Source: Streptomyces sp. NBC_00539 (GTDB lineage Bacteria > Actinomycetota > Actinomycetes > Streptomycetales > Streptomycetaceae). Taken from it: DNA of 64,000 bases. Position numbers and translations under genes: made by a program. Location: the NCBI RefSeq assembly GCF_036346105.1, contig NZ_CP107811.1, positions 992,001 to 1,056,000 on the forward strand. The letters run 5' to 3'. Positions 1 to 64,000 of the stretch are shown piece by piece. The first letter of the stretch is position 1. Each line of letters opens with the position of its first letter. The notes beneath the pieces were generated by a model, which did not search any database, was not told the origin of the DNA, and saw only the letters and a list, made by a program, of their open reading frames with translations.

Positions 1-2824
1 GGGCGACTGCCTGAGCGGGGTGTCGAGCGAGACGCTGCGCAGCAAGGCGCTGCAACTGGACGAGGAACGGCTGACGGCGGCCGAGACCCGGATCGACCTG
101 GAGCTGGCGCTGGGCCGGCACCACCAGCTGGTCGGCGAGATCCAGCTGCTGGTACGGGTGCACCCGCTGCGGGAGCGCCTGCGCGGGCAGTTGATGCTGG
201 CGCTGTTCCGCTCGGGACGCCAGGCTGAGGCCCTGGAGAGCTACCGGGTGGGGCGCGAGCTGCTGGTGGAGGAGCTCGGGCTGGAACCGGGGGCGGAGCT
301 GCGCCGCCTGGAGTCCGCCATCCTGTCCGGGGAGGTCCCCCCGGTCCCGTCGGCGGGGACGGGCGGCGGGTACGGCTCCGCGTCCCCCGGCCGGGACGCG
401 GCCGGCGCCGGTGAGGGCGCGGGCGGCGCCGCACCGGCGGCGGACCGCCCCGGGACGCAGGGCGGCGAGGTGACGCACGGCGGCTCCGGCCCGGCGGACG
501 ACCGCTCCGGGGCGGCGGGCGGCGGCTCCGGGGCGGCGGGCGGCGGCTCCGGGGCGGCGGCCGCCGACGGGGAGAGACCCGACGGCCGCGCTTCCGTCCC
601 CGTCGGCAGTGCACCGGCCGCCGGGTCCCCGTACCGCGAGGAAGTCCCGCGCCAGCTCCCGGCCGACACCTCGGACTTCGTGGGCGACGAGGAACAGATC
701 GTCCACATCGAGCAGACCCTGCTCGGCGGGGGCGGCCGCCGCGCGGTCGGCCTGGCCGTCATCGTCGGCAAGCCCGGCACCGGCAAGTCCACACTGGCCA
801 CCCACATCGCGCACCGCCTCAGCGACACCGGCTACCCCGACGGGCAGTTGTACTGCGACCTGCGCGGCACCGGCACCCCGGCCACCTCCACCGAGGTGCT
901 CGGCCGGTTCCTGCGCGCGCTCGGCATCCCCGGGCCGGTCATCCCCGATTCGCAGGACGAGCGGGCCGAGATGTACCGGACCCTGCTCGCCTCGCGCCGC
1001 GTCCTGGTCGTGCTGGACGACGCCGCGTCCGAGAGCCAGATCCGGCCCCTGCTGCCCGGAAGCAACCGCTGCGCCGTACTCGTCACCAGCCGGGTCCGGC
1101 TCACCGGCCTGCCCGGTGCCCACCGCGTCGAGCTCGACGTCATGAGCACCGGGCACGCCATGGAGCTGCTGGCCCGCGTCGTCGGCGCGGACCGCGTGCG
1201 GTGCGAAGAGGTGGCTGCCGAGGCACTGGTGCGGACCGTGGGCGGGCTGCCGCTCGCGCTGCGGATCGTGGCGGCGCGGCTGGCGGCGCGCCCGCACTGG
1301 ACGCTGGCCTCGATGGTGCACCGCCTCGCCAACGAGCGGCACCGCCTGGACGAGCTCACCCACGGCGAGATGACGATGCGCGCCAGCCTCTGCCTGACCC
1401 ATGACGGGCTGGCCCAGGAAGACCGCCGACTGCTGCGGCTGCTGAGCCTGGCGAAGGGGCCGACTCTGCCCGGCTGGCTGGCCGGGGCCCTGCTCGACGA
1501 CCGCCGCCCCTTCCCTTCGGACCTGCTGGAACCACTGGTCGACGTACAGATGCTGGACGTCGTCGGCGTCGAGTCCACGGGCGGCTTCCGCTACCGGTTC
1601 CACGAGATCATCCGGGTGTTCGCGCGGGAGCAGCTCGCGGCGCACGACGAGCCGGCGACGCAGTCGCAGGCCCTCGCCAGGATGCTGGGCGGGTGGATGT
1701 CCTTGGCCGAGCAGGCCCACCGGCGCATCTACGGCGGGGATTTCACCGTCCTGCACGGCAGCGCGCCCCGGTGGGAGCCGCCGGCCGGCTGCGTGGACGA
1801 GCTGCTGGTGGATCCGCTGGAGTGGCTCGACAGCGAGCAGGCGAATCTGGTCCAGGCCGTCGAGCACGCCGCCGAACACGAGATGCACGAGCTGTGCTGG
1901 GACCTGGCGACGACCCTGACGACCCTGTTCGAGGGGCGCGGCTACTTCGACGAGTGGGAGCGTACGCACCAGCTCGCCCTGGCGGCGGTACGGTCGGCCG
2001 GCAACACGCGCGGCACGGCGGCCCTGCTCAGCTCGCTGGGCGTGCTCTACCTCGGCCGCAGTCAGCTGGCGGAGTCCCACACCTCGCTGACCACCGCACT
2101 CGAGCTGTTCCGGGAACTCGACGACCGCCAGGGCCTGGCCCTGTGCCACCGCGACCTCGCGCTGCTGGAGCGGATGCGGGGCGACGAGGATTCGGCGCTG
2201 ACGTTGTACGACCGGGCGCTGCGGGATTTCGACCGAGTCGGCGACGTGGTGGGCCGGGCCATCGTGCTGACGCAGAGCGCGCACATCTGGATGCGGCGAG
2301 GACAGACGGCGACCGCCCAGAGCCGGCTGGACGAGGCGCTCGGGATCTACCGCTCGGTGGGCTACACGGGCGGTCAGGCCAGGACCCTGCGCCGGGCGGG
2401 GCAGTTGCAGCAGGCCCAGGGTGAACACGAGGGCGCGGTGCGGACCTTCACCGAAGTGCTGGAGCTGTGCCGGGACAGCGGGGACGTGATCGGCGAGGGA
2501 CATCTGCTGCGTGATCTGGGTGCCGCACACGCCGAAATGGGCCGGGGCGAGGCGGCGCGGGGCTTCTACGCCCAGGCGCTGTCGGTGCGGGAGCAGATCA
2601 TGGACCAGGGAGGGGCCGCGGTGATCCGGCTGGACCTGGCCCGGCTGCTGGCGGCGAGCGGCGGGGCCGGCGAGCGATCGCGCTCGCGGGAGCTGCTGGA
2701 GAGTGCGGTACGGGCCTTCCGCGAGCGGCGGATGCAGCCGGAACTCGCCGAGGCGGAGCGGATGCTGGGCACCCGGGCGGTCGTGGTGCGCGCACCGGCG
2801 ACGGAGACCGCCGCCGGGGTCTGA
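1..2824 (+). CDS. SARP/AfsR-family regulator, 5' end missing
   Basis: Transcriptional regulator open at the left window edge; the reading frame runs back to base 2, so the N-terminal DNA-binding part lies outside. The visible part starts in a bacterial transcriptional activation domain (helical repeats up to about base 330). A low-complexity Gly/Ala/Ser linker follows (about 340-640). Then comes an NB-ARC-type ATPase with Walker A GKPGTGKS (near 770-793) and Walker B-like VLVVLDDA (about 1003-1026), and a C-terminal array of TPR-like helical repeats (about 1850-2750). This is the architecture of AfsR-type SARPs, which activate antibiotic clusters by binding direct repeats in promoters. It lies upstream of, and co-directional with, an NRPS cluster, so a pathway-specific activator role is likely but inferred. 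Confidence 0.9.
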   Translation, partial: GDCLSGVSSETLRSKALQLDEERLTAAETRIDLELALGRHHQLVGEIQLLVRVHPLRERLRGQLMLALFRSGRQAEALESYRVGRELLVEELGLEPGAELRRLESAILSGEVPPVPSAGTGGGYGSASPGRDAAGAGEGAGGAAPAADRPGTQGGEVTHGGSGPADDRSGAAGGGSGAAGGGSGAAAADGERPDGRASVPVGSAPAAGSPYREEVPRQLPADTSDFVGDEEQIVHIEQTLLGGGGRRAVGLAVIVGKPGTGKSTLATHIAHRLSDTGYPDGQLYCDLRGTGTPATSTEVLGRFLRALGIPGPVIPDSQDERAEMYRTLLASRRVLVVLDDAASESQIRPLLPGSNRCAVLVTSRVRLTGLPGAHRVELDVMSTGHAMELLARVVGADRVRCEEVAAEALVRTVGGLPLALRIVAARLAARPHWTLASMVHRLANERHRLDELTHGEMTMRASLCLTHDGLAQEDRRLLRLLSLAKGPTLPGWLAGALLDDRRPFPSDLLEPLVDVQMLDVVGVESTGGFRYRFHEIIRVFAREQLAAHDEPATQSQALARMLGGWMSLAEQAHRRIYGGDFTVLHGSAPRWEPPAGCVDELLVDPLEWLDSEQANLVQAVEHAAEHEMHELCWDLATTLTTLFEGRGYFDEWERTHQLALAAVRSAGNTRGTAALLSSLGVLYLGRSQLAESHTSLTTALELFRELDDRQGLALCHRDLALLERMRGDEDSALTLYDRALRDFDRVGDVVGRAIVLTQSAHIWMRRGQTATAQSRLDEALGIYRSVGYTGGQARTLRRAGQLQQAQGEHEGAVRTFTEVLELCRDSGDVIGEGHLLRDLGAAHAEMGRGEAARGFYAQALSVREQIMDQGGAAVIRLDLARLLAASGGAGERSRSRELLESAVRAFRERRMQPELAEAERMLGTRAVVVRAPATETAAGV
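503..565 (+). repeat. 21-bp tandem repeat in SARP linker
   Basis: Three near-perfect 21-bp units encode the repeated heptad G-S-G-A-A-G-G in the linker between the activation and ATPase domains of the regulator. The period is seen directly from the recurring CTCCGGGGCGGCGGGC core. It is probably a flexible, replication-slippage-prone spacer with no separate function. Confidence 0.8.
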
Positions 2825-2843
2825 CGACCGCTTCGGTACGGGG

Positions 2844-3026
2844 TCAGTCCCACGGGTTGGTCTTACCGGTCGCGGTCGGCGACGGCGTGGCCTGGGGGGC
2901 GGTGACTCCGGTCGTGGCAGCGGGGGTGGTGGCGGCGTCGGCCTGGGCGACCTGGGTGCCGAGGGCGGCGGCTCCGGCGATGGCGGCGGTCACCAGGGCG
3001 GCGCGGAGGGCGTGGGTGAGGCTCAT
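2844..3026 (-). CDS. Small secreted protein (60 aa)
   Basis: A 60-residue protein starting M-S-L-T-H-A-L-R. It has a clear Sec signal peptide: a short basic start, a hydrophobic Ala/Leu-rich core, and a probable cleavage after A-Q-A at about residues 28-30. The mature part is a short Thr/Ala/Pro-rich tail ending in NPWD. The ATG at 3026 is preceded by AAAGGA at good spacing; an upstream ATG in the same frame has no such site. It converges on the SARP gene with a gap of about 19 bp. I do not recognise the family. Function unknown; it could be an exported peptide or cell-wall associated. Confidence 0.6.
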   Translation of the reverse strand: MSLTHALRAALVTAAIAGAAALGTQVAQADAATTPAATTGVTAPQATPSPTATGKTNPWD

Positions 3027-3331
3027 GTCGGGGTCCTTTCGTCGGTGCGCTCCGGCTGTCCGGGGCGCCTCGTTCTTTCTGGACACCAACGTAGGAACAG
3101 CGGGAATCCCCGGACCGGCCCCGCTCCTATCGTCGCGTTATCACGGCCCGCTCGTGCACCGCTCGGATCGTGAGGGAGGGGTGACGGGGGCGATAGCGGA
3201 GGCCGCGTGATAGGCGGGGCCGTCGGCATCGGGATGCCTGGGTGATAGCGCGCTGCCGACGATGGGGAACAGGAACCGGGCCGCGTCCGCTCAGGCCCCG
3301 CCGTTCCCCCACCGTCTCGCCGGGAGCGCAC

Positions 3332-4789
3332 ATGACCACCGCGCAGTTGCACGCATTGCCCCTGACCAGAGCCACCGAGCCGGTGCCGGCGGCACCCGGG
3401 GCCATCCCGGTTTCGCCCGGAGCCACCCCGGTGCCGCCCGGAGCCGTCGTGGTGGCGCCCGAGTCCTCGCAGGTGGGCGCGCTGATACGAGCGCACCGGC
3501 TGAGGATCGGGCTCACCCAGCGGGAACTGGCCGACCTGTCCACGATCAGCGTGCGGGCCATCCGCGACCTGGAGCAGGGCAAGGCACGACGCCCCCGGCC
3601 CGACACGGTGCGGCTGATGGCCGACGCCCTGCGGCTGGGCCCGCGGGCCCGTACGGCGCTGGAGGCCGCGGCCCAGCAGGGACGGGGCGGCGGGCACGGC
3701 CTGGCCGAACCGCCGGCCCCGCCGACCGCGCTGCACGCGGTGGTGGGCCGCGAGGCGGAAACGGGCGTACTGACGGATGAGCTGGGCTCCGGGTCGGAGC
3801 GGCTGGTGCACGTCGTCGGGCTGACCGGGATGGGCAAGACCCGGCTGGCGCTCGAAGTCGCCGACCGGCTCCACGCCACCGGGATGCCGGTGCTGTGGCA
3901 CGCCTTCCGGGGCGCGAGCGCCGACCACCTCGGCCCGGACGAAGGCCCGTGGTCGGCGAGGGTGGCGGCGGCGGTCTCGGCACTGTGCTCGACAGCGCCC
4001 GACGGGATCGCCGGGATCGCCGGGATCGCCGGCGGCGGGGACGCGATGGCCGGACTTGCCGAACTGCTCGGCGAGCAGCCCGCCCTGCTGGTGCTGGACG
4101 GGGCACCGGCCGGGCCACCGCGGTTCGAGCGGCTCACCGGGCTGCTGCGCTCCTGCCCGGGGTTGCGCCTGCTCGTCACCTCCGACCAGCCGTGGCGGAT
4201 ACCGGGCGAGCGGATCTTCCTGCTGTCCCCGCTGGAGGTACCGGCCGAGGGGGCCGTCGACGACACCGCCGTACCGGCTTCCGTGCAGGTCTTCCTGGGG
4301 CACCTGCGCCGGGTGCGGCCGGAGTTCGTGCCCGGACCGGCCGACCTGCGGTCCGCGTCGAGGGTGTGCCTCGGCCTCGACGGGCATCCGGGAGCGCTGG
4401 CCGCAGCGGCGTCGTGGCTGGTGGTGTGCGACTTGGCCGCCCTGTGCGACAGCCTCGACGCGGACCCCACGGCGTTGCTCGACCACCTCGGCGGAGGCGA
4501 CGGGGCGGAGGACTTCCGCCGGGCGCTGCGCCTTCGGCTCGACCGGCTGCCCGAGGACGCGTCCGCGCTGCTGGACGCCCTGTGCGGGCGCCCGGCTGTC
4601 GAGTTCGAACTCGGCGACATCACCGCGCTGACCGGGCGGAGCCTGCCGGAGTGCGGCCGGATGCTGCGCGAACTGCTGCTGGCCGGTGTGGTCCGGGCGA
4701 CCCACGAGGGCGGCGGTTCCCGGTTCCGCGTCCTCGGGCTGGTGCGGGCCGTGCGCCGGGGGCGGGCCGTGACTGCCGCCCGGGCGTGA
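3332..4789 (+). CDS. XRE-type HTH regulator with P-loop ATPase domain
   Basis: A protein of about 485 aa. Residues 45-110 form a Cro/C1-type helix-turn-helix (IRAHRLRIGLTQRELADLS... then RDLEQGKARRP). Next is a STAND/NB-ARC-like ATPase with Walker A GLTGMGKTRLA at roughly residues 164-174 and a Walker B-like segment ALLVLDG. The start ATG 3332 has GGGAG just upstream; an earlier start in frame gives a low-quality extension. Such HTH-ATPase regulators often sit at the edge of Streptomyces metabolite clusters. It precedes the first NRPS gene in the same direction (157 bp gap), so cluster control is plausible but unproven. The DNA between codons for residues 223 and 233 has a short GIA repeat. 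Confidence 0.85.
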   Translation: MTTAQLHALPLTRATEPVPAAPGAIPVSPGATPVPPGAVVVAPESSQVGALIRAHRLRIGLTQRELADLSTISVRAIRDLEQGKARRPRPDTVRLMADALRLGPRARTALEAAAQQGRGGGHGLAEPPAPPTALHAVVGREAETGVLTDELGSGSERLVHVVGLTGMGKTRLALEVADRLHATGMPVLWHAFRGASADHLGPDEGPWSARVAAAVSALCSTAPDGIAGIAGIAGGGDAMAGLAELLGEQPALLVLDGAPAGPPRFERLTGLLRSCPGLRLLVTSDQPWRIPGERIFLLSPLEVPAEGAVDDTAVPASVQVFLGHLRRVRPEFVPGPADLRSASRVCLGLDGHPGALAAAASWLVVCDLAALCDSLDADPTALLDHLGGGDGAEDFRRALRLRLDRLPEDASALLDALCGRPAVEFELGDITALTGRSLPECGRMLRELLLAGVVRATHEGGGSRFRVLGLVRAVRRGRAVTAARA

Positions 4790-4945
4790 ACTGCTTCCGG
4801 AGTGCCGGAGCAACTGCCGCCGGGGCCGGTGGGCCGCGGGTTGGATGACGTACAGCCGCAAGGACGGCCGGGGCCCGCGAAGGCAGCCGCCTGGCCCGCC
4901 CACCCCTCCCCTCACGCCGCAGAAACGAATCCGAGGAGCCCCCGC

Positions 4946-7900
4946 ATGTCCCCCAACGCGTCCCCCCAGGGCACCGCGCACCGGCCGGCCGCTGTGCGGC
5001 TGCCCCTGTCGGCGGCGCAGCGCGACATCTGGATGGCCCACGGCCTCGACCCGTCGGGCTGCCGCTACAACATCGGGGAGTACCGGGAGATCCTGGGCGC
5101 CCTCGACCCGGGTCTCTTCGCCCGCTGCTGGTACCGACTGGCTCGTGAGGCCGACGTGTTGCGCATCCGGGGTACGGGGTCGGATGAGGACGGCGGCCTG
5201 TGGCAGGAGCTGTGGACGGAACCGGGTGAGCGGGAACTGCAGGTCCTCGACCTCAGCGGCGAGGACGACCCGGCCGCGGCGGCGCGTGCCTGGATGCGGA
5301 CCGAACTGGCGCGGCCGTTCGACCTGGCGGCCGGCTGGCTGAGCCGGCACGTGCTGATCAGGGCGGGTACGAGCGTGGCGGGCGAGGAGCGGTGGTTCTA
5401 CTTCCACGCCTTCCACCACCTGGCGATCGACGGCATGGGCGTGGCGCTGCTCGACCAGCGCCTGGTGGAGCTGTACGAGCAGGCGTCGGCGGGGGAACCC
5501 TGGGGGCCGGGCCCCTTCGGGACGCTGGCGGACGTACTGGCGGAGGACGAGGCCTACCGGGCCTCTCCCGAGGGAGCACAGGACCGCGCGCACTGGGCGG
5601 CCCACCTCGCCGACCTTCCGCCCACCCCCCGCCTCGCGGAGGGACGGACCGGCCGTCCGGCCCCGGGGGAACTGCCCTTCGTCCGGCGGACGGTGGTGCT
5701 GGACCCGACGCGGGCGGACCGGTTGAAGGAGGTCGCCCGCGCGCACCGGGCGCCGTGGACGATGCTGATGATCACCCTCGTGGCGGCCTACGTGCACCGG
5801 GTCGGCGCGAGCCCCGAGTTGGCACTCGGCCTTCCGGTGACCGGTCGGCGTACCGAACTCGCACGCCGTACCCCGGGCATGCTGTCGAACGTCGTACCGC
5901 TGCGGCTCCGGGTCGACGCGGACGCGACGCCGGCCGGGCTGTTGGCGTCGGTGGTCGCCGAGACGCGGCAGGGGCTTCGGCACCAGCGGACGCGGTACGA
6001 GGACGTCTGCCGCGACCTCGGTCTGGCGGAGACCGAGCAGCGGATCACGGCGCCGCTGGTCAACATCATGGCGTTCACGCCCGGGATGCGCTTTTGCGGT
6101 TTCCCGACCACGCAGCACAACTTGAGCAACGGGCCGGTGGAAGACCTGGCGGTCGGCGTCTACGACCTCGGGCCGGAGGGCGGACTGCGCGTCGACTTCG
6201 ACGCGGCGCCGGAGGTGTGTGACATCGCGGCGGTGGCGAGCCACCAGGACCGGTTCGTCACGTTCGCGGAGCAGGTGCTCGATCACTTCGAACTCCCGCT
6301 GTCAGAGATCGAGTTGATGGGGGAGGGCGAGCGGCGGCAGGTGCTGGAGGAGTGGACGGGCATTCGCCGGGAGATCGGGGAGCGGACGCTGACGGACCGC
6401 TTCGAGGAGCAGGCCCGGCTCCGCCCCGGAGCACGGGCGGTGGTCTTCGAAGGGCGGGAACTGTCCTACGGGGAGCTGAACGAACACGCCAACCGGCTCG
6501 CCCGGCACCTCACCGAAGCAGGACTGGGCCGCGGTGACCTCGCCGGGATCCTGCTCGACCGCGGCATCGACTTCGCCATCGCCCTCCTCGCCGTCACGAA
6601 GACCGGCGCCGGCTACGCACTCCTTGACCCCGAGTTCCCCGACCGGCGCCTGACCGCCACGGCCCGGGACGCCTCGCTCGCCCTCCTGGTCACCGACACC
6701 ACCCACCAAGGCCGGATCGCCGGCGTCCGGCCGACCGTCCTGCTCGACGCGGAACACGAACTGATCGCGGGCCGCGACCCGGCCGACCTCGGCACCGAAC
6801 TCTCCGCGGACGACGTGGCCTGCGTGATGTTCACCTCCGGATCCACCGGCAAACCCAAGGGCATCCTCTCCTCACACCGCAACCTGGTCTCCACCCTCAC
6901 CGCCCAGACCTACGCCACCTTCGGCCCCGACGAAACCTTCCTCCAATGCTCACCCGTCTCCTGGGACGCCTTCAGCCTCGAATTCTGGGGAGCCCTCCTC
7001 CACGGCGGAACCACCGTCCTCCAACCAGGACAACGCCCCGAACCCGCCCTCATCGCAGCACTCACCCCCCAGCACGCCGTCACCATGCTCCAACTCTCCT
7101 CCAGCCTCTTCAACTACCTCACCGACGAACACCCCGACACCTTCACCACCACCCGCACCGTCTACACCGGAGGCGAACCCGCCTCCCCCACCCACATCCA
7201 CCGCCTCCACCACACCCACCCCCACCTCACCATCACCAACGGCTACGGCCCCGCCGAATCCATGGGCTTCACCACCACCCACACCATCGAACCCTCCGAC
7301 GAAGTACGCACCACCGTCTCCATCGGCCGCCCCCTCACCAACAAACACGCCTACGTCCTCGACACCCACCTCAAACCCACCCCACCCGGCACCACCGGCG
7401 AGCTCTACCTCACCGGCGACGGCCTCGCCCACGGCTACCTCGCCCAACCCACCACCACCGCACACCGCTTGATCCCCAACCCCTACGGACCCCCCGGCAC
7501 CCGCCTCTACCGCACCGGCGACCAAGCCCACTGGGACACCCAAGGCAACCTCCACTACACCGGCCGCACCGACACCCAAATCAAAATCCGCGGCTTCCGC
7601 ATCGAACCCACCGAAATCGAAACCGTCCTCACCACCCACCCCCACCTCACCCAAGCCACCCTGGTCCACGACGTCCACCTGACGGCGTACGTCGTCGCCA
7701 CTCCCGGCTCCGCCCCGAGCCCGGCTGCTCTGCGCGGCTGGCTGCGCGAGCGGTTGCCCGAGCACATGGTGCCCGCGCAGTTCGCCGTCCTCGACAGGCT
7801 CCCGCTCACCCCGAACGGCAAGATCGACAAACGCGCCCTTCCTGCCGTCGACGCGCCGCTCAGCACCTCCGGGCGCCAGCCCCGCACGGAGCTGGAAGAG

Positions 7901-10900
7901 ATCGTCCGCACCCTGATCGGCGAGGTGCTCGGCTCCCCCGCCCCGCTGTCCGTCGACGACGGCTTCTTCGAGCACGGCGGCCACTCGCTCCTCGCCGCCC
8001 GCCTCACCAACCGCATCTCCACCACCCTCGGCGTCACCCTCAGCCTCCGCGACGTCTTCCAGCACCCCACCGCCGCCACCCTCGCCCGCCGCATCGCGGA
8101 CTGCTCCGGCCGGCCGGCGCTCACGCCCCTCACCCGGGCCGCGAGCCGCCCGGAGTTCCTGCCGCTGTCCTTCGCCCAGCAGCGCCTGTGGCTGGTCGCC
8201 GGGCTCTCCGGGGGCGGGAGCGCGTACAACGTCCCGATGGCCGTCCGGCTGGAAGGGGAGCTGGACGTCGCCGCACTGCGCGCCGCGTTCGGTGACGTCG
8301 TGGCCCGTCACGAGCCGCTGCGGACCCGGTTCGCCACCGTGGACGGCACCCCCTGCCAGCTCGTGGCGTCGGCGGCCGAAGCGCCGTGGTTCGAAGTCAG
8401 GAGCGTCACCGCCGAGGCCCTCGACGGCGAGCTGCTCTCGGCGGCCGGGCACTGCTTCGACCTGGCCACCGAACTGCCGCTGCGGATCACGCTGTTGCAG
8501 TCCGGTCCGTCCCGGTACACGCTGCTGGTCCTGCTCCACCACATCGCCACCGACGGGCAGTCGCTGCGCCCCCTGTTCGCCGATCTGTCGCTGGCCTACG
8601 CCGCCCGGCTCACCGGCGCCGCTCCCGACCTCGCCCCGCTGCCCGTCGACTACGCCGACTACGCCCTGTGGCAGCGTGCGGCGCTCGAAGGGCCACCGCT
8701 GGAGGAGCAGCTCGGCTACTGGAGGACGGCCCTGGAAGGTCTGCCCGAGGAGCTGGGGCTGATCCACGACCGGCCGCGTCCACCCCTCGCCGGGCAGCGC
8801 GGCGGGGTGGTCCGGCTGGACTTCGGCGCCGAGTTGCACAAGCGGGTGCGGGAGCTGGCCCGGGCCGAGCGCTGCACCCCGTTCATGGTGCTCCAGGCCG
8901 CGCTGGCCGCGACGTTGACCCGGTTGGGGGCGGGAACCGACATTCCGCTCGGCACGCCCGTCGCCGGGCGGTCCGACGAGGCCCTGTCCGAGCTGGTCGG
9001 CTTCTTCGTCAACACGCTCGTCCTGCGCACCGACACCTCCGGGAACCCCGCTTTCCGGGATCTGCTGGGCCGGGTCCGTACCGCCGACCTGGACGCCTTC
9101 GCCCATCAGGACGCCCCGTTCGACCTGGTGCTGGAGGCGGTGAACCCGGCCCGCTCCCTGGCCCGGCATCCGCTGTTCCAGGTCTGTCTGGCCCTGGAGT
9201 CCGGCCCCGCGGCCGGACCGGAGCTGGAGGGCGTGCGGGCCGGCGCCGCGGAGCCGCTGGCGACGGGCGCGGTCAAGTTCGACCTGGAGTTCCTGCTGCA
9301 GGCGGACGAGGACGCGGGCCTGACCGGGGCGGTGCTGTACAGCTCGGACCTGTACGAGCACGGCACCGTGGAGCGGATCGTCGCGATGCTGCGGCGCACG
9401 CTGGAGCAGGTGCTGGCCGCGCCGGAAATGCCCCTCTCCGACATCGAGTTGATGGGGGAGGCCGAGCGGCGGCAGGTGCTGGAGGAGTGGACGGGCATCC
9501 GCCGGGAGATCGGGGAGCGGACGCTGACGGACCGCTTCGAGGAGCAGGCCCGGCTCCGCCCCGGAGCACGGGCGGTGGTCTTCGAAGGGCGGGAACTGTC
9601 CTACGGGGAGCTGAACGAACACGCCAACCGGCTCGCCCGGCACCTCACCGAAGCAGGACTGGGCCGCGGTGACCTCGCCGGGATCCTGCTCGACCGCGGC
9701 ATCGACTTCGCCATCGCCCTCCTCGCCGTCACGAAGACCGGCGCCGGCTACGCACTCCTTGACCCCGAGTTCCCCGACCGGCGCCTGACCGCCACGGCCC
9801 GGGACGCCTCGCTCGCCCTCCTGGTCACCGACACCACCCACCAAGGCCGGATCGCCGGCGTCCGGCCGACCGTCCTGCTCGACGCGGAACACGAACTGAT
9901 CGCGGGCCGCGACCCGGCCGACCTCGGCACCGAACTCTCCGCGGACGACGTGGCCTGCGTGATGTTCACCTCCGGATCCACCGGCAAACCCAAGGGCATC
10001 CTCTCCTCACACCGCAACCTGGTCTCCACCCTCACCGCCCAGACCTACGCCACCTTCGGCCCCGACGAAACCTTCCTCCAATGCTCACCCGTCTCCTGGG
10101 ACGCCTTCAGCCTCGAATTCTGGGGAGCCCTCCTCCACGGCGGAACCACCGTCCTCCAACCAGGACAACGCCCCGAACCCGCCCTCATCGCAGCACTCAC
10201 CCCCCAGCACGCCGTCACCATGCTCCAACTCTCCTCCAGCCTCTTCAACTACCTCACCGACGAACACCCCGACACCTTCACCACCACCCGCACCGTCTAC
10301 ACCGGAGGCGAACCCGCCTCCCCCACCCACATCCACCGCCTCCACCACACCCACCCCCACCTCACCATCACCAACGGCTACGGCCCCGCCGAATCCATGG
10401 GCTTCACCACCACCCACACCATCGAACCCTCCGACGAAGTACGCACCACCGTCTCCATCGGCCGCCCCCTCACCAACAAACACGCCTACGTCCTCGACAC
10501 CCACCTCAAACCCACCCCACCCGGCACCACCGGCGAGCTCTACCTCACCGGCGACGGCCTCGCCCACGGCTACCTCGCCCAACCCACCACCACCGCACAC
10601 CGCTTCATCCCCAACCCCTACGGACCCCCCGGCACCCGCCTCTACCGCACCGGCGACCAAGCCCACTGGGACACCCAAGGCAACCTCCACTACACCGGCC
10701 GCACCGACACCCAAATCAAAATCCGCGGCTTCCGCATCGAACCCACCGAAATCGAAACCGTCCTCACCACCCACCCCCACCTCACCCAAGCCACCCTGTC
10801 GACCCACCTCGACCACCACAACACCCCGCAGCTCAGCGCGTACGTGGTGGCCACGGACCCCGGGCTCGCCCCGCAGGACGTGCGCCTGTGGCTGCGCACC

Positions 10901-11338
10901 CTGCTGCCGGACCACATGGTCCCGGCGTTCGTCGTCCTGCTCGACCGGCTGCCGCTCACACCCAACGGGAAGATCGACAAGCGTGCCCTGCCCGCCCCGC
11001 AGGCGGTGTTGAAGGCCGGCGGCCGCACCCCGCGCACCCCGCTGGAACAGCAGGTGCACACGTACTTCACGGACGTGCTGAACACCTCGGCCCCGCTCTC
11101 GATCGACGACAGCTTCTTCGACCACGGCGGCCACTCGCTGCTCGCCGCCCGCCTCACCAACCGCATCTCCACCACCCTCGGCGTCACCCTCAGCCTCCGC
11201 GACGTCTTCCAGCACCCCACCCCCGCCACCCTCGCCCAGCGCATCGAGACCCTGCGGCAGTCGGCGCCCCGGGCACCCGGGCGGGCCAGGCCGGCGCTGC
11301 GCCGCCGCACCACCGACCAGGAACGGAGTTCCTCATGA
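4946..11338 (+). CDS. NRPS, C-A-T-C-A-T (2130 aa)
   Basis: Bimodular nonribosomal peptide synthetase. The order is condensation (residues about 15-440, HHLAIDG), adenylation (about 475-960, TSGSTGKPKG, ending NGKIDK), carrier (about 980-1050, GGHSLL), condensation (about 1070-1495, HHIATDG), adenylation (about 1515-2010), carrier (about 2030-2095). The first C domain opens LPLSAAQRDIWMAHGL, like the EntF-type N-terminal C domain, so it may accept an acyl or aminoacyl unit from another protein. The two A domains are almost identical over 1.35 kb. Aligned by eye to GrsA, both give pocket residues D-A-L-Q-Y-G-G-G-F-K, resembling valine-like codes but not assignable. The start ATG has GAGGAG upstream; the stop overlaps the next gene by ATGA. 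Confidence 0.95.
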   Translation: MSPNASPQGTAHRPAAVRLPLSAAQRDIWMAHGLDPSGCRYNIGEYREILGALDPGLFARCWYRLAREADVLRIRGTGSDEDGGLWQELWTEPGERELQVLDLSGEDDPAAAARAWMRTELARPFDLAAGWLSRHVLIRAGTSVAGEERWFYFHAFHHLAIDGMGVALLDQRLVELYEQASAGEPWGPGPFGTLADVLAEDEAYRASPEGAQDRAHWAAHLADLPPTPRLAEGRTGRPAPGELPFVRRTVVLDPTRADRLKEVARAHRAPWTMLMITLVAAYVHRVGASPELALGLPVTGRRTELARRTPGMLSNVVPLRLRVDADATPAGLLASVVAETRQGLRHQRTRYEDVCRDLGLAETEQRITAPLVNIMAFTPGMRFCGFPTTQHNLSNGPVEDLAVGVYDLGPEGGLRVDFDAAPEVCDIAAVASHQDRFVTFAEQVLDHFELPLSEIELMGEGERRQVLEEWTGIRREIGERTLTDRFEEQARLRPGARAVVFEGRELSYGELNEHANRLARHLTEAGLGRGDLAGILLDRGIDFAIALLAVTKTGAGYALLDPEFPDRRLTATARDASLALLVTDTTHQGRIAGVRPTVLLDAEHELIAGRDPADLGTELSADDVACVMFTSGSTGKPKGILSSHRNLVSTLTAQTYATFGPDETFLQCSPVSWDAFSLEFWGALLHGGTTVLQPGQRPEPALIAALTPQHAVTMLQLSSSLFNYLTDEHPDTFTTTRTVYTGGEPASPTHIHRLHHTHPHLTITNGYGPAESMGFTTTHTIEPSDEVRTTVSIGRPLTNKHAYVLDTHLKPTPPGTTGELYLTGDGLAHGYLAQPTTTAHRLIPNPYGPPGTRLYRTGDQAHWDTQGNLHYTGRTDTQIKIRGFRIEPTEIETVLTTHPHLTQATLVHDVHLTAYVVATPGSAPSPAALRGWLRERLPEHMVPAQFAVLDRLPLTPNGKIDKRALPAVDAPLSTSGRQPRTELEEIVRTLIGEVLGSPAPLSVDDGFFEHGGHSLLAARLTNRISTTLGVTLSLRDVFQHPTAATLARRIADCSGRPALTPLTRAASRPEFLPLSFAQQRLWLVAGLSGGGSAYNVPMAVRLEGELDVAALRAAFGDVVARHEPLRTRFATVDGTPCQLVASAAEAPWFEVRSVTAEALDGELLSAAGHCFDLATELPLRITLLQSGPSRYTLLVLLHHIATDGQSLRPLFADLSLAYAARLTGAAPDLAPLPVDYADYALWQRAALEGPPLEEQLGYWRTALEGLPEELGLIHDRPRPPLAGQRGGVVRLDFGAELHKRVRELARAERCTPFMVLQAALAATLTRLGAGTDIPLGTPVAGRSDEALSELVGFFVNTLVLRTDTSGNPAFRDLLGRVRTADLDAFAHQDAPFDLVLEAVNPARSLARHPLFQVCLALESGPAAGPELEGVRAGAAEPLATGAVKFDLEFLLQADEDAGLTGAVLYSSDLYEHGTVERIVAMLRRTLEQVLAAPEMPLSDIELMGEAERRQVLEEWTGIRREIGERTLTDRFEEQARLRPGARAVVFEGRELSYGELNEHANRLARHLTEAGLGRGDLAGILLDRGIDFAIALLAVTKTGAGYALLDPEFPDRRLTATARDASLALLVTDTTHQGRIAGVRPTVLLDAEHELIAGRDPADLGTELSADDVACVMFTSGSTGKPKGILSSHRNLVSTLTAQTYATFGPDETFLQCSPVSWDAFSLEFWGALLHGGTTVLQPGQRPEPALIAALTPQHAVTMLQLSSSLFNYLTDEHPDTFTTTRTVYTGGEPASPTHIHRLHHTHPHLTITNGYGPAESMGFTTTHTIEPSDEVRTTVSIGRPLTNKHAYVLDTHLKPTPPGTTGELYLTGDGLAHGYLAQPTTTAHRFIPNPYGPPGTRLYRTGDQAHWDTQGNLHYTGRTDTQIKIRGFRIEPTEIETVLTTHPHLTQATLSTHLDHHNTPQLSAYVVATDPGLAPQDVRLWLRTLLPDHMVPAFVVLLDRLPLTPNGKIDKRALPAPQAVLKAGGRTPRTPLEQQVHTYFTDVLNTSAPLSIDDSFFDHGGHSLLAARLTNRISTTLGVTLSLRDVFQHPTPATLAQRIETLRQSAPRAPGRARPALRRRTTDQERSSS
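6307..7663 (+). repeat. Near-identical A-domain repeat, copy 1
   Basis: About 1.35 kb covering the end of the C domain and nearly the whole first A domain. It recurs 3135 bp downstream with only three base differences seen by eye (one silent, Gly/Ala, and Leu/Phe). The part from about 6840 to 7663 is markedly G-poor and C-rich on the coding strand, unlike the flanking C domains. This looks like a recent duplication or gene conversion of an adenylation core. Confidence 0.92.
9442..10798 (+). repeat. Near-identical A-domain repeat, copy 2
   Basis: Second copy of the 1.35-kb segment in the next module. Identity stops abruptly at a CTG codon shortly after core motif A8. The two C-terminal A subdomains beyond it are then clearly different. 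The sharp edge is the signature of a recombination tract inside an adenylation domain. Confidence 0.92.
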
Positions 11339-12123
11339 GCCACGACCAGTACGACGCCACCCCCGCACCCGACGACGTGGTCTGGGACCTGCCGGGCGAG
11401 GGCCCCCAGCGCACCTCGCTGCTCGTCCTGCCCCACGCGGGCGGCAACGCCCACGCCTACGCCGAATGGCGCGCGCACCTCCCGGCGGACGTACGGCTGC
11501 TCATCGGCCAGTACCCGGGCCGCGGCGCCCGCTTCGCCGAGGACCTGCCCCGCGACATCAGCGACCTGGCCGGCCCCGTCGTCGCCGCCCTGCCCGCCGG
11601 GACCACCGACGACCTGGTGGTGCTCGGGCACAGCATGGGCTCGCTGGTGGCGTTCGAGGTCGTACGGGCCCTCCAGGCGTCCGGCCGTACCCCCCGGGCC
11701 CTCGTCGCCTCGGCCTGCCGGGCCCCCTACCTGGCCAACCCCTGCGCCGTGTACCCGGAGCGGCTCGACGACGACGAGCTGGTCGCCGCCATCAAGGAGC
11801 GCGGCGGCACCGACGACGGCATCCTCGACGAGCCGGAGCTGCGCGAGATCATCCTGCCGTCCATCCGCGCGGACTTCGCCATCGACGACGTCTACCGCTG
11901 CGCGGAGTCGGCCGCCCGGGTGGACTGCCCGGTGACGGTGATCGGCGGGGACGCCGACCCGGTCGCGCCGGCCGCCTCGCTCGGCCGCTGGGCGCAGATC
12001 ACCGACCACGCGTTCGCCTCGTACGTCCTGCCCGGCGGGCACTTCTACTTCCAGCAGCAGCTGCCGGACTTCTTCGCCGTACTGGCCCAGGTGGTCGGCG
12101 CGCCCGCCACCGCCGCCGCCTGA
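11335..12123 (+). CDS. Type II thioesterase
   Basis: External editing thioesterase of 262 aa, alpha/beta-hydrolase fold. It shows the GHSMGS nucleophile motif, an LPHAGGNAHAY oxyanion region near the N-terminus, and a C-terminal PGGHFYF with the catalytic His. The family removes misprimed or stalled acyl groups from NRPS carrier domains. It is translationally coupled to the upstream NRPS (ATGA overlap) with a GGAG site upstream. It probably services the whole NRPS line, which has many carriers that need charging in trans. Confidence 0.93.
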   Translation: MSHDQYDATPAPDDVVWDLPGEGPQRTSLLVLPHAGGNAHAYAEWRAHLPADVRLLIGQYPGRGARFAEDLPRDISDLAGPVVAALPAGTTDDLVVLGHSMGSLVAFEVVRALQASGRTPRALVASACRAPYLANPCAVYPERLDDDELVAAIKERGGTDDGILDEPELREIILPSIRADFAIDDVYRCAESAARVDCPVTVIGGDADPVAPAASLGRWAQITDHAFASYVLPGGHFYFQQQLPDFFAVLAQVVGAPATAAA

Positions 12124-12170
12124 CACCCGCCCCGCACTTCCCGACTCCGCGCCGTTCTAAGGAACTTCCC

Positions 12171-13211
12171 ATGACCACGTTCGCTGACGCACCCACCACG
12201 ACCGGCATCGACCCGGTCCGCGAGCCCGGCAAGCCCGTCGTCGTCCACACCCCGGCCGGCGCCGACCTCGCGTCGGCCGTGGCCTGGCTCACCGCCCACC
12301 GCGCCGACATCCAGACCGAGTTGCACCGCAGTGGCGCGGTACTCCTGCGGGGACTGCCGGTCGATGACGCGGCGTCCTTCGCCGCGGCCCGTGACGCGCT
12401 GATCGAGCGGCGCGCCGGCTACAAGGAGAAGGCCACCCCGCGCACCGACTTCGGCGAGGGCGTCTTCTCCTCCACCGACCTGCCGGCCGTGCAGCCGATC
12501 CGGCTGCACAACGAGAACAGCTACACCCTGGACTTCCCGGGCGTGCTCCTCTTCGGCTGCGTGACCGCCCCCGAGGAGGGCGGCGCGACCACCGTCGGCG
12601 ACATGCGCGAGGCCCTGCGCCTGCTGCCGCCGGAGCTGGTGGAGCGCTTCGCGCGGGCCGGCTGGCTGCTCGTGCGCAACTACTCGGAACTGGCCGGCCT
12701 GCCCTGGTACAAGACCTTCGCGACGCAGGACAAGGCCGTCGCCGAGGCGTACTGCGAGGAGAACACGGTCGGCTACGAGTGGGTCGACGAGGACGACTCG
12801 ATGATCACCCGCCAGCGTCGCTCCGCGATCGTCACGCACCCGGTGACGGGCGAGAAGACCTGGTTCAACCACTTCGCCTTCTGGAACAGCCGCACCCTGG
12901 ACCCGGACATCCGCGAGGTGCTCGTGGAGACGTACGGGGAGGACGGCCTGCCGTTCAACACCTACCTGGGGGACGGCTCCCGGCTGACCGACGCCGAGGT
13001 CGACGCGATCAACGCCGTCTACGACCGGGTCACCGTACGGGAGACCTGGCAGCAGGGCGACCTGATGATCGTGGACAACATCCTGTGCGCGCACGGCCGT
13101 GAGGCGTACAAGGGCGACCGGAAGATCCTCGTCGCGATGGGCGAGCCGGTCGCGCTGGCCGAGTGCTCCCCCGAGACCCAGCCGTCCACCACCGTTTTCG
13201 CCGGGGAGTGA
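12171..13211 (+). CDS. TauD/TfdA-family Fe(II)/2-oxoglutarate dioxygenase
   Basis: A 346-aa non-haem iron oxygenase of the TauD/AsnO/SyrP type. Metal-binding HxE is visible in [11 protein letters not shown], the distal His in [10 protein letters not shown], and the 2-oxoglutarate-binding Arg in [11 protein letters not shown]. In NRPS clusters such enzymes hydroxylate the beta-carbon of a free or carrier-bound amino acid (Asn, Asp, Arg). ATG 12171 has AAGGAA upstream. It lies between the thioesterase and the A-T didomain in one co-directional run, which suggests it modifies a building block, perhaps on the adjacent A-T protein. The substrate cannot be read from the sequence. Confidence 0.9.
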
Positions 13212-13216
13212 CCACC

Positions 13217-15046
13217 ATGACCGCCGTACTTCCCGAGCGTCCCCGTACCGACGAGGGCGCGGACGCCCCCACCGACCTGCTGGCCCGCCTCGCGCTGGCG
13301 CCCGCCGCACGCACCGCCGTCGTGGCCGGGGACCGTGAGCTGACCTTCGCCGCACTGCGCGCGGAGGCGATGCGCATCGCGGGGCGGCTCGCCGCCCGCG
13401 GCATCGGGCCGGAGAGCGTGGTCGCGCTGTGCCTGCCCCGCGGTGCCTCGCTGGTGGCCGCCCTGATCGGCACCCTGACCGCGGGGGCCGCCTACCTGCC
13501 CGTCGACCCGAAGCTGCCCGCCGAGCGGCGCCGCTACCTGGTGGAGGACTCGGGCGCCGACCTGGTGGTCGTGGCCGGCGCCGGGGACGAACCGCCGGCA
13601 CCCGGCGTGGCGGCCGTCGCGGTGGCCGAACTGACCGCGCCCGACGGGGAGGAGGCCGCCTACGCCCCCGTGCCGGTGAGCGGCGACACCCTGGCGTACG
13701 TCATCTACACCTCCGGCTCCACGGGCCGGCCCAAGGGCGTCGAGATCGGCCGGGCGGCCGCCTCCGCGCTGCTGGCCGAGCTGGAGGGTGCGGGCATCGC
13801 CGTCACCGAGGGCGGCCGGGTCGGCTGGAACGCCTCGCCGTCGTTCGACGCCTCCGTGCAGCAGTGGGTCCGGCTGTGCCGGGGTGACACCCTGGTGATG
13901 ATCGACGACGAGACCCGCGCGGACCCGGCGCTGCTGGCCGCACTGGTCGACGAGCAGGCGCTGACCGATCTGGACATCACGCCCTCGCACGCCGACCCGC
14001 TGCTGGACCTGCTCACTGCCGACGGCGGTCCGCGCCCGCTGACGCTGCTGGTCGGCGGAGAGGCGATCGGCCCCGCACTGTGGCGGCGTCTGGGCGAGCG
14101 GTGCGCGCAGGGGGTGCTGCGTACCGTCAACCTGTACGGGCCCACCGAGTGCACCGTCGATTCCACGGCGGGCTGGGTGGACCCGGCCGACGCCCCGCAC
14201 ATCGGGAGCGGGCTGCCGGGCCTGCGGATGCGGGTGCTGGACGAGAAGCTGAACCCGGTGGCGGAGGGTGACAGCGGCGAGCTGTACCTGGCGGGCCCGC
14301 GCGTGGGCCGCGGCTACCGGCGCCGCCCGGGGCTCACGGCGGAGCGGTTCGTGGCGGACTCCGGGGAGGCGGCCGCGTACGGCGGCCGGATGTACCGCAC
14401 AGGTGACCTCGTACGGCTCCTGCCGGGCGGCCGGCTGGCCTGTCTGGGCCGGGCCGACGGGCAGGTCAAGCTCCGCGGTCACCGGATCGAACTCCCGGAG
14501 ATCGAAGCGGCGTTGACCGCGATGCCGGAGGTCGCCGAAGCGGCCGTGGTGCTGCGGGACGACGTCCACGGGGCGCCCGGTCTGGTCGCCTACCACCGCG
14601 GCTCCGTCAGCGGGTCCGCGCTGCGCGACCGGCTGTCCACCACGCTTCCGGCCTACATGGTCCCGGCGGCCTTCGTCGCCCTGGACCGCTTCCCCACCAC
14701 CACCAACGGCAAGCTGGACCGGTCCGCGCTGCCCGCCCCCGGCCCGGCCCCGGTGGGAGGGCCCGCCGCGGCGGCCGACGGGATGACGCGCTCGCAGGAG
14801 CTGATCGCCGGAGTGTGGGCGAGCGTCCTGGGCGCCCCGCACATCGGACCGGACGACAACTTCTTCAAGCTGGGCGGCCATTCCCTGCTCGCGATCAAGC
14901 TGGTGTCGCGGGTCCGGGCCGAACTGCGGGTGGCGCTCCCGGTGAAGGCCGTGTACGCCAACCCGCGGCTGCGGGACCTTGCCGCACACATCGACACCCT
15001 CGTGGGGGCGACCGCCGCGGCGGCCGCCGAGCGCCAGGACGGATGA
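13217..15046 (+). CDS. Stand-alone NRPS adenylation-carrier didomain
   Basis: A 609-aa A-T protein. The adenylation domain spans about residues 20-515: [12 protein letters not shown] (A3), NLYGPTE (A5), YRTGDLV (A7), and TTNGKLDR (A10) with the catalytic Lys. The carrier is at about residues 530-595 ([11 protein letters not shown]). By eye the GrsA-aligned pocket is D-A-Q-I-L-G-L-V-D-K, close to glutamine-type codes, low confidence. With no condensation domain it must pass its aminoacyl group to a C domain in another protein. It follows the dioxygenase by a few bases (alternative GTG at 13208 overlaps the previous stop), fitting on-carrier hydroxylation, and is followed after 4 bp by an NRPS starting with a C domain. 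Confidence 0.93.
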
Positions 15047-15050
15047 GGAC

Positions 15051-18000
15051 ATGACCGTGATCCCGTTGTCGTTCGCCCAGCGGCGGCTGTGGTTCCTGGG
15101 CCGGCTGCACGGCCCGTCCGCCGCCTACAACGCCCCCGTCGTCCTGCGCCTCGACGCGGAACCCGACGCCGTCGCCCTCGGGGCGGCCCTCGCCGACGTG
15201 GTGGAGCGTCACGAGGTGCTGCGCACCGTCCTGCCCGCGGGCGCGGACGCGGAGCCCTGCCAGCGGGTGCTGGACGCGGCCACCGTACCGGGGCTCGCGG
15301 CGGTACGGTGCGCGGCGGCCGAACGGGATACGGCCGTGGCCGCGTTCGTCCGCGAGACGATCGACATCACCGCCGAACCGCCGCTCCGGGCGCGGCTGTG
15401 CACCTCCGGTGACGGGAACCCGGTCCTGGCCCTGCTGATCCACCACGTGGCAACCGACGGGCTGTCCGTGCGTCCGCTGCTGCGCGACCTGGCCCGGGCG
15501 TACGAGGCCCGGCTCGCCGGGCGGGCACCGGGCTGGGAGCCGCTGCCCGTGCAGTACACGGACTACAGCCTCTGGCAGCACGAGCTGCTCGGGGACCCCG
15601 CCGACCCGGACAGCCTGGCCCGGGAGCAGCTGGACCACTGGCGGGCCGCCCTCGACGGCGCTCCGGCGGTGATCGACCTGCCCGCCGACCGGCCGCGGCC
15701 CGTCGAGCCGTCCGGCCGGGGCGCCCTGGTGCGCGGGCGGCTCGACGCGGCGGCGCACGGCGGGCTGCTCGCCCTGGCGCGCGGGCAGCGGGCGAGCCTG
15801 ACCATGGTGGCCCGGGCGGCACTGGCGGCCGCGCTGTCCGCCTGCGGAGCGGGTGAGGACGTGGTGATCGGCGCGCCCGTGGCGGGGCGCCCGGACGAGG
15901 ACCTGTACGACCTGGTCGGCTTCTTCGTCAACTCCCTCGCCCTGCGCACCGATCTGTCGGGGGATCCGAGCGTCGGGGAGCTGGTCGGGCGGGTCCGGGA
16001 CGCGGACCTGGCGGCGTTCGAGCACCAGGAGCTGCCCTTCGACCTGCTGGTGGAGCACCTGGCCCCCGAACGGGCGCTGGGGCACCACCCGTTCTTCCAG
16101 GTGATGCTGACCGTGGAGGCGGGCGGCGAGGCGTCCGCGGAGGTGGCGCTGGGCGGCGGTGTCGGCGCCCGGCTCACGGACGTCGGCCTGGACTCCGCGA
16201 AGTTCGACCTCACCTGGTACTGCGCCGAGCGGCACACGGCGGACGGGCGGCCGGACGGTCTCGACGTCTCGCTGCAGTACGCCTGCGACCTCTTCGACGG
16301 GGCCACGGCCCGGCTGCTGCTGGAGGTCTACGTACGGACCCTGGAGGTCTTCGCCGCCGACCCGCTGCACCGTCCGGGCGGGGCGGCCCTGCTGGGGGCC
16401 GAGGAGTCCGCGGCCCTGGCCCGGCGGCCCGCGCGGACGGCCGTCGTGTCCCGCCCGCAGAGCGGCGCTCCCGGGCCGGCGCGGCGGGACGTCCTGTCCC
16501 CCCGCGAGGAGATCCTGTGCGGGCTGTTCGCGGAGGTACTGGGCCGGGAGGAGCTGGCCGCCGACGCCAACTTCTTCCGCAACGGCGGGCATTCGCTGCT
16601 CGCGGGCAAACTGGTCAACCGGATCCGGGGCGCGCTCGGCCTGGAACTCGGCATCCGCGACCTGTTCCTCGCCCCCACCCCGTCCGCCCTGCACGGGCGC
16701 CTGGCCGAGCGGGGTGCGGTGGCCGCGGCCCGGCCCGCACTGACCCCCGCCGCGCACCGGCCGGAGCGGATCCCGCTGTCCGCCGCGCAGCGCGCGCTGT
16801 GGCTGGTCGGCCGGATCGAGGGCCCCTCGGCCACGTACAACGCCCCGCTGGTGCTGCGCCTGGACGGCGTGCCCGGGCGGCAGGCACTCTCGGCCGCGCT
16901 GGCCGACGTCGTGGAGCGGCACGAGGTGCTGCGCACCGTCTACGGGGCCGAAGGCGGGGAACCGTACCAGCGGGTCCTGGACACCCCGGCGGAGCTGCTG
17001 GAGAGCGTGGGGTGCACCCCGGACGACCTGGAGGAGCGGGTGGCCCGGTTCGGCCGGGAAACCTTCGACCTGGCGGTCCGGCCACCGCTGCGCGTACGGC
17101 TCTTCCTGCCGGGCGACGGCACCAGCGTGCTGGTCCTGCTCGTCCACCACATCGCCACCGACGGCTGGTCCCTGGCCCCCCTGCTGCGGGATCTGGGCGA
17201 AGCCTACGGGGCCCGGTGCGCGGGCCGGTCACCCGGGTGGCGCCCGCTGCCGGTGCAGTACGCCGACTACGCGCTCTGGCAGGCGGAGCTGCTGGCCGAC
17301 CCGGCCGCGCTGCTGGACCACTGGAAGACGGCCCTGGACGGGATGGCCGCCCGCACCCCGCTGCCGGCCGACCGGCCGCGCCCCGCCGAACCCTCGGGCC
17401 GTGGCGCCACCCTGACGGCCCGGCTCGACGCGCAGGCCCACCGCGGGCTGGCGGCGCTGGCCCGCACCCGGCGGGCCAGCCTGTTCATGGTGGCCCGCTC
17501 CGCCCTGGCCGCGGCCCTGTCCGCCACCGGCGCGGGCCCGGACGTGGCGATCGGCACACCCGTGGCCGGCCGCGCGGACCAGGACCTGCACGAGCTGGTC
17601 GGCTGCTTCGTCAACTCCCTGGTCCTGCGCGCCGATCTGTCGGGTAACCCGGCGGTCGGTGAACTGGTCGAGCGGGTCCGGGACGCGGACCTCGCGGCCT
17701 TCGACCACCAGGACCTGCCGTTCGGCCTGCTGGTGGAGCACCTGTCGGAGGAAGGCGGCCGCACCCTGGGCGAGCACCCCTTCTTCCAGGTGATGCTGAC
17801 CGTGCAGGAGTCGGCGCAGGACGCGGTGCGGCTGGGCCCGCTCACCGGGCGCGCCACCAGCACCGACCTCGGCGCCGCGAAGTTCGACCTCTCCTTCCAC
17901 TGCGCCGGACGCCGGTCGGCGGACGGCGGCCCGGACGGGCTCGACGTGTACGTCCAGTACGCGCAGGACCTGTTCGACGAGCCCACCGCGCGGTTGCTGC

Positions 18001-20267
18001 TGGAGGTGTTCGTGAGGGCGCTCGGCGCCTTCGCCGTCTCGGCTGACGCCCGGCTGGGCGAACTGGAGCTGCTCACGCAGGCGGAGCGGCAGTCGATCGC
18101 CGAGCGACGGGCCCGGCTCGCGGCCGCCCCGGCAGCCCCGGCCCCCGCGGCGGCGCACGGTACGGCGGCCCCCTCCCCGCGCGCGGAGATCTTGTGCGGC
18201 CTCTTCGCGGAGGTGCTCGGCCGGGACCGGGTCGGCCCGGAGGAGAACTTCTTCAAGGCCGGCGGGCACTCCCTGCTCGCCAGCAAGCTCGTGAACCGCA
18301 TCCGGTCCGTACTGGGCGTCGAGGCGGGGATCAGGGACCTGTTCCTGGCCCCGACGCCGGCCGCCCTGCACCGCCGCCTGGGGTCCGCGTCGGGGACCTC
18401 GCGGCCCGCGCCCGCTCCCGTACCGCCGGAGCGGCGCCCCGAGCGGATCCCGCTGTCGTACGCGCAGCGCCGGCTGTGGTTCACCGACCAGCTGGAAGGG
18501 CCCTCGCCCACCTACAACATCGCGCTGGTCCGGCGGCTGGACCGGCCGCTCGACCCGGCGGCGCTGGCCGGGGCGCTGGCCGACGTGGCCGCCCGGCACG
18601 AGGTGCTGCGCACCGTGTACGGGACCGGGGGCGGGGAGCCGTACCAGAAGGTGCTGGTGGGCGCCCGCCCGCAGTTGGAGCTGGGCCGCCCCGCGGACGT
18701 GCCGGCAGCGGTGGACGAGGCGGCCGCGTACGTCTTCGACCTGACCCGCGAACTCCCCTTCCGGGCCTGGCTCTTCCTGCCCGAGGGGGACGGCCCGCAG
18801 ACGCTGGTCCTGCTGCTGCACCACATCGCGGCGGACGGCTGGTCGACGGGGCCGTTGCTCGCGGACCTGGCCGCGGCCTACGAGGCGCGGCTGGCCGGGG
18901 GCGCGCCCCGCTGGGAACCGTTGCCGGTCCAGTACGCCGACTACGCGCTGTGGCAGCGCGAGCTGCCCACGGCGGGTGAGTTCGACTACTGGGAGCGGGC
19001 GCTGGCGGGGCTGGCGCCGCTGATCGACCTGCCCACGGAGCGGGAGCGGCCGGCCGAGCCTTCGGGCCGGGGTGCCGTCACCGGTTTCGCGGTGACCCCG
19101 GACACGCACCGGCGGCTGGTGCGGGTCGCGCACGCGCACGGCGCCACCCTGTTCATGGTGGTGCAGGCGGCGCTCGCCGCCGCGCTGACCCGGCTCGGCG
19201 CGGGGACCGACCTCGCGGTGGGCACGGCGGTCGCGGGGCGGTCCGACGAGGCGCTGTCGGGGCTGGTCGGCTTCTTCGTGAACACGCTGGTGCTGCGCAC
19301 CGACACCTCCGGGGACCCGGCCTTCGGCGAGCTGCTGGGCCGGGTGCGGGACGCGGACCTGGCCGCCTACGAACACCAGGACCTGCCCTTCGACCGGCTG
19401 GTGGAGCACCTCAACCCGCACCGGTCGGCCGCCCACGAGGCGCTGGTGCAGGTCATGCTCCAGGTCGGCCCGGCGGGCGCGGTCCCGTCCTGTGCAGCCG
19501 GTCCGCTGGCGGGCGAGGAACTCGGCTACCGGGCCGGATCGGCCAAGTCGGACCTCACCTTCGCCCTGACGGAGAACGCGGACGGCGGGATGTCCGGGGT
19601 GCTGGAGTACGCGACCGACCTGTACGGACCCTCGGGCGCCCGGCGCCTGACCGACCTCTTGGTGGCGGCGCTGGACCTGTTCGCGGCGGACCCGTCGCTG
19701 CGCGTCGGGGACCTCCCCGCGCCTGCCGACAGGCGGCCGGCCGAGCGGCCCCTGATCGGCGGCTACCGCATCGACCTGGGGTACATCGCCTCGGTGCTCG
19801 CGGAGCACCCGGCCGTGTCCCGGGCGCGGGCCGAGGCGGTGGACGGCCGGCTGGTCGCACACGCCGAGGGGACGGTCACCGAGGCGGAACTCCAGGCCTG
19901 GGCGGCGGAGCGGCTGCCGGAGTACGCGGTGCCTTCGGCGGTCCACCTCCCCGCGGCCGCGCCGCAGCCGCAGACCCCGGCGGACGAGGGCCTCACGACC
20001 GCCCTGCTGAGGCTGTTCGCGGAGGTCCTGGAGAACGGCCGCGTCACCCCGGACGCCAACTTCTTCAAGTCGGGCGGGCATTCGCTGCTCGCGGTCCGGC
20101 TGGTCAACCGGGTACGGGCGGAGCTGGGCCGGGAGCTCACCATCCGGGAGGTCTTCCGCCACCCGACCCCGGCGAAACTGGCGGCCCTGCTGGCGGCAGC
20201 CGCCCCGGCCGCCGCCCCCGCCCCGGCCCTGCGCCGCCGCACCCAGTCGGGGGCACGCGTCCGCTGA
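15051..20267 (+). CDS. NRPS without adenylation domains, C-T-C-T-C-(A remnant)-T
   Basis: A 1738-aa synthetase. Domains: C1 about 1-440 (HHVATDG), T1 about 482-550 (GGHSLL), C2 about 570-1003 (HHIATDG), T2 about 1042-1110, C3 about 1130-1556 (HHIAADG), then about 70 residues resembling only the C-terminal subdomain of an A domain ([19 protein letters not shown] to [13 protein letters not shown], no A10 Lys motif), and T3 about 1645-1715. No A3-A7 motifs occur anywhere, yet all three C domains keep the catalytic HHxxxDG. The carriers must therefore be loaded by adenylation domains on other proteins. Likely donors are the stand-alone A-T or the carrier-less A domain of the NRPS at 22654. A strong terminator-like hairpin follows the stop. 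Confidence 0.95.
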
Positions 20268-20273
20268 GACGGT

Positions 20274-20310
20274 CCGCCGGGCCCGGCGCCCGTGGTGCCG
20301 GGCCCGGCGG
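20274..20310 (+). terminator. 14-bp GC hairpin after NRPS
   Basis: Perfect inverted repeat (20274-20287 with 20297-20310, 9-nt loop), 7 bp after the NRPS stop codon. There is no T-run, as is common for Streptomyces terminators. It probably ends the transcript that begins with the first NRPS gene. Confidence 0.75.
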
Positions 20311-20501
20311 CCGTCACGAACGTTCACACCGGCCGGAACACCCGCAAACAGTGCCGAATGTTCACGCGATGGAGGGAACCGGCACATCCAACACCTTCGC
20401 CGTACCCCGGGGCCCACTAGCGTGGCGCATGTACACACCACCGATGACCGGCCCCCGGCGCCCACCCGGGCGGGCATCGCGAGCTGCCCGAGGGACCCCG
20501 G

Positions 20502-22493
20502 TTGACGGATCGCAGGACGGCACGACAGCGCGGCGGCTCCAGGTGGCCCCGTACCCGGTACCGGTTCGACACCGTCATGGCCCGCGGGACGTCGGTCCTG
20601 ATCGGCTGGCTCACGCTGGTCTGCCTGGCCATCGTCGTCCCCGCCAGTGCCGCTCTGGTCTGGGCCGACCCCGGGGCCCCCCGCAGCTGGCCCGGGCGGC
20701 TCGTCGCGGTCTGGGTCAGCGTCGGTCAGACCTTGAAGATCGGGGGCGCCGTCGGCAGCCCGCTGTACGTGGTGTTCTCGGTCGTACTGGCCCTCGTCGC
20801 CCTGCTGTTCGTCTCCACCCTGGTCAGCCTGATCACCACCGGCCTCAACGACAAGGTCCTGGCCCTGCGGCGCGGCCGTTCGACCGTGCTGGAACAGGGG
20901 CATTCGGTACTGCTCGGCTGGTCGGAGCAGGTCTTCCCCATCGTCTCCGAACTGGTGGCCGCCAACTCCAATCAGCGCCGGGCCGTCGTGGCCGTCCTCG
21001 GTCCGAAGGACAAGACGGAGATGGAAGACGAGATCGCCACCGCGACCGGCCGGCTCGGCCGCACCCGCCTGATCTGCCGGACCGGGGTGACCACCGACCC
21101 CGCGGTGATCGCCCTCGTCAGCCCGCACACCGCACGCTCCGTCCTGGTCCTCACCCACGACGGGCAGGACGGCGACGCGCACGTGGTCAAGACGCTGCTC
21201 TCCTTGGAGGCGGCCGTGCGCGGGCGGGGCCGCCCCACGGTCGTGGCCGCGGTCCGCGACGGCCGCCACCACCGCGCCGCGCAGCTGGCCGCCGGACGCC
21301 ACGGGCGGGTGCTGAACATCGAGGAGGTCACCGCCCGCCTGATCGCGCAGACGTCCCGGCAGCCCGGGCTCTCCCTCGTCCACCAGGAACTGCTGGACTT
21401 CGCCGGGGACGAGTTCTACACGGTCGGCGAACCGGCCCTCGCCGGCCTCACCTTCGGCGAGCTGCTCCTCGCGTACGCCACGTCGAGCGTCGTCGGCATC
21501 CTGCGGGCCGGCGGCGACGTCGAACTCAATCCCGCCCCCGGCTCCGTACTGGCCCGCGAGGACCGCATCATCGTCATCACGAGGGACGACGACACCGCGG
21601 TACCGGTGGAGCGGCCGCTCGCCGTCGACGAGGACGCGATCGTGCTGCCCGCTGCGGTGACCACCCCACCCGAACGCATCCTGCTGCTGGGCTGGAACCG
21701 GCGGGCCCCGCTGATCCTGGACCAGCTGGACCTGGGCGTGCCGCCGGGCACGGCGCTGACGGTCGTCGCACAGGGCGGCGAAGCGCTGCGGGAGGCCGGC
21801 CGCAGGGGCCGTTCGGCGCGCCGGATGCGGGTCCGGGTGCACGACGGGGACACCACCGACCCGCGGGTGCTGGAGCACCTGGACGTCCTGTCGTTCGACC
21901 GGGTGATCGTCCTCGGGTACGACGCCACGGACCGGACGGGCGGTGCGCTCGCGGGGGACGACCGGACGCTGGTGACGCTGCTGCACCTGCGGGCTCTGGA
22001 GGAGGCCTCGGGCCGCGAGCTGGCCGTGGTCACGGAGATGACGGACGACCGCAACCGGCTGCTCGCCCCGGCCCGGGCGGGGGCCGACTTCATCGTCGGC
22101 GGCCGGCTCGTCAGTCTGCTGATGACGCAGATCGCCGAGAACCGCCACCTCGCCGAGGTCTTCGCGCTCCTGTTCGCGGCCGACGGCCCCGGCCTGCACC
22201 TGGCCCCCGCCGCGCACTTCGTGCGACTGGGGCGCCCCGTCCCCTTCGCCACGGTGGTGGAGTCCGGGCGGCGGCGGGGCCTTTGCGTCATCGGGTACCG
22301 GCTCCACGGGGACGGCGCGGTCGGCCCTTCCTACGGTGTACGGCTCAACCCCGACAAGCGGGACGCCGTGCGCTTCGGGGCCGAGGACTCGGTCATCGTG
22401 CTGGCACCTGAATCCGTACACCGCGCCGCCGTGCCGGGTCCGGCACGGCCCGGTGAGCGGTCCTCCGCCCCGGCCGGACCCGCGAACCCCTGA
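20502..22493 (+). CDS. CASTOR/POLLUX-type ion channel protein
   Basis: A 663-aa membrane protein with two hydrophobic helices near the N-terminus (about residues 28-55 and 85-112: VLIGWLTLVCLAIVV and PLYVVFSVVLALVALLF). Large cytosolic RCK/TrkA-N-like regions follow (VLLGWSEQVFPIVSEL, later ILLLGWNRRAPLILDQL). This matches bacterial homologues of the plant CASTOR/POLLUX cation channels. The TTG start at 20502 is provisional; ATG 20577 would trim 25 residues before the first helix. Its position between two NRPS genes, after a terminator, is odd. It may be an unrelated insertion or a transport or self-protection component. Confidence 0.85.
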   Translation: MTDRRTARQRGGSRWPRTRYRFDTVMARGTSVLIGWLTLVCLAIVVPASAALVWADPGAPRSWPGRLVAVWVSVGQTLKIGGAVGSPLYVVFSVVLALVALLFVSTLVSLITTGLNDKVLALRRGRSTVLEQGHSVLLGWSEQVFPIVSELVAANSNQRRAVVAVLGPKDKTEMEDEIATATGRLGRTRLICRTGVTTDPAVIALVSPHTARSVLVLTHDGQDGDAHVVKTLLSLEAAVRGRGRPTVVAAVRDGRHHRAAQLAAGRHGRVLNIEEVTARLIAQTSRQPGLSLVHQELLDFAGDEFYTVGEPALAGLTFGELLLAYATSSVVGILRAGGDVELNPAPGSVLAREDRIIVITRDDDTAVPVERPLAVDEDAIVLPAAVTTPPERILLLGWNRRAPLILDQLDLGVPPGTALTVVAQGGEALREAGRRGRSARRMRVRVHDGDTTDPRVLEHLDVLSFDRVIVLGYDATDRTGGALAGDDRTLVTLLHLRALEEASGRELAVVTEMTDDRNRLLAPARAGADFIVGGRLVSLLMTQIAENRHLAEVFALLFAADGPGLHLAPAAHFVRLGRPVPFATVVESGRRRGLCVIGYRLHGDGAVGPSYGVRLNPDKRDAVRFGAEDSVIVLAPESVHRAAVPGPARPGERSSAPAGPANP

Positions 22494-22653
22494 CGGCCGG
22501 CGGGCGGGCGGGCGCCCGGGCGGCGGCAGTTGCGGGCGGCAGGAACGGGTGCGGGAGCTGCCGCGGGGACTGCCCGCCGGGGGCCCGCGAGGTACTTAGC
22601 GTGGAGGCCACGGAGTCCTCTCCGCACCCTTCCCCTCGCCTGGAGGCCCCGCG

Positions 22654-25600
22654 ATGCCCTCGACCGCCCCCACCGCCTCCGCCGTCCTGGACGGCGGGCC
22701 GGCGATCACCCCCGCACCCGGTGTGCTCGACCGGATCGCCGCCCAGGACGCCGAGCGCGTCGCGCTGGTGGACGGCGAGCGCCGGCTGACCTACGGGCAG
22801 CTCGCCCTCGCGGTGGCCTTCCGCGCAGACGAACTGGCGGGGGCGGGCGCGGGCCCGGGGCGGCTGGTGGCCGTGCACCGGCCCCGGGGCGCCGACGCCG
22901 TGGTGGGGCTGCTGGCAGCCCTGCGGACCGGGGCCGCGTACCTGCCCCTGGACCCGGGAGCGCCGGCCGCGCGCAACGCCTCGATCCTCGCCGACTGCGC
23001 CGGAGCCGACGTACCGCTGACCGAGGGCGAGTCGGTGCTGCCCGGGCCGGGGGTCTGCCGGGACGCCGCCTACGTGATCTACACCTCGGGCTCCACGGGC
23101 ACTCCCAACGGCGTCGTGGTCGGCCGGGAGGCGCTGGCCCACTTCGTCGCCGGGGCCACCGCCCAGTACGGCATCACCGCCGGGGACCGGGTCCTGCAGT
23201 TCGCGCCGCTGCACTTCGACGCGAGCGTCGAGGAGGTCTTCTTGACCCTCGGCGCCGGCGGCACGCTCGTCCTGCGCGACGAGGACATGCTCGACGTCCC
23301 CGGACTGCTGGCCGGCTGCGTGGCGCACGGCATCACCGTCCTCGACCTTCCCACCGCCTACTGGCACGAGCTGGCCCACGCCCTCGCCACGGGCGTCGCC
23401 GAACTCCCGCCGACGCTGCGGACGGTGGTCATCGGCGGGGAGGCCGCGCTGCCCGAGCGGGTCGCCCAGTGGTGCCGGGCGGTGGACCCGGACCGGGTGC
23501 GGCTGCTGAACACCTACGGCCCCACCGAGGCGACCGTGGTGGCCACCGTGGCCGACCTGTCCCGGCACCCGGGTGGACCGGTACCGATCGGCCTGCCCCT
23601 TCCCGGGGTCCGGACGGCGGTGGTCGACGGCGAACTGTGGCTGCTGGGCGGCGGGTTGGCGAGCGGCTACCTGGGCAGGCCCGAGTTGACCGCCACCCGC
23701 TTCGCCGCGCTGGAGGGGCAGCGGGCCTACCGGACCGGTGACCTGGTCCACGTGCGCGAGGAGGACGGGCAGCTCGGGTTCCAGGGCCGCGCCGACGACG
23801 AGGTGAAGATCAACGGGCACCGGGTGGACCCGGCGTCCGTGGAGTCGGTCCTCACCGGCCACCCCGGCGTGCGCGAGGCGGCCGTCGTCCCCCGGGAAAC
23901 GCCCGACGGCGTGAAGCGGCTCGTGGCGTTCGTGGTCGCCGACGCCGGGGTGGGCGCCGCCGCGCTGCGCTCCCGCGTACGGGCCGCGCTCCCGGCGGCG
24001 GCCGTGCCGAGCGCCGTGCACCTGGTCGACGCGCTGCCCCGGACCTCCTCCGGGAAAATAGACCGCAAGCTGCTCAGGGCACCGGTGGACGACGGCGCCG
24101 CCGACCGCGTCTTCGACGGCGTGGTCCTGCCCGCCGAAGACCGGGTGCCGCTCTCCTTCGCCCAGCGCCGCCTGTGGTTCCTGGCCGGTCTGGAGGGGCC
24201 GTCGGCCACCTACAACCTGCCGCTCGTCCTGCGGCTGGACGCCGTCCCCGACCGACGGGCACTGGCCGCGGCCCTCGCCGATGTCGTGGAGCGGCACGAG
24301 GTGCTGCGCACCGTGTACCCGGCCGTGGACGGCGAGCCCTACCAGCACGTCCTGGCGGCGCCCGAGGTGCCGCTGACGGTTCGGGACTGCACGCCGGAGG
24401 AACTGGCCCCCCTGGTCGCCCGCTTCACCGCCGGCACCTTCGACCTCGGCGCCCACCTCCCGCTGCGGGCCCGGCTCTTCCTGCCCGGGGACGGCTCGGC
24501 GACCCTGGCACTGCTGACCCACCACATCGCCACCGACGGATGGTCGGTCCCGCCGCTGCTGCGCGACCTCGGGCAGGCCTACCAGGCCCGGCTGGGCGGC
24601 GGCACACCCCGGTGGGAGCCGCTGCCGGTGCAGTACGCCGACTACACCTTGTGGCAGCAGGAACTCCTGGCGGACCCGGCGCCGTTGCTGGCCCACTGGC
24701 GGGACGCCCTCGACGGGATGCCGGCCGTCCTGGACCTGCCCGCCGACCGGCCCCGGCCCGCCGAGCCGACCGGAGAGGGCGCCACCCTGACCGCCCGGCT
24801 GGACGCCGGCGCGCACCGGCGGCTGGCGGCGCTCGCCGAGGACCGCGGGGCCAGCATGCTGATGGCCCTCCAGCCGGCGCTCGCCCTGACCCTGGCCGCC
24901 GCAGGGGCCGGTACGGACATCGCCGTCGGCACCCCGGTGGCCGGCCGGGGCGACGAGGCCCTCTCCGATCTGGTCGGCTTCTTCGTCAACACCCTCGTCC
25001 TGCGCACCGACGTCGCCGGCGGCGCCTGCTACGCGGAGCTCGTGGACCGGGCGCGCGAGGCGGACCTCGCGGCCTACGCCCACCAGGAACTCCCCTTCGA
25101 CCTGCTGGTGGAGCACCTCAACCCGGAGCGCGGCCTGGCCGTGAACCCGTTCTTCCAGGTGATGCTGACCGTACAGGAGGAGGGTGACACGGCCCTGGAC
25201 CTCGGCGGGGGCCTGACCGGCCGCTTCGTCGAACCGGGTCTGGAGGCGGCCAAGTTCGACCTCAGCGCCTCGTGCGTGGAGCTCCCGGACGGCGGCCTGG
25301 AGGTGTGGTGGCAGTACGCCGCGGACCTCTTCGACGCCCCGACGGCGCAGCTGCTGCTGGACGTGTTCCTGCGGGCCCTGTCCCGGGCGGCGGACGACCC
25401 CCACGGCCCGACCGGTGACGCCGCGCCCCCGCTGCTCACCGAGGAGGAGGCCGCGGCCCTGGCGGAGCGCCGGGAGCGGCTCGCACGGGCCCGCGCCCTG
25501 GAGCCGGCGCCCGCGGCCACGGCCGGGGACCCCGCCGTGACGGAGGTGCTCTGCACGCTGTTCGCGGAGGTGATCGGCCTGGGCCGGGTCGCTCCCGACG

Positions 25601-28600
25601 AGAACTTCTTCTCCGTGGGCGGGCACTCCATGATGGGCGTGCGCCTGGTCAACCGGATCCGGGCCACGCTCGGCGTCGAGGCCCGCATCCGTGACCTCTT
25701 CCTCGCCCCGACCCCCGCCGAGCTGGCGGTGCGCCTGTTGCGGGAGGCCGCGCCCGCCGGGCGGCCCGCGCTGGTCCCCGTACCGCCGCAGGAACGGCCC
25801 GAGCTGCTCCCGCTGTCGTACGCGCAGCGCCGGCTGTGGTTCGTGGACCAGCTGGAGGGGCCGAGCCGCTCCTACACCATCCCGTTCGCGCTGCGGCTGG
25901 AGGGAGCGCCGGATCCGGCGGTGCTGGCCGAGGCCCTCGCCGATGTCGCCGGACGGCACGAGGTGCTGCGCACCGTCTATCCGGCCGTGGACGGTCAGCC
26001 GTACCAGCGGATCGTGGAACCGGGCCGGCCCGTACTGGACCTGGTCGCCACCGGGCCGGACGGGCTCGACGCCGCCGTGGACGCCGCCGCCGGCCACGTC
26101 TTCGACCTCGCCGCCGAACTCCCCCTCCGGGCCACGCTGATCAGCGCGGAGTCCACTCAGGTGCTGGTGCTGCTCGTCCACCACATCGCGGCCGACGGCT
26201 GGTCCACCGGTCCCCTGCTGGCCGACCTGGCGGCCGCCTACGAGGCCCGGCTGGCCGGGGCGGCCCCCGCCTGGCAGCCGCTGCCCGTGCAGTACGCCGA
26301 CTACACCCTGTGGGAGCGGGCCGCGCTCGACGGGGAGGCCGCTGCCGGGCACCTGGCCTACTGGCAGCAGACCCTCGGCGACGCGCCGCCGGTACTGGAG
26401 CTGACCTCCTCCCGTACCCGGCCGGCCGACGCCTCGCACCGCGGCGCGGCGACCCCCCTCGATCTGGACGCCGCGACGCACGCACGGCTGGAGCAGCTCG
26501 CCCTGGAGCACGGCACGACGCTGTTCACGGTGGTCCAGGCGGCCTTCGCGGCCCTGCTGACCCGGCACGGGGCGGGCACCGACCTGCCGCTGGGCACGGT
26601 GACCGCCGGCCGGGACGACGAGGCGCTCAGCGATCTCGTCGGCTTCTTCGTCAACACCCTGGTCCTGCGCTGCGACACCTCCGGCGACCCGCGTTTCTCG
26701 GAGCTGCTGGGCCGGGTCAAGGACACCGACCTCGCGGCCTACGCCCACCAGGACGTGCCCTTCGACCTCGTGGTGGAGCGGCTGAACCCGGTGCGCTCCA
26801 CCGCCCACCACCCGCTCGTGCAGGCGATCGTCCAGGTCCATCCGGCCGAGCCGCAGACCCCGCCCGGGGCCGCGCTGGCCGGGACCGCGCTGGGCACCGC
26901 CTCCGGGTTCACCAAATTCGACCTGACGGTGTCCCTGTGGGAGGTCCGGGACGCCGGCGGGGCTCCGGGTGGTCTGGCCGGCGTACTGGAGTACGCGACG
27001 GACCTCTACGACGCGGACACCGCGGCGCTGCTGGCGACCCATCTGGCCCGCATCCTGCGGGCGGTGGCCGAGGAACCCGGGCAGCGGATCGGTGAGATAC
27101 CGCTCATGAGCGCCGAGGAGGAGTTCCGGCTGGTCACCGAGTACAACGACACGGCGACCCCTCAGGCACCGTGCGGGCTGGTGCACGAGCGGTTCGCGGC
27201 GCAGGCCCGGCGGACCCCCGACCGGATCGCGCTCTCGTACGGGGAGGAGACCCTCACCTTCGCCGAGCTGGACTCCCGCGCCAACGCGCTGGCCCACCGG
27301 CTGATCGGGGAGGGCGTGGCGCGGGACGGGGCGGTCACCGTCCTGATGGACCGCACGCCGCACCTGCTGGTGGCGGCGCTGGCGGTGCTCAAGTGCGGAG
27401 CCGCTTACGTACCGCTGGACCCACGGCTGCCCGACGCGCGCGTCCGCATGATCAGCCAGGACGTGGCGGCGACGGTGCTGCTGACGCAGGAGGTGCACCT
27501 GGGCGGGTCGGCGGTGGAGCAGGAACGCGCCGCCGGCGTGCGGGCCCTGGCCGTCGACACCTTCGTCCCCGAGGGGGACACCACCGATCCGGGGATCGCG
27601 GTCGGTGAGGACGCCCTGATGTACGTGATGTTCACCTCCGGCTCCACCGGCCGGCCAAAGGGCGTCGGTGTCACCCACCGCAACGTGGTCGAGCTCGTCA
27701 CCGACCGGTGCTGGAACCTCGCCAACCACCGGCGGATGCTGGTCCATTCGGCGATCGGGTTCGACGCCTCCACCTACGAGCTGTGGGTGCCGCTGCTGGG
27801 CGGCGGGCAGCTCGTCATCGCCCCCGGCGACGGTACCGACGTCGCCGAACTCGACCACGCCATCCGCACCCACGACGTCACGGCCGCCTACTTCACGATG
27901 GGCCTGTTCCACATCATGGCCGACGAGGGCCTGGACACCCTCAAGCTCCTGCGCGAGGTCTGGACGGGCGGTGACGTGGCCTCTCCCAGCGCCCTCCAGC
28001 GGGTGCTGACCCACTGCCCCGAGACCGTGCTCGTGCACTCCTACGGTCCGACGGAGACGACCTTCGCCTCCCACCAGCAGCGCTTCCCCCTCGCGCGGCG
28101 CACCCTGCACGGGGTGTACCTCGGGTCGGCGCTCGACAACACCCGCGTCCACGTCCTGGACGAGCGGCTGCGGCCCGTGCCGCCCGGGGTCGCCGGCGAG
28201 ATGTACATCGCCGGGACCCAGGTGGCCCGCGGCTACATCGGCCGGCCGGGGCTGACGGCGGAACGGTTCGTCGCCGACCCCTTCGGCGCCGACGGCGGCC
28301 GGATGTACCGCACCGGAGACCTGGTGCACTGGACGGCGGACGGTGAACTGCGCTTCATCGGGCGGGCCGACGGCCAGATCAAGCTGCGCGGCTTCCGGAT
28401 CGAACCCGGCGAGATCGAGGAGACCCTGGCCCGGCACCCGGGGATCGGGCAGGTCGCCGTGGTCGTCTTCGAGGAGGGGCCCGGCGGCAAACGGCTCGTG
28501 GCCTACGCGGTTCCGCGCGCCGGTCACACCCTCACCGAGGACGGGCTGCTGCGCTGGGCGGCGGAGGAACTCCCCGAGCACATGGTGCCGTCGGCGGCCG

Positions 28601-29703
28601 TCCTGCTCGACGCCATCCCGCTGACCGTCAACGGCAAACCCGACCGCAAGGCCCTGCCCGCGCCCGCCCCGGCCGCGCGGCCCGGCGGCCGGGCCCCGCG
28701 CACCCCGCGCGAGGAGGTCCTGTGCGGACTGTTCGCCGAGGTCCTGGGCGTCGAGGACGTCGGCATCGACGACAACTTCTTCGGCCTGGGCGGGCATTCG
28801 CTGCTCGGAGTGCGTCTGGTCAGCCGGATGCGGACCGTGCTGGGACTGGAGCGAGGGGTCCGCGACCTGTTCCGCACCCCGACCGTGGCCGGGCTGCTGG
28901 GCGACGAGCCCACCGGCTTCGACCCGATGGGGGTGCTGCTGCCCCTCACCACCCGTGGCTCGCGGGCCCCCCTGTTCTGCATCCACCCCGGTACCGGCGT
29001 CGGCTGGCCCTACGCCGGGCTCACCCAACACCTGGGCCCCGACCAGCCGCTGTACGCGATCCAGGCGCGGGCGCTGAGTGAGCTGGGCCACTCCCCCGAG
29101 TCGGTGGAGGAGATGGTCGAGGACTACCTGCCGCTGATCCGGGAGGTCCAGCCGCACGGCCCGTACCGCTTCCTCGGCTGGTCCTTCGGCGGAACCGTCG
29201 CGCACGCGCTCGCCGTCCGCCTCGCGGAGCTGGGCGAACGCACCGACCTGCTGGCCATGATGGACGTCCACCTGCTGCCCACCGAACCGGTGCGGCGCCG
29301 GATGACGCCCGCGCAGAAGCGGGACATGCTCGTCGGCGACGCCACGCACGAGCCGGCGGACGCACCGTTCGACGTCGACGCGCTGATCGGCCTGGTCCGG
29401 TTGAAGGACCCGGTGCTAGGCGCCTTCTCCGACGCGGAGATCCGCTCCGTGATCGGCGCCTCCATCAACCACGCCGAAATCATGAACCTGTACGCCCCGC
29501 GCCCGGTCGCCACGGACCTGCTCTTCCTGGCGGCCATCGAGGACGGGGAAACGGAAAACACCCTCGCGCAGCACTGGATTCCCTACATCGAGGGCTGCGT
29601 GGAGAATCACGTCATCGGGGTTCCGCACACCAGAATGGGTGAACCGGAACCGCTCGCTTTGATCGGCCGTATCCTTTCCGAGAAATTGAGGAGTCTGTCA
29701 TGA
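22654..29703 (+). CDS. NRPS, A-C-T-C-A-T-TE (2349 aa), terminal synthetase
   Basis: Domains: A about 20-485 ([26 protein letters not shown]) fused directly to C about 498-915 (HHIATDG) with no carrier between; T about 961-1030 (VGGHSMM); C about 1049-1475 (HHIAADG); A about 1506-2003 ([18 protein letters not shown]); T about 2018-2084; TE about 2093-2345 (GWSFGG Ser, C-terminal PHTRMG His). By eye the first A pocket reads D-A-E-D-V-G-T-V-V-K, the E239/D278 pattern of Lys/Orn-activating domains. The second reads D-A-Y-Y-W-G-S-F-A-K, unassigned. The carrier-less A domain may charge the A-less C-T modules in cis and on the NRPS at 15051. The TE makes this the release protein. No epimerase domain is present in any NRPS here. 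GGAGG precedes the ATG. Confidence 0.95.
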
Positions 29704-29906
29704 CCAACCCGTTCGACGACAACGAGGGCACCTTCAACGTCGTGGTCAACGCCGAGGGCCAGCACGCCCTGTGGCCGGTCTTCGCCGACGTTCCCGCAGG
29801 CTGGGACGTGGCGTGGGGCGAGGGGACGCGGGCGGACGCGCTCGCGTACGTGGAGGAGAACTGGACGGACATCCGCCCGAAGAGCCTTCTCGCGCAGTAC
29901 GCCTAG
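29700..29906 (+). CDS. mbtH: MbtH-like protein
   Basis: A 68-aa MbtH-family protein: [24 protein letters not shown], then the conserved tryptophans in [11 protein letters not shown] and the [11 protein letters not shown] tail. MbtH proteins bind the N-terminal core of adenylation domains and are needed for their solubility or activity. It overlaps the NRPS stop by ATGA, so it is made together with the terminal synthetase, and probably chaperones several A domains in the cluster. Confidence 0.97.
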
Positions 29907-30037
29907 ACAGCTTTGGGTAATCGAGGAGCCGTGTCCCGCACCGCGGGGCGCGGCTTCTCGCGTGCCCGCGTCCGGAATTCGCCCGGAATTCCTCCATACT
30001 GCCGCAGGAACTTCCCCTCCACCGGTCGGGCGCTTTC

Positions 30038-30043
30038 TATATT
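30038..30043 (+). promoter_or_regulatory. Candidate -10 box for leaderless glutamate-mutase mRNA
   Basis: TATATT lies 7 bp before the ATG at 30051 in an AT-rich patch, and no Shine-Dalgarno sequence precedes that ATG. The spacing would place the transcription start at the A of the ATG. No convincing -35 box is seen. Confidence 0.4.
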
Positions 30044-30050
30044 TCTCGGT

Positions 30051-30479
30051 ATGCGACGACGGAATGTGAACATCCTGCTGACGGGTACGGCGTCCGATTC
30101 CCATACCTGGAATCTCGTCTACCTCCAGCTCTTCCTGGAGGAGCTCGGGCACCGGGTCCACAACCTGGGGCCCTGCGTACCGGACGACCTGCTGGCCGGC
30201 GTCTGCGCGGACCGTGACCCGGACCTCGTCGTGGTCAGCAGCGTCAACGGGCACGGCTACCGGGACGGGCTCGGCGCCGTCCGGGCCCTGCGGGCCCGCG
30301 GACTGACGGTGCCCGTCGTCATCGGCGGAAAGCTCGGCGTGGCCGGCGTGGCCGACCCTCGGCAGCGGGCCCGGCTCCTTGACGCGGGCTTCGACGCCGT
30401 CTTCGACGACGGCGACGTGGGGCGGCTGCGCGGCTATCTGGGCGCCGTACCGCAAGCGCACGTACGGGCCGTCGCATGA
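30051..30479 (+). CDS. Glutamate (methylaspartate) mutase, sigma (B12-binding) subunit
   Basis: A 142-aa cobalamin-binding subunit. It has the Rossmann-like B12 fold start VNILLTGTASDSHTWN, where DSH carries the axial His that coordinates cobalt, then LEELGHRVHNLGPCVPDDLL, VVVSSVNGHGYRDGL and VVIGGKLGVAG. With the epsilon subunit it interconverts L-glutamate and (2S,3S)-3-methylaspartate by a radical mechanism. The ATG at 30051 is where family homology begins; it has no Shine-Dalgarno but a -10-like TATATT 7 bp upstream. The stop overlaps the next start (ATGA). In an NRPS cluster this pair normally supplies 3-methylaspartate. Confidence 0.92.
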   Translation: MRRRNVNILLTGTASDSHTWNLVYLQLFLEELGHRVHNLGPCVPDDLLAGVCADRDPDLVVVSSVNGHGYRDGLGAVRALRARGLTVPVVIGGKLGVAGVADPRQRARLLDAGFDAVFDDGDVGRLRGYLGAVPQAHVRAVA

Positions 30480-31786
30480 CCGCCGCCACGCTCGCCGCAC
30501 CGCACGTGGCCGCCCCCTCGCCCGCCGGCGCCGCGGGCTTCGGCGCCTTCGTCGGCGCCTGCGCCGCCGCCGGGCAGCTCGTCGTCCAGCCCCGGATGGG
30601 TTTCAGTGATCCGCGCCGGATGCGGGACGGGCTGGAGCGGACCAAGTCGGCCGTCGCCACCACCGTCGGCACCCTCACCATCGACAGCTACACCCGGGTC
30701 GGCGCACACGCCGCCGCCCGCGCCGCCCTGGCCGAGGGCACACCGCTCAACGGCTACCCGATCGCCACCCACCCCACCGCGCAGACCCGGTCCCTGCTCG
30801 ACGGGGTCCTGGACGCCGCGTTCCCCGTCCAGGTCCGGCACGGCTCCTCCCGCCCCGAGGCCATCGTCCGCGCGCTCGTCGCCGCCGGGCTGGACGCCAC
30901 CGAGGGCGGCCCGGTCTCCTACTGCCTGCCCTACGGCCGGACCCCGCTCGCCGAGTCCGTGGACAACTGGGCCCGCTGCTGCGAACTGCTCGCCGCACTG
31001 GCCCCGGCCCCGCGGACGCCGCACCTGGAGAGTTTCGGCGGCTGCATGCTCGGGCAGCTCTGCCCGCCCGGGCTGCTGGTGGCGCTCAGCCTGCTGGAGG
31101 GGATGTTCTTCGCGCAGCACGGCATCCGGTCGGTCTCCCTCAGCTACGCGCAGCAGACCGACCCCGCCCAGGACACCGAGGCGGTGCGCGCCCTCGGCCG
31201 GCTGGCCGAGGAGTTCCTGCCGCCCGCGGTGGACCGGCACGTGGTCCTGTACTCGTACATGGGGGTGTTCCCGTACACCGCCCGCGGTGCCACCCGGCTG
31301 CTGGAGGCCTCCGCCCGGCTGGCCGTGCGCGCGGGGGCCCAGCGCCTGATCGTGAAGACCGCCGCGGAGGCGCACCGGATCCCGACCGTGCAGGAGAACG
31401 TACGGGCGCTGGAGACGGCGGCGGCGACCGCCGCGCTGACCGAGCGGCCGGCCCGGACCGGGGACCCGGCGGACAGCGAGGTCTACCGCGAGGCACGGGC
31501 CTTCGTGGAGGCCGTGCTGGAGTGCGGCGAGGACCTCGGGCGGTCGCTGCGGACCGCCTTCGCGCGCGGCGTGCTGGACGTCCCGTACTGCCTGCACCCG
31601 GACAACGCGGGCCGCTCGCGCAGCTTCGTCGGCCCCGACGGGCGGCTGCGGTGGTCGGAGGTCGGCGCGATGCCGGTCGCACCGTACCGCGGGACCGGCG
31701 GCCGCACACCGATGACCTCGGACGGGCTGCTCGCGGCCCTCCACGGCCTGGCCCGGCGCTACGACGAGGGCGGGGCAGCCGCGTGA
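30476..31786 (+). CDS. Glutamate (methylaspartate) mutase, epsilon subunit
   Basis: A 436-aa catalytic TIM-barrel subunit of glutamate mutase. Recognisable segments include LVVQPRMGFSDPRRM, VGTLTIDSYTRVG, PLNGYPIATHP, VRHGSSRPEAI, EGGPVSYCLPYGR, LESFGGCMLGQLCPP and SLSYAQQTDPAQD, all typical of the MutE/GlmE family. It is slightly shorter than the clostridial enzyme of about 480 aa. It is translationally coupled to the sigma subunit. Product: 3-methylaspartate, presumably an NRPS building block and possibly the substrate of the amidating enzyme encoded next. Confidence 0.93.
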   Translation: MTAATLAAPHVAAPSPAGAAGFGAFVGACAAAGQLVVQPRMGFSDPRRMRDGLERTKSAVATTVGTLTIDSYTRVGAHAAARAALAEGTPLNGYPIATHPTAQTRSLLDGVLDAAFPVQVRHGSSRPEAIVRALVAAGLDATEGGPVSYCLPYGRTPLAESVDNWARCCELLAALAPAPRTPHLESFGGCMLGQLCPPGLLVALSLLEGMFFAQHGIRSVSLSYAQQTDPAQDTEAVRALGRLAEEFLPPAVDRHVVLYSYMGVFPYTARGATRLLEASARLAVRAGAQRLIVKTAAEAHRIPTVQENVRALETAAATAALTERPARTGDPADSEVYREARAFVEAVLECGEDLGRSLRTAFARGVLDVPYCLHPDNAGRSRSFVGPDGRLRWSEVGAMPVAPYRGTGGRTPMTSDGLLAALHGLARRYDEGGAAA

Positions 31787-31854
31787 ACCGGCCCGCGCAA
31801 GGCCCCTTCCCGCCCCCCGACATCCCCACGCACCCGATTTCGACAGGAGTCGAC

Positions 31855-32838
31855 ATGGACATCCAGACCCCTCCCCCGCTCGGTGAGCACCTGCGCTCGC
31901 CACGGCTGCGCTCCGCGATGCTGGTGCAGCAGGAAGCGATGTACGCGGCGCGCGAGTTCCTGCGCGGCGCGGGCTTCGTGGAACTGCTGCCGCCGCTGGT
32001 CGGTCCGGTCACCGACCCCGGCGGCCGGGGCGCCAAGGCCCTGGACGTCGACTACTACGGCGAGCCGTACAAGCTGATGACCAGCGCGATCCTCTACAAG
32101 CAGGCTTCGCTGGGCGGGTTCCCGCGCCTGTTCTACATCGCACCGAACGTCCGCGTGGAGCCGCCGGAGACGGCCGCCACCGGCCGGCACCTGGTGGAGT
32201 TCCACCAGATCGACGTGGAGATGGCCGGCGCCACGCGCCACCAGGTCCAGGAGATCGCCGCCGGGCTGCTGACGCACGTGGTGGACCACGTGTGGACGGC
32301 GGTACCGGACGTGCTGCGCGCACTGGGCCGCGAGGAGCTGGACTTCGCCGAGCTCCGGCAGGGCAAGTTCGACTCCTGCACCCACGAGGAGGCGGTGACC
32401 CGCCTGCTCGGCCGCGGCCACCCGCAGAGTCCTGACGCGGAGATCGACTGGGCGGGCGAGAAGGTGCTCTCCCTGGAGGCCGACCGGCCGTTCTTCATCA
32501 ACGACTACCCCAAGGGCTCGCGCGGCTTCTACGACCGCGAGGACCCCGAACGTCCGGGCGTGCTGCGCAACTTCGACCTGATCGCGCACGGCGGATACGG
32601 CGAACTGGTCAGCGGCAGCGAGCGGGAGTCCGACTACGCGGCGATCGTCACGCGGATGCGGGAGAGCGGGGAGAACCCGGCGAAGTACGCCTGGTACCTG
32701 GAACTCGCCCGCGAGGGCATCGAGGCCAGCGCCGGCTTCGGCATGGGCCTGCAGCGCCTGGTCCGCTTCCTGACCGGGCTCGACGCCCTGTGGCAGGTCA
32801 GCGCCTACCCGAAGCTGCCGGGGGTGATCGCGCCGTGA
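31855..32838 (+). CDS. Asparagine-synthetase-A-like class II aaRS paralogue
   Basis: A 327-aa catalytic core of the aspartyl/asparaginyl-tRNA synthetase type without an anticodon-binding domain. Motif 2 is visible as NVRVEPPETA...GRHLVEFHQIDVEM and motif 3 as GFGMGLQRLVRFL. AsnRS paralogues lacking the tRNA-binding domain act as asparagine synthetases in archaea, making Asn from Asp through aspartyl-AMP. Next to glutamate mutase it could amidate 3-methylaspartate to 3-methylasparagine, or simply supply Asn; this is inference. CAGGAG sits 6 bp before ATG 31855. A GTGA overlap couples it to the next gene. Confidence 0.85.
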   Translation: MDIQTPPPLGEHLRSPRLRSAMLVQQEAMYAAREFLRGAGFVELLPPLVGPVTDPGGRGAKALDVDYYGEPYKLMTSAILYKQASLGGFPRLFYIAPNVRVEPPETAATGRHLVEFHQIDVEMAGATRHQVQEIAAGLLTHVVDHVWTAVPDVLRALGREELDFAELRQGKFDSCTHEEAVTRLLGRGHPQSPDAEIDWAGEKVLSLEADRPFFINDYPKGSRGFYDREDPERPGVLRNFDLIAHGGYGELVSGSERESDYAAIVTRMRESGENPAKYAWYLELAREGIEASAGFGMGLQRLVRFLTGLDALWQVSAYPKLPGVIAP

Positions 32839-34139
32839 GCGGGGCACTGGGCGCGGCGGGCTTCCCCGAGCAGGCGGTACGGGCCCGGGCCCGGACGGGC
32901 ACGGCCGAGGTGTTCCCGGCCGCGGACTCCTACGGCACGCAGCTGTACGGAGCCACCGCGCAGGGAGCACCGGACCCGCTGGACCCGCTCGACGAACTGC
33001 GTCTCGTACCGCCGGTGTTCATGCCGCGGCGGCTGGAGAAACTGATCGAACTGGGACGGGAGCCCTCGTACGAGGACGTGGACCTGCGCACGACCGTCGG
33101 TGGTTTCACCGCGGAACTGCCGCTCTACCTGTCGGCGTTCGGATCCACCCGGGCGGGCAGCGGAGACCTCGGGGTGGCGGCGGGCCGGCAGGCGGCGCAG
33201 CTCGGCATACCGATGGTGATCGGCGAGAACATGGTGCCGGTGCACGGGTACTCCCGCGGCGGCGACGGCATGCGCTCGGCGCTGCTGGAGCGGATCTCGG
33301 CCTACGCACAGAGCGTCGCGGACGGCGTCGGCGGCGTGGTGGTGCAGCAGTCCACCGAGGACGCCGACTCGGAGGTGTGGAACCTCCTCTACAGTGACCC
33401 CGGCACGCGGGCGCTGCGGGATTCCGGCCGCCTCGGCTTCGAACTGAAGGTGGGCCAGGGCGCGAAGCCGGGCCTCGGCGGGATGACGGTGGTCGGCGCC
33501 GGCGAAGGCGAGCGGCTGGCCGGGCAGTTCACGGTACGGGACCTGCTGGGCGAGCGCGGGCGGCTGCTGCGGTGCGCGACCCCGGGGACCTTCACCGAGG
33601 AGATCGTCCGCCAGCAGCTGCGGTTCATGCGGAACAACTTCCCGCTGGCCCGGACCTGGGTGAAGTTCCATCCCGGCCGGGACATCGGGCGGGCCGCGGC
33701 CACCGCCTGGGCGGCGGGCGCCGACGCGGTGACGGTGGACGGCGCCGAGGGCGGCACCGGCTGGGCCCCCAGGGTCTTCCTCGACCAGGTCGGCCTGCCG
33801 CTCGGGGAATGCCTGCGCCGGATCGGCCCCCCGGCCGGGGACCTGCTCGCCACGGGCCGGATCTGGGAAGGCGGCCGGGCGGTGCGGGCGCTCGCGCTCG
33901 GGGCGACGGCCGTGGGCCTGGGCCGGGCGGCGCTGCTCGCGGTGGACGAGGACCCGCGGGAAGGACTGGTGCGGCTGGCGCGGGCGCTGGCGCTGGAGAC
34001 CCGGCTGCTGGTGAGCGCCGTCGGCAAGTACCGGGTCGCCGACCTGGGCCCGGAGGACCTGTGGTCACCGGGCACCGCGGGACCGGACGCCCCTGGACGG
34101 GAAACGCCGCGGTCCGTGCCGGCCGGGGAGCGGTCGTGA
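32835..34139 (+). CDS. GltB-like FMN-binding glutamate synthase-domain protein
   Basis: A 434-aa protein with the FMN-binding alpha/beta-barrel of glutamate synthase large subunits. Seen: VPPVFMPRRLEKL, LPLYLSAFGSTRAG, MVIGENMVPVHGY, LGFELKVGQGAKPGLGG, and the diagnostic phosphate-binding segment GADAVTVDGAEGGTGWAPRVF followed by LLATGRIWEGGRAVRALALGA. There is no N-terminal glutamine amidotransferase domain, so ammonia would come from elsewhere. The GTG start overlaps the previous stop (GTGA), linking it to the asparagine-synthetase-like enzyme. A role in amino-acid precursor amination or oxidation is likely; the reaction is not deducible. Confidence 0.85.
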   Translation: MSGALGAAGFPEQAVRARARTGTAEVFPAADSYGTQLYGATAQGAPDPLDPLDELRLVPPVFMPRRLEKLIELGREPSYEDVDLRTTVGGFTAELPLYLSAFGSTRAGSGDLGVAAGRQAAQLGIPMVIGENMVPVHGYSRGGDGMRSALLERISAYAQSVADGVGGVVVQQSTEDADSEVWNLLYSDPGTRALRDSGRLGFELKVGQGAKPGLGGMTVVGAGEGERLAGQFTVRDLLGERGRLLRCATPGTFTEEIVRQQLRFMRNNFPLARTWVKFHPGRDIGRAAATAWAAGADAVTVDGAEGGTGWAPRVFLDQVGLPLGECLRRIGPPAGDLLATGRIWEGGRAVRALALGATAVGLGRAALLAVDEDPREGLVRLARALALETRLLVSAVGKYRVADLGPEDLWSPGTAGPDAPGRETPRSVPAGERS

Positions 34140-34450
34140 CGGCCCGTCCCGTGTCCGCCCGTCGGCCCGGGCGGTTGCGGGCCTGCCGCCGGGGGGCGGG
34201 CGGGAGCCGGCCGTACGGGCGGCGGCCGCGCCCGGTGCGGGCGCGGTTCCGGCTCTCCGAATTCCCCGGGGTCACGGCCGCACCCGCCTGCGCCGCCGGC
34301 GCCGCCGCCGCTTCGCGGGCGCTGGCCCGGGCCGGGCTCGGCCACCTGGGCGGCCACCTCGCCCTGCGCGGCCCTGCCGGGGCCCGCGCGGCGGACCTGG
34401 CCAGGGCGGCGGAAGGCGCCGTGGCCGCCGCCCTGCGGCGCGCCCGCTGA
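34136..34450 (+). CDS. Hypothetical Arg/Ala-rich protein (104 aa)
   Basis: Small ORF starting GTG that overlaps the previous stop (GTGA), with GGGGAG 6 bp upstream and strong third-position GC, so it is probably translated. The N-terminal half is very Arg-rich. The C-terminal half is Ala/Leu-helical (AAAASRALARAGLGHLGGHLAL...). No family recognised. It could be a small partner of the FMN protein or a spurious extension of the operon. Confidence 0.45.
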   Translation: MTARPVSARRPGRLRACRRGAGGSRPYGRRPRPVRARFRLSEFPGVTAAPACAAGAAAASRALARAGLGHLGGHLALRGPAGARAADLARAAEGAVAAALRRAR

Positions 34451-34531
34451 CCCGGGCCCCCGCCCCCCGCACGTCGTCCCGTACCGCAGTCCCCTACCGC
34501 TCACCCGCCCCTCACTCAGAACAGGTTCACC

Positions 34532-35794
34532 ATGAAAACCCCCGTACAGACGCCCGCCGCGGCACCCACGGTCCAATGGGGCCGCGTGAGCTCCCTGGTC
34601 GGTGGCCAGGCCGCCGTCCAGCTCGGCAGCTTCGCCCTGCTCATCGCCATGAACTGGACCGCCGTCCAGCTCGGCGGCACCGGCGCGGTCACCTTGCTGA
34701 CCCTGGCCGCCACCGTCCCCCGGGCCCTGATGTTGATCTTCGGCGGGGCGGTGGCCGACACCCTCGGCCCGCGCTTCGTCCTGCTGAGGACCACCTCCGC
34801 CCGCGTCGCGGTGCTCGGCGCCGGGGCGGTGGTCACCGCGACCACCCACCAGTTGTGGCCCCTGGTGGTGATCGCCCTCGTCGAGGGGATCCTGCTGGGC
34901 CTCGCCGGTCCGGCCTCCGGGGTGCTGCTGCCGATGTTCGCCCGCGGTGACCAGCTGGCGCGGGCCAACTCCCTCTACTCCATGGTGCTGCGGGTCGCGC
35001 CGATCCTGGGGGCCCCGGCCGGCGCGTTCCTGATCACCGTCGGGGAACTGTGGCTGGCGATGCTCGTCGGGGCGGTCACCGGTGCGATCTGGCTCGGCTG
35101 CCTGCTGCACGTCACGCACGGCTTCGTCCGGCCCGCGCCCGAGCCCGGCATCTCCCTGGTCAAGCGCTCCGGGGACGGTTTCCGGCTGCTGGCCCGCCAC
35201 CCCCGGCTGCGCTGGATGTTCGTGGCCGCGCTGTGCCTGGACATGGCGTTCAGCTGGCCGGCCGAGGTCGCGCTGCCGCTGCTGGTCTCCGAACGCGGCT
35301 GGGGGGTCGGCGCGGTGGGCGTGGTCCTGGCGGCGTTCAGCGTGGGCGCCCTCGGCTCCAGCGCGGTCGGCGCGGCCATGGCACACCGGATCCCGATGTT
35401 CGTACGGCTCGTCGTCACCGGCGCGGGACTGGCCGCCGGGATCCTGGTGATGGCCCTGATGCCGTCCGTGGTCTCCCTCACCGCGGTCGCCGCCGGGGTC
35501 GGTCTGCTGTCCGGGCTGAACGGGCCGGCCATCGTCACGCTGTACCAGCAGTCGGCCCCCGAGGAGCGGATGGGCGCCGCGATGTCGACGCTCTCCCTCG
35601 CCGGGATCGGCACCGCCCCGATCTCCATCGCCGTGTTCAGCTCGCTGTCCCTGGCCCTCGGCGTGCAGACCACCTGGCTGCTGTGCGGAGCCATCGCATT
35701 CGTATCGCCGCTCGCGGCCGTCCTGGCGCTGCGGCACCCCGCGAAGGAAGAGGAGCCCGCCCTGGTGGAGCTCCCCGTCCCCGCGGCCGCATAG
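34532..35794 (+). CDS. MFS transporter, probable peptide exporter
   Basis: A 420-aa major facilitator protein of the enterobactin-exporter-like (MFS_3/TMS) type, with about 12 hydrophobic segments starting VSSLVGGQAAVQLGSFALLIAMNWTAVQL. The loop 2-3 signature is seen in AVADTLGPRFVLLRTTSARVAVL, and the central region in HVTHGFVRPAPEPGISLVKRSGDGFRLL. It follows the NRPS precursor genes and precedes the PPTase, so export of the NRPS product or self-resistance is the natural reading. ATG 34532 has only a weak AGG upstream. Confidence 0.88.
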   Translation: MKTPVQTPAAAPTVQWGRVSSLVGGQAAVQLGSFALLIAMNWTAVQLGGTGAVTLLTLAATVPRALMLIFGGAVADTLGPRFVLLRTTSARVAVLGAGAVVTATTHQLWPLVVIALVEGILLGLAGPASGVLLPMFARGDQLARANSLYSMVLRVAPILGAPAGAFLITVGELWLAMLVGAVTGAIWLGCLLHVTHGFVRPAPEPGISLVKRSGDGFRLLARHPRLRWMFVAALCLDMAFSWPAEVALPLLVSERGWGVGAVGVVLAAFSVGALGSSAVGAAMAHRIPMFVRLVVTGAGLAAGILVMALMPSVVSLTAVAAGVGLLSGLNGPAIVTLYQQSAPEERMGAAMSTLSLAGIGTAPISIAVFSSLSLALGVQTTWLLCGAIAFVSPLAAVLALRHPAKEEEPALVELPVPAAA

Positions 35795-35808
35795 GGGAGG
35801 TGGCGGCG

Positions 35809-36534
35809 ATGAGTGCGCTGGAACCGGGCACTGCCCGACTTCTCGTACCGACCCCGCTGTCGGGCCCCGGGCCGGGACCGGCCGAGGCCGTCCTGGTGGC
35901 GGCGAGTCCGCAGCTGTGGCTCGTGGACACCACCGCCTACCGTGTGCACGCGGCCCGGCACGCGCCCGGCACCCTGGACGCCCAGGAGCTGGCGCGCGCG
36001 GCCGAGTTCGTCCGGGCGGCGGACCGCGACAGCTACGTCTGCGCCCACGTGGCGCTGCGCCGGCTGCTCGGCGCCTACCTGGGCATGCCGGCGCGGGAGG
36101 TGATCGTGGAGCGGGCGCCCTGCACGCACTGCGACGAGCCGCACGGACGGCCGGTGCTGCCGGGCGGGGCCCTGCACTTCTCCCTCTCGCACTGCACGGG
36201 GATCAGCCTGCTGGCCTTCGCCACCGCACCGGTCGGGGTGGACGTGGAGGAGCTGGTGCTGCCGCAGTCGATCGCGGAGACGGCCGACGTCCTGCACCCC
36301 AGGGAGGCGGCCGAGCTGGCCGCCCTCCCGGCGGGCGACCGCTCGCTCGCCTTCACCCGGGTGTGGACCCGCAAGGAGGCCTACCTCAAGGGGCTCGGGG
36401 TGGGTCTGTCGGAGAACCCCGCGGCCGACTACGTGGGCACGGGCCACGTCCCCGCCCGCCTGCCGGGGTGGACCCTGACCGACGCCCTGGTCCCGGAGGG
36501 CCACTGCGCGGCGGTGGCCCTGCGCGACCCGTGA
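35809..36534 (+). CDS. Sfp-type 4'-phosphopantetheinyl transferase
   Basis: A 241-aa PPTase. It shows the Mg/CoA motifs PVGVDVEEL and FTRVWTRKEAYLKGLGVGL (the W-x-x-KEA-x-x-K signature) and the Sfp-type N-terminal half with RRLLGAYLGMP, CTHCDEPHGRPVL and HFSLSHC. It transfers phosphopantetheine from CoA to the serine of carrier domains, activating the eight NRPS carriers in this cluster. GGAGG lies about 9 bp before ATG 35809, and it starts 14 bp after the exporter stop, so the two are co-transcribed. Confidence 0.95.
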   Translation: MSALEPGTARLLVPTPLSGPGPGPAEAVLVAASPQLWLVDTTAYRVHAARHAPGTLDAQELARAAEFVRAADRDSYVCAHVALRRLLGAYLGMPAREVIVERAPCTHCDEPHGRPVLPGGALHFSLSHCTGISLLAFATAPVGVDVEELVLPQSIAETADVLHPREAAELAALPAGDRSLAFTRVWTRKEAYLKGLGVGLSENPAADYVGTGHVPARLPGWTLTDALVPEGHCAAVALRDP

Positions 36535-36597
36535 CGGCCACCGGCCCTGTCGGAGCGGCTGGTTACCCTGCACGGATGACCACGACGGCCGCAGTTT

Positions 36598-36606
36598 CCC
36601 CCCCCC
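36598..36606 (+). repeat. C9 homopolymer tract at a gene start
   Basis: Nine consecutive C's interrupt the frame between ATG 36576 and the coding frame that follows. Removing one C would join a natural N-terminus (MTTTAAVSPPALAEV) to the downstream protein. It may be a sequencing error or a slippage-prone tract. Confidence 0.7.
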
Positions 36607-36618
36607 GCCCTCGCCGAG

Positions 36619-37095
36619 GTGGCGGTGACGGAGTTCGACCGCGACGGGGGCAACGGGATCGAGTTCGAGCCCTACGCCGCCTTCGCGTCGGCCGAGGACA
36701 CCACCGACTGGCTGCGGAGCTGGACGGGCAACCCCGCCCTGGACGGCGGCGCGTACCGCGTCTTCGGCCAGGACGGTACGGGCGGGCTCGCCGCCCTGTG
36801 GCGCGTGCGGTCCGGGCGCCCCCTCGTCGAGCAGCCCGTGGTGTTCATGGGGTCGGAGGGGGCCTGCGGTGTCGTGGCCGGTGACCTGTCCGACTTCCTG
36901 TGGGTCCTGGCGGACGGCATCGGGCCGATGGAGGCGGTGGAGTACGACGATCCCTCGGGCCGTCCGGACCCGGTCCTGACCTCGCTCGCCGAGCGGCACG
37001 CGACCACGCCGCGCCGCCCGGCCCGTGAGATCGCGCGCGGCGCGCGGGCCGAGTTCCCGGCGTACGTCCGGGACATCGAGGACCTCTGCCGCTGA
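36619..37095 (+). CDS. Hypothetical protein, SMI1/KNR4- or immunity-like
   Basis: About 158 aa from GTG 36619, acidic and globular: FDRDGGNGIEFEPYAAF, DTTDWLRSWTGN, YRVFGQDGTGGLAALW, VVFMGSEGACGVVAGDLSDFLWVLADGIGP. The pattern of a small protein that gates on FG.DG.GG and ends with a helix of the type FLWVLADG resembles SMI1/KNR4-like or toxin-immunity folds, weakly. The start is uncertain: GTG 36619 has no good ribosome site, while ATG 36576 would be in frame if the upstream C tract had eight rather than nine C's. Confidence 0.6.
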   Translation: MAVTEFDRDGGNGIEFEPYAAFASAEDTTDWLRSWTGNPALDGGAYRVFGQDGTGGLAALWRVRSGRPLVEQPVVFMGSEGACGVVAGDLSDFLWVLADGIGPMEAVEYDDPSGRPDPVLTSLAERHATTPRRPAREIARGARAEFPAYVRDIEDLCR

Positions 37096-37121
37096 GCGGG
37101 CCGGCGGTCCTGGGGTGGCCC

Positions 37122-37177
37122 GCGATCCCGGGGCGGGCCGGCGATCCCGGGGCGGGCCGGCGATCCCGGGGCGGGCG
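37122..37177 (+). repeat. 19-bp tandem repeat, three copies
   Basis: Units of GCGATCCCGGGGCGGGCCG at 37122-37140 and 37141-37159, and a third truncated copy at 37160-37177. They fall in the gap between two hypothetical genes. Each unit holds a CCCGGG core, so the array can also fold. No function evident. Confidence 0.85.
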
Positions 37178-37210
37178 TGTCCGGTGGGTCGGTGAATCGT
37201 TTTCGCAGGC

Positions 37211-37528
37211 ATGACGACGACGCATTCCACGCTCACCACCTCGGCACGGCACCGGGCTGCGGACGACGGCGTCCGCAGCCTGTTCGTGCCCCGCCAGCCC
37301 TCCCACGCCGCCGGGTCCGCACCGCTGTTCGATGAACTCGCCCGGGAGTGGGCGGCGCGCGGGGCCACCGTGCCCAACCGGCCGGATCCCACGTGGCTGC
37401 GGCTGGTGTCCTGGGAGCACTTCCAGCGGGAGACCGCGGCCACGGTCCGCGACCTGCACCTGCGCGGCCCCGAGCCGGCGCCGGAGCCCGCCGCCGCGGA
37501 CGGCCGCCCCCGTTGGCGGCGTGCGTGA
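37211..37528 (+). CDS. Hypothetical protein (105 aa)
   Basis: A 105-aa polar protein with good third-position GC: VRSLFVPRQPSHAAGSAPLFDELAREWAARGATVPNRPDP then TWLRLVSWEHFQRETAATVRDLHLRG. It has no membrane segment, signal peptide or recognised motif. ATG 37211 has GCAGG close upstream. The central W-x-R-L-V-S-W-E-H-F pattern suggests a small folded protein. It converges on the oxidoreductase on the other strand. I do not recognise it. Confidence 0.55.
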   Translation: MTTTHSTLTTSARHRAADDGVRSLFVPRQPSHAAGSAPLFDELAREWAARGATVPNRPDPTWLRLVSWEHFQRETAATVRDLHLRGPEPAPEPAAADGRPRWRRA

Positions 37529-37558
37529 GGGCGGTCCGACCGGCGGTCGGACGCCGCC

Positions 37559-38524
37559 TCACTCCTCGGTGGTGACGGTGAGCTTCCCCCGTACGTGACC
37601 GGCGGTGGAGTCGGCGTAGACCTCGCCCATGGCGGAGAACGGATACGTGGTCGTCTCGGCGACCCGGAGCCGGCCGGAGGTCACGAGCCGGGCGAGTTCC
37701 TCCATGTCCGAGACGGTGGCGTCGTAGTTGAAGTTGACGGCGCGCACGCCCCGGGCGGCCAGGGCGTCGGGGTCGGCGGCGAAGAGCGTACTGGCCAGCC
37801 GGCCGCCGTCGCGCAGCAGCGGGGCGATCCGGCCGGCCACGAGGTCCCGGCCGTCCACCAGGTCGAGTGCGGCGTCGACACCGTCGGGGTGACCCGCGCG
37901 GACGGCGTCGGCGACATCGGCGGTGCGGTAGTCGACCACCTCGGCGGCGCCGAGGGCGCGGACGTAGTCGTGGTCCTGGCCGGCGGCGACCGCGACCACC
38001 CGCGCCCCACGGGCCGCGGCCAGCTGCACGACGTAGGAGCCGACACCGCCGGCCGCCCCGACCACGAGCAGGGATTCACCCTCCCGGGGGTCCAGCCAGC
38101 GGGTGAGGGCGAGCGCGGTCCCGCCGGTCATGGGGAGCGCCGCCGCCGAGAGGGCGTCCAGCTCCTCGGGGCGCTCCGCCAGCGCGGCGCTCTCCAGCGA
38201 AGCGGTCATGTACGGGGCGTAGGAGCCGTACGGGTGCGCGGCGATGGTCGCGGGTCGGCGCATGCCGAAGACCTCCGCGCCGACCTGGAACGGGGCGCCC
38301 TCACCGGCGGCGGTCACCTGGCCGGCCACGTCGAAGCCGAGGACCAGGGGGAAGGTGAAGGTGACGTCCGGGCGGGCGAGCTGCCCCGCGGCGATCTTCC
38401 AGTCGATGGGGTTGACCGAAGCGGCCCGCACCTTGATCAGCACCTCGCCGGGGCCCGGCTCCGGAGCGGGCAGCTCCCGCAGGGCGGGCGGCTCACCGAA
38501 GGCTTCGACGGCGAATGCGTACAT
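37559..38524 (-). CDS. NADP-dependent quinone oxidoreductase-like MDR enzyme
   Basis: A 321-aa medium-chain dehydrogenase/reductase of the zeta-crystallin/quinone reductase type. It has a GroES-like N-terminus (EVLIKVRAASVNPIDWKIAAGQL, VLGFDVAGQVTAAGEG), a Rossmann motif LLVVGAAGGVGSYVVQLA and GAAEVVDYRT. The zinc-binding Cys/His set of alcohol dehydrogenases is absent. ATG 38524 has AGGAA 7 bp upstream. It probably reduces quinones or enones using NADPH. It looks like a housekeeping-type gene between clusters rather than part of either pathway. Confidence 0.9.
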   Translation of the reverse strand: MYAFAVEAFGEPPALRELPAPEPGPGEVLIKVRAASVNPIDWKIAAGQLARPDVTFTFPLVLGFDVAGQVTAAGEGAPFQVGAEVFGMRRPATIAAHPYGSYAPYMTASLESAALAERPEELDALSAAALPMTGGTALALTRWLDPREGESLLVVGAAGGVGSYVVQLAAARGARVVAVAAGQDHDYVRALGAAEVVDYRTADVADAVRAGHPDGVDAALDLVDGRDLVAGRIAPLLRDGGRLASTLFAADPDALAARGVRAVNFNYDATVSDMEELARLVTSGRLRVAETTTYPFSAMGEVYADSTAGHVRGKLTVTTEE

Positions 38525-38682
38525 GAGGGGTTCCTCCCGGGTGGGGACGCCACGGCGGACGGCCCGGCCGCCCGCGCCAAGACCCCTTCCACCCCGGGCG
38601 CGCACGCACCCGTCCGACGCCGTCCGGGTCACCCGCCCGGCCCCGTCACCGTCCCCCGTCCCCGTTGCGCCGCCTCCGTGGA

Positions 38683-38712
38683 GCCGTGCCGCCCCGGGCG
38701 GGGCGGCACGGC
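38683..38712 (-). terminator. 13-bp hairpin after small Cys-rich gene
   Basis: Perfect inverted repeat (38683-38695 with 38700-38712, 4-nt loop), 12 bp beyond the stop of the minus-strand gene ending at 38725. No T-run. It is also placed to act on the plus strand. Confidence 0.7.
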
Positions 38713-38724
38713 CCGTGACGGTCG

Positions 38725-38940
38725 TCAGGCGAGGGCCGCGGCGTCGAGCCTGCCCGCCTTCGCGTCCTCGATCAGGGAGCCGAACTGGTCCGCGCTCATC
38801 TCCACGCGCTGACCGAAGTCGTCGGTGATGACGATGCGCCGCTCGGCGGGCGCGGACTCGTCGACGAACAACTGCGGGCAGCCGCAGTCACACTTGCCGC
38901 AGAACGTCGCCACGGGTTCCAGCGAGCTGAAATCGGTCAC
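38725..38940 (-). CDS. Small cysteine-rich protein (71 aa)
   Basis: A 71-aa protein with a compact N-terminal cluster CGKCDCGC (residues 14-21), then PQLFVDESAPAERRIVITDDFGQRVEMSADQFGSLIEDAKAGRL. GTG 38940 has AGGAAG upstream. The four Cys in eight residues could bind Zn or an Fe-S centre. The rest looks like a small beta-hairpin followed by a helix. I do not assign a family or function. It is separated from the permease gene by about 130 bp and has its own terminator. Confidence 0.7.
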   Translation of the reverse strand: MTDFSSLEPVATFCGKCDCGCPQLFVDESAPAERRIVITDDFGQRVEMSADQFGSLIEDAKAGRLDAAALA

Positions 38941-39070
38941 TATGCCCTTCCTCTCACGTCCCGTCCGCGGATCGGCCTCCCGCCCCCGGACGTAAGGGAC
39001 ATGCCCCCGCGGCGGCGTGCGCAAGCGCCACGGAGGCCCTGGGCGCACCCGGCGGTCCCCGGCCGGTTCC

Positions 39071-41053
39071 TCAGTCGCCGACGTGGATGCCCGGACGCCG
39101 CTCCGGACGCGGCTCGTGCTTGCGGATGATCTCGCGGGTGACGGGGGCGGTGTCACCCCGGCCGAGCAGGAAGTAGCGGAACATGTGCCGCAGCGGGCTG
39201 CCCTCCGCCCAGGCGAAGTAGCAGTGCGGCCTGACTCCTGTGGTGTCGCGCAGGGCGAGGAGGATCGCCGCGATCGCGTTCGGCGCGGCCGGCGCCTCGG
39301 CGCGCAGGATGCGGTAGCCGTCGACGTCGACACCGCGGACGGTGAGGGTCTCGCTGAAATCGGAGGGGTCCACGACGTCGATCTCCAGGAAGATGACGTC
39401 GGCCGGTCCGGGGACCGGGTTGGTTCCGCGCTGTTCGTGTTCCTTGCCGGCGTACTCCGCCCCGTCCCCCGCCTCGCGGCGGTTGGCGATGATGTTGATG
39501 GCGTTGTCGTGGGCGAGGGTGTCGGTGACGAACCGGCGCGCCGCTTCGTCGAAGACGATGCGGTCGGCCCGCAGTTCGGTGGTGCGCGAGACGCGGGAGA
39601 TCAGGGACACGACGATGATGCCGGCGATGAACATCCCCGAGATGGTGATGCCGTCGGGCTTGTCGACGATGTTGGCGACCAGCGCGTAGAGCAGGACCGC
39701 CGTCAGGACCGCGAAGCCCGCGGTCGTGGCGCGTTGGCGGCGGCGCAGGGCCGAGACGGTGACGGCGAAGGCGCCGGAGACCATCATGGCGAGGATGCCG
39801 GTGGCGTACGCACCGGCCTGGGCGTTGACGTCGGCGTCGAAGGCGATGGTGATGCCGACGCACAGGACGGTGTAGACGAGCACCACGGGCCGCACCGCGC
39901 GTCCCCATTCGGGGGCCATCCCGTAGTCGGGGAGGTAGCGGGGCACGATGTTGATCAGGCCCGCCATGGCCGAGGCGCCCGCGAACCACAGGATCAAGAT
40001 GGTGCTGATGTCGTAGACGGTGCCGAAGGCCTCGCCGACGTGTTCGTGGGCGAGCCAGGCCAGCGCGCGGCCGTTCGCCGCGCCGCCGGCCTCGAACTCC
40101 GCGTGCGGGATGAGGACCGTGGTGACGAAACTCGCGGCCAGCAGGTAGACGCTCATCACGAGCGCGGCGGTGGTCAGGAGCTTGCGGGTGTTGCGGATCC
40201 GGGACTCCAGGCGCTCCGCCGGGTCGGCGCCCTCGGCGGCGACGAGCGGCATCATGCTCACCCCGGTCTCGAATCCGGACAGGCCGAGGACGAGCAGGGG
40301 GAACGCCAGCAGTGCCGGGCCGGCCAGGTCGCCGAAGCCGCCTCCGCCCGCGACGAGGGCGTCCGTCCACGCGGACCAGGCTCCGGGGGTGGTGAACACG
40401 TCGAACGCGCCGACGCCGATGGTCACCGCGTTGAGGAGCAGGAAGACGGCGACCAGCGGGATGGCCACGCTGACCGCTTCGCTGAAGCCGAGCAGGAACA
40501 CGCCGCCGAGCAGCAGCAGCATGGCGACCGTGATGGCCACCTCGTGGCCGTGCAGGGCCTGCGGGAAGAACGGGTTCTCGACGACGTGCACGGAGGCGTC
40601 CGCCGCCGACAGGGTGATGGTGATGACCCACGAGGTCGCGACGAAGCCCAGCAGGACCAGGACGAACAGCTTGCCCCGCCAGAAGGGCAGCAGGTCCTCC
40701 AGCATGGCCACCGAGCCTGCGCCGTGCGGGCTCTCGCGCGTCACCCGCCGGTACATCGGCAGCATGCCGAGGAGGGTCAGCGCGACGATCACCAGCGTGG
40801 CCAGCGGGGAGACGGCGCCGGCCGCGAGCGCGGCGATCGCCGGCACGTAGGCCAGGCTGGAGAAGTAGTCGACGCCGGTCAGGCACATCACCTTCCACCA
40901 GGCGTGCGGCTCGTTGTGCCCCTCGCCGGCCGCCGGCCCGACCGGCTGGACCCGGTGGCGCAGCAGCCACCGCCCCAGGCCTCCGCTCGGCTGTGACCGC
41001 AGAGCAGGGCTGTCCACCGCTTCCGGCACGGCCAGTTCGTTCGTGTCCTTCAT
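39071..41053 (-). CDS. APC-superfamily amino acid permease
   Basis: About 660 aa with roughly 12 hydrophobic segments in the first 480 residues, beginning [26 protein letters not shown] and [30 protein letters not shown], the APC permease hallmark. A soluble C-terminal region of about 170 residues follows ([32 protein letters not shown]...). Such C-terminal-extended APC proteins are common in actinobacteria and carry amino acids or possibly K+. The start is unsure: ATG 41053 (GGAAGG 12 bp upstream) or ATG 41062. It is probably outside both clusters. Confidence 0.85.
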
Positions 41054-41171
41054 GTCCCCCATCAACCTTCCGGCCCGGAGCGCCGGGCATGGCCGCCGTC
41101 GCGGCCATACCCGCGGCGACGATCACCGAGTATGCGGCCTGCCGCCCGCGACTCCCCGACCGGGGGCCGTG

Positions 41172-41225
41172 GCGCCCCCTCGGGGCCGGGCCGTCCGCGC
41201 GCGCCCCCTCGGGGCCGGGGCCGTC
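41172..41225. repeat. 29-bp-period direct repeat, two copies
   Basis: GCGCCCCCTCGGGGCCGGG occurs at 41172 and again at 41201 in the gap between the permease and the ATP-grasp gene. Each unit contains a CCCC-T-CGGGG mini-palindrome. No function evident. Confidence 0.7.
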
Positions 41226-41231
41226 GGCGCA

Positions 41232-41272
41232 CGCGCCCCTGCCGGACGCTCCTCGTTTCCGGCAGGGGCGCG
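41232..41272 (-). terminator. 15-bp hairpin ending the ATP-grasp/panD operon
   Basis: Perfect 15-bp inverted repeat (41232-41246 with 41258-41272, 11-nt loop), 5 bp beyond the stop of the minus-strand ATP-grasp gene. It marks the end of the five-gene operon that begins at 46601. Confidence 0.8.
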
Positions 41273-41277
41273 CGGGC

Positions 41278-42228
41278 TCAGGAGGCCGCCGCCGCCTTGC
41301 GGGCGATCCAGCCGAAGAAGGCGTCCGCGACTCGGGTGCGCTCGGGTTCGGGCATCATCGTGAAGCCGCCGTGCGCGGTGCTCCATTCGTTCAGCACCGG
41401 GCCCTCGTCGGTCATCAGCCAGTCGACGCACATCCACTCGGCGGCGAGGCTGCGGGCGATGCGTTCGCAGTGCTCGGCGACCAGTTCGTGGTCCTCGTTC
41501 ACCTCGATGGAACCGCCCTGGCTGACGCTGGCGAGGTAGCCGTCCTTGCGCGGTCGCCTGGTCAGCGAGCAGACGACCTTGCCGTCGGCCACGTAGACCC
41601 GCATGTCGCCGTGGTGGGCGAGGTAGGGCTGGATGACGTACCCGGCGTCGCTCTGGGCGACGATGTCGATGGCCGCCGCGAGCTGTTGGTCGGAGTCCGC
41701 GCGCAGGACGCCGGTGCCGCCGGACAGTTCACGGGGCTTGACCACGAACCGCCCCGTCCCGAGGGCCTGCCGGGCCTCCTCTATGGCGCGCCGGGCGTAC
41801 TTGCCGGGTGGCACGCCCACCGTGGCGATGGTCGGGACGCCGAGCGCGGCCGCGTGCTGGATCAGCGCGAGCTTGTCGCGCTCCAGGTAGTCGGGGCCGG
41901 TGAAGGACCGGTTCAGCAGCACGGAATCGCTGGCCGCGATGGTGCGGTAGATCGCCCGGAGCGCGTGCGTGCCCTGGGAGTCGGTGCTCATGTCCTCGAC
42001 GATGTAGCACTGCCGCTGTTCCAGCAGGTCCTTCCCGCGGTGGCGCAGCGCGGGCTTGCCGACGCACGACGGGATCAGCTCCGTCGCGCTGATCACCCGG
42101 AAGTCGAAGCCGCGGGGTGCCCCCAGCGCCGAGTACCTGCGGGTGATGCTCTCCTCGAACCCGTCCACCTCTCCGGGGTCGTAGTCCTCCGAGTGGTAGA
42201 TCCAGGTGATCAGCTGGTTCTCGCTCAT
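41278..42228 (-). CDS. ATP-grasp ligase, RimK-like
   Basis: About 316 aa. The N-terminal half is unusual; the ATP-grasp begins near SVLLNRSFTGPDYLERDKLALIQHAAALGVPTIATVG. It continues with FVVKPRELSGGTGVLRAD (nucleotide-binding Lys and glycine loop), GYVIQPYLAHHGDMRVYVADGKVVCSLTRRP and the Mg-binding end WMCVDWLMTDEGPVLNEWST. The family joins a carboxylate, activated as acyl phosphate, to an amine. ATG 42228 is preferred because AGGAAG sits at better spacing than for GTG 42237. It is last in an operon with PanD and a second ATP-grasp ligase. It is a candidate for amide-bond formation with beta-alanine or for capping a peptide. Confidence 0.88.
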   Translation of the reverse strand: MSENQLITWIYHSEDYDPGEVDGFEESITRRYSALGAPRGFDFRVISATELIPSCVGKPALRHRGKDLLEQRQCYIVEDMSTDSQGTHALRAIYRTIAASDSVLLNRSFTGPDYLERDKLALIQHAAALGVPTIATVGVPPGKYARRAIEEARQALGTGRFVVKPRELSGGTGVLRADSDQQLAAAIDIVAQSDAGYVIQPYLAHHGDMRVYVADGKVVCSLTRRPRKDGYLASVSQGGSIEVNEDHELVAEHCERIARSLAAEWMCVDWLMTDEGPVLNEWSTAHGGFTMMPEPERTRVADAFFGWIARKAAAAS

Positions 42229-42252
42229 CCTCTTCACGCTTCCTGGTCGTCG

Positions 42253-42669
42253 TCAGCGGGTGAGCTGGTCGCCGCGCTCCAGGCCGTATCCGGCCGGGAC
42301 GTCCGCGGGGTCGGTGCCCTCGGTGAGCACCTTGTTGTCGTGGTCCACGAAGACCACGCGCGGCTTGAGCTCGCGGGCCTCTTCGTCGGTGACGGAGGCG
42401 TAGGCGATCAGGATGACCAGGTCGCCGGGGCTGATGAGGCGGGCCGCGGCGCCGTTGATGCCGATCACGCCCGAGTCGCGGGGGCCCTCGATGACGTAGG
42501 TGGAGAGGCGGGCGCCGTTGTCGATGTCGACGATGTCGACCCTCTCCCCCGGCAGCAGGTCCGCCGCCTCCAGCAGGTCGGCGCTGACGGTCACCGAGCC
42601 GACGTAGTGCAGGTCGGCCTGGGTGACGGTGGCGCGGTGGATCTTGGACTTCATCATGGTGCGGTACAC
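42253..42669 (-). CDS. panD: Aspartate 1-decarboxylase
   Basis: A 138-aa pyruvoyl-dependent aspartate decarboxylase making beta-alanine. The N-terminus [24 protein letters not shown] contains the Gly-Ser self-cleavage site (GS in YVGSV) that creates the pyruvoyl group. Downstream are [37 protein letters not shown] and [15 protein letters not shown] 42669 has AGGAG at good spacing. Housekeeping panD usually lies with panC; here it is inside an operon with two ATP-grasp ligases, so beta-alanine is probably made as a precursor for a specialised product. This would then be a dedicated second copy, which cannot be verified here. Confidence 0.95.
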
Positions 42670-42709
42670 GGGGTGTCTCCTTGGGGTGCGGGGGGTCGGG
42701 GTGCCGCGG

Positions 42710-44059
42710 TCAACGGACCGCGAAGGCGACGTTCGAGAGCGCGCCGGTTCCGTGGACGCTGACGATTCCCCGGTCTCGGGGAGGGAGGTAGCGCACCATG
42801 CAGCCGGCGTCCTGCCCGTCGAAGAGGAAGGGGCTGAACACGGGGACGATCTCGGCCTCGTAGGTGTCGGCGCCGGGGCCGTCGCCGGAGGCGGAGCCCG
42901 CGAATTCCATCAGGTAGGGCACGGGTTCCACGTACTCCTGGACGATGTGGTCCTCGGCGGCCACCGCCGCCGCCACCGCCCGCCGCCACTCTTCCTGCGG
43001 GCAGTGACGTCCGACGAGCACCTGCTGGCCGCTCATGCCGATCGCCGGCTTGAGTACGAACTCCTCGGGTGCGCAGAGCAGGAGCTCCGGCAGCGGCTTC
43101 GTGGTTCCGCACCACGAGACGGTGTGCTCACCGGTCACCCGCGTCCAGGGAAGGTAGCGTTCGACGTCGTCCCGGTCCTGGGCGGTCATCCACGGCAGGC
43201 CCTGCGAGATCCAGCCGAGCACCTTCTTGTTGGCGATCAGGTAGGCCGTCTGGCTGGCGATCAGCTTGCAGCCGGCGTCAAGGGCGGCGCGCACCGGGGC
43301 GAAGTCGATGCCGTGCTCGCGCCACTCCAGGACGGTGAAGTGGCGCAGGCCCAGCTGGAAGCGGGGGTCTGCCGGCAGCCCCAGCCCGTCGGCCAGTTCC
43401 TCGGGCTCGAAGAACTCGGCGTCCAGGCCGCGGCGGCGCAGCGACTCGGCTTGCAGTTCGAAGTAGCGGCTGGGACGCCCTCCGAGGTCCCGCAGGGTGC
43501 CGACGATCGCGACGGCCGGTTTCACCGCCAGGTCGCGGACGGCCCGCAGGAAGAGGTCGTCGCGGACCGTCAGCGGGTCGACCGCCCGGAAGGGCGCCCG
43601 GTGGGCTCCGCCGAACGCCGCCGTCCAGGCCGCCGAGTGCAGCGAGGTGTCCACCACGCCGCCGATGCCGGAGCCGATGTTGAACTCGACGAACTTCGGG
43701 CCGCTCGCTCCCACCATCACGTCGGGGCGCGCGATGCAGGTGGCGTACGCCTCCTCGGCCGGGTCGTCCATGAACAGCGGGTACATCGCCTCGTCGGCGC
43801 CCAGCGCGGCGATGCGGCCGGCCGGGGTGGGTGCGGACTCCAGGAGCGCCCGGCGCAGCAGCCGCAGCAGGGACCGGCCCGCCGTGAAGAGTTCGTCGTA
43901 GGAGGAACCGGGCAGGAAGACCGGACGCATGGAGATGCCCGAGGGGACGACGTGTGCGTACTCCCCGTCGTCCAGCCGGAGCAGTTCCTGCCGCACCGTC
44001 GCGAGGTCGAGCCGGGAGCCGAGGGGCGGTGCCCCGGCTCCGTACCACGGGGTGCTCAT
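42710..44059 (-). CDS. Circularly permuted ATP-grasp ligase (glutathionylspermidine-synthase-like)
   Basis: A 449-aa protein. The pre-ATP-grasp region has [18 protein letters not shown] and [12 protein letters not shown]. An [14 protein letters not shown] segment then precedes LPWTRVT, and the ATP-grasp core [20 protein letters not shown] leads to [18 protein letters not shown]. The order fits circularly permuted ATP-grasp enzymes, which form amide bonds using carboxyl phosphates. The start overlaps the upstream stop (ATGA). The length is near what I recall for the pheganomycin peptide ligase PGM1, but I cannot confirm orthology. Substrate unknown: peptide, guanidino acid or beta-alanine are the candidates from context. 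Confidence 0.82.
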
Positions 44060-45249
44060 ACGCGTGCCTTCCGGTCGGGCGTGCGGGGGACGGAGGCGAG
44101 GAAGGAGTCCAGGTCGATGTGCCTGGTCCCGTCCACTCCCGGGGAGTTCGCCGCGTAGTCCAGGCGCGCGGGACGCTCGGCGTCGTGGAAGTAGACGGCT
44201 TCCAGGCGGCCTTCGTCGTTCTCGGCGAGCATCGGGTTGGCCACCAGGTAGTCCCGGACCTCGGGGGTGTCGCGGCGTACTTGGAACCAGAGCCGCTTGC
44301 TGCCGAAGTGGTTGGGGGGAAGGACGACGCGGGTGCCGAACCGGCGCTTCCACTGGTAGGTGCCCTTGCTGAGGAAGGGTTCCGTGCCCTGGAAGTCGAG
44401 CCGCCGCACCCCGTTGTCGGCGCACCAGCCGATCAGGAAGTGGTAGATGGCCTTGAAGGCGCCGCTGTCGAGGTGCTGCTGCGCCCCGTCGAGTACGCCG
44501 AGCAGGCGCAGGGTCAGGGTTCCCGAGCGCCGGTCCCAGTGGCACAGTGCTCCGCCCACGGGTTCCGCGTCCTGGGCCAGGACGAACATGCGGCCGCGCC
44601 GGAAGAGGACCTCGTAGGAGACCTCCTTGCTCTCGGTGCGCTCGCGCGTGCCGTGGCGCCTTTGCATCGTGGCGCGGTAGACGCGGTCGTAGAAGACGTC
44701 GAACCACTCGGGGCCGCGGTCCTCGGCCCAGGTCCAGGCGTGCCGGCGCAGGCCGCTGCGGAACTGCGCGCGCTCGCGCTTGGAGATCTGCGGGGCGGCC
44801 GCCGGGGCGCCGGAGCCGTCGGGGTGGTCGAAGTCGATGACGAAGTGCACCCGCATGGGGACGATCAACGACGCCGCGGCGGGCAGCTTCCGCGCCCTGG
44901 CGGCGCTGGTGCCGACGATGGCGATGTCCGCGTCCGCGAGCCGCGAGGGGTCGCGGAGCTGCGAGCCCCGCACCGTGGCCGCGGTCCGCTGCGCGGAGCC
45001 GTCCTCGCCCTCCCGGCGCAGTTCGGTGAACTCCAGCGTGTAGGCGATGCCTTCGGCCAGACCGGAGTAGGTGACGGACATCCCGCCGAGGTCCGAGGTG
45101 ACGCTCGGGAAGACGGCGGCGTCCCGGGTGTCCCAGGCGGTGCGCGCGGAGGTGAGCAGGCGGTTCCCGCTGTTGCGCCAGTGGTAGGCCGCGTGCATCC
45201 ACAGCCGTCGGGGCAGCGGGGAGCGCGCGGCGGCGTCCGGGCGGGTCAC
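44056..45249 (-). CDS. GNAT/FemAB-like acyl- or aminoacyl-transferase
   Basis: A 397-aa protein. The C-terminal half has GNAT-fold features of the BioF2/FemAB type: FVLAQDAEPVGGALCHWD, LLGVLDGAQQHLDSGAFKAIYHFLIGWCADNGVRRLDFQGTEPFLSKGTYQWKRRFGTRVVLP. The K-x-x-F-G-x-R ending is typical of acetyltransf_6-like proteins. FemAB relatives use aminoacyl-tRNA; others use acyl-CoA. Both ends overlap neighbours (GTGA and ATGA), so it is translated with the TrpB-fold-like protein and the permuted ATP-grasp ligase. Probable role: N-acylation or aminoacylation of the product; donor unknown. Confidence 0.7.
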   Translation of the reverse strand: MTRPDAAARSPLPRRLWMHAAYHWRNSGNRLLTSARTAWDTRDAAVFPSVTSDLGGMSVTYSGLAEGIAYTLEFTELRREGEDGSAQRTAATVRGSQLRDPSRLADADIAIVGTSAARARKLPAAASLIVPMRVHFVIDFDHPDGSGAPAAAPQISKRERAQFRSGLRRHAWTWAEDRGPEWFDVFYDRVYRATMQRRHGTRERTESKEVSYEVLFRRGRMFVLAQDAEPVGGALCHWDRRSGTLTLRLLGVLDGAQQHLDSGAFKAIYHFLIGWCADNGVRRLDFQGTEPFLSKGTYQWKRRFGTRVVLPPNHFGSKRLWFQVRRDTPEVRDYLVANPMLAENDEGRLEAVYFHDAERPARLDYAANSPGVDGTRHIDLDSFLASVPRTPDRKARV

Positions 45250-46601
45250 AGGACCGTCGCGTCGAGCACCACGTGCCGCAGCGACTCGGCGTCCTCGACC
45301 GCGTGCAGGTCACGCAGGACAAGGGCGTCGAAGTCGTCGGCGGCGTAGCTCCCGGAGCCGTGGACGAGTATGTCGTCCTCCGTGACCAGTCCGCGGTCGA
45401 CCGCGTTGAGCACGCCGACGACGGCCATGGTGAGCGACCATTCCCGCAGCGCGGTCGGGTTGGCCGGCAGCTGGACGCCCGCCTCGCCGAGCAGGGTCCG
45501 GGCCTGTCCGTAGCCCTGGAGGCACTCGGCCAGGGAGACGACGATCCCGCCGCCGCCCTGTCGGCCGATGAGTTCGTTCATCCGGGCCGAGGTGGGCGGG
45601 TTGCGGGTGTAGAAGGTCGGGTCGAGCGTCTCGTACGGGTCGAAGGTGACGGCCGGGAAGTGCGGGTCCTGCTCCTGTACGTACATGCCGTCCTGCGGGC
45701 GGTGGACGTACGCGGGCCGGTGGGCCTCGTCGACGGTTCCGCCGTTGTACAGGCTCAGCACCATGTCGGGCGCCCCGAGGTGCTGCACCAGGAAGTAGCG
45801 CGAGGGCAGTGATCGCGCGCGGTCGGCCTCCGGGAGGATGCTCCGCCCGTACGCGTGCCCGAGGAGGCCGTAGGCGCTCGACACGGCGTGGGCGTGCAGG
45901 CGGGGGCGGTCGGCGGCCGGGGGGAAGTGCTCGGCCTCCGCGAGGGCCCGGACCACGTCCGCCGCGAGGTAGTTCTCCAGTTGCAGCGTGTACCAGAGGT
46001 GGGTCTTGCGTTCCGTCTCCATCAGCTCGCGGTCGTTGTCCACCAGGCCGCGTGCGATGGTCTTCACGGTGCCGGGCTGCTCGCCCCGGTACACGCAGAT
46101 CGGGTTGCGGTCGCGCAGCAGCGGGTCGGTGAACAGCTCCGAGCTGCGCAGCTTCGCGACCGAGCGCTCGGGGACGACCACGACGACGTTGAGCTGCTCG
46201 GCGGTGACGAGACCGGTGTTGACGGCGCGCAGTACGGCGTCGCGCATGGCAGTGGCCTTGTTGGCCGACGACGGTGTGACGATGGTGATGCGTTCACCGG
46301 TGTCCTGGATGTATCTGACGGCTCGTGCGACGATGACGAGTGACGCGAAGGTCTTCGTCGTCAGTGTCGCCGGGTTCCCGGTCAGGTCGAGCAGCGACAG
46401 GCTCTTGCCGCGGTAGTCCCCCATCGGGGCGTGCCTCACACCGGACACCGAGAGGTACTCCCGCATCGCCGGCGTCAGTTCGGGCAGTTCCACACCCGGG
46501 GTGAAGTCACCGTTGCCGGTGTTTTCCCCGCGACCGAGCAGGTCCCTCAGCGCGGCGCGGATCTCCTCGTAGTAGGTGACAAGGGCGCTTTCCAGAATCA
46601 C
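45246..46601 (-). CDS. Uncharacterised protein, possibly PLP-dependent TrpB/threonine-synthase fold
   Basis: About 451 aa. It has no textbook motif, but segments resemble fold-type II PLP enzymes: TTKTFASLVIVARAVRYIQ (candidate PLP Lys in TTKTF), ITIVTPSSANKATAMRDAVLRAV (like the SSGN phosphate loop), a later GGGGIVVSLAE and ILVHGSGSYAADDF. From memory it may correspond to an uncharacterised actinobacterial family (DUF6002-like); unverified. GTG 46601 has GAAGGGGA upstream and is preferred over ATG 46622. It heads the operon of GNAT, two ATP-grasp proteins and PanD, so it may make or modify an unusual amino acid. Confidence 0.6.
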   Translation of the reverse strand: MILESALVTYYEEIRAALRDLLGRGENTGNGDFTPGVELPELTPAMREYLSVSGVRHAPMGDYRGKSLSLLDLTGNPATLTTKTFASLVIVARAVRYIQDTGERITIVTPSSANKATAMRDAVLRAVNTGLVTAEQLNVVVVVPERSVAKLRSSELFTDPLLRDRNPICVYRGEQPGTVKTIARGLVDNDRELMETERKTHLWYTLQLENYLAADVVRALAEAEHFPPAADRPRLHAHAVSSAYGLLGHAYGRSILPEADRARSLPSRYFLVQHLGAPDMVLSLYNGGTVDEAHRPAYVHRPQDGMYVQEQDPHFPAVTFDPYETLDPTFYTRNPPTSARMNELIGRQGGGGIVVSLAECLQGYGQARTLLGEAGVQLPANPTALREWSLTMAVVGVLNAVDRGLVTEDDILVHGSGSYAADDFDALVLRDLHAVEDAESLRHVVLDATVL

Positions 46602-46638
46602 GTTCCATCCCCTTCGATTCATCTTCTACCGGCACCGA

Positions 46639-46666
46639 GTGGACCGTCCGCATATCCGGTGTCCAC
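46639..46666. promoter_or_regulatory. Inverted repeat and shared motif in divergent intergenic region
   Basis: GTGGAC-N16-GTCCAC lies between the operon starting at 46601 (minus) and the helicase at 46841 (plus). Its left 20 bp, GTGGACYGTCCGCATAYSCG, recurs with three mismatches at 50859-50878 upstream of the small peptide gene. It contains GGACNGTCC, itself palindromic. Candidate operator. Confidence 0.5.
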
Positions 46667-46840
46667 ATTTCCGGCGGAAGTCCGCACCGGAGCAGGAGGG
46701 ACGCTATCCGTCGTCCCCCGGACCAGAAAGGAAGTGGCCATTTGTTGCCAGGCGACGATCGCGGCGGCGTTCGCGAGGAGAATCAAGACCGGAGGAACCC
46801 GTCCCTCCGCAGTTACCGGTACCGAGGATTTGGAGCAGAT

Positions 46841-49294
46841 GTGACCGCCGTCCCGCCAGTGGAGTCCGACGGCTGTGAACTCGGGCGTGAGCAGGCGTTC
46901 CTGGACGTGCTCCACGCCCGGGTCGACGCCCGCCGGGCGGAGTTGGGGGACCGGCTCGCCGAGACGCTCGCGCAGGGGGGCGACGGGACGGCCCAGGCGC
47001 GGATCGAGCGGCAGAGCACGGTGGAACGGCTGAACCGGCTGCTGACCGCGCTCGACGCGGCGGAGGACCGGCTCTGCTTCGGCAGGCTCGACCTGAGCGA
47101 CGGGGAGCGCCGCTACATCGGCCGGATCGGCGTGCGCGGGGAGCGGCCCGACGACGACCCGCTGCTGATCGACTGGCGTGCCCCGGCCGCCCGGCCGTTC
47201 TACACCGCCACCCCGGCCGTCCCGCAGGGCGTCCTGCGACGGCGGCACCTGCACACGAAGGGCCGGGAGGTGACCCGGCTGGACGACGAGCTGCTGGACG
47301 CCTCGGCCCCGGGCGCCGCCGGAGTCGAACTGACCGGTGAGGCGGCCCTGCTGGCGGCGCTGGGCGCGGACCGCACCGGCCGGATGCGCGACATCGTGGC
47401 GACCTTGCAGGCGGAGCAGGACCGGATCATCCGCTCCCCGCACTCCGGCGTGCTGGTGGTCCAGGGTGGCCCCGGGACCGGCAAGACCGTGGTCGCCCTG
47501 CACCGGGCGGCCTACCTGCTGTACACGGCCCCGCGCCTGAATGACCGCGGTGTGCTGGTGGTCGGCCCGAGCACCGTGTTCCGCAGCTACATCAGCCAGG
47601 TGCTGCCGGGGCTCGGCGAGACCAGTGTGCTGCTGCGCGCGGTGGGTGAGCTGTACCCCGGTGTCACCGCCACCGCGGTCGAGTGCGAAGCCGCGGCCGA
47701 GATCAAGGGCCGGCCGGCGATGGCGCGGATGCTGGAGGCCGCGATCCGCGCCCGGCAGGCCGAGACGGCCGGCCCGGTACGGGTCCGGCTGGGCGGGGAA
47801 GACCTGACGCTCGGGCGGCGCTGGCTCCGGGACGCGGCCGACGCCGCCCGCGGCACGCGGCTGCCGCACAACCTGGCCCGGCCCGCCTTCTGCCGGGCCG
47901 TGATCGCCGAGGTGGCCGTGCGGCTGGCGAAGGTGATCGCCGACATCGAGGAGCGCTTCGAGGAGGACCTGTCCGACCGCATCGACTCCGCCGGGCTCGA
48001 CCGCGCCGTGGCCGGTGACCTGGCCTCCGTCTTCGGCCCGGACGCACCGCAGGTGGACCTCGCGCAGCAGGCCCTGGACGAGCTGGCCGACGCGGAGCAG
48101 CACTGGCTGGCCGAACTGCCCGGGGATCCGGGCATGCTGCGGCTGCTGGAGCGGCTGTGGCCGGTGGTCACTCCGGAGCGGTTGCTGGAGGAGCTCTACG
48201 CGGACGAGGAGGCCCTGGCCGCGGCGGCGCCGTGGCTGCTGCCCGGGGAGCGGGCGCTGCTGTCGCGCCGGCCCGGAAGCCCCTGGACGCCCGCCGACGT
48301 TCCGCTGCTGGACGAGGCCGCGGAGCTGCTCGGCTTCGACCACGGCGCCGCGCTGGACCGGCTGGCCGGTGAGCGGGCCGAGGAGGTCGAGTACGCGCAA
48401 GGGGTGATCGACATCGCGCGCGGCTCCCGGGCCGTGGAGGACGGGGCGGGAGACGGGGCGGAGCGGCTGACGGCGGCGGACCTGGTGGACGCCGGACGGC
48501 TCGCCGCGGGTTACCGGGAGGCGGCGGTGACCACGGTCGCGGAGCGGGCGGCGGGTGACCGCTCCTGGGCGTTCGGCCATGTGATCGTCGACGAGGCGCA
48601 GGAACTGTCGGCGATGGCGTGGCGGTTGCTGGTGCGCCGGTGCCCGTCACGCTCGTTCACCGTGGTCGGCGATGTGGCGCAGACCGGTGACGCCGCCGGT
48701 TCGGTGTCGTGGCGCGATGCCCTGCGGCCGCACTTCGGCGACCGCTGGCGGTTCGAGCGGCTGAGCGTCAACTACCGTACCCCTGCCGAGATCGTGTCCG
48801 CCGCCGATGACGTCCTGGCCGCGATCCACCCGGAGCTGGAGGGTGCGCGCGCGGTGCGCAGGAGCGGCGAGGAGCCGTGGCGCGAGCAGGTGCCGCCCGG
48901 CGCCCTGGCGGCCCGTGTGGCCGAGCTCGCCGGCCGGGAGGCTTCGGCCGTCGGCTCGGGGCGGTTCGCGGTGATCGCGCCGGCCGCGGAGGTGGAGCGG
49001 CTGGCGACGGCGGTGTGCGAGTCCGTTCCCGACGCGTCGTGGGGGCCCGAGCCGGACCTGGACCGGCGGACGGTGGTGCTCGGCCCGCGTCAGGCCAAAG
49101 GGCTGGAGTTCGACTCGGTCCTGCTGGTCGATCCGCAGGGAATGCTGGACGCGTCCGCGCGCGGTCCGGGCGACTTGTACGTGGCGCTCACGAGGGCGAC
49201 CCGCCGGTTGTGCGTGGTGCATCCCGGTGCAATCCCCGCCGTGCTCGCGCGGCTGCCCGAAAGGAAATCAGAATCCTTTCCGGGCGCGGGTTGA
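46841..49294 (+). CDS. HelD/HelR-type RNA-polymerase-associated helicase
   Basis: An 817-aa UvrD/Rep-like SF1 NTPase. An N-terminal coiled-coil-like arm (residues about 1-75) is followed by LCFGRLDLSDGERRYIGRIGVR and DWRAPAARPFYTATP, characteristic of HelD. Walker A is VVQGGPGTGKTVVALHR and Walker B-like VIVDEAQELSAMAW, then VVGDVAQTGD, a Q-loop NYRTPAEI and a terminal YVALTRATRRL. Actinobacterial HelD/HelR proteins bind RNA polymerase, recycle stalled complexes, and some protect against rifamycins. GTG 46841 has GGAG upstream; an earlier ATG in frame gives a poor extension. Beside a biosynthetic operon it could be self-resistance against an RNA-polymerase inhibitor, or a stray gene. Confidence 0.9.
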   Translation: MTAVPPVESDGCELGREQAFLDVLHARVDARRAELGDRLAETLAQGGDGTAQARIERQSTVERLNRLLTALDAAEDRLCFGRLDLSDGERRYIGRIGVRGERPDDDPLLIDWRAPAARPFYTATPAVPQGVLRRRHLHTKGREVTRLDDELLDASAPGAAGVELTGEAALLAALGADRTGRMRDIVATLQAEQDRIIRSPHSGVLVVQGGPGTGKTVVALHRAAYLLYTAPRLNDRGVLVVGPSTVFRSYISQVLPGLGETSVLLRAVGELYPGVTATAVECEAAAEIKGRPAMARMLEAAIRARQAETAGPVRVRLGGEDLTLGRRWLRDAADAARGTRLPHNLARPAFCRAVIAEVAVRLAKVIADIEERFEEDLSDRIDSAGLDRAVAGDLASVFGPDAPQVDLAQQALDELADAEQHWLAELPGDPGMLRLLERLWPVVTPERLLEELYADEEALAAAAPWLLPGERALLSRRPGSPWTPADVPLLDEAAELLGFDHGAALDRLAGERAEEVEYAQGVIDIARGSRAVEDGAGDGAERLTAADLVDAGRLAAGYREAAVTTVAERAAGDRSWAFGHVIVDEAQELSAMAWRLLVRRCPSRSFTVVGDVAQTGDAAGSVSWRDALRPHFGDRWRFERLSVNYRTPAEIVSAADDVLAAIHPELEGARAVRRSGEEPWREQVPPGALAARVAELAGREASAVGSGRFAVIAPAAEVERLATAVCESVPDASWGPEPDLDRRTVVLGPRQAKGLEFDSVLLVDPQGMLDASARGPGDLYVALTRATRRLCVVHPGAIPAVLARLPERKSESFPGAG

Positions 49295-49320
49295 CCCGCC
49301 TGTCAAGGTCTGCCTATAAA
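49291..49320 (+). promoter_or_regulatory. Promoter TTGACC-N18-TATAAA, leaderless transcript
   Basis: TTGACC (49291-49296), 18-bp spacer, TATAAA (49315-49320), then ATG 5 bp later at 49326. There is no room for a ribosome-binding site. The transcription start should fall on or next to the exporter's ATG, giving a leaderless mRNA. The -35 box overlaps the helicase stop codon. Confidence 0.65.
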
Positions 49321-49325
49321 CCACT

Positions 49326-50603
49326 ATGTCTTCGAGCGCAGAGCAGCAGACCATCGATGATCCCGCGAAATCCACCCCACAACCCCTCAGGAAACTGAGG
49401 GGTTTCCGATTCTTCTTCCTTTCCAGGACGATATCCGGACTGGGCTCGGCCGTCACCACGGTCGTGCTTCCGGTCCTGACGTACCAGCAGACGCGGTCCC
49501 CGCTCCTGGTGTCCCTGGTCGCCGCGGCGGGAACCCTGCCGTACCTGCTGTTCGGGCTGGTGGCCGGGGTGGTGGCCGACCGGGTCGACCGCCGCCGCCT
49601 CATGGTGGCCGCCGACATCCTCAACGCCGCCTGCCTGGCGACCATCCCGGCGGCAGCCGCCCTCGGGGTGCTGACGGGCGTCCAGGTGATCGTCGTGGCG
49701 CTGCTGTCGTCCAGTCTCGCGCTGTTCTTCGACGCGGGGGTGTACGGGTTCGTTCCCGAGACGGTGGGCAAGGAGAACCTCGCCCAGGCCAACGGCCTGA
49801 TCTACGGCGCGGAGTCCGTCGTCCGCATCACCGGCACCGCGGTCGCCGGCGGCCTGATGGTCCTGCTCAGCCCGGCGGATTCCGTCGTGGTCGACGCCGT
49901 CTCCTTCATCGCCTCCGCGGTCCTCGTCCGGGCCGTCGCCCGCAAGCCCCGTAGTGGCGCTCCCGCCGCGCGCCCCGGTTTCAAGGAGTCCGTCGGCGAG
50001 GGGCTGCGGTTCCTCTGGGGACACCCGGTGCTGCGCACCATGACCGTGGTCGGCACGCTGCAGTCCTTCGCCGGAGGAGCGATCGTCGGGCAGATGGTCG
50101 TCTACGCGGACCGCGGGCTCGGGATCTCCGGCACGGACGCGCGGATCGGATTCCTCTACGCGGCGTGGAGCGCCGGCGGGATCGGCGGTTCGCTGCTCCT
50201 GCCCAGGATCCGCCGCCGGCTCGACGCCTCCCGGATCCTCCTGCTGGCGCTGCCGGCGGGTGCGCTGCTCGGTCTGGTCGTGGTGTTCGCCCAGGACTGG
50301 CGGGTCGCCGTGGCGGCGCTCGCGGTGTGGGGGTCGGCCTACCTGGTGGTGCTCGTCAACACGATGACGTACTCGCAGGAGGTCACGCCCGCGGAGCTCC
50401 AGGGCCGGGTGAACACCACCCGCCGGATGCTCTCCTCGGGCCTGGGGGTCCCGCTGGGAGCACTGGTCGCCAGCGCGGTGACCGTGCGCTTCGGGATCCA
50501 CGCCGGGATGTCGACGGCGGTCGCCTCGGTCGCCCTGGCCGCCGCACTGGTCTGGTCGGTCCACGTACGACAGCTCGTCCGGGAACCCGCGCGGCGCGAC
50601 TGA
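49326..50603 (+). CDS. MFS exporter (TMS/enterobactin-exporter type)
   Basis: A 425-aa MFS transporter with about 12 hydrophobic segments: FRFFFLSRTISGLGSAVTTVVLPVL at the N-terminus, GLVAGVVADRVDRRRLMVAADIL (the MFS signature loop), and SYISYSQE-like ...NTMTYSQEVTPAELQGRVNTTRRM near the end. It is driven by its own leaderless promoter. It lies directly upstream of the IDWP peptide gene, so it is the best candidate for exporting the mature peptide or its precursor. Confidence 0.9.
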   Translation: MSSSAEQQTIDDPAKSTPQPLRKLRGFRFFFLSRTISGLGSAVTTVVLPVLTYQQTRSPLLVSLVAAAGTLPYLLFGLVAGVVADRVDRRRLMVAADILNAACLATIPAAAALGVLTGVQVIVVALLSSSLALFFDAGVYGFVPETVGKENLAQANGLIYGAESVVRITGTAVAGGLMVLLSPADSVVVDAVSFIASAVLVRAVARKPRSGAPAARPGFKESVGEGLRFLWGHPVLRTMTVVGTLQSFAGGAIVGQMVVYADRGLGISGTDARIGFLYAAWSAGGIGGSLLLPRIRRRLDASRILLLALPAGALLGLVVVFAQDWRVAVAALAVWGSAYLVVLVNTMTYSQEVTPAELQGRVNTTRRMLSSGLGVPLGALVASAVTVRFGIHAGMSTAVASVALAAALVWSVHVRQLVREPARRD

Positions 50604-50625
50604 AACACCTTCCGCATCCGGCCCC

Positions 50626-50634
50626 CCAAGTTGG
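50626..50634. promoter_or_regulatory. CCAA-G-TTGG palindrome
   Basis: A 9-bp CCAAGTTGG palindrome after the exporter gene and upstream of the peptide gene. It matches the CCAAGNTTGG sites at 51146 and 51167. Candidate binding site for the neighbouring XRE regulator. Confidence 0.4.
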
Positions 50635-50809
50635 CAAGATCCCGTCCATAGCGGGCCTGCGGAGGCCGATACCCGGCCCGGCCGCAGCGTCCGCTCTGTC
50701 GGAAAACCGCAGCTCGGAGGGGTCTCACTGGAGCCTTCCGGTGTTGCCGAACCTTGTCTAGCTATTGCCAAAGAAGATGACGGGATTCTATTGTCGTTCT
50801 GCGCCCACA

Positions 50810-50831
50810 AAGTTCGACCGTGCGCGAACTT
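50810..50831. promoter_or_regulatory. AAGTTCG-N8-CGAACTT inverted repeat
   Basis: Perfect 7-bp inverted repeat, 8-nt spacer, in the 288-bp non-coding stretch between exporter and peptide genes. The spacing suits a dimeric regulator or a leader hairpin. Distinct from the CCAAG-TTGG sites. Confidence 0.5.
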
Positions 50832-50858
50832 CCGATGGATGCAGCCACGTCCATCGAG

Positions 50859-50878
50859 GTGGACTGTCCGCATACGCG
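50859..50878 (+). promoter_or_regulatory. Second copy of the shared 20-bp motif
   Basis: Matches 46639-46658 at 17 of 20 positions (GTGGACYGTCCGCATAYSCG) and lies 13 bp before the peptide gene start. Suggests common control with the divergent 46.6-kb intergenic region. Confidence 0.5.
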
Positions 50879-50891
50879 AAGGAAATACACT

Positions 50892-51098
50892 GTGAAGATC
50901 ACCCAGATCGCCGCCGCCGGAACAGCCGGACTCGCCGCAGCCGCCGCCTCGGCCCTGCTGCTGCTCGGCGGCGGCTCGGCTGCTGCGGCCCAGGCGCCGG
51001 AGCCGACCGAAAAGGTGGTCGTCACGGCTGCCATAGACTGGCCCGCGGCTTCCGCGACCTCCGCGACCAGCGCTTCGCCGATCATCGACTGGCCGTAG
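50892..51098 (+). CDS. Putative precursor peptide with two IDWP cores (68 aa)
   Basis: GTG 50892 has AAGGAA 7-8 bp upstream. The N-terminus (VKITQIAAAGTAGL, then an Ala/Leu-rich hydrophobic run to about residue 34) is a Sec-like signal peptide or transmembrane leader. After APEPTEK the tail carries VVVTAAIDWPAA (IDWP at residues 48-51), an Ala/Ser/Thr spacer, and SPIIDWP at the exact C-terminus (residues 65-68). Repeated short cores in one gene match what is known of the pheganomycin locus, where one gene encodes several precursor peptides that a ligase joins to a guanidino-dihydroxyphenylglycine derivative. It lies between an exporter and a regulator, next to the whole dihydroxyphenylglycine pathway. 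Its identity as precursor is inference. Confidence 0.75.
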   Translation: MKITQIAAAGTAGLAAAAASALLLLGGGSAAAAQAPEPTEKVVVTAAIDWPAASATSATSASPIIDWP

Positions 51099-51142
51099 CA
51101 CGCGGCGGGCGCTCCTGACTCCGACTCACATCGGGCAGCGAA

Positions 51143-51182
51143 TTGCCAAGATTGGGCAAGGCTTGACCAAGCTTGGCCCAAG
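51143..51182. promoter_or_regulatory. Operator-like array CCAAGATTGG / CCAAGCTTGG, 21 bp apart
   Basis: Two palindromes, CCAAGATTGG (51146-51155) and CCAAGCTTGG (51167-51176), are exactly 21 bp apart, two helical turns. Further CAAG/CTTG half-sites lie between and after them. The array is upstream of the XRE regulator gene, suggesting cooperative autoregulation. Confidence 0.55.
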
Positions 51183-51194
51183 GTGGAATCATGA

Positions 51195-51221
51195 GGGGGT
51201 GGGCCGTTTTGGCCCACCCCC
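51195..51221 (+). terminator. 11-bp hairpin between peptide and regulator genes
   Basis: Perfect stem 51195-51205 with 51211-51221, GTTTT loop. There is no T-run after it. It may end the peptide-gene transcript or act in the leader of the regulator mRNA. Confidence 0.6.
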
Positions 51222-51222
51222 T

Positions 51223-51241
51223 CCTGGCGCCGGACGCCAGG
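51223..51241 (+). promoter_or_regulatory. Second leader hairpin (CCTGGCG stem)
   Basis: CCTGGCG-N5-CGCCAGG begins 2 bp after the preceding hairpin and 40 bp before the regulator's start codon. Tandem hairpins at this place suggest attenuation or partial termination. Confidence 0.45.
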
Positions 51242-51279
51242 TGTTGGACACTCGGTTGATCTCCACACAGGAGCGGATT

Positions 51280-52497
51280 TTGCTGGAGCAGCCAGGATTC
51301 GGCCGTCGCTTGCGGCAACTGCGGCAGCAGCAGGGCAAATCGCAAGCCGATCTGACAGGCCCGGGCATGTCCGCCACGTACCTCTCGCGTCTTGAGTCCG
51401 GCGCACGCAGACCCACCGACCGGGCCGTCGCCTACCTCTCGGAAAAGCTCGGCGTCCCGCTGCGCACCCTCGCGGAGCAGCCCGAGGACAGCCTGGCCGA
51501 CGTGGTGGCCACCATCGCCTCCCTCTCCGAGCGCGAACTGGACGCCGAGACCGGCCGGATCCTCTCCGAAGCCCTGCGCGGCGATCCGGGTTCGGACCTC
51601 ATGACCCGCTGGCACGGGCTGACCCAACTCGGTCGCGTCTACGAGGTCGTGGGGGATTCCCCGGCCCAGCGCGACACCCTGACCGAGCTCACCGCGCTCG
51701 GCGAGGAGCTGGGGCGCCCCGCACTCCAGGTCCGCGCCCGGATCTGGATGGCCCGCTGCGCCCGTGACGTCGGTGACGCGAATGCGGCCCGGCAGGCCGT
51801 GCGCGAGGCGCTCGCCCTGAGCGAGCAGCACCACCTGCGCATCTCGGCCTCCGACCACGTCCGCAGCAAGCTCGTCCTCGTCTCGGCCGAAGCCGAACTG
51901 GGCGACCTGGCCGAAGCGGCACGGCTCAGCGACGAGGTCTGCGAGGCGCTCGGATCCACGCGCGGGACACTGGCCGCCGAGGCGTACTGGACGGCGGCCA
52001 CCGTCAGCACGCGCCAGGGGAACCATCCGCGGGCCTTCGCCCGCCTGACGGAGGCCCTGGCCGCCATCGACAGCCGCGATGACCTCATGCTGTGGATCAG
52101 GCTGCGGCTGGCCGCCGCGTCCTTGTCCATCCAGGCCATGCCGGCGCGGCTCGACGACGCCCAGTCCTACCTGGACAGTGTCGAGCCCGCCCTGGAACTC
52201 ACCGGCACGCCCCGCCACCTCCAGGAGCTGCTGTTCCTCAAGGCCAAGCTGGCGTTCCACCAGGGCGACGTCGAGCGGTCCACCGAGCTGGCCGCCCGGG
52301 TCAAGGACGGCGCCCCGCTGCTCTCCTACCGGGACCAGGTCCGCTTCGAAGTGCTGGAGGGCCTCCTCGCGATGTACGCCGGCGACCCGGATGCCCGGCG
52401 CCGCCTCACGGACCTCGCGGCGAAGGTGCAGACGGCCAACATGCCGGACCTCGCCGCCGAGGTCTGGCGGACGGTCGCCGAGAACAGCGGGCGGTAG
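51280..52497 (+). CDS. XRE-family regulator with TPR domain
   Basis: About 405 aa. Residues 8-65 form a Cro/C1-type helix-turn-helix (FGRRLRQLRQQQGKSQADL, SATYLSRLESGARRPTDRAVAYLSEKLGV). The rest is TPR-like helices (RIWMARCARDVGDANAARQAVREALAL, QLLFLKAKLAFHQGDVERSTELA). Such HTH-TPR proteins often sense small peptides or ligands through the TPR part. TTG 51280 is preferred because AGGAG lies 6 bp upstream; longer in-frame starts lack a ribosome site and would read through the hairpins. It lies between the putative precursor gene and the dihydroxyphenylglycine operon. It probably controls the cluster and itself through the CCAAG-TTGG sites upstream. Confidence 0.9.
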   Translation: MLEQPGFGRRLRQLRQQQGKSQADLTGPGMSATYLSRLESGARRPTDRAVAYLSEKLGVPLRTLAEQPEDSLADVVATIASLSERELDAETGRILSEALRGDPGSDLMTRWHGLTQLGRVYEVVGDSPAQRDTLTELTALGEELGRPALQVRARIWMARCARDVGDANAARQAVREALALSEQHHLRISASDHVRSKLVLVSAEAELGDLAEAARLSDEVCEALGSTRGTLAAEAYWTAATVSTRQGNHPRAFARLTEALAAIDSRDDLMLWIRLRLAAASLSIQAMPARLDDAQSYLDSVEPALELTGTPRHLQELLFLKAKLAFHQGDVERSTELAARVKDGAPLLSYRDQVRFEVLEGLLAMYAGDPDARRRLTDLAAKVQTANMPDLAAEVWRTVAENSGR

Positions 52498-52526
52498 CGG
52501 GCCCTCCTGCGGAAACACGCGAGCAG

Positions 52527-52569
52527 AACGCCTCCAGGGCCCGGCGGGGAGCCGGGCCCTGGAGGCGTT
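52527..52569. terminator. 19-bp bidirectional terminator
   Basis: Perfect 19-bp stem (52527-52545 with 52551-52569), 5-nt loop, between the convergent regulator (stop 52497) and PhyH gene (stop 52597). Suited to stop transcription from both sides. Confidence 0.85.
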
Positions 52570-52596
52570 GTGGGGTGTGCGGCGCGGCCGCTGGGG

Positions 52597-53439
52597 TCAG
52601 GCCGGGTCGGATACGGGCAGCAGGCCCAGTCGCTCGTCGTGGCAGCCGGTGATCGGCGTGGTGTCCCGGCCGACGAGGAAGGCCGGGCGGGTGGGGTTGG
52701 CGGGGGCGTTGGCGACCGCGTTGTAGGTGATCAGCAGGAGGGCGCGCCGGTCGGCGGAGCGGTTGTTCGACGAGGAGTGCACGATGCTCGGGTGGAAGGC
52801 GTGCAGTGAGCCCGCCCCGCCGAGGATCGTCGACGTGCCGTTCTCGGCGATCAGCCGCTGGGCCCGGGCCTCGTCGACCGTGTACGCCAGGTCGTTGGAC
52901 ACGTGCCGGCGCCAGTCGGAGGCGGTGTCCGCCGACTTGTCGGGCAGGTCGAACAGGCCCATGGTGTGCGATCCGGGGATCACGACCAGGGGGCCGTTCT
53001 CCTCGTGCACGTCGTCCAGCGGGATCGCGAAGTTCACCGCGTCGGGACGCGGCATCGCGTCTTCCTCGCTCCAGAACGCGTAGTCCTGGTGCCACGGCCA
53101 GGCCGCTCCCTCACGCGCCTGCTTGAGGTTGACCTTGAACTGGTACACGTAGACCGGGCCGCCGATCAGCGTCTCGGCGATTTCCACGAGCATCGGGTGG
53201 CGCACGAGCGCCGCGCACACGTCGTCGAACTCGTGGCAGCCGTGGATGGCGCGGACGACGTCGCTGTCCTTCTCGTGCACCACCTCCGGCCGGCGCCGGC
53301 CGCTGATGTCCGCCACCCGACGGCGCAGCAGCTCGACCGACGCGTCGTCGAACCGGTAGGGCAGGGCGCAGGAACCGTCCCGTTCGTAGGCGGATTTCAG
53401 CTCGGACCGGGTCCCGCCTATGACGGTGGACGTAGACAT
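52597..53439 (-). CDS. PhyH-family Fe(II)/2-oxoglutarate dioxygenase
   Basis: A 280-aa phytanoyl-CoA/ectoine-hydroxylase-type oxygenase. Seen: VYVYQFKVNLKQAREGAAWPWHQDYAFW (His-x-Asp of the facial triad in WHQD), NFAIPLDDVHEENGPLVVIPGSHTMG, the distal His in SIVHSSSNN, and the 2-oxoglutarate Arg region NRSADRRALLL. ATG 53439 is chosen because GAGGAG lies 7 bp upstream; an ATG 6 bp earlier is too close to it. Located at the end of the amidinotransferase/P450/Dpg operon, it is a candidate for hydroxylating the aromatic amino acid, for example a ring methyl to hydroxymethyl. The P450 is the alternative for that step. Confidence 0.9.
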   Translation of the reverse strand: MSTSTVIGGTRSELKSAYERDGSCALPYRFDDASVELLRRRVADISGRRRPEVVHEKDSDVVRAIHGCHEFDDVCAALVRHPMLVEIAETLIGGPVYVYQFKVNLKQAREGAAWPWHQDYAFWSEEDAMPRPDAVNFAIPLDDVHEENGPLVVIPGSHTMGLFDLPDKSADTASDWRRHVSNDLAYTVDEARAQRLIAENGTSTILGGAGSLHAFHPSIVHSSSNNRSADRRALLLITYNAVANAPANPTRPAFLVGRDTTPITGCHDERLGLLPVSDPA

Positions 53440-53539
53440 GAACATGCTCCTCGTTCTTTGTTCGCTGTACGGGTGCTGCGGGCGGCCGTGCGGGGCCACC
53501 GGTGCGGGGTTCGCGGCCGCGGACGGGCAGCCTGACGGG

Positions 53540-54679
53540 TCAGCCGAGGTAGTCCTCGGCGCCGCCGGCCCGCACCGTGTCGAGGGTGAAGCAGTGGAAG
53601 CCGCCGCCGAAGAGCCTGCGGTGACGGTGGCGGACCGGGACGACCGTGAACCCGTGCTGTTCCAGCGTGCGGATGAGCGTCTTGCACGCGTCGTTGACCA
53701 TGACGGTCGACTCGTCGATCGACAGCAGGTTCAAGTCGATGTAGGGGCTCGGCGGGATGGGGTCGCCGCCCTCGTACTGCGGGTAGTCCTCCAGCGCGGG
53801 CGTGGGTGCCACGATGACGTCCCAGTTCCGCAGCGCCTCGGGGAGGTAGTCGCGGACCCCCTCCGAGCGCAGCAGCAGGGTGCCGGGGCGCAGCGCGACG
53901 ATGACGCTGTCGATGTGGCTCTGCGTGAGCTTGTGCATGCGGTGGACGCGGAAGCGTCCTTCGAGGTGCCGCTCCAGCCAGTCGACGGCCAGCGCGTGGT
54001 TGGCGTTGGAGATGTTGACGATCACGTCGCGCCCGAAGCGCAGGGCGTTCGCGCCGTCGATCAGCATCTCCAGGCCGACGTCGTACGGGGAGGGGCGGGG
54101 TTCGAGCGGCACCTCGACGTTGGGGGCGGCGGTGGCCACGTTCCCGGGGTCGAAGGAGTTGTCGGTCATGACCGGGCGGGGCATGGTGGTCCAGCGGGCG
54201 CCCTGGAGGAAGTAGTCCTGGAAGATCTGGGAGAGGAACTTCGTCTCGAAGTAGCGGGCCCGGAGCATCGGCGGGGTCTCGATGATCTCGTCGCCGAGGA
54301 TCAGGGTGTTGTCGCGGACGTTCAGCGGCGGCGTGACGGGCGCGGACCAGAACGGGGTGCTGACGCCCCGGTCGAACTTCTCCGGCGCCAGCGGCCGGTG
54401 GACCGTGATGCCGAGCGAGCGCAGGGTGTCGGCCATGCCTTCGACGTCCTCGACGAGTTCGTCGGCCAGGCGCTGGCGGAAGGCTATGCGCTCGGGTGAC
54501 TCGGACGTCGCGCCGTCCTCGGACACCCGGATGCTCGGGTAGTAGCCCCGGGCGCCGGTGAGGTTGTCGCTGATGAACATGTCGAAGGTGAGGTCGCGCA
54601 CGCGCTGGGCGTAGTTGTCGGCGGAGCCGACGACGACCTCCTTGAGGGAAGACCATTCGTCGTAGCTGTTGAGCTTCAT
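53540..54679 (-). CDS. Amidinotransferase (L-Arg:glycine/StrB1 type), paralogue 1
   Basis: A 379-aa amidinotransferase. N-terminal MKLNSYDEWSSLKEVVVGSADNY is the family signature. Active-site elements include LTQSHIDSVIVALRPG (His-Ile-Asp) and the catalytic Cys in LFGGGFHCFTLDTVR near the C-terminus. These enzymes move the amidino group of arginine onto an amine. In this setting the acceptor is most likely a dihydroxyphenylglycine-type amino acid, giving the guanidinoacetic acid of pheganomycin/resorcinomycin-like products. A second paralogue lies at 61671. ATG 54679 starts at the conserved N-terminus. Confidence 0.95.
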   Translation of the reverse strand: MKLNSYDEWSSLKEVVVGSADNYAQRVRDLTFDMFISDNLTGARGYYPSIRVSEDGATSESPERIAFRQRLADELVEDVEGMADTLRSLGITVHRPLAPEKFDRGVSTPFWSAPVTPPLNVRDNTLILGDEIIETPPMLRARYFETKFLSQIFQDYFLQGARWTTMPRPVMTDNSFDPGNVATAAPNVEVPLEPRPSPYDVGLEMLIDGANALRFGRDVIVNISNANHALAVDWLERHLEGRFRVHRMHKLTQSHIDSVIVALRPGTLLLRSEGVRDYLPEALRNWDVIVAPTPALEDYPQYEGGDPIPPSPYIDLNLLSIDESTVMVNDACKTLIRTLEQHGFTVVPVRHRHRRLFGGGFHCFTLDTVRAGGAEDYLG

Positions 54680-54721
54680 GGGGGTCCTTCGGTGGGGCGG
54701 GAGGTGATCAGGGCCTGATGA

Positions 54722-54934
54722 TCAGGGCGTGGTGTCGGCCGCGGCGGCGGTGAGGATGGCCTGGACGGGGCAGAGTCCCGCGGCCTCGTGCACTGCTTCG
54801 TGCAGGTCGTGGGGCGGCCGCTCGTCGAGGAGGAGGACGGTGCCGTCCTCGTCGTCCTGGTCGAAGACCTCGGGTACGGCCAGGGCGCACTGCCCGGATC
54901 CGACGCAGGCGTCGTGCTCGATGGTGATGTGCAT
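54722..54934 (-). CDS. Ferredoxin, 3Fe-4S type
   Basis: A 70-aa single-cluster ferredoxin: MHITIEHDACVGSGQCALAVPEVFDQDDEDGTVLLL with Cys 10 and 16, and the last ligand in AGLCPVQAI. The three-Cys pattern indicates a 3Fe-4S cluster, the usual partner of actinobacterial P450s. It lies 14 bp downstream of the P450 stop in the same direction, so it is that enzyme's electron donor. A ferredoxin reductase is not present in the window and would come from elsewhere. Confidence 0.93.
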   Translation of the reverse strand: MHITIEHDACVGSGQCALAVPEVFDQDDEDGTVLLLDERPPHDLHEAVHEAAGLCPVQAILTAAAADTTP

Positions 54935-54948
54935 GGGTGGGTGGGTCC

Positions 54949-56151
54949 TTACCAGGTGACCGGGAGCCGGTGGACGCCGTAGACGCTCATGTCCGCGGCG
55001 AGCGGGACCTCTTCCGGCGGGACGGCCAGGGCGAGGGTGGGGAAGCGCCGGAACAGCGCGGGCAGGGCCGTGCGCATCTCCATGCGGACCAGGTTCTGGC
55101 CCAGGCACTGGTGGATGCCGTACCCGAAGGCCATGTGGCCTGCCGTCTTGCGGGTGAAGTCCAGCCGGTCCGGGTCCTCGAACCAGGCCGGATCGCGGTT
55201 GGCCGCCGGGATCGACACGGTGACCGACTCGCCCCGCCGGAAGAGGTGGCCCTCGAACTCCACGTCCTCCAGCGGCGTGCGCGGCACACCGAAGTGGAAG
55301 ACCGAGAGGTGGCGCAGGAGTTCCTCGACGGCGTTGTCGGTGATCGAGGGATCGTCACGGAACACCGCGAGCTGGTCCGGGTGGGCCAGCAGGGCCAGCG
55401 TGCTCAGGCTCAGCGAGCTGGAGGTGGATTCGTGCCCGGCCGTCAGGAGCAGCACGCCGACGCCGGCGATCTCCTCGGCGTCGAGCGTGCCGTCCGCGGC
55501 CAGCATGGCCAGCAGTCCCGTCCCGTCGCCCGCGCCGGGGCCGTCGCCGTCGTCCGCCGCGAGTCCGCGCAGGAACCCGTACAGGCGGTCCATCGCCTCG
55601 GACGCCTCGGCGGCCGTCGCGTTGAGGCTGAAGAGGATCTCGCTGTTGCGCTGGAACGCGGCCCGCTCGCTGTACGGGACCCCCAGCAGCTCGCAGATCA
55701 TCAGCGAGGGCACCGGCAGGGCGAACGCCTCGACCAGGTCCACGGGCCCGCCGCGCTCGGCCATGGCGTCCAGCAGCCCGTCGACGATGCGCTCGATCTG
55801 CGGGCGCATCTCCCGCATCCGGCGGGCGGTGAACTTCCCCGCCAGCTGCTGGCGCAGCCGGGTGTGCTCGGGCGGATCCATGTCGACCAGCCAGCCCGGC
55901 AGGGCCTTCGCCCCGTAGAACGGGTCGGCCCCGGGCCGCGACACGGGGGCGCGCTTGAACTCCGAGCGGGCGCTGAAACGCTGGTCCGCCAGCAGCTTGC
56001 GGCCCAGGGCGTGGCTGGTGACCAGCCAGCCGATGTGGCCGTCGGGGTAACGCATCCGCCGGACGGGTTCGTTCTCGCGGTACTTGGCCAGCTCGGCCGG
56101 CGGGTCGAAGGCGTTGTGCCGCACGGTCGGGTGCGCGTCGGTCTGGATCAT
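54949..56151 (-). CDS. Cytochrome P450
   Basis: A 400-aa class I bacterial P450. I-helix oxygen motif VGVLLLTAGHESTSSS, K-helix EELLRH (ExxR), haem loop FGYGIHQCLGQNLVRME with the Cys ligand. WLVDMDPPEHTRLRQQLAGKFT is the typical CYP105/107-like C-helix region. The ATG overlaps the aminotransferase stop (ATGA) and a ferredoxin follows. In the dihydroxyphenylglycine operon it probably oxidises the aromatic ring or a ring-attached alkyl group, for example to hydroxymethyl. The substrate is inference. Confidence 0.95.
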   Translation of the reverse strand: MIQTDAHPTVRHNAFDPPAELAKYRENEPVRRMRYPDGHIGWLVTSHALGRKLLADQRFSARSEFKRAPVSRPGADPFYGAKALPGWLVDMDPPEHTRLRQQLAGKFTARRMREMRPQIERIVDGLLDAMAERGGPVDLVEAFALPVPSLMICELLGVPYSERAAFQRNSEILFSLNATAAEASEAMDRLYGFLRGLAADDGDGPGAGDGTGLLAMLAADGTLDAEEIAGVGVLLLTAGHESTSSSLSLSTLALLAHPDQLAVFRDDPSITDNAVEELLRHLSVFHFGVPRTPLEDVEFEGHLFRRGESVTVSIPAANRDPAWFEDPDRLDFTRKTAGHMAFGYGIHQCLGQNLVRMEMRTALPALFRRFPTLALAVPPEEVPLAADMSVYGVHRLPVTW

Positions 56152-57443
56152 CCCCGGATCTCCTTCGTCAGAAAAGCGGCGAGTCGCCGCACGCCTTCCT
56201 CGATCTGCCCGCGGTCGAGATAGCTGCATGAGAGCCGCATCTGGGTGTCGCCCGCGCCGTCGAGGTAGAACTGGTCCATCGGCGTCCACAGCACGCCGTA
56301 CTTCGCCGCCGACACCTCCAGCAGACGGGTGTCGGCGCGCACCGGCAGGTGGACGCGGACGAAGAACCCGCCTTCGGGCCGGTTCCACCGGATCCCGGGC
56401 GGCGCCGCGTCGCCGCCGAGCTCGTGGTCGAGCGCCTCCGTCAATGCCGTCAGGTTGCGCTGGTACAGCACTGCCTTGCGGCGGCTGAGTTCGACCAGGG
56501 AGCCGCCGTGTTCGAGCAGCATCCCGGCGATGACCGCCTGGGCGAGGGGGGAGGTGTTGACGGTGACCATCGTCTTGAGGGCGGCCAGCTCGGCGGCGAG
56601 CGGCCGTGTGCCGCCGCCCTCGGACCTCACGCGCTGGTCGGCCACGACGTAGCCGACGCGGGCGCCCGGGAAGGCGACCTTGGCGAAGGTCCCGATGTGG
56701 ATCACCCTGCAGCGGGTGTCGAGTGCCTTGAGCGGCGGGAGCTCGGTGCCGGCCCCGGCCGTGAATCCGTAGGCGTTGTCCTCCAGGACCTGGAAGTCCT
56801 CCTGTTCGGCCAGGTCGAGGAGCCGGCGGCGGCAGTCGAGGGACATCCGGGCGCCCCCCGGGTTGGAGAAGTCCGGGGCCACGTACAGGGCGCGGATGGC
56901 GCGTCCTTGCCGTCGCGCCGCCCGGCACTCCCGTGCGAGGCGGTCGAGATCGATGCCCTGCGCGGTCTCGTCGACCGGGACGACGTCGATGTCGAGCAGC
57001 CGGGCCGCGCCGGTGATGCCGACGAAGCAGGGGTTGGCGACGGCCAGGAGGTCGTCGGCCGATGCGAAGAGCGCGCGCAGGACCAGGAGCATCGCCTCCT
57101 GGGCGCCCACCGTGATGACGAGTTCCTCGGGTGCGCAGCCGATCCGGTGGTCCCGCCAGAGCGCCTCGCTGACCACGTCGTTGATGAGGCCCCGGCTGGG
57201 ACCGTACTCGTACAGGGTGCGGCGGGCCCGCTCCGCGCTGGTTCCCTGCTCCCGCAGGTGGGCGAGGTAGCGGTCCGTGTAGCGCTGGAGGTCCGGTCCG
57301 GGGAGGGTCTCGGGGTGGGGTGCGCCCGGCGCGAAGGAGATCGCTTCGGGGAAGCGCCCCATCACCTCGTTGAGGAAGCTGAGCGATCCCAGCACGGGCG
57401 CGCGCAGCGATCCGTGCAGCCGGGTCGGGTCGAATTCCACCAT
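56148..57443 (-). CDS. hpgT: Phenylglycine aminotransferase (HpgT-like)
   Basis: A 431-aa fold-type I PLP aminotransferase of the MocR/HpgT group. Seen: FAPGAPHPETLPG, YEYGPSRGLINDVVSEAL, VTVGAQEAMLLVLRALF, YVAPDFSNPGGARMS (Asn and PLP-contact region), EDNAYGF, and the PLP Lys segment IGTFAKVAFPGARVGYVV. HpgT converts 3,5-dihydroxyphenylglyoxylate (or 4-hydroxy) to the phenylglycine, using an amino donor. It follows dpgC by 4 bp and completes the dihydroxyphenylglycine pathway. ATG 57443 starts at the conserved N-terminus. Confidence 0.93.
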   Translation of the reverse strand: MVEFDPTRLHGSLRAPVLGSLSFLNEVMGRFPEAISFAPGAPHPETLPGPDLQRYTDRYLAHLREQGTSAERARRTLYEYGPSRGLINDVVSEALWRDHRIGCAPEELVITVGAQEAMLLVLRALFASADDLLAVANPCFVGITGAARLLDIDVVPVDETAQGIDLDRLARECRAARRQGRAIRALYVAPDFSNPGGARMSLDCRRRLLDLAEQEDFQVLEDNAYGFTAGAGTELPPLKALDTRCRVIHIGTFAKVAFPGARVGYVVADQRVRSEGGGTRPLAAELAALKTMVTVNTSPLAQAVIAGMLLEHGGSLVELSRRKAVLYQRNLTALTEALDHELGGDAAPPGIRWNRPEGGFFVRVHLPVRADTRLLEVSAAKYGVLWTPMDQFYLDGAGDTQMRLSCSYLDRGQIEEGVRRLAAFLTKEIRG

Positions 57444-57447
57444 CGGC

Positions 57448-58806
57448 TCAGCCCCGCGCCCGTGAACGCTGCCAGCGCCGCTCGACCTTGGCGAGGACGT
57501 CCTCGCTGTACGAGCGGGCGGCCTGGACCACCGCGAACTCGGCCAGGTAGGTGCGGTACAGGTCCAGCGGCTCCTCCGTGAGCCCCAGCATGCGCCGGTT
57601 GGCCGCGACGGCGGGACCGCTGAGCTCCCGTACGGCGGTCTCCACGGCCGCGTCCATCTCCTGTGCGGGCACGACCTGGTCGCAGACCAGGTGGACGTCG
57701 GGGTCCGCCGTGGTGATGCGGCGGCCGGCCAGGATGACCTGGCGGGCGGTGCGGGCACCGGTCAGCCGGCTCAGCCGGAGGTTGCCGAGGCCCGGCACGA
57801 TGCCCTCCTCGGCGGCGGGCAGGCTGAGGTAGGCGCCCTCCTCGGCGATGACGCGGTCGAGGACGAGCAGCAACTGCATGCCGCCGCCGATCGCGAAGGT
57901 GTCCACGGCGCCGATCCAGGGCTTCTGGACGGTCCGCTCCGCCCAGGCTTCTGCCTGCGGATCGGTCAGCAGACCGCGGTACATCTTGTTGATGTAGCCG
58001 AGCTCCCGGCCGAGCAGGAAGTCCACGAACGAGATGTCCCCGTTGCGCAGGTCCTTGAGGTTGATGCCGGCGCTGAACACCCGGCGGCCCTGGTAGCGGG
58101 GGTGGTCCACCTCGCCGCCGCGCAGGACGCCGACCCGTACCCCGTCGTCGAGCAGCGCCAGGTCCACCGCCGTCTCCAGGTCGGCGATCAGGGTGTTGTC
58201 CTCGGCGTTGAGGCAGTGGGCGTTGCGGAAGGTCACGTGGGCCGCCTCGCCGACCCGTTCGACGAGCACCCTCTCCAACTCGGCCCGTCCCGTGGCGCGG
58301 AACCCGTCGAGGAGCTCCAGGGCCCGGGGGGTGGGCAGCAGCATGGCGTCGATGAGGTGCGGCCCCGCGGTCCGCGAGCGCAGCACCGCGGCGCAGAAGA
58401 GCGCCTGGTCGATCTCCCGGCCCTCCTTCTCGGCCTGGATGCAGGCGCCTTCCGCCGCCATCTGGGCCCCCGTGGGCACCAGCCCGGGGAAGCGGACGGC
58501 CGCCGCGTCGAGCAGTCCGGCCAGGCGCTCGTGGCGGGTACGGCCGCCGGTCAGCTCGTCGTACACGGCCTCGGTGTGCAGGGTCAGGAAGGAGCGGCGG
58601 GCCGCACGGCAGGCGGTGAACACGCTCTGCGCGAGGGCGTCCTGCTCCTCGTCGCGACCGGGTCTGGCCGGCAGCGCGGCCAGCAGTTCCTCCCCGGCGG
58701 CGGCGAACGCCGCGAGGGTCCGTGCGTCGTCGGCGAGCACGCCGCCGAAGTGCGGGGCGGGGACGGACCACAGCGGTGCCGCCCCGGGTGCGACGGCGGT
58801 GGTCAT
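57448..58806 (-). CDS. dpgC: DpgC, 3,5-dihydroxyphenylacetyl-CoA dioxygenase
   Basis: A 452-aa crotonase-fold, cofactor-independent dioxygenase turning 3,5-dihydroxyphenylacetyl-CoA into 3,5-dihydroxyphenylglyoxylate. It has the long helical N-terminal domain (residues about 1-190) specific to DpgC, then crotonase elements FSAGINLKDLRNGDISF, KPWIGAVDTFAIGGGMQLLLVLDRVIAE and LPAAEEGIVPGLGNLRLSRLTG with the oxyanion-hole glycines. It starts by ATGA overlap with dpgB. The enzyme needs no metal or flavin, so its presence with DpgA/B/D defines the Dpg route rather than Hpg. Confidence 0.96.
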   Translation of the reverse strand: MTTAVAPGAAPLWSVPAPHFGGVLADDARTLAAFAAAGEELLAALPARPGRDEEQDALAQSVFTACRAARRSFLTLHTEAVYDELTGGRTRHERLAGLLDAAAVRFPGLVPTGAQMAAEGACIQAEKEGREIDQALFCAAVLRSRTAGPHLIDAMLLPTPRALELLDGFRATGRAELERVLVERVGEAAHVTFRNAHCLNAEDNTLIADLETAVDLALLDDGVRVGVLRGGEVDHPRYQGRRVFSAGINLKDLRNGDISFVDFLLGRELGYINKMYRGLLTDPQAEAWAERTVQKPWIGAVDTFAIGGGMQLLLVLDRVIAEEGAYLSLPAAEEGIVPGLGNLRLSRLTGARTARQVILAGRRITTADPDVHLVCDQVVPAQEMDAAVETAVRELSGPAVAANRRMLGLTEEPLDLYRTYLAEFAVVQAARSYSEDVLAKVERRWQRSRARG

Positions 58807-59537
58807 GCGACGGCTCCGGTGAGCTCCGGTGCGGTGTCCGCGACGACCGCGGCCGACGCCGCGTCGGTGGCCACGGGGCACTCGGCGGCCGCTGCCCGCA
58901 GCCGGCGCAGTTCACGGTCGCAGGCGGCGAGGTGGAGGCCGAGGGCCTCGTCGTACTCGGCGGACACGGCTTCGGCGATCAACTGGCGGCGCAGCGCCGT
59001 CTCGCGGTTCGACAGGCGGCCGGTGAGGGCGGTCGCGGTGGCCAGGGCCTCCTCGATGCCGTCACCGACCTCGTCGATCAGACCCAGGCCGACGGCCCGG
59101 CCCAGCGGGATGTCCGCGCCCCACATGACGATCTGCCGGGCCCGCTGCGCGCCCAGGTGACGGACCAGTCGGTACAGCGCCATGCCCGGCCAGAAGTGGC
59201 CGTCGTTGACCGGCAGCACCAGTCGCAGCCCGGTGGCGCCGATCCGGAAGTCGGTGGCGAGGAGCAGGTCCAGGGCGGGGCCGGCGCAGCTCTCCGCGGC
59301 CACGGCGACCGTGATCGCGTCGAGCTTCTCCAGGCGGCGGACTGCCCGCTCCCAGCGGTTGACGGCCGAGACGCTGACGTCCCCGGGCCACTGCCGCCTC
59401 TCGCCGGAGCCGACGAGCCGCAGCACGACGGCGGTCTTGGTGCGGGAGGACTCGACCTCGTCGCAGAGGGCCTGGACGGTGGCGGTCAGCTCGTCCAGGG
59501 GGCGGGCCGCGTCGATCTCCGCGATATTGCTGTTCAT
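58803..59537 (-). CDS. dpgB: DpgB, crotonase-family partner of DpgA
   Basis: A 244-aa enoyl-CoA-hydratase-like protein that raises DpgA turnover and helps aromatise the tetraketide. Seen: VVLRLVGSGERRQWPGDVS, AVNRWERAVRRLEKLDAITVAVAAESCAGPALDLLLATDFRIGA (crotonase core) and VWGADIPLGRAVGLGLIDEV. It is weaker at the catalytic positions than DpgD, as known for DpgB. ATG 59537 is preferred with GGAAGGAAT upstream; GTG 59561 overlaps the dpgA stop but has no ribosome site. The end overlaps dpgC. Confidence 0.93.
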   Translation of the reverse strand: MNSNIAEIDAARPLDELTATVQALCDEVESSRTKTAVVLRLVGSGERRQWPGDVSVSAVNRWERAVRRLEKLDAITVAVAAESCAGPALDLLLATDFRIGATGLRLVLPVNDGHFWPGMALYRLVRHLGAQRARQIVMWGADIPLGRAVGLGLIDEVGDGIEEALATATALTGRLSNRETALRRQLIAEAVSAEYDEALGLHLAACDRELRRLRAAAAECPVATDAASAAVVADTAPELTGAVA

Positions 59538-59557
59538 GAGTGCAGTAATTCCTTCCG

Positions 59558-60766
59558 TCACCAGGAGACCAGGGCCATTTCGATGGTCGATCCCGGCCCC
59601 ATGGTCATAAAGACACCGAATTCACCGGGGGCGGTCACGCCCTCGGCACGCAGCCGTTCGTAGGAGAAGAGGAACGATCCGCTGGAGACATTTCCGTGGT
59701 CGCGCAGCACCCCGGTCGTGTGCCGTACGTCGTGCCGGCTGAGCCCGAGGTTGGCCCGGACCGCGTCGATCACTTTCTTTCCGCCCGAGTGGATGACCCA
59801 GTGGGCAATGTCGGACCGCCCCAATCCCGTCCCCTCAAGGAGCCGGTCGAGTGCGATCTCCGCATGGGCTCCGACCACATAAGGGACTTCCGGGTCGAGA
59901 TAGAAGCTGAACTTTCCGTGGGTGTCGTCCCAGTCGTAGCGCATGGCGCCGACGGCCTCGGGAATGATGCAGCTGGAGAACCTCAGCAGCGCGGGGTCCG
60001 AACCGGCGGGCACGGCCTGCTCGACGGGCGCGGAGCCTCCGGCCGGTGCGGCGTCTTCGGCGGGTTCGGCGTCTTCGACGGGTGCGGCGTCTTCGACGGG
60101 TACCACGGATGCGGCGGGTGCCACGGCCGCGAGGGGCCGCGAGACCGCCTCGGTCACCGCGGGCGCCATGACCGCGACCGCCCCGGACCCGTCGCCGAAG
60201 AGGCTGTTGACCACGGACGAACGCATCGTGCCGTCGAAGACGTACGCCGCCGAGCAGGCTTCGATGCACACCAGCACCGCGAGCTCACCCGGGTGGGAGT
60301 TGGCCCAGGAGGCCACGGCGGTCAGGGCGTTGAGGCCGGCGTTGCAGCCCATGCCCACCACGTCGAGGCGGGAGGTGTGCACGTCCAGGCCCAGCTCCTT
60401 GATGAGGAGCGCGGAGAAACCGGGTGTCAGCAGGCCCGTGGTCGTCGTGCAGCACAGGTAGCGGATGTCCTCCAGCGAGGCGCCCGCGTCCTTGAGGCAC
60501 GCCTCGATGGCCTCCCGGCCCATGGCGAGGCCGTTGACCCGGTGCTTCTGCAGGAGTTCGCCCTGCGTCTCCATGGCCCGGGAACCGTCCGGCAGGAGCG
60601 GCGGCAGGGTCAGACCGCGCCGTTCGATGGCGCTGTTGAGGAATATCGAGCGCACCCGCGGATCGGTGATTCCGAACTCGTCGAGCATCTCCTGCTGCGT
60701 ATAGGAAGTCTTCGGTACAGCGGTCCCGATTCCCGTTATCCTCGGCGGATTTGCTGTCAATTTCAC
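59558..60766 (-). CDS. dpgA: DpgA, type III PKS, 3,5-dihydroxyphenylacetyl-CoA synthase
   Basis: A 402-aa type III polyketide synthase that condenses four malonyl-CoA to 3,5-dihydroxyphenylacetyl-CoA. Catalytic residues are visible: Cys in VGMGCNAGLNAL, His in HWVIHSGGKKVID, Asn in RDHGNVSSGSF. GTG 60766 has GGGAG upstream. It is longer than usual: an acidic Ala/Pro/Glu repeat insertion of about 40 residues (around residues 205-250, repeats of VEDA/AEDA with P) separates the Cys and His halves. It heads the minus-strand Dpg operon and is divergent from dpgD with only 28 bp between them. Confidence 0.96.
   Translation of the reverse strand: MKLTANPPRITGIGTAVPKTSYTQQEMLDEFGITDPRVRSIFLNSAIERRGLTLPPLLPDGSRAMETQGELLQKHRVNGLAMGREAIEACLKDAGASLEDIRYLCCTTTTGLLTPGFSALLIKELGLDVHTSRLDVVGMGCNAGLNALTAVASWANSHPGELAVLVCIEACSAAYVFDGTMRSSVVNSLFGDGSGAVAVMAPAVTEAVSRPLAAVAPAASVVPVEDAAPVEDAEPAEDAAPAGGSAPVEQAVPAGSDPALLRFSSCIIPEAVGAMRYDWDDTHGKFSFYLDPEVPYVVGAHAEIALDRLLEGTGLGRSDIAHWVIHSGGKKVIDAVRANLGLSRHDVRHTTGVLRDHGNVSSGSFLFSYERLRAEGVTAPGEFGVFMTMGPGSTIEMALVSW
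60045..60098 (-). repeat. 18-bp tandem repeat inside dpgA
   Basis: Three 18-bp units (start 60045, 60063, 60081; consensus GGTGCGGCGTCTTCGRCG on the plus strand) encode the acidic E-D-A-A-P hexads of the DpgA insertion. Slippage in a surface loop is the likely origin. Confidence 0.85.
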
Positions 60767-60782
60767 ACTTGCTCCCTGAGGT

Positions 60783-60788
60783 TACAAT
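60783..60788 (+). promoter_or_regulatory. Candidate -10 box for leaderless dpgD mRNA
   Basis: TACAAT lies 6 bp before ATG 60795 and the ATG has no well-spaced Shine-Dalgarno. The spacing would start the transcript at the ATG. The 28-bp gap is shared with the dpgA ribosome site on the other strand. Confidence 0.45.
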
Positions 60789-60794
60789 ACTTCC

Positions 60795-61598
60795 ATGCCA
60801 AAACATTCAGCGGTGCGGTACGAGAAGAATGACCACGTTGCCCGGATCACGCTCGACAGGCCCGAGGTCCTCAATGCGATGAACCTGTCGATGCACGAGG
60901 AGCTCGCCGAAATCTGGGACGATTTCGAGGGTGACGACGACATGCGGGTGGCGGTACTCACCGGCGCCGGCGAGCGGGCGTTTTCCGTCGGTCAGGACTT
61001 GAAGGAACTGGCCGGCCGGGACCGCGCCGGAACCGCCGCCCCCGCCACCTTCGGCAGCCGCGGCAAGCCGGGCTGGCCCCGGTTGACCGAACGGTTCGAC
61101 CTGGCCAAGCCGGTCGTCGCCGCCGTGCGGGGGTACGCACTGGGAGGGGGCTTCGAACTGGCTCTGGCCTGCGACATCGTCATCGCCTGCGAGGACGCCT
61201 CGTTCGCGTTGCCGGAGGCCAGACTCGGCCTCATGGCCGGTGCCGGAGGGGTGTTCCGGCTGACCCGGCAGCTGCCCTGGAAGACGGCGATGGGACACCT
61301 CCTCACGGGTCGCCCGATGGATGCCCACCGGGCCTACGAACTCGGTCTGGTCAACGAGGTCGCCTCCGCCACCGGTTTCGAGGCGTGCGTCGAAAGCTGG
61401 GTGGCCGACCTCGTACGCTGCGCTCCGCTCTCCGTCCGGGCGATGAAGGAGGCGGCGACGAAGTCCGCGACGATGCCGCTGGAGCAGGCGTTCGCGACCC
61501 GCTACCCGTGGGAGGAGCGGCGGATGCACAGCAGGGACGCAGTCGAGGGACCGGCGGCCTTCGCCGAGAAGCGCGCTCCGCGGTGGCAGGCCCGCTGA
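60795..61598 (+). CDS. dpgD: DpgD, enoyl-CoA hydratase-like
   Basis: A 267-aa crotonase-family protein: [56 protein letters not shown] (oxyanion-hole GGG) and [20 protein letters not shown] with the second active-site region. DpgD acts with DpgB to aromatise or dehydrate the DpgA product. Unusually it is on the opposite strand to dpgA-C, divergent with a 28-bp gap, whereas dpgA-D are normally one operon in glycopeptide clusters. A -10-like TACAAT just upstream suggests a leaderless mRNA. Confidence 0.94.
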
Positions 61599-61670
61599 GG
61601 GACGCCCGGGCGGTGGGCGGCTCGTCGGCGTGTCCGCCGGCGGGTGCGCCGCCCCTGCTCCGTTCCCTCC

Positions 61671-62831
61671 TCAGCCGAGGTAGTCCTCGGCCCCGCCCTC
61701 GCGCACGGTGTCGAGGGTGAAGCAGTGGAACCCGCCGCCGAACAGCCGGCGGTGCCGGTGCCGGACGGGCACGACGGTGAACTTGTGCGACTCCAGCAGC
61801 CGGATCAGCTCGGGGCACGCCTCGTTCACCAGCACCGTGTCCGGCCCGACGGAGAGGACGTTCAGGTCTATGAAGGGGCTGGTCAGGATGAGGTCGTCGT
61901 CCTCGTAGCGGGGGAAGTTGTCGCCCGCCGGCGTGGGCGCCACGATCAGGTCCCACTTGCGCAGCGGCTCGGGCAGCTTCTCGGCCACTTCCTTGGAGCG
62001 CACCAGCAGGGTCCCGGGCCGCAGCGCGAGCACCATGCTGTCGATGTGGCTGTCGCTGAGCTGGTGCACCCGGTGGATCCGGAACCGGCCCTCGAGGTGG
62101 CGCTCCAGCCAGTCGACGGCCAGCGCGTGGTTGGCCGTCGCGATGTTGGCCACGATGTCCCGGCCGAGCCGCAGGCACTGGGCCCCGTCGAACATCATCT
62201 CCAGACCCACGTCGTACGGCGACGCCTGCGGGTCGGTGATGGGCTCGGTCGGCCCTCCCGCGGTGCTGGTCCGTACGTACGACAGGTCGAAGGACGCGTC
62301 GGTCATCATCGGCCGGGGCATGACCGTCCAGCGGGCCCCCTGCCGGAAGTAGTCCTGGAAGGCGGACTTGAGGAACTGCGTCTCGAAGTACCGTGAGCGG
62401 ATCATCGGCGGGGTTTCGATGATCTCGTCGCCGACGATGAGGGTGTTGTCCCGCACGTTCAGCGGCGGTACGACCGACGCCGACCAGGCGGGCGTACGGA
62501 CCTCGTTGGTCTGCGCCTCCAGGTCGGACGGCCGCAGGACGTTCACCGACAGGGAGCGGAGCACGCCGGCGAGCTCCTCCAGGTCCTCGTTCAGTTCGGC
62601 GACGTAGCGTTCCTTGATCGGCACCCGCCCGTCACCCGGCCCGCGCGGCTCGGCCCCGCGCGCGGACAGTCGCGGGTAGTACCACTCGGAGCGGGACGAG
62701 TTGTCCATGGCCAGGTTGTCATGGAAGAAGAGGTCGAACGACAGCTCCCGTTCGTGCGACACGTAGTTCCTGGCAGAGCCGACGATCACCTCCTTCAGTG
62801 GTGACCACTCGTCAAAGCTGTTCAGTTGCAC
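61671..62831 (-). CDS. Amidinotransferase (L-Arg:glycine/StrB1 type), paralogue 2
   Basis: A 386-aa amidinotransferase closely related to the one at 53540: MQLNSFDEWSPLKEVIVGSARNYV, LSDSHIDSMVLALRPG, catalytic Cys in LFGGGFHCFTLDTVREGG, and the same C-terminal GGAEDYLG. GTG 62831 has GAGGGA upstream. Two intact paralogues in one cluster could modify two acceptors (for example phenylglycine and a side-chain amine), act as a hetero-oligomer, or be redundant. It converges on dpgD and is divergent from the methyltransferase. Confidence 0.94.
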   Translation of the reverse strand: MQLNSFDEWSPLKEVIVGSARNYVSHERELSFDLFFHDNLAMDNSSRSEWYYPRLSARGAEPRGPGDGRVPIKERYVAELNEDLEELAGVLRSLSVNVLRPSDLEAQTNEVRTPAWSASVVPPLNVRDNTLIVGDEIIETPPMIRSRYFETQFLKSAFQDYFRQGARWTVMPRPMMTDASFDLSYVRTSTAGGPTEPITDPQASPYDVGLEMMFDGAQCLRLGRDIVANIATANHALAVDWLERHLEGRFRIHRVHQLSDSHIDSMVLALRPGTLLVRSKEVAEKLPEPLRKWDLIVAPTPAGDNFPRYEDDDLILTSPFIDLNVLSVGPDTVLVNEACPELIRLLESHKFTVVPVRHRHRRLFGGGFHCFTLDTVREGGAEDYLG

Positions 62832-62912
62832 GGTCCCTCATTTCCTGTATCCCGGCTCTCCGGCCGCTCCCGCCGGAACGCTACTGCGTGACCGCACGCC
62901 CTCCACGACGGA

Positions 62913-62928
62913 TGGCAATTATTTGCCA
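62913..62928. promoter_or_regulatory. TGGCAA-TTAT-TTGCCA palindrome
   Basis: Perfect 6+6 palindrome with TTAT centre in the 196-bp divergent region between amidinotransferase 2 (start 62831) and the methyltransferase (start 63028). Good operator candidate; related to but not the same as the CCAAG-TTGG sites. Confidence 0.5.
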
Positions 62929-63027
62929 CTCCCCCGGCAACACCTCGCCCCCGAGGCTAGGTTCGTCGTCGGCCAGGGACTCCAACCAGCCGGAGTCCGG
63001 CAGACGCAACGGAAAGTGACAGGCAAA

Positions 63028-64000
63028 ATGGACACCTTGCACCACGGCGACCCGGTTTTCGAGCGTTTTCAGTTCCTGGTGAATGCGCCGGCTCTGTTCA
63101 ACGCGGTCGCCACGGCGGTCGAGCTGAGGATCTTCCACTTCCTCGCCGACAATCCCGGTTCCGCCCCCGAGGACATCCGCGAATTCACCGACATGCCGCA
63201 GCACCAGCTGCGCGTCCTGCTCCAGGCGGTGTGCACGACCGGCCTGCTGCGCCGTGAGAACGGGAACTACTTCAACTCCGCCGTGGCCCAGGACCTGCTC
63301 GCCTCGGACGCGGAGGACAGCTGGGGTCACATCATCGTGGGCTGGAAGGAGGTCTATTACCCCGCCTTCGCCCACATGACCAAGGCGCTCAAGGCCGGCA
63401 CGAACACCGCCCTCGATGCCTACCCTGGTGACGAGCCGACGCTCTACCAGCGCCTTTCGCGCAATCCGGAGCTGGAGGCGGTATTCCACCGCGCGATGAG
63501 CGCGTTCACCCTGCAGTCCGTCGACGCGCTCGTGGAGCGCCCCGAGTTCGAGTCGGTGCGCAAGCTGCTCGACATCGGCGGCGGTGACGGGACCACCTCC
63601 GCCCGTCTGGCCGCCCGCCACCAAGACCTCAGCTCCACCGTCTTCGACATGCCGAGCGTCTCCAAGCTCGGCGAGAAGGCCACCGCCGTCCTCGCCGACC
63701 GGGTCGAACTCCACCCCGGTGACATCTTCAACGACGAGTTCCCCCTCGGCAGCGACGCTGTGCTCTTCAGCCACGTCCTGGAAATCTTCTCCGAGGACCA
63801 GATCCTCGGCCTGATGAAGAAGGCGTACGACGCCCTTCCCGAGGGCGGAAAGGTATTCGTCTACGGCTACAACGTCTCCGACGACGAGACCACCGGGGTG
63901 TTCGGCGCCCGCCTCGGCCTCTATTTCAACGTCCTTGCCAGCGGTCAGGGAATGGCCTACCCGGCGCGGGACTACGAGGCGTGGCTGAGCCAGGTCGGTT
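63028..64000 (+). CDS. SAM-dependent methyltransferase, 3' end cut by window
   Basis: At least 324 aa, open at the right edge. The N-terminal dimerisation/winged-helix region (FERFQFLVNAPALFNAVATAVELRIFHFLADN, MPQHQLRVLLQAVCTTGLLRRE) is followed by a Rossmann SAM domain with motif I RKLLDIGGGDGTTSARLA and VFDMPSVSKLGEKA. This is the plant-COMT-like family 2 O-methyltransferase fold, which in bacteria also includes ring C-methyltransferases. ATG 63028 has AGG upstream. In this cluster a C-methylation of the dihydroxyphenyl ring, later oxidised to hydroxymethyl, is the attractive role; O-methylation is the alternative. Confidence 0.9.
   Translation, partial: MDTLHHGDPVFERFQFLVNAPALFNAVATAVELRIFHFLADNPGSAPEDIREFTDMPQHQLRVLLQAVCTTGLLRRENGNYFNSAVAQDLLASDAEDSWGHIIVGWKEVYYPAFAHMTKALKAGTNTALDAYPGDEPTLYQRLSRNPELEAVFHRAMSAFTLQSVDALVERPEFESVRKLLDIGGGDGTTSARLAARHQDLSSTVFDMPSVSKLGEKATAVLADRVELHPGDIFNDEFPLGSDAVLFSHVLEIFSEDQILGLMKKAYDALPEGGKVFVYGYNVSDDETTGVFGARLGLYFNVLASGQGMAYPARDYEAWLSQVG

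Follow-up and report, generated by a model that had tools for sequence, protein, structure and literature searches.

Signalling of the RRNPP/ComRS type is known from Firmicutes, and known nonribosomal peptide synthetase (NRPS) clusters that use dihydroxyphenylglycine (Dpg) include those of the glycopeptide and feglymycin type. The literature consulted describes signalling in Streptomyces as small-molecule based, with γ-butyrolactones foremost, and no RRNPP/ComRS-type signalling in this genus was found in the literature searched. For pheganomycin, the gene list given in PMC8939145 includes an NRPS gene and a radical SAM enzyme.

The window, which is the whole 64,000-nucleotide stretch of Streptomyces DNA analysed here, was originally predicted to encode a pheganomycin-type system, in which a PGM1 ligase couples a guanidino acid to a ribosomal core peptide. 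The enzymes for a guanidino-dihydroxyphenylglycine unit are supported; the ribosomal core and the PGM1 ligase are not. The locus is probably a guanidino-dihydroxyphenylglycine NRPS cluster of about 41.3–79.7 kb (41278 to ~79.7 kb in coordinates extended past the right edge of the window). We consider it likely that these ~38 kb form one cluster and that a small ORF with IDWP segments encodes a pheromone precursor that switches the cluster via an adjacent XRE-TPR regulator. No product name was found in the literature searched.

Gene content of the cluster

41278..42228, minus strand: ATP-grasp ligase, RimK/GshB-like (Pfam GSH-S_ATP, 2.9e-10); left border of the conserved block
42253..42669, minus strand: aspartate 1-decarboxylase PanD (TIGR00223, 164.7 bits over a cut-off of 106)
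42710..44059, minus strand: 449-aa protein with a weak ATP-grasp_3 match only (E 0.061); beside guanidino genes in some relatives
44056..45249, minus strand: GNAT protein (Acetyltransf_6 and FemAB-like matches, each below the Pfam cut-off)
45246..46601, minus strand: DUF6002 protein (PF19465, 1.3e-198)
46841..49294, plus strand: HelD/HelR-like RNA-polymerase recycling motor, possible self-protection (NF041258, 649 bits, below the cut-off of 1100)
49326..50603, plus strand: MFS exporter (PF05977, 8.6e-37)
52597..53439, minus strand: PhyH-type oxygenase (Pfam; ectoine-hydroxylase-like, below the cut-off of that model)
53540..54679, minus strand: amidinotransferase AmtA, of an NRPS-associated clade
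54722..54934, minus strand: ferredoxin (Pfam)
54949..56151, minus strand: cytochrome P450 (Pfam)
56148..57443, minus strand: class I/II aminotransferase (Pfam), putative HpgT
57448..58806, minus strand: DpgC (equivalog NF042432, 583.6 bits over 530)
58803..59537, minus strand: DpgB (equivalog NF042431, 232.8 bits over 140)
59558..60766, minus strand: DpgA, type III PKS (equivalog NF042429, 616.7 bits over 425)
60795..61598, plus strand: DpgD (equivalog NF042430, 470 bits over 400)
61671..62831, minus strand: amidinotransferase AmtB, of the type common to PGM1-ligase loci
63028..64000, plus strand: O-methyltransferase (Pfam), extending 65 bases beyond the window edge
L008:105-320, just beyond the right edge, after the O-methyltransferase: MbtH
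L008:385-15699, beyond the right edge, after MbtH: five-module NRPS with a thioesterase

The predicted dpgA-D, two amidinotransferase, P450, ferredoxin, PhyH, methyltransferase and exporter genes are all present at or near their expected positions by Pfam and NCBIfam (the Dpg equivalogs are NCBIfam models), and this enzyme set agrees with that of pheganomycin-type loci. The gene called hpgT does encode a class I/II aminotransferase, the more specific name being inferred. AmtA and AmtB are 65% identical; the nearest solved structures to both are StrB1, SxtG and AGAT (E ~1e-39 to 1e-50), with which they share the FHC and H[IV]D motifs. In the proposed pathway, DpgA-D and the aminotransferase would make 3,5-dihydroxyphenylglycine, and one or both amidinotransferases would transfer an amidino group from arginine to it or to another product amine. 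The PhyH oxygenase, the P450 and the O-methyltransferase could then decorate the product, which the MFS protein would export.

The content of the cluster block is conserved at 78–96% in Streptomyces antimicrobicus, the peptide gene excepted, and this comparison places the left border at 41278. In locus L027 the operon 41278-46601 adjoins the methyltransferase, AmtB, P450, ferredoxin and AmtA genes. Two genes of this operon had been predicted to encode ATP-grasp proteins: the 41278 product is indeed of the GSH-S_ATP/RimK kind, and the assignment is not upheld for the 42710 product, for which a profile search of the PDB gave nothing at E<=0.1. A search for solved relatives of the GNAT and DUF6002 proteins gave nothing useful; the predicted model of the latter has a mean pLDDT of 79.9. 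Genes in the fetched loci were called by a codon-usage script and labelled by their best BLASTP hits to window genes. A gene given as missing from a related locus is missing from the flanks fetched there, which reached 10 kb a side at most and were often shorter. The genus samples comprised 393 and 121 genomes.

The HelD/HelR-like protein scores 433–649 bits in three NCBIfam HelR/HelD models, below every curated cut-off, and with 649 of the 1100 bits needed it falls outside the rifamycin-protection family HelR. Similar genes accompany the cluster in S. antimicrobicus (78%), WAC06614 (62%) and S. albidochromogenes L031 (60%), and the genome has three other HelD-like places. Judged from sequence, the motor may protect the producer's own RNA polymerase; a guanidino-aryl NRPS cluster with such a gene suggests RNA polymerase as a target guess.

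NRPS and the proposed use of the guanidino unit

The NRPS has the architecture A-T-C-A-T-C-A-T-C-A-T-C-A-T-TE. Since it starts with an A domain and has no C domain before it, an N-blocked guanidino acid could be the first residue. The A-domain codes, read by eye, tentatively suggest Thr for module 3, proline-like residues for modules 2 and 4, and arylglycine-like residues for modules 1 (DPYELGTLY) and 5 (DPYDIGNLF). Dpg-like A domains were seen in none of the 11 amidinotransferase loci, out of 52, that have readable A domains; the L022 genome, in which the NRPS stretch is masked, was left out of the NRPS comparison. DpgA-D occur with an adjoining multimodular NRPS, as in other Dpg clusters.

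The NRPS could instead belong to a separate neighbouring cluster, with the guanidino acid used by other enzymes, and in S. antimicrobicus the start of the NRPS is seen for 149 residues only. We regard this as very doubtful, however: the order and strand of the methyltransferase, MbtH and NRPS genes beside AmtB are kept in that species, and a large NRPS gene lies in the fetched flanks of 10 of the 17 AmtA-clade rows. A pheganomycin-type system, in which an ATP-grasp ligase would couple a ribosomal peptide, released from the IDWP ORF product, to the guanidino acid, appears more improbable still. It would account for the dpg, amidinotransferase, P450 and methyltransferase genes in common, for the ATP-grasp enzyme at 41278, and for homologues of the 42710, GNAT and DUF6002 proteins in L033, L036 and L051, three loci that have a PGM1-like ligase. 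The NRPS alone is not decisive, since an NRPS gene is also listed for pheganomycin in PMC8939145. Against it, the PGM1-like ligase expected here or past the right edge is missing at the sequence level from the window and the next 40 kb. The domains PF18105 and PF18604 (PreAtp-grasp and PGM1_C) exceed the cut-offs at a single genomic site, C1:374.8-376.0 kb, which lies 616 kb away from the window; this distant homologue does match PGM1 (3wvq), whereas the 41278 and 42710 proteins do not at E<=1, and a PGM1-type ligase in the cluster was rejected on these grounds. The scan of the genes between 41278 and 82 kb gave no radical SAM domain.

Among 52 related amidinotransferase loci, 17 have a PGM1-like ligase (24–29% identity to the homologue of our genome, Pfam-confirmed in all three scanned), and all 17 contain an AmtB-type gene and no AmtA-type gene. 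The window falls in the AmtA clade, and the fetched flanks of the 17 rows of that clade contain no such ligase. NRPS-labelled genes adjoin the PGM1-like gene in L034, L035, L045 and L049. No strict IDWP-ending ORF occurs in the fetched flanks of the other amidinotransferase loci, those with a PGM1-like ligase included (0/52). The IDWP ORF, the sole candidate proposed for a ribosomal precursor, was rejected as a RiPP core: it accompanies homologues of the adjacent regulator in neighbourhoods that lack dpg, hpgT and amidinotransferase genes.

In another reading, one of the two amidinotransferases may act on a different amine, such as an ornithine-like unit or β-alanine supplied by PanD, and the amine of the Dpg residue may stay free. 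We see this as a possibility of some weight, yet the less favoured one. Two amidinotransferases and a PanD gene are present, and the AmtA-type rows group in a clade of their own, separate from AmtB; on the other hand, a PanD gene lies in the flanks of just one of 16 fetched AmtA-clade loci, and AmtB-type genes occur alone with dpg genes in the PGM1-ligase loci. In S. antimicrobicus a PanD gene is found on another contig.

IDWP peptide gene and XRE-TPR regulator

50892..51098, plus strand: 68-aa propeptide, signal-peptide-like by eye, in which IDWP occurs twice, the second time at the C-terminus; putative precursor of a pheromone
51143..51179, no strand: operator-like element TTGCCA..GGCAA..TTG, lying between the peptide and regulator genes; relatives have comparable elements
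51283..52497, plus strand: XRE-HTH and TPR regulator of 404 aa, start codon not certain (Pfam, scanned from 51367); proposed peptide receptor

The small peptide gene was correctly predicted, its IDWP codons lying at 51033-51044 and 51084-51095. These segments are more than chance, because they recur with homologues of the adjacent regulator: of the 30 regulator loci retrieved, counting that of the window, 19 have a small ORF that ends in [IVLM][DEG]WP and 11 lack it. Control DNA (1,164,896 bases, including the 52 amidinotransferase loci) contains one ORF under this strict rule, that of the window; a looser rule allows up to 10 residues after the motif, and the control covers the strict one. 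The close regulator homologues L077 and L078, and also L138, lack the motif where it was looked for. In a separate pattern search, 30 of the 36 matches listed were used, some being the same places as in the regulator-locus count. The regulator is present in 10 of 16 fetched loci with IDWP followed by a stop (own included), absent within 3 kb from the other six, and found in none of the 14 in which Trp replaces the stop. The Trp control is weak because 11 of its 14 loci look like one recurring sequence. Reversed, the IDWP-stop pattern gave more matches than in its true orientation, which leaves the association alone as evidence.

The 20 regulator neighbourhoods read, of 3.9–20 kb, lack dpgA-D, hpgT and amidinotransferase genes. 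Regulator-peptide pairs in other Streptomyces often lie beside other biosynthetic genes, and the pair is seen with the present cluster in the window and S. antimicrobicus only. A regulator homologue is present in 7 of the 34 genomes searched, and on the regulator tree the loci with the peptide show no significant clustering (58 of 500 shuffles as low). The regulator has the HTH and TPR architecture of RRNPP receptors and adjoins a propeptide with a conserved C-terminal segment; its profile matched ComR, PlcR and Rgg in the HTH part only (Rgg to residue 106) and TPR proteins elsewhere. The pattern for the operator-like element was derived from 51143-51179 itself, so its own match there is no independent evidence; no second copy was found elsewhere in the window, and the 8-base motif TTGSCNAG is not enriched in it (10 found, 7.8 expected).

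As far as comparative sequence data can tell, the IDWP ORF most likely encodes the precursor of a pheromone and not a core peptide. The propeptide would be secreted and trimmed to a short IDWP-ending peptide, which would re-enter cells and bind the adjacent XRE-TPR regulator; the peptide-bound regulator would switch the cluster. An unlikely alternative is that the ORF encodes a small secreted protein inherited together with the regulator, e.g. a co-regulated leader or immunity peptide, and carries no signal. Two close regulators do lack the ORF, and association alone gives no direction, but IDWP is kept while the rest of the propeptide diverges (by eye), some propeptides (L157, L159, L172, L178) carry it two or three times, and an HTH-TPR partner is in keeping with the RRNPP plan. 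Returning to the pheromone reading, we consider evenly balanced the wider proposal that Streptomyces have a widespread quorum-sensing system of RRNPP/ComRS design. In it, a peptide ending in IDWP, with one to three copies per secreted propeptide, would act through the XRE-TPR receptor to turn on any adjacent biosynthetic cluster, here one for a guanidino-Dpg NRPS peptide that may hit RNA polymerase. If this is true, a linear-peptide signal common to many strains would provide a cheap synthetic key, an IDWP-ending peptide, for silent clusters.

Comparison with known systems

The window cluster shares DpgA-D, the aminotransferase, a StrB1-like amidinotransferase, the P450 and the methyltransferase with the PGM1-ligase loci of pheganomycin and resorcinomycin. 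In contrast to these, it has no nearby PGM1-type ligase and no supported ribosomal core, and it adds a second amidinotransferase type, the PanD/ATP-grasp operon and the five-module NRPS. With Dpg NRPS clusters of the glycopeptide and feglymycin type it has in common the DpgA-D set, MbtH and an NRPS with arylglycine-like A domains; two amidinotransferases and the PanD operon occur in the window cluster alone, and its NRPS differs in the N-terminal A domain without a C domain and in the Thr and Pro-like middle modules. The motor gene resembles HelR and HelD in all three models, yet it sits in a biosynthetic cluster. Like RRNPP/ComRS systems of Firmicutes, the locus combines an XRE-HTH and TPR protein with a short adjacent propeptide that has a conserved aromatic C-terminal segment. 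In contrast to those systems, the hosts are high-GC Streptomyces with putative import and binding, the same IDWP word occurs in many species beside different gene clusters, and some Streptomyces propeptides carry two or three copies of it.

Guanidino-aryl-glycine genes and the adjacent NRPS

The source genome comprises 7.5 Mb in 2 contigs, with the window on contig C1 (992001-1056000). Domain and profile scans recovered all genes listed in the original prediction, and each of DpgA, DpgB, DpgC and DpgD (Dpg, dihydroxyphenylglycine) passes its NCBIfam equivalog cut-off. The amidinotransferases AmtA (53540-54679) and AmtB (61671-62831) are 65% identical and align with StrB1, SxtG and AGAT along most of their length, with common FHC and H[IV]D motifs, presumably the sites of the catalytic Cys and His. 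A whole-genome search found no further amidinotransferases of this kind. The guanidino-aryl-glycine enzyme set of the window is real.

Beyond the right edge, where 40 kb were examined (locus L008), the O-methyltransferase gene at the edge is followed by these genes:

L008:105-320, MbtH
L008:385-15699, NRPS, single protein of 5,104 aa (Pfam and motifs)
L008:15772-16839, glutamate-5-kinase-like amino acid kinase, immediately 3' of the NRPS gene

The NRPS has the domain order A-T-C-A-T-C-A-T-C-A-T-C-A-T-TE (Pfam and motifs) and lacks an N-terminal C domain.

Table. A-domain codes, read by eye at presumed code positions, with the codes that we take to be closest
A1: DPYELGTLY; similar to the presumed Dpg code DPYHLGTLC, Glu replacing His
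A2: DAHFAAHVV; similar to presumed Pro codes
A3: DFWNVGMVH; one residue differs from the presumed Thr code
A4: DVQYLANVV; similar to presumed Pro codes
A5: DPYDIGNLF

The first residue of pheganomycin is N-amidinated, and an NRPS with an A domain at its start could likewise load an N-amidinated starter. Most likely, the guanidino-aryl-glycine set feeds this NRPS. The portion of the literature covered by our searches contained no report of a guanidino-Dpg NRPS product.

The IDWP peptide and the adjacent regulator

Two genes on the forward strand are separated by 184 bases:

50892-51098 (+), 68-aa IDWP peptide
51283-52497 (+), 404-aa regulator with XRE HTH and TPRs

Regulator homologues (E<=1e-40) were found in 64 of 393 genus genomes, own included. 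In 19 of the 30 listed regulator loci, own included, there is an ORF 20-140 aa long whose last four residues are exactly [IVLM][DEG]WP. The control DNA, 1,164,896 bases in all, has a single one, the window's own; it is made up of 52 amidinotransferase loci, the window, L008, the fetched locus L009 and the own-genome PGM1-like locus L019. A looser rule used without control, allowing up to 10 residues past the motif, gives 23/30 and also takes in L146 and L151, both added after being seen. In a tree of 22 regulators, 11 of the 12 members of the window's clade have the peptide; over the whole tree its clustering is not significant (58 of 500 shuffles as low). L077 and L078, with regulators 64-66% identical, showed no IDWP-type peptide in the sequence searched.

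A second search, starting from the peptide, screened 121 genomes for IDWP with TRR directly after it and yielded 36 places (19 true stop, 17 Trp), a number that means nothing alone because the backwards pattern was matched more often. The regulator lies within 3 kb in 10 of 16 fetched stop loci (own included) versus none of 14 fetched Trp loci, 11 of which look like one recurring sequence. Propeptides of L157, L159, L172 and L178 contain two or three IDWP copies, as do those of the window and S. antimicrobicus; L157 and L178 have three each, and L157 has no regulator inside its 3-kb locus. Their N-terminal parts resemble Sec signals by eye. Among solved structures, the regulator profile matched ComR, PlcR and Rgg within its HTH region and TPR proteins outside it. 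As judged from sequence, signalling is the most likely role of the small peptide. A TTGCCA..GGCAA..TTTGCCA element recurs between peptide and regulator in an alignment of 10 loci, and CTTGGCAA occurs in 7/12 loci, about 28-fold above background; this element is a plausible candidate operator.

According to PMC10075063, Actinomycetota typically signal with small molecules made by enzymes, and Bacillota with oligopeptides. Streptomyces and Actinobacteria do not occur in the main text of PMC9765709. The searched portion of the literature gave no report of IDWP peptides or RRNPP-type signalling in Streptomyces and, among the matches listed for the word IDWP, no title on bacterial signalling.

In 20 neighbourhoods (3.9 to 20 kb) of other regulators, no dpgA-D, hpgT or amidinotransferase genes were found. 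Nine hold NRPS-labelled genes (L128, L129, L131, L132, L134, L135, L137, L138, L140). ATP-grasp L-amino-acid ligases are present in L121 and L130 (Pfam) and probably, from gene order, in L126 and L127; an Asn-synthase/PqqD/AurF set is present in L122 (Pfam) and similarly in L124 and L125 (gene order), and a radical SAM gene in L133. Amidinotransferase clusters do not regularly include the peptide-regulator pair: a regulator homologue occurs in 7 of 34 searched genomes having such clusters and shares a contig with this cluster in S. antimicrobicus only. L138 (G260:C10) carries a piece of the window's block in a different setting: a regulator homologue (59%) beside PhyH (67%), a 42710-like gene (33%) and NRPS genes, with dpg and amidinotransferase genes absent.

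Cluster borders and the HelD/HelR-like gene

The left part of the window contains:

1-38000, left NRPS cluster, including:
20577-22493, Castor/Pollux-type ion-channel domain protein
30066-31786, B12 glutamate mutase pair
31855-32838, class II aminoacyl-tRNA-synthetase-like protein
32835-34139, glutamate-synthase/FMN-type protein

It is followed by:

41278-46601 (-), operon: ATP-grasp, PanD, 42710 (449 aa, 42710-44059), GNAT, DUF6002
46841-49294, HelD/HelR-like gene

The S. antimicrobicus block is split over two contigs, both apparently ending at the same junction. One carries ATP-grasp, PanD, 42710, GNAT, DUF6002, HelD-like, MFS, peptide and regulator genes, and the other PhyH through the NRPS start (149 residues present). 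Identity to the window is 78-96%, excluding the peptide gene, which BLASTP did not match. On the first of these contigs, the similarity to the window stops at the ATP-grasp gene, with no match to its left; therefore, the glutamate-mutase NRPS cluster (1-38 kb) is a separate one. The operon, MFS and HelD-like genes directly adjoin MT-AmtB-P450-Fdx-AmtA in Streptomyces sp. WAC06614, and homologues of DUF6002, GNAT or 42710 flank 6 of 52 amidinotransferase loci. PanD would supply beta-alanine, the established function of its family.

The HelD/HelR-like protein scores 649 bits against NF041258, under the cut-off of 1100, and the genome has three further such places (55, 48 and 40% identity). HelR protects RNA polymerase from rifamycins. 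Retention of this copy with the cluster in three relatives suggests that the product may act on RNA polymerase.

Comparison with pheganomycin-type systems

The original prediction named the proteins at 41278 and 42710 for comparison with PGM proteins. Neither matches PGM1 (3wvq) at E<=1, and the PGM1 domains PF18604 and PF18105 exceed their cut-offs at one place in the genome, C1:374792-375952, 616 kb away. The gene there matches 3wvq (E 2.8e-17), and a genome search found no chalcone-synthase-type gene near it. This true PGM1-like ligase (L019:8768-10108 in the fetched locus) has surroundings without an amidinotransferase of the window's kind.

Scanning a single genome from each species yielded 52 loci with amidinotransferase relatives. 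In the fetched flanks, PGM1-like genes (17/52 loci; label checked by Pfam in 3 of the 17) accompany AmtB-type and not AmtA-type genes. The AmtA clade (17 rows, support 100/100) has none in its fetched flanks, and 10 of its rows have a large NRPS-labelled gene. The guanidino-aryl-glycine module thus seems, from these neighbourhoods, to occur in two settings, one with a ligase and one with an NRPS; the window appears to represent the latter. An alphaproteobacterial locus (L061, Agrobacterium cavarae) combines AmtB-DpgA-DpgB-DpgC-HpgT homologues with a PGM1-like ligase, possibly a pheganomycin-type cluster outside actinomycetes.

Besides PGM1, PMC8939145 names among the pheganomycin genes one for an NRPS, one for a radical SAM enzyme and one for a C-methyltransferase, and it reports additional ATP-grasp enzymes near such genes. 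The line between the settings is not sharp, because of this NRPS gene and because smaller NRPS-labelled genes adjoin the PGM1-like gene in L034, L035, L045 and L049. The same NRPS gene slightly raises the odds of a pheganomycin-type system in the window cluster, which we still consider highly improbable. The cluster shares with pheganomycin the guanidino-aryl-glycine set, and this part of the pheganomycin-like reading stands; the use of a ligase and a ribosomal core gives way to an NRPS and a peptide signal as the most likely roles.
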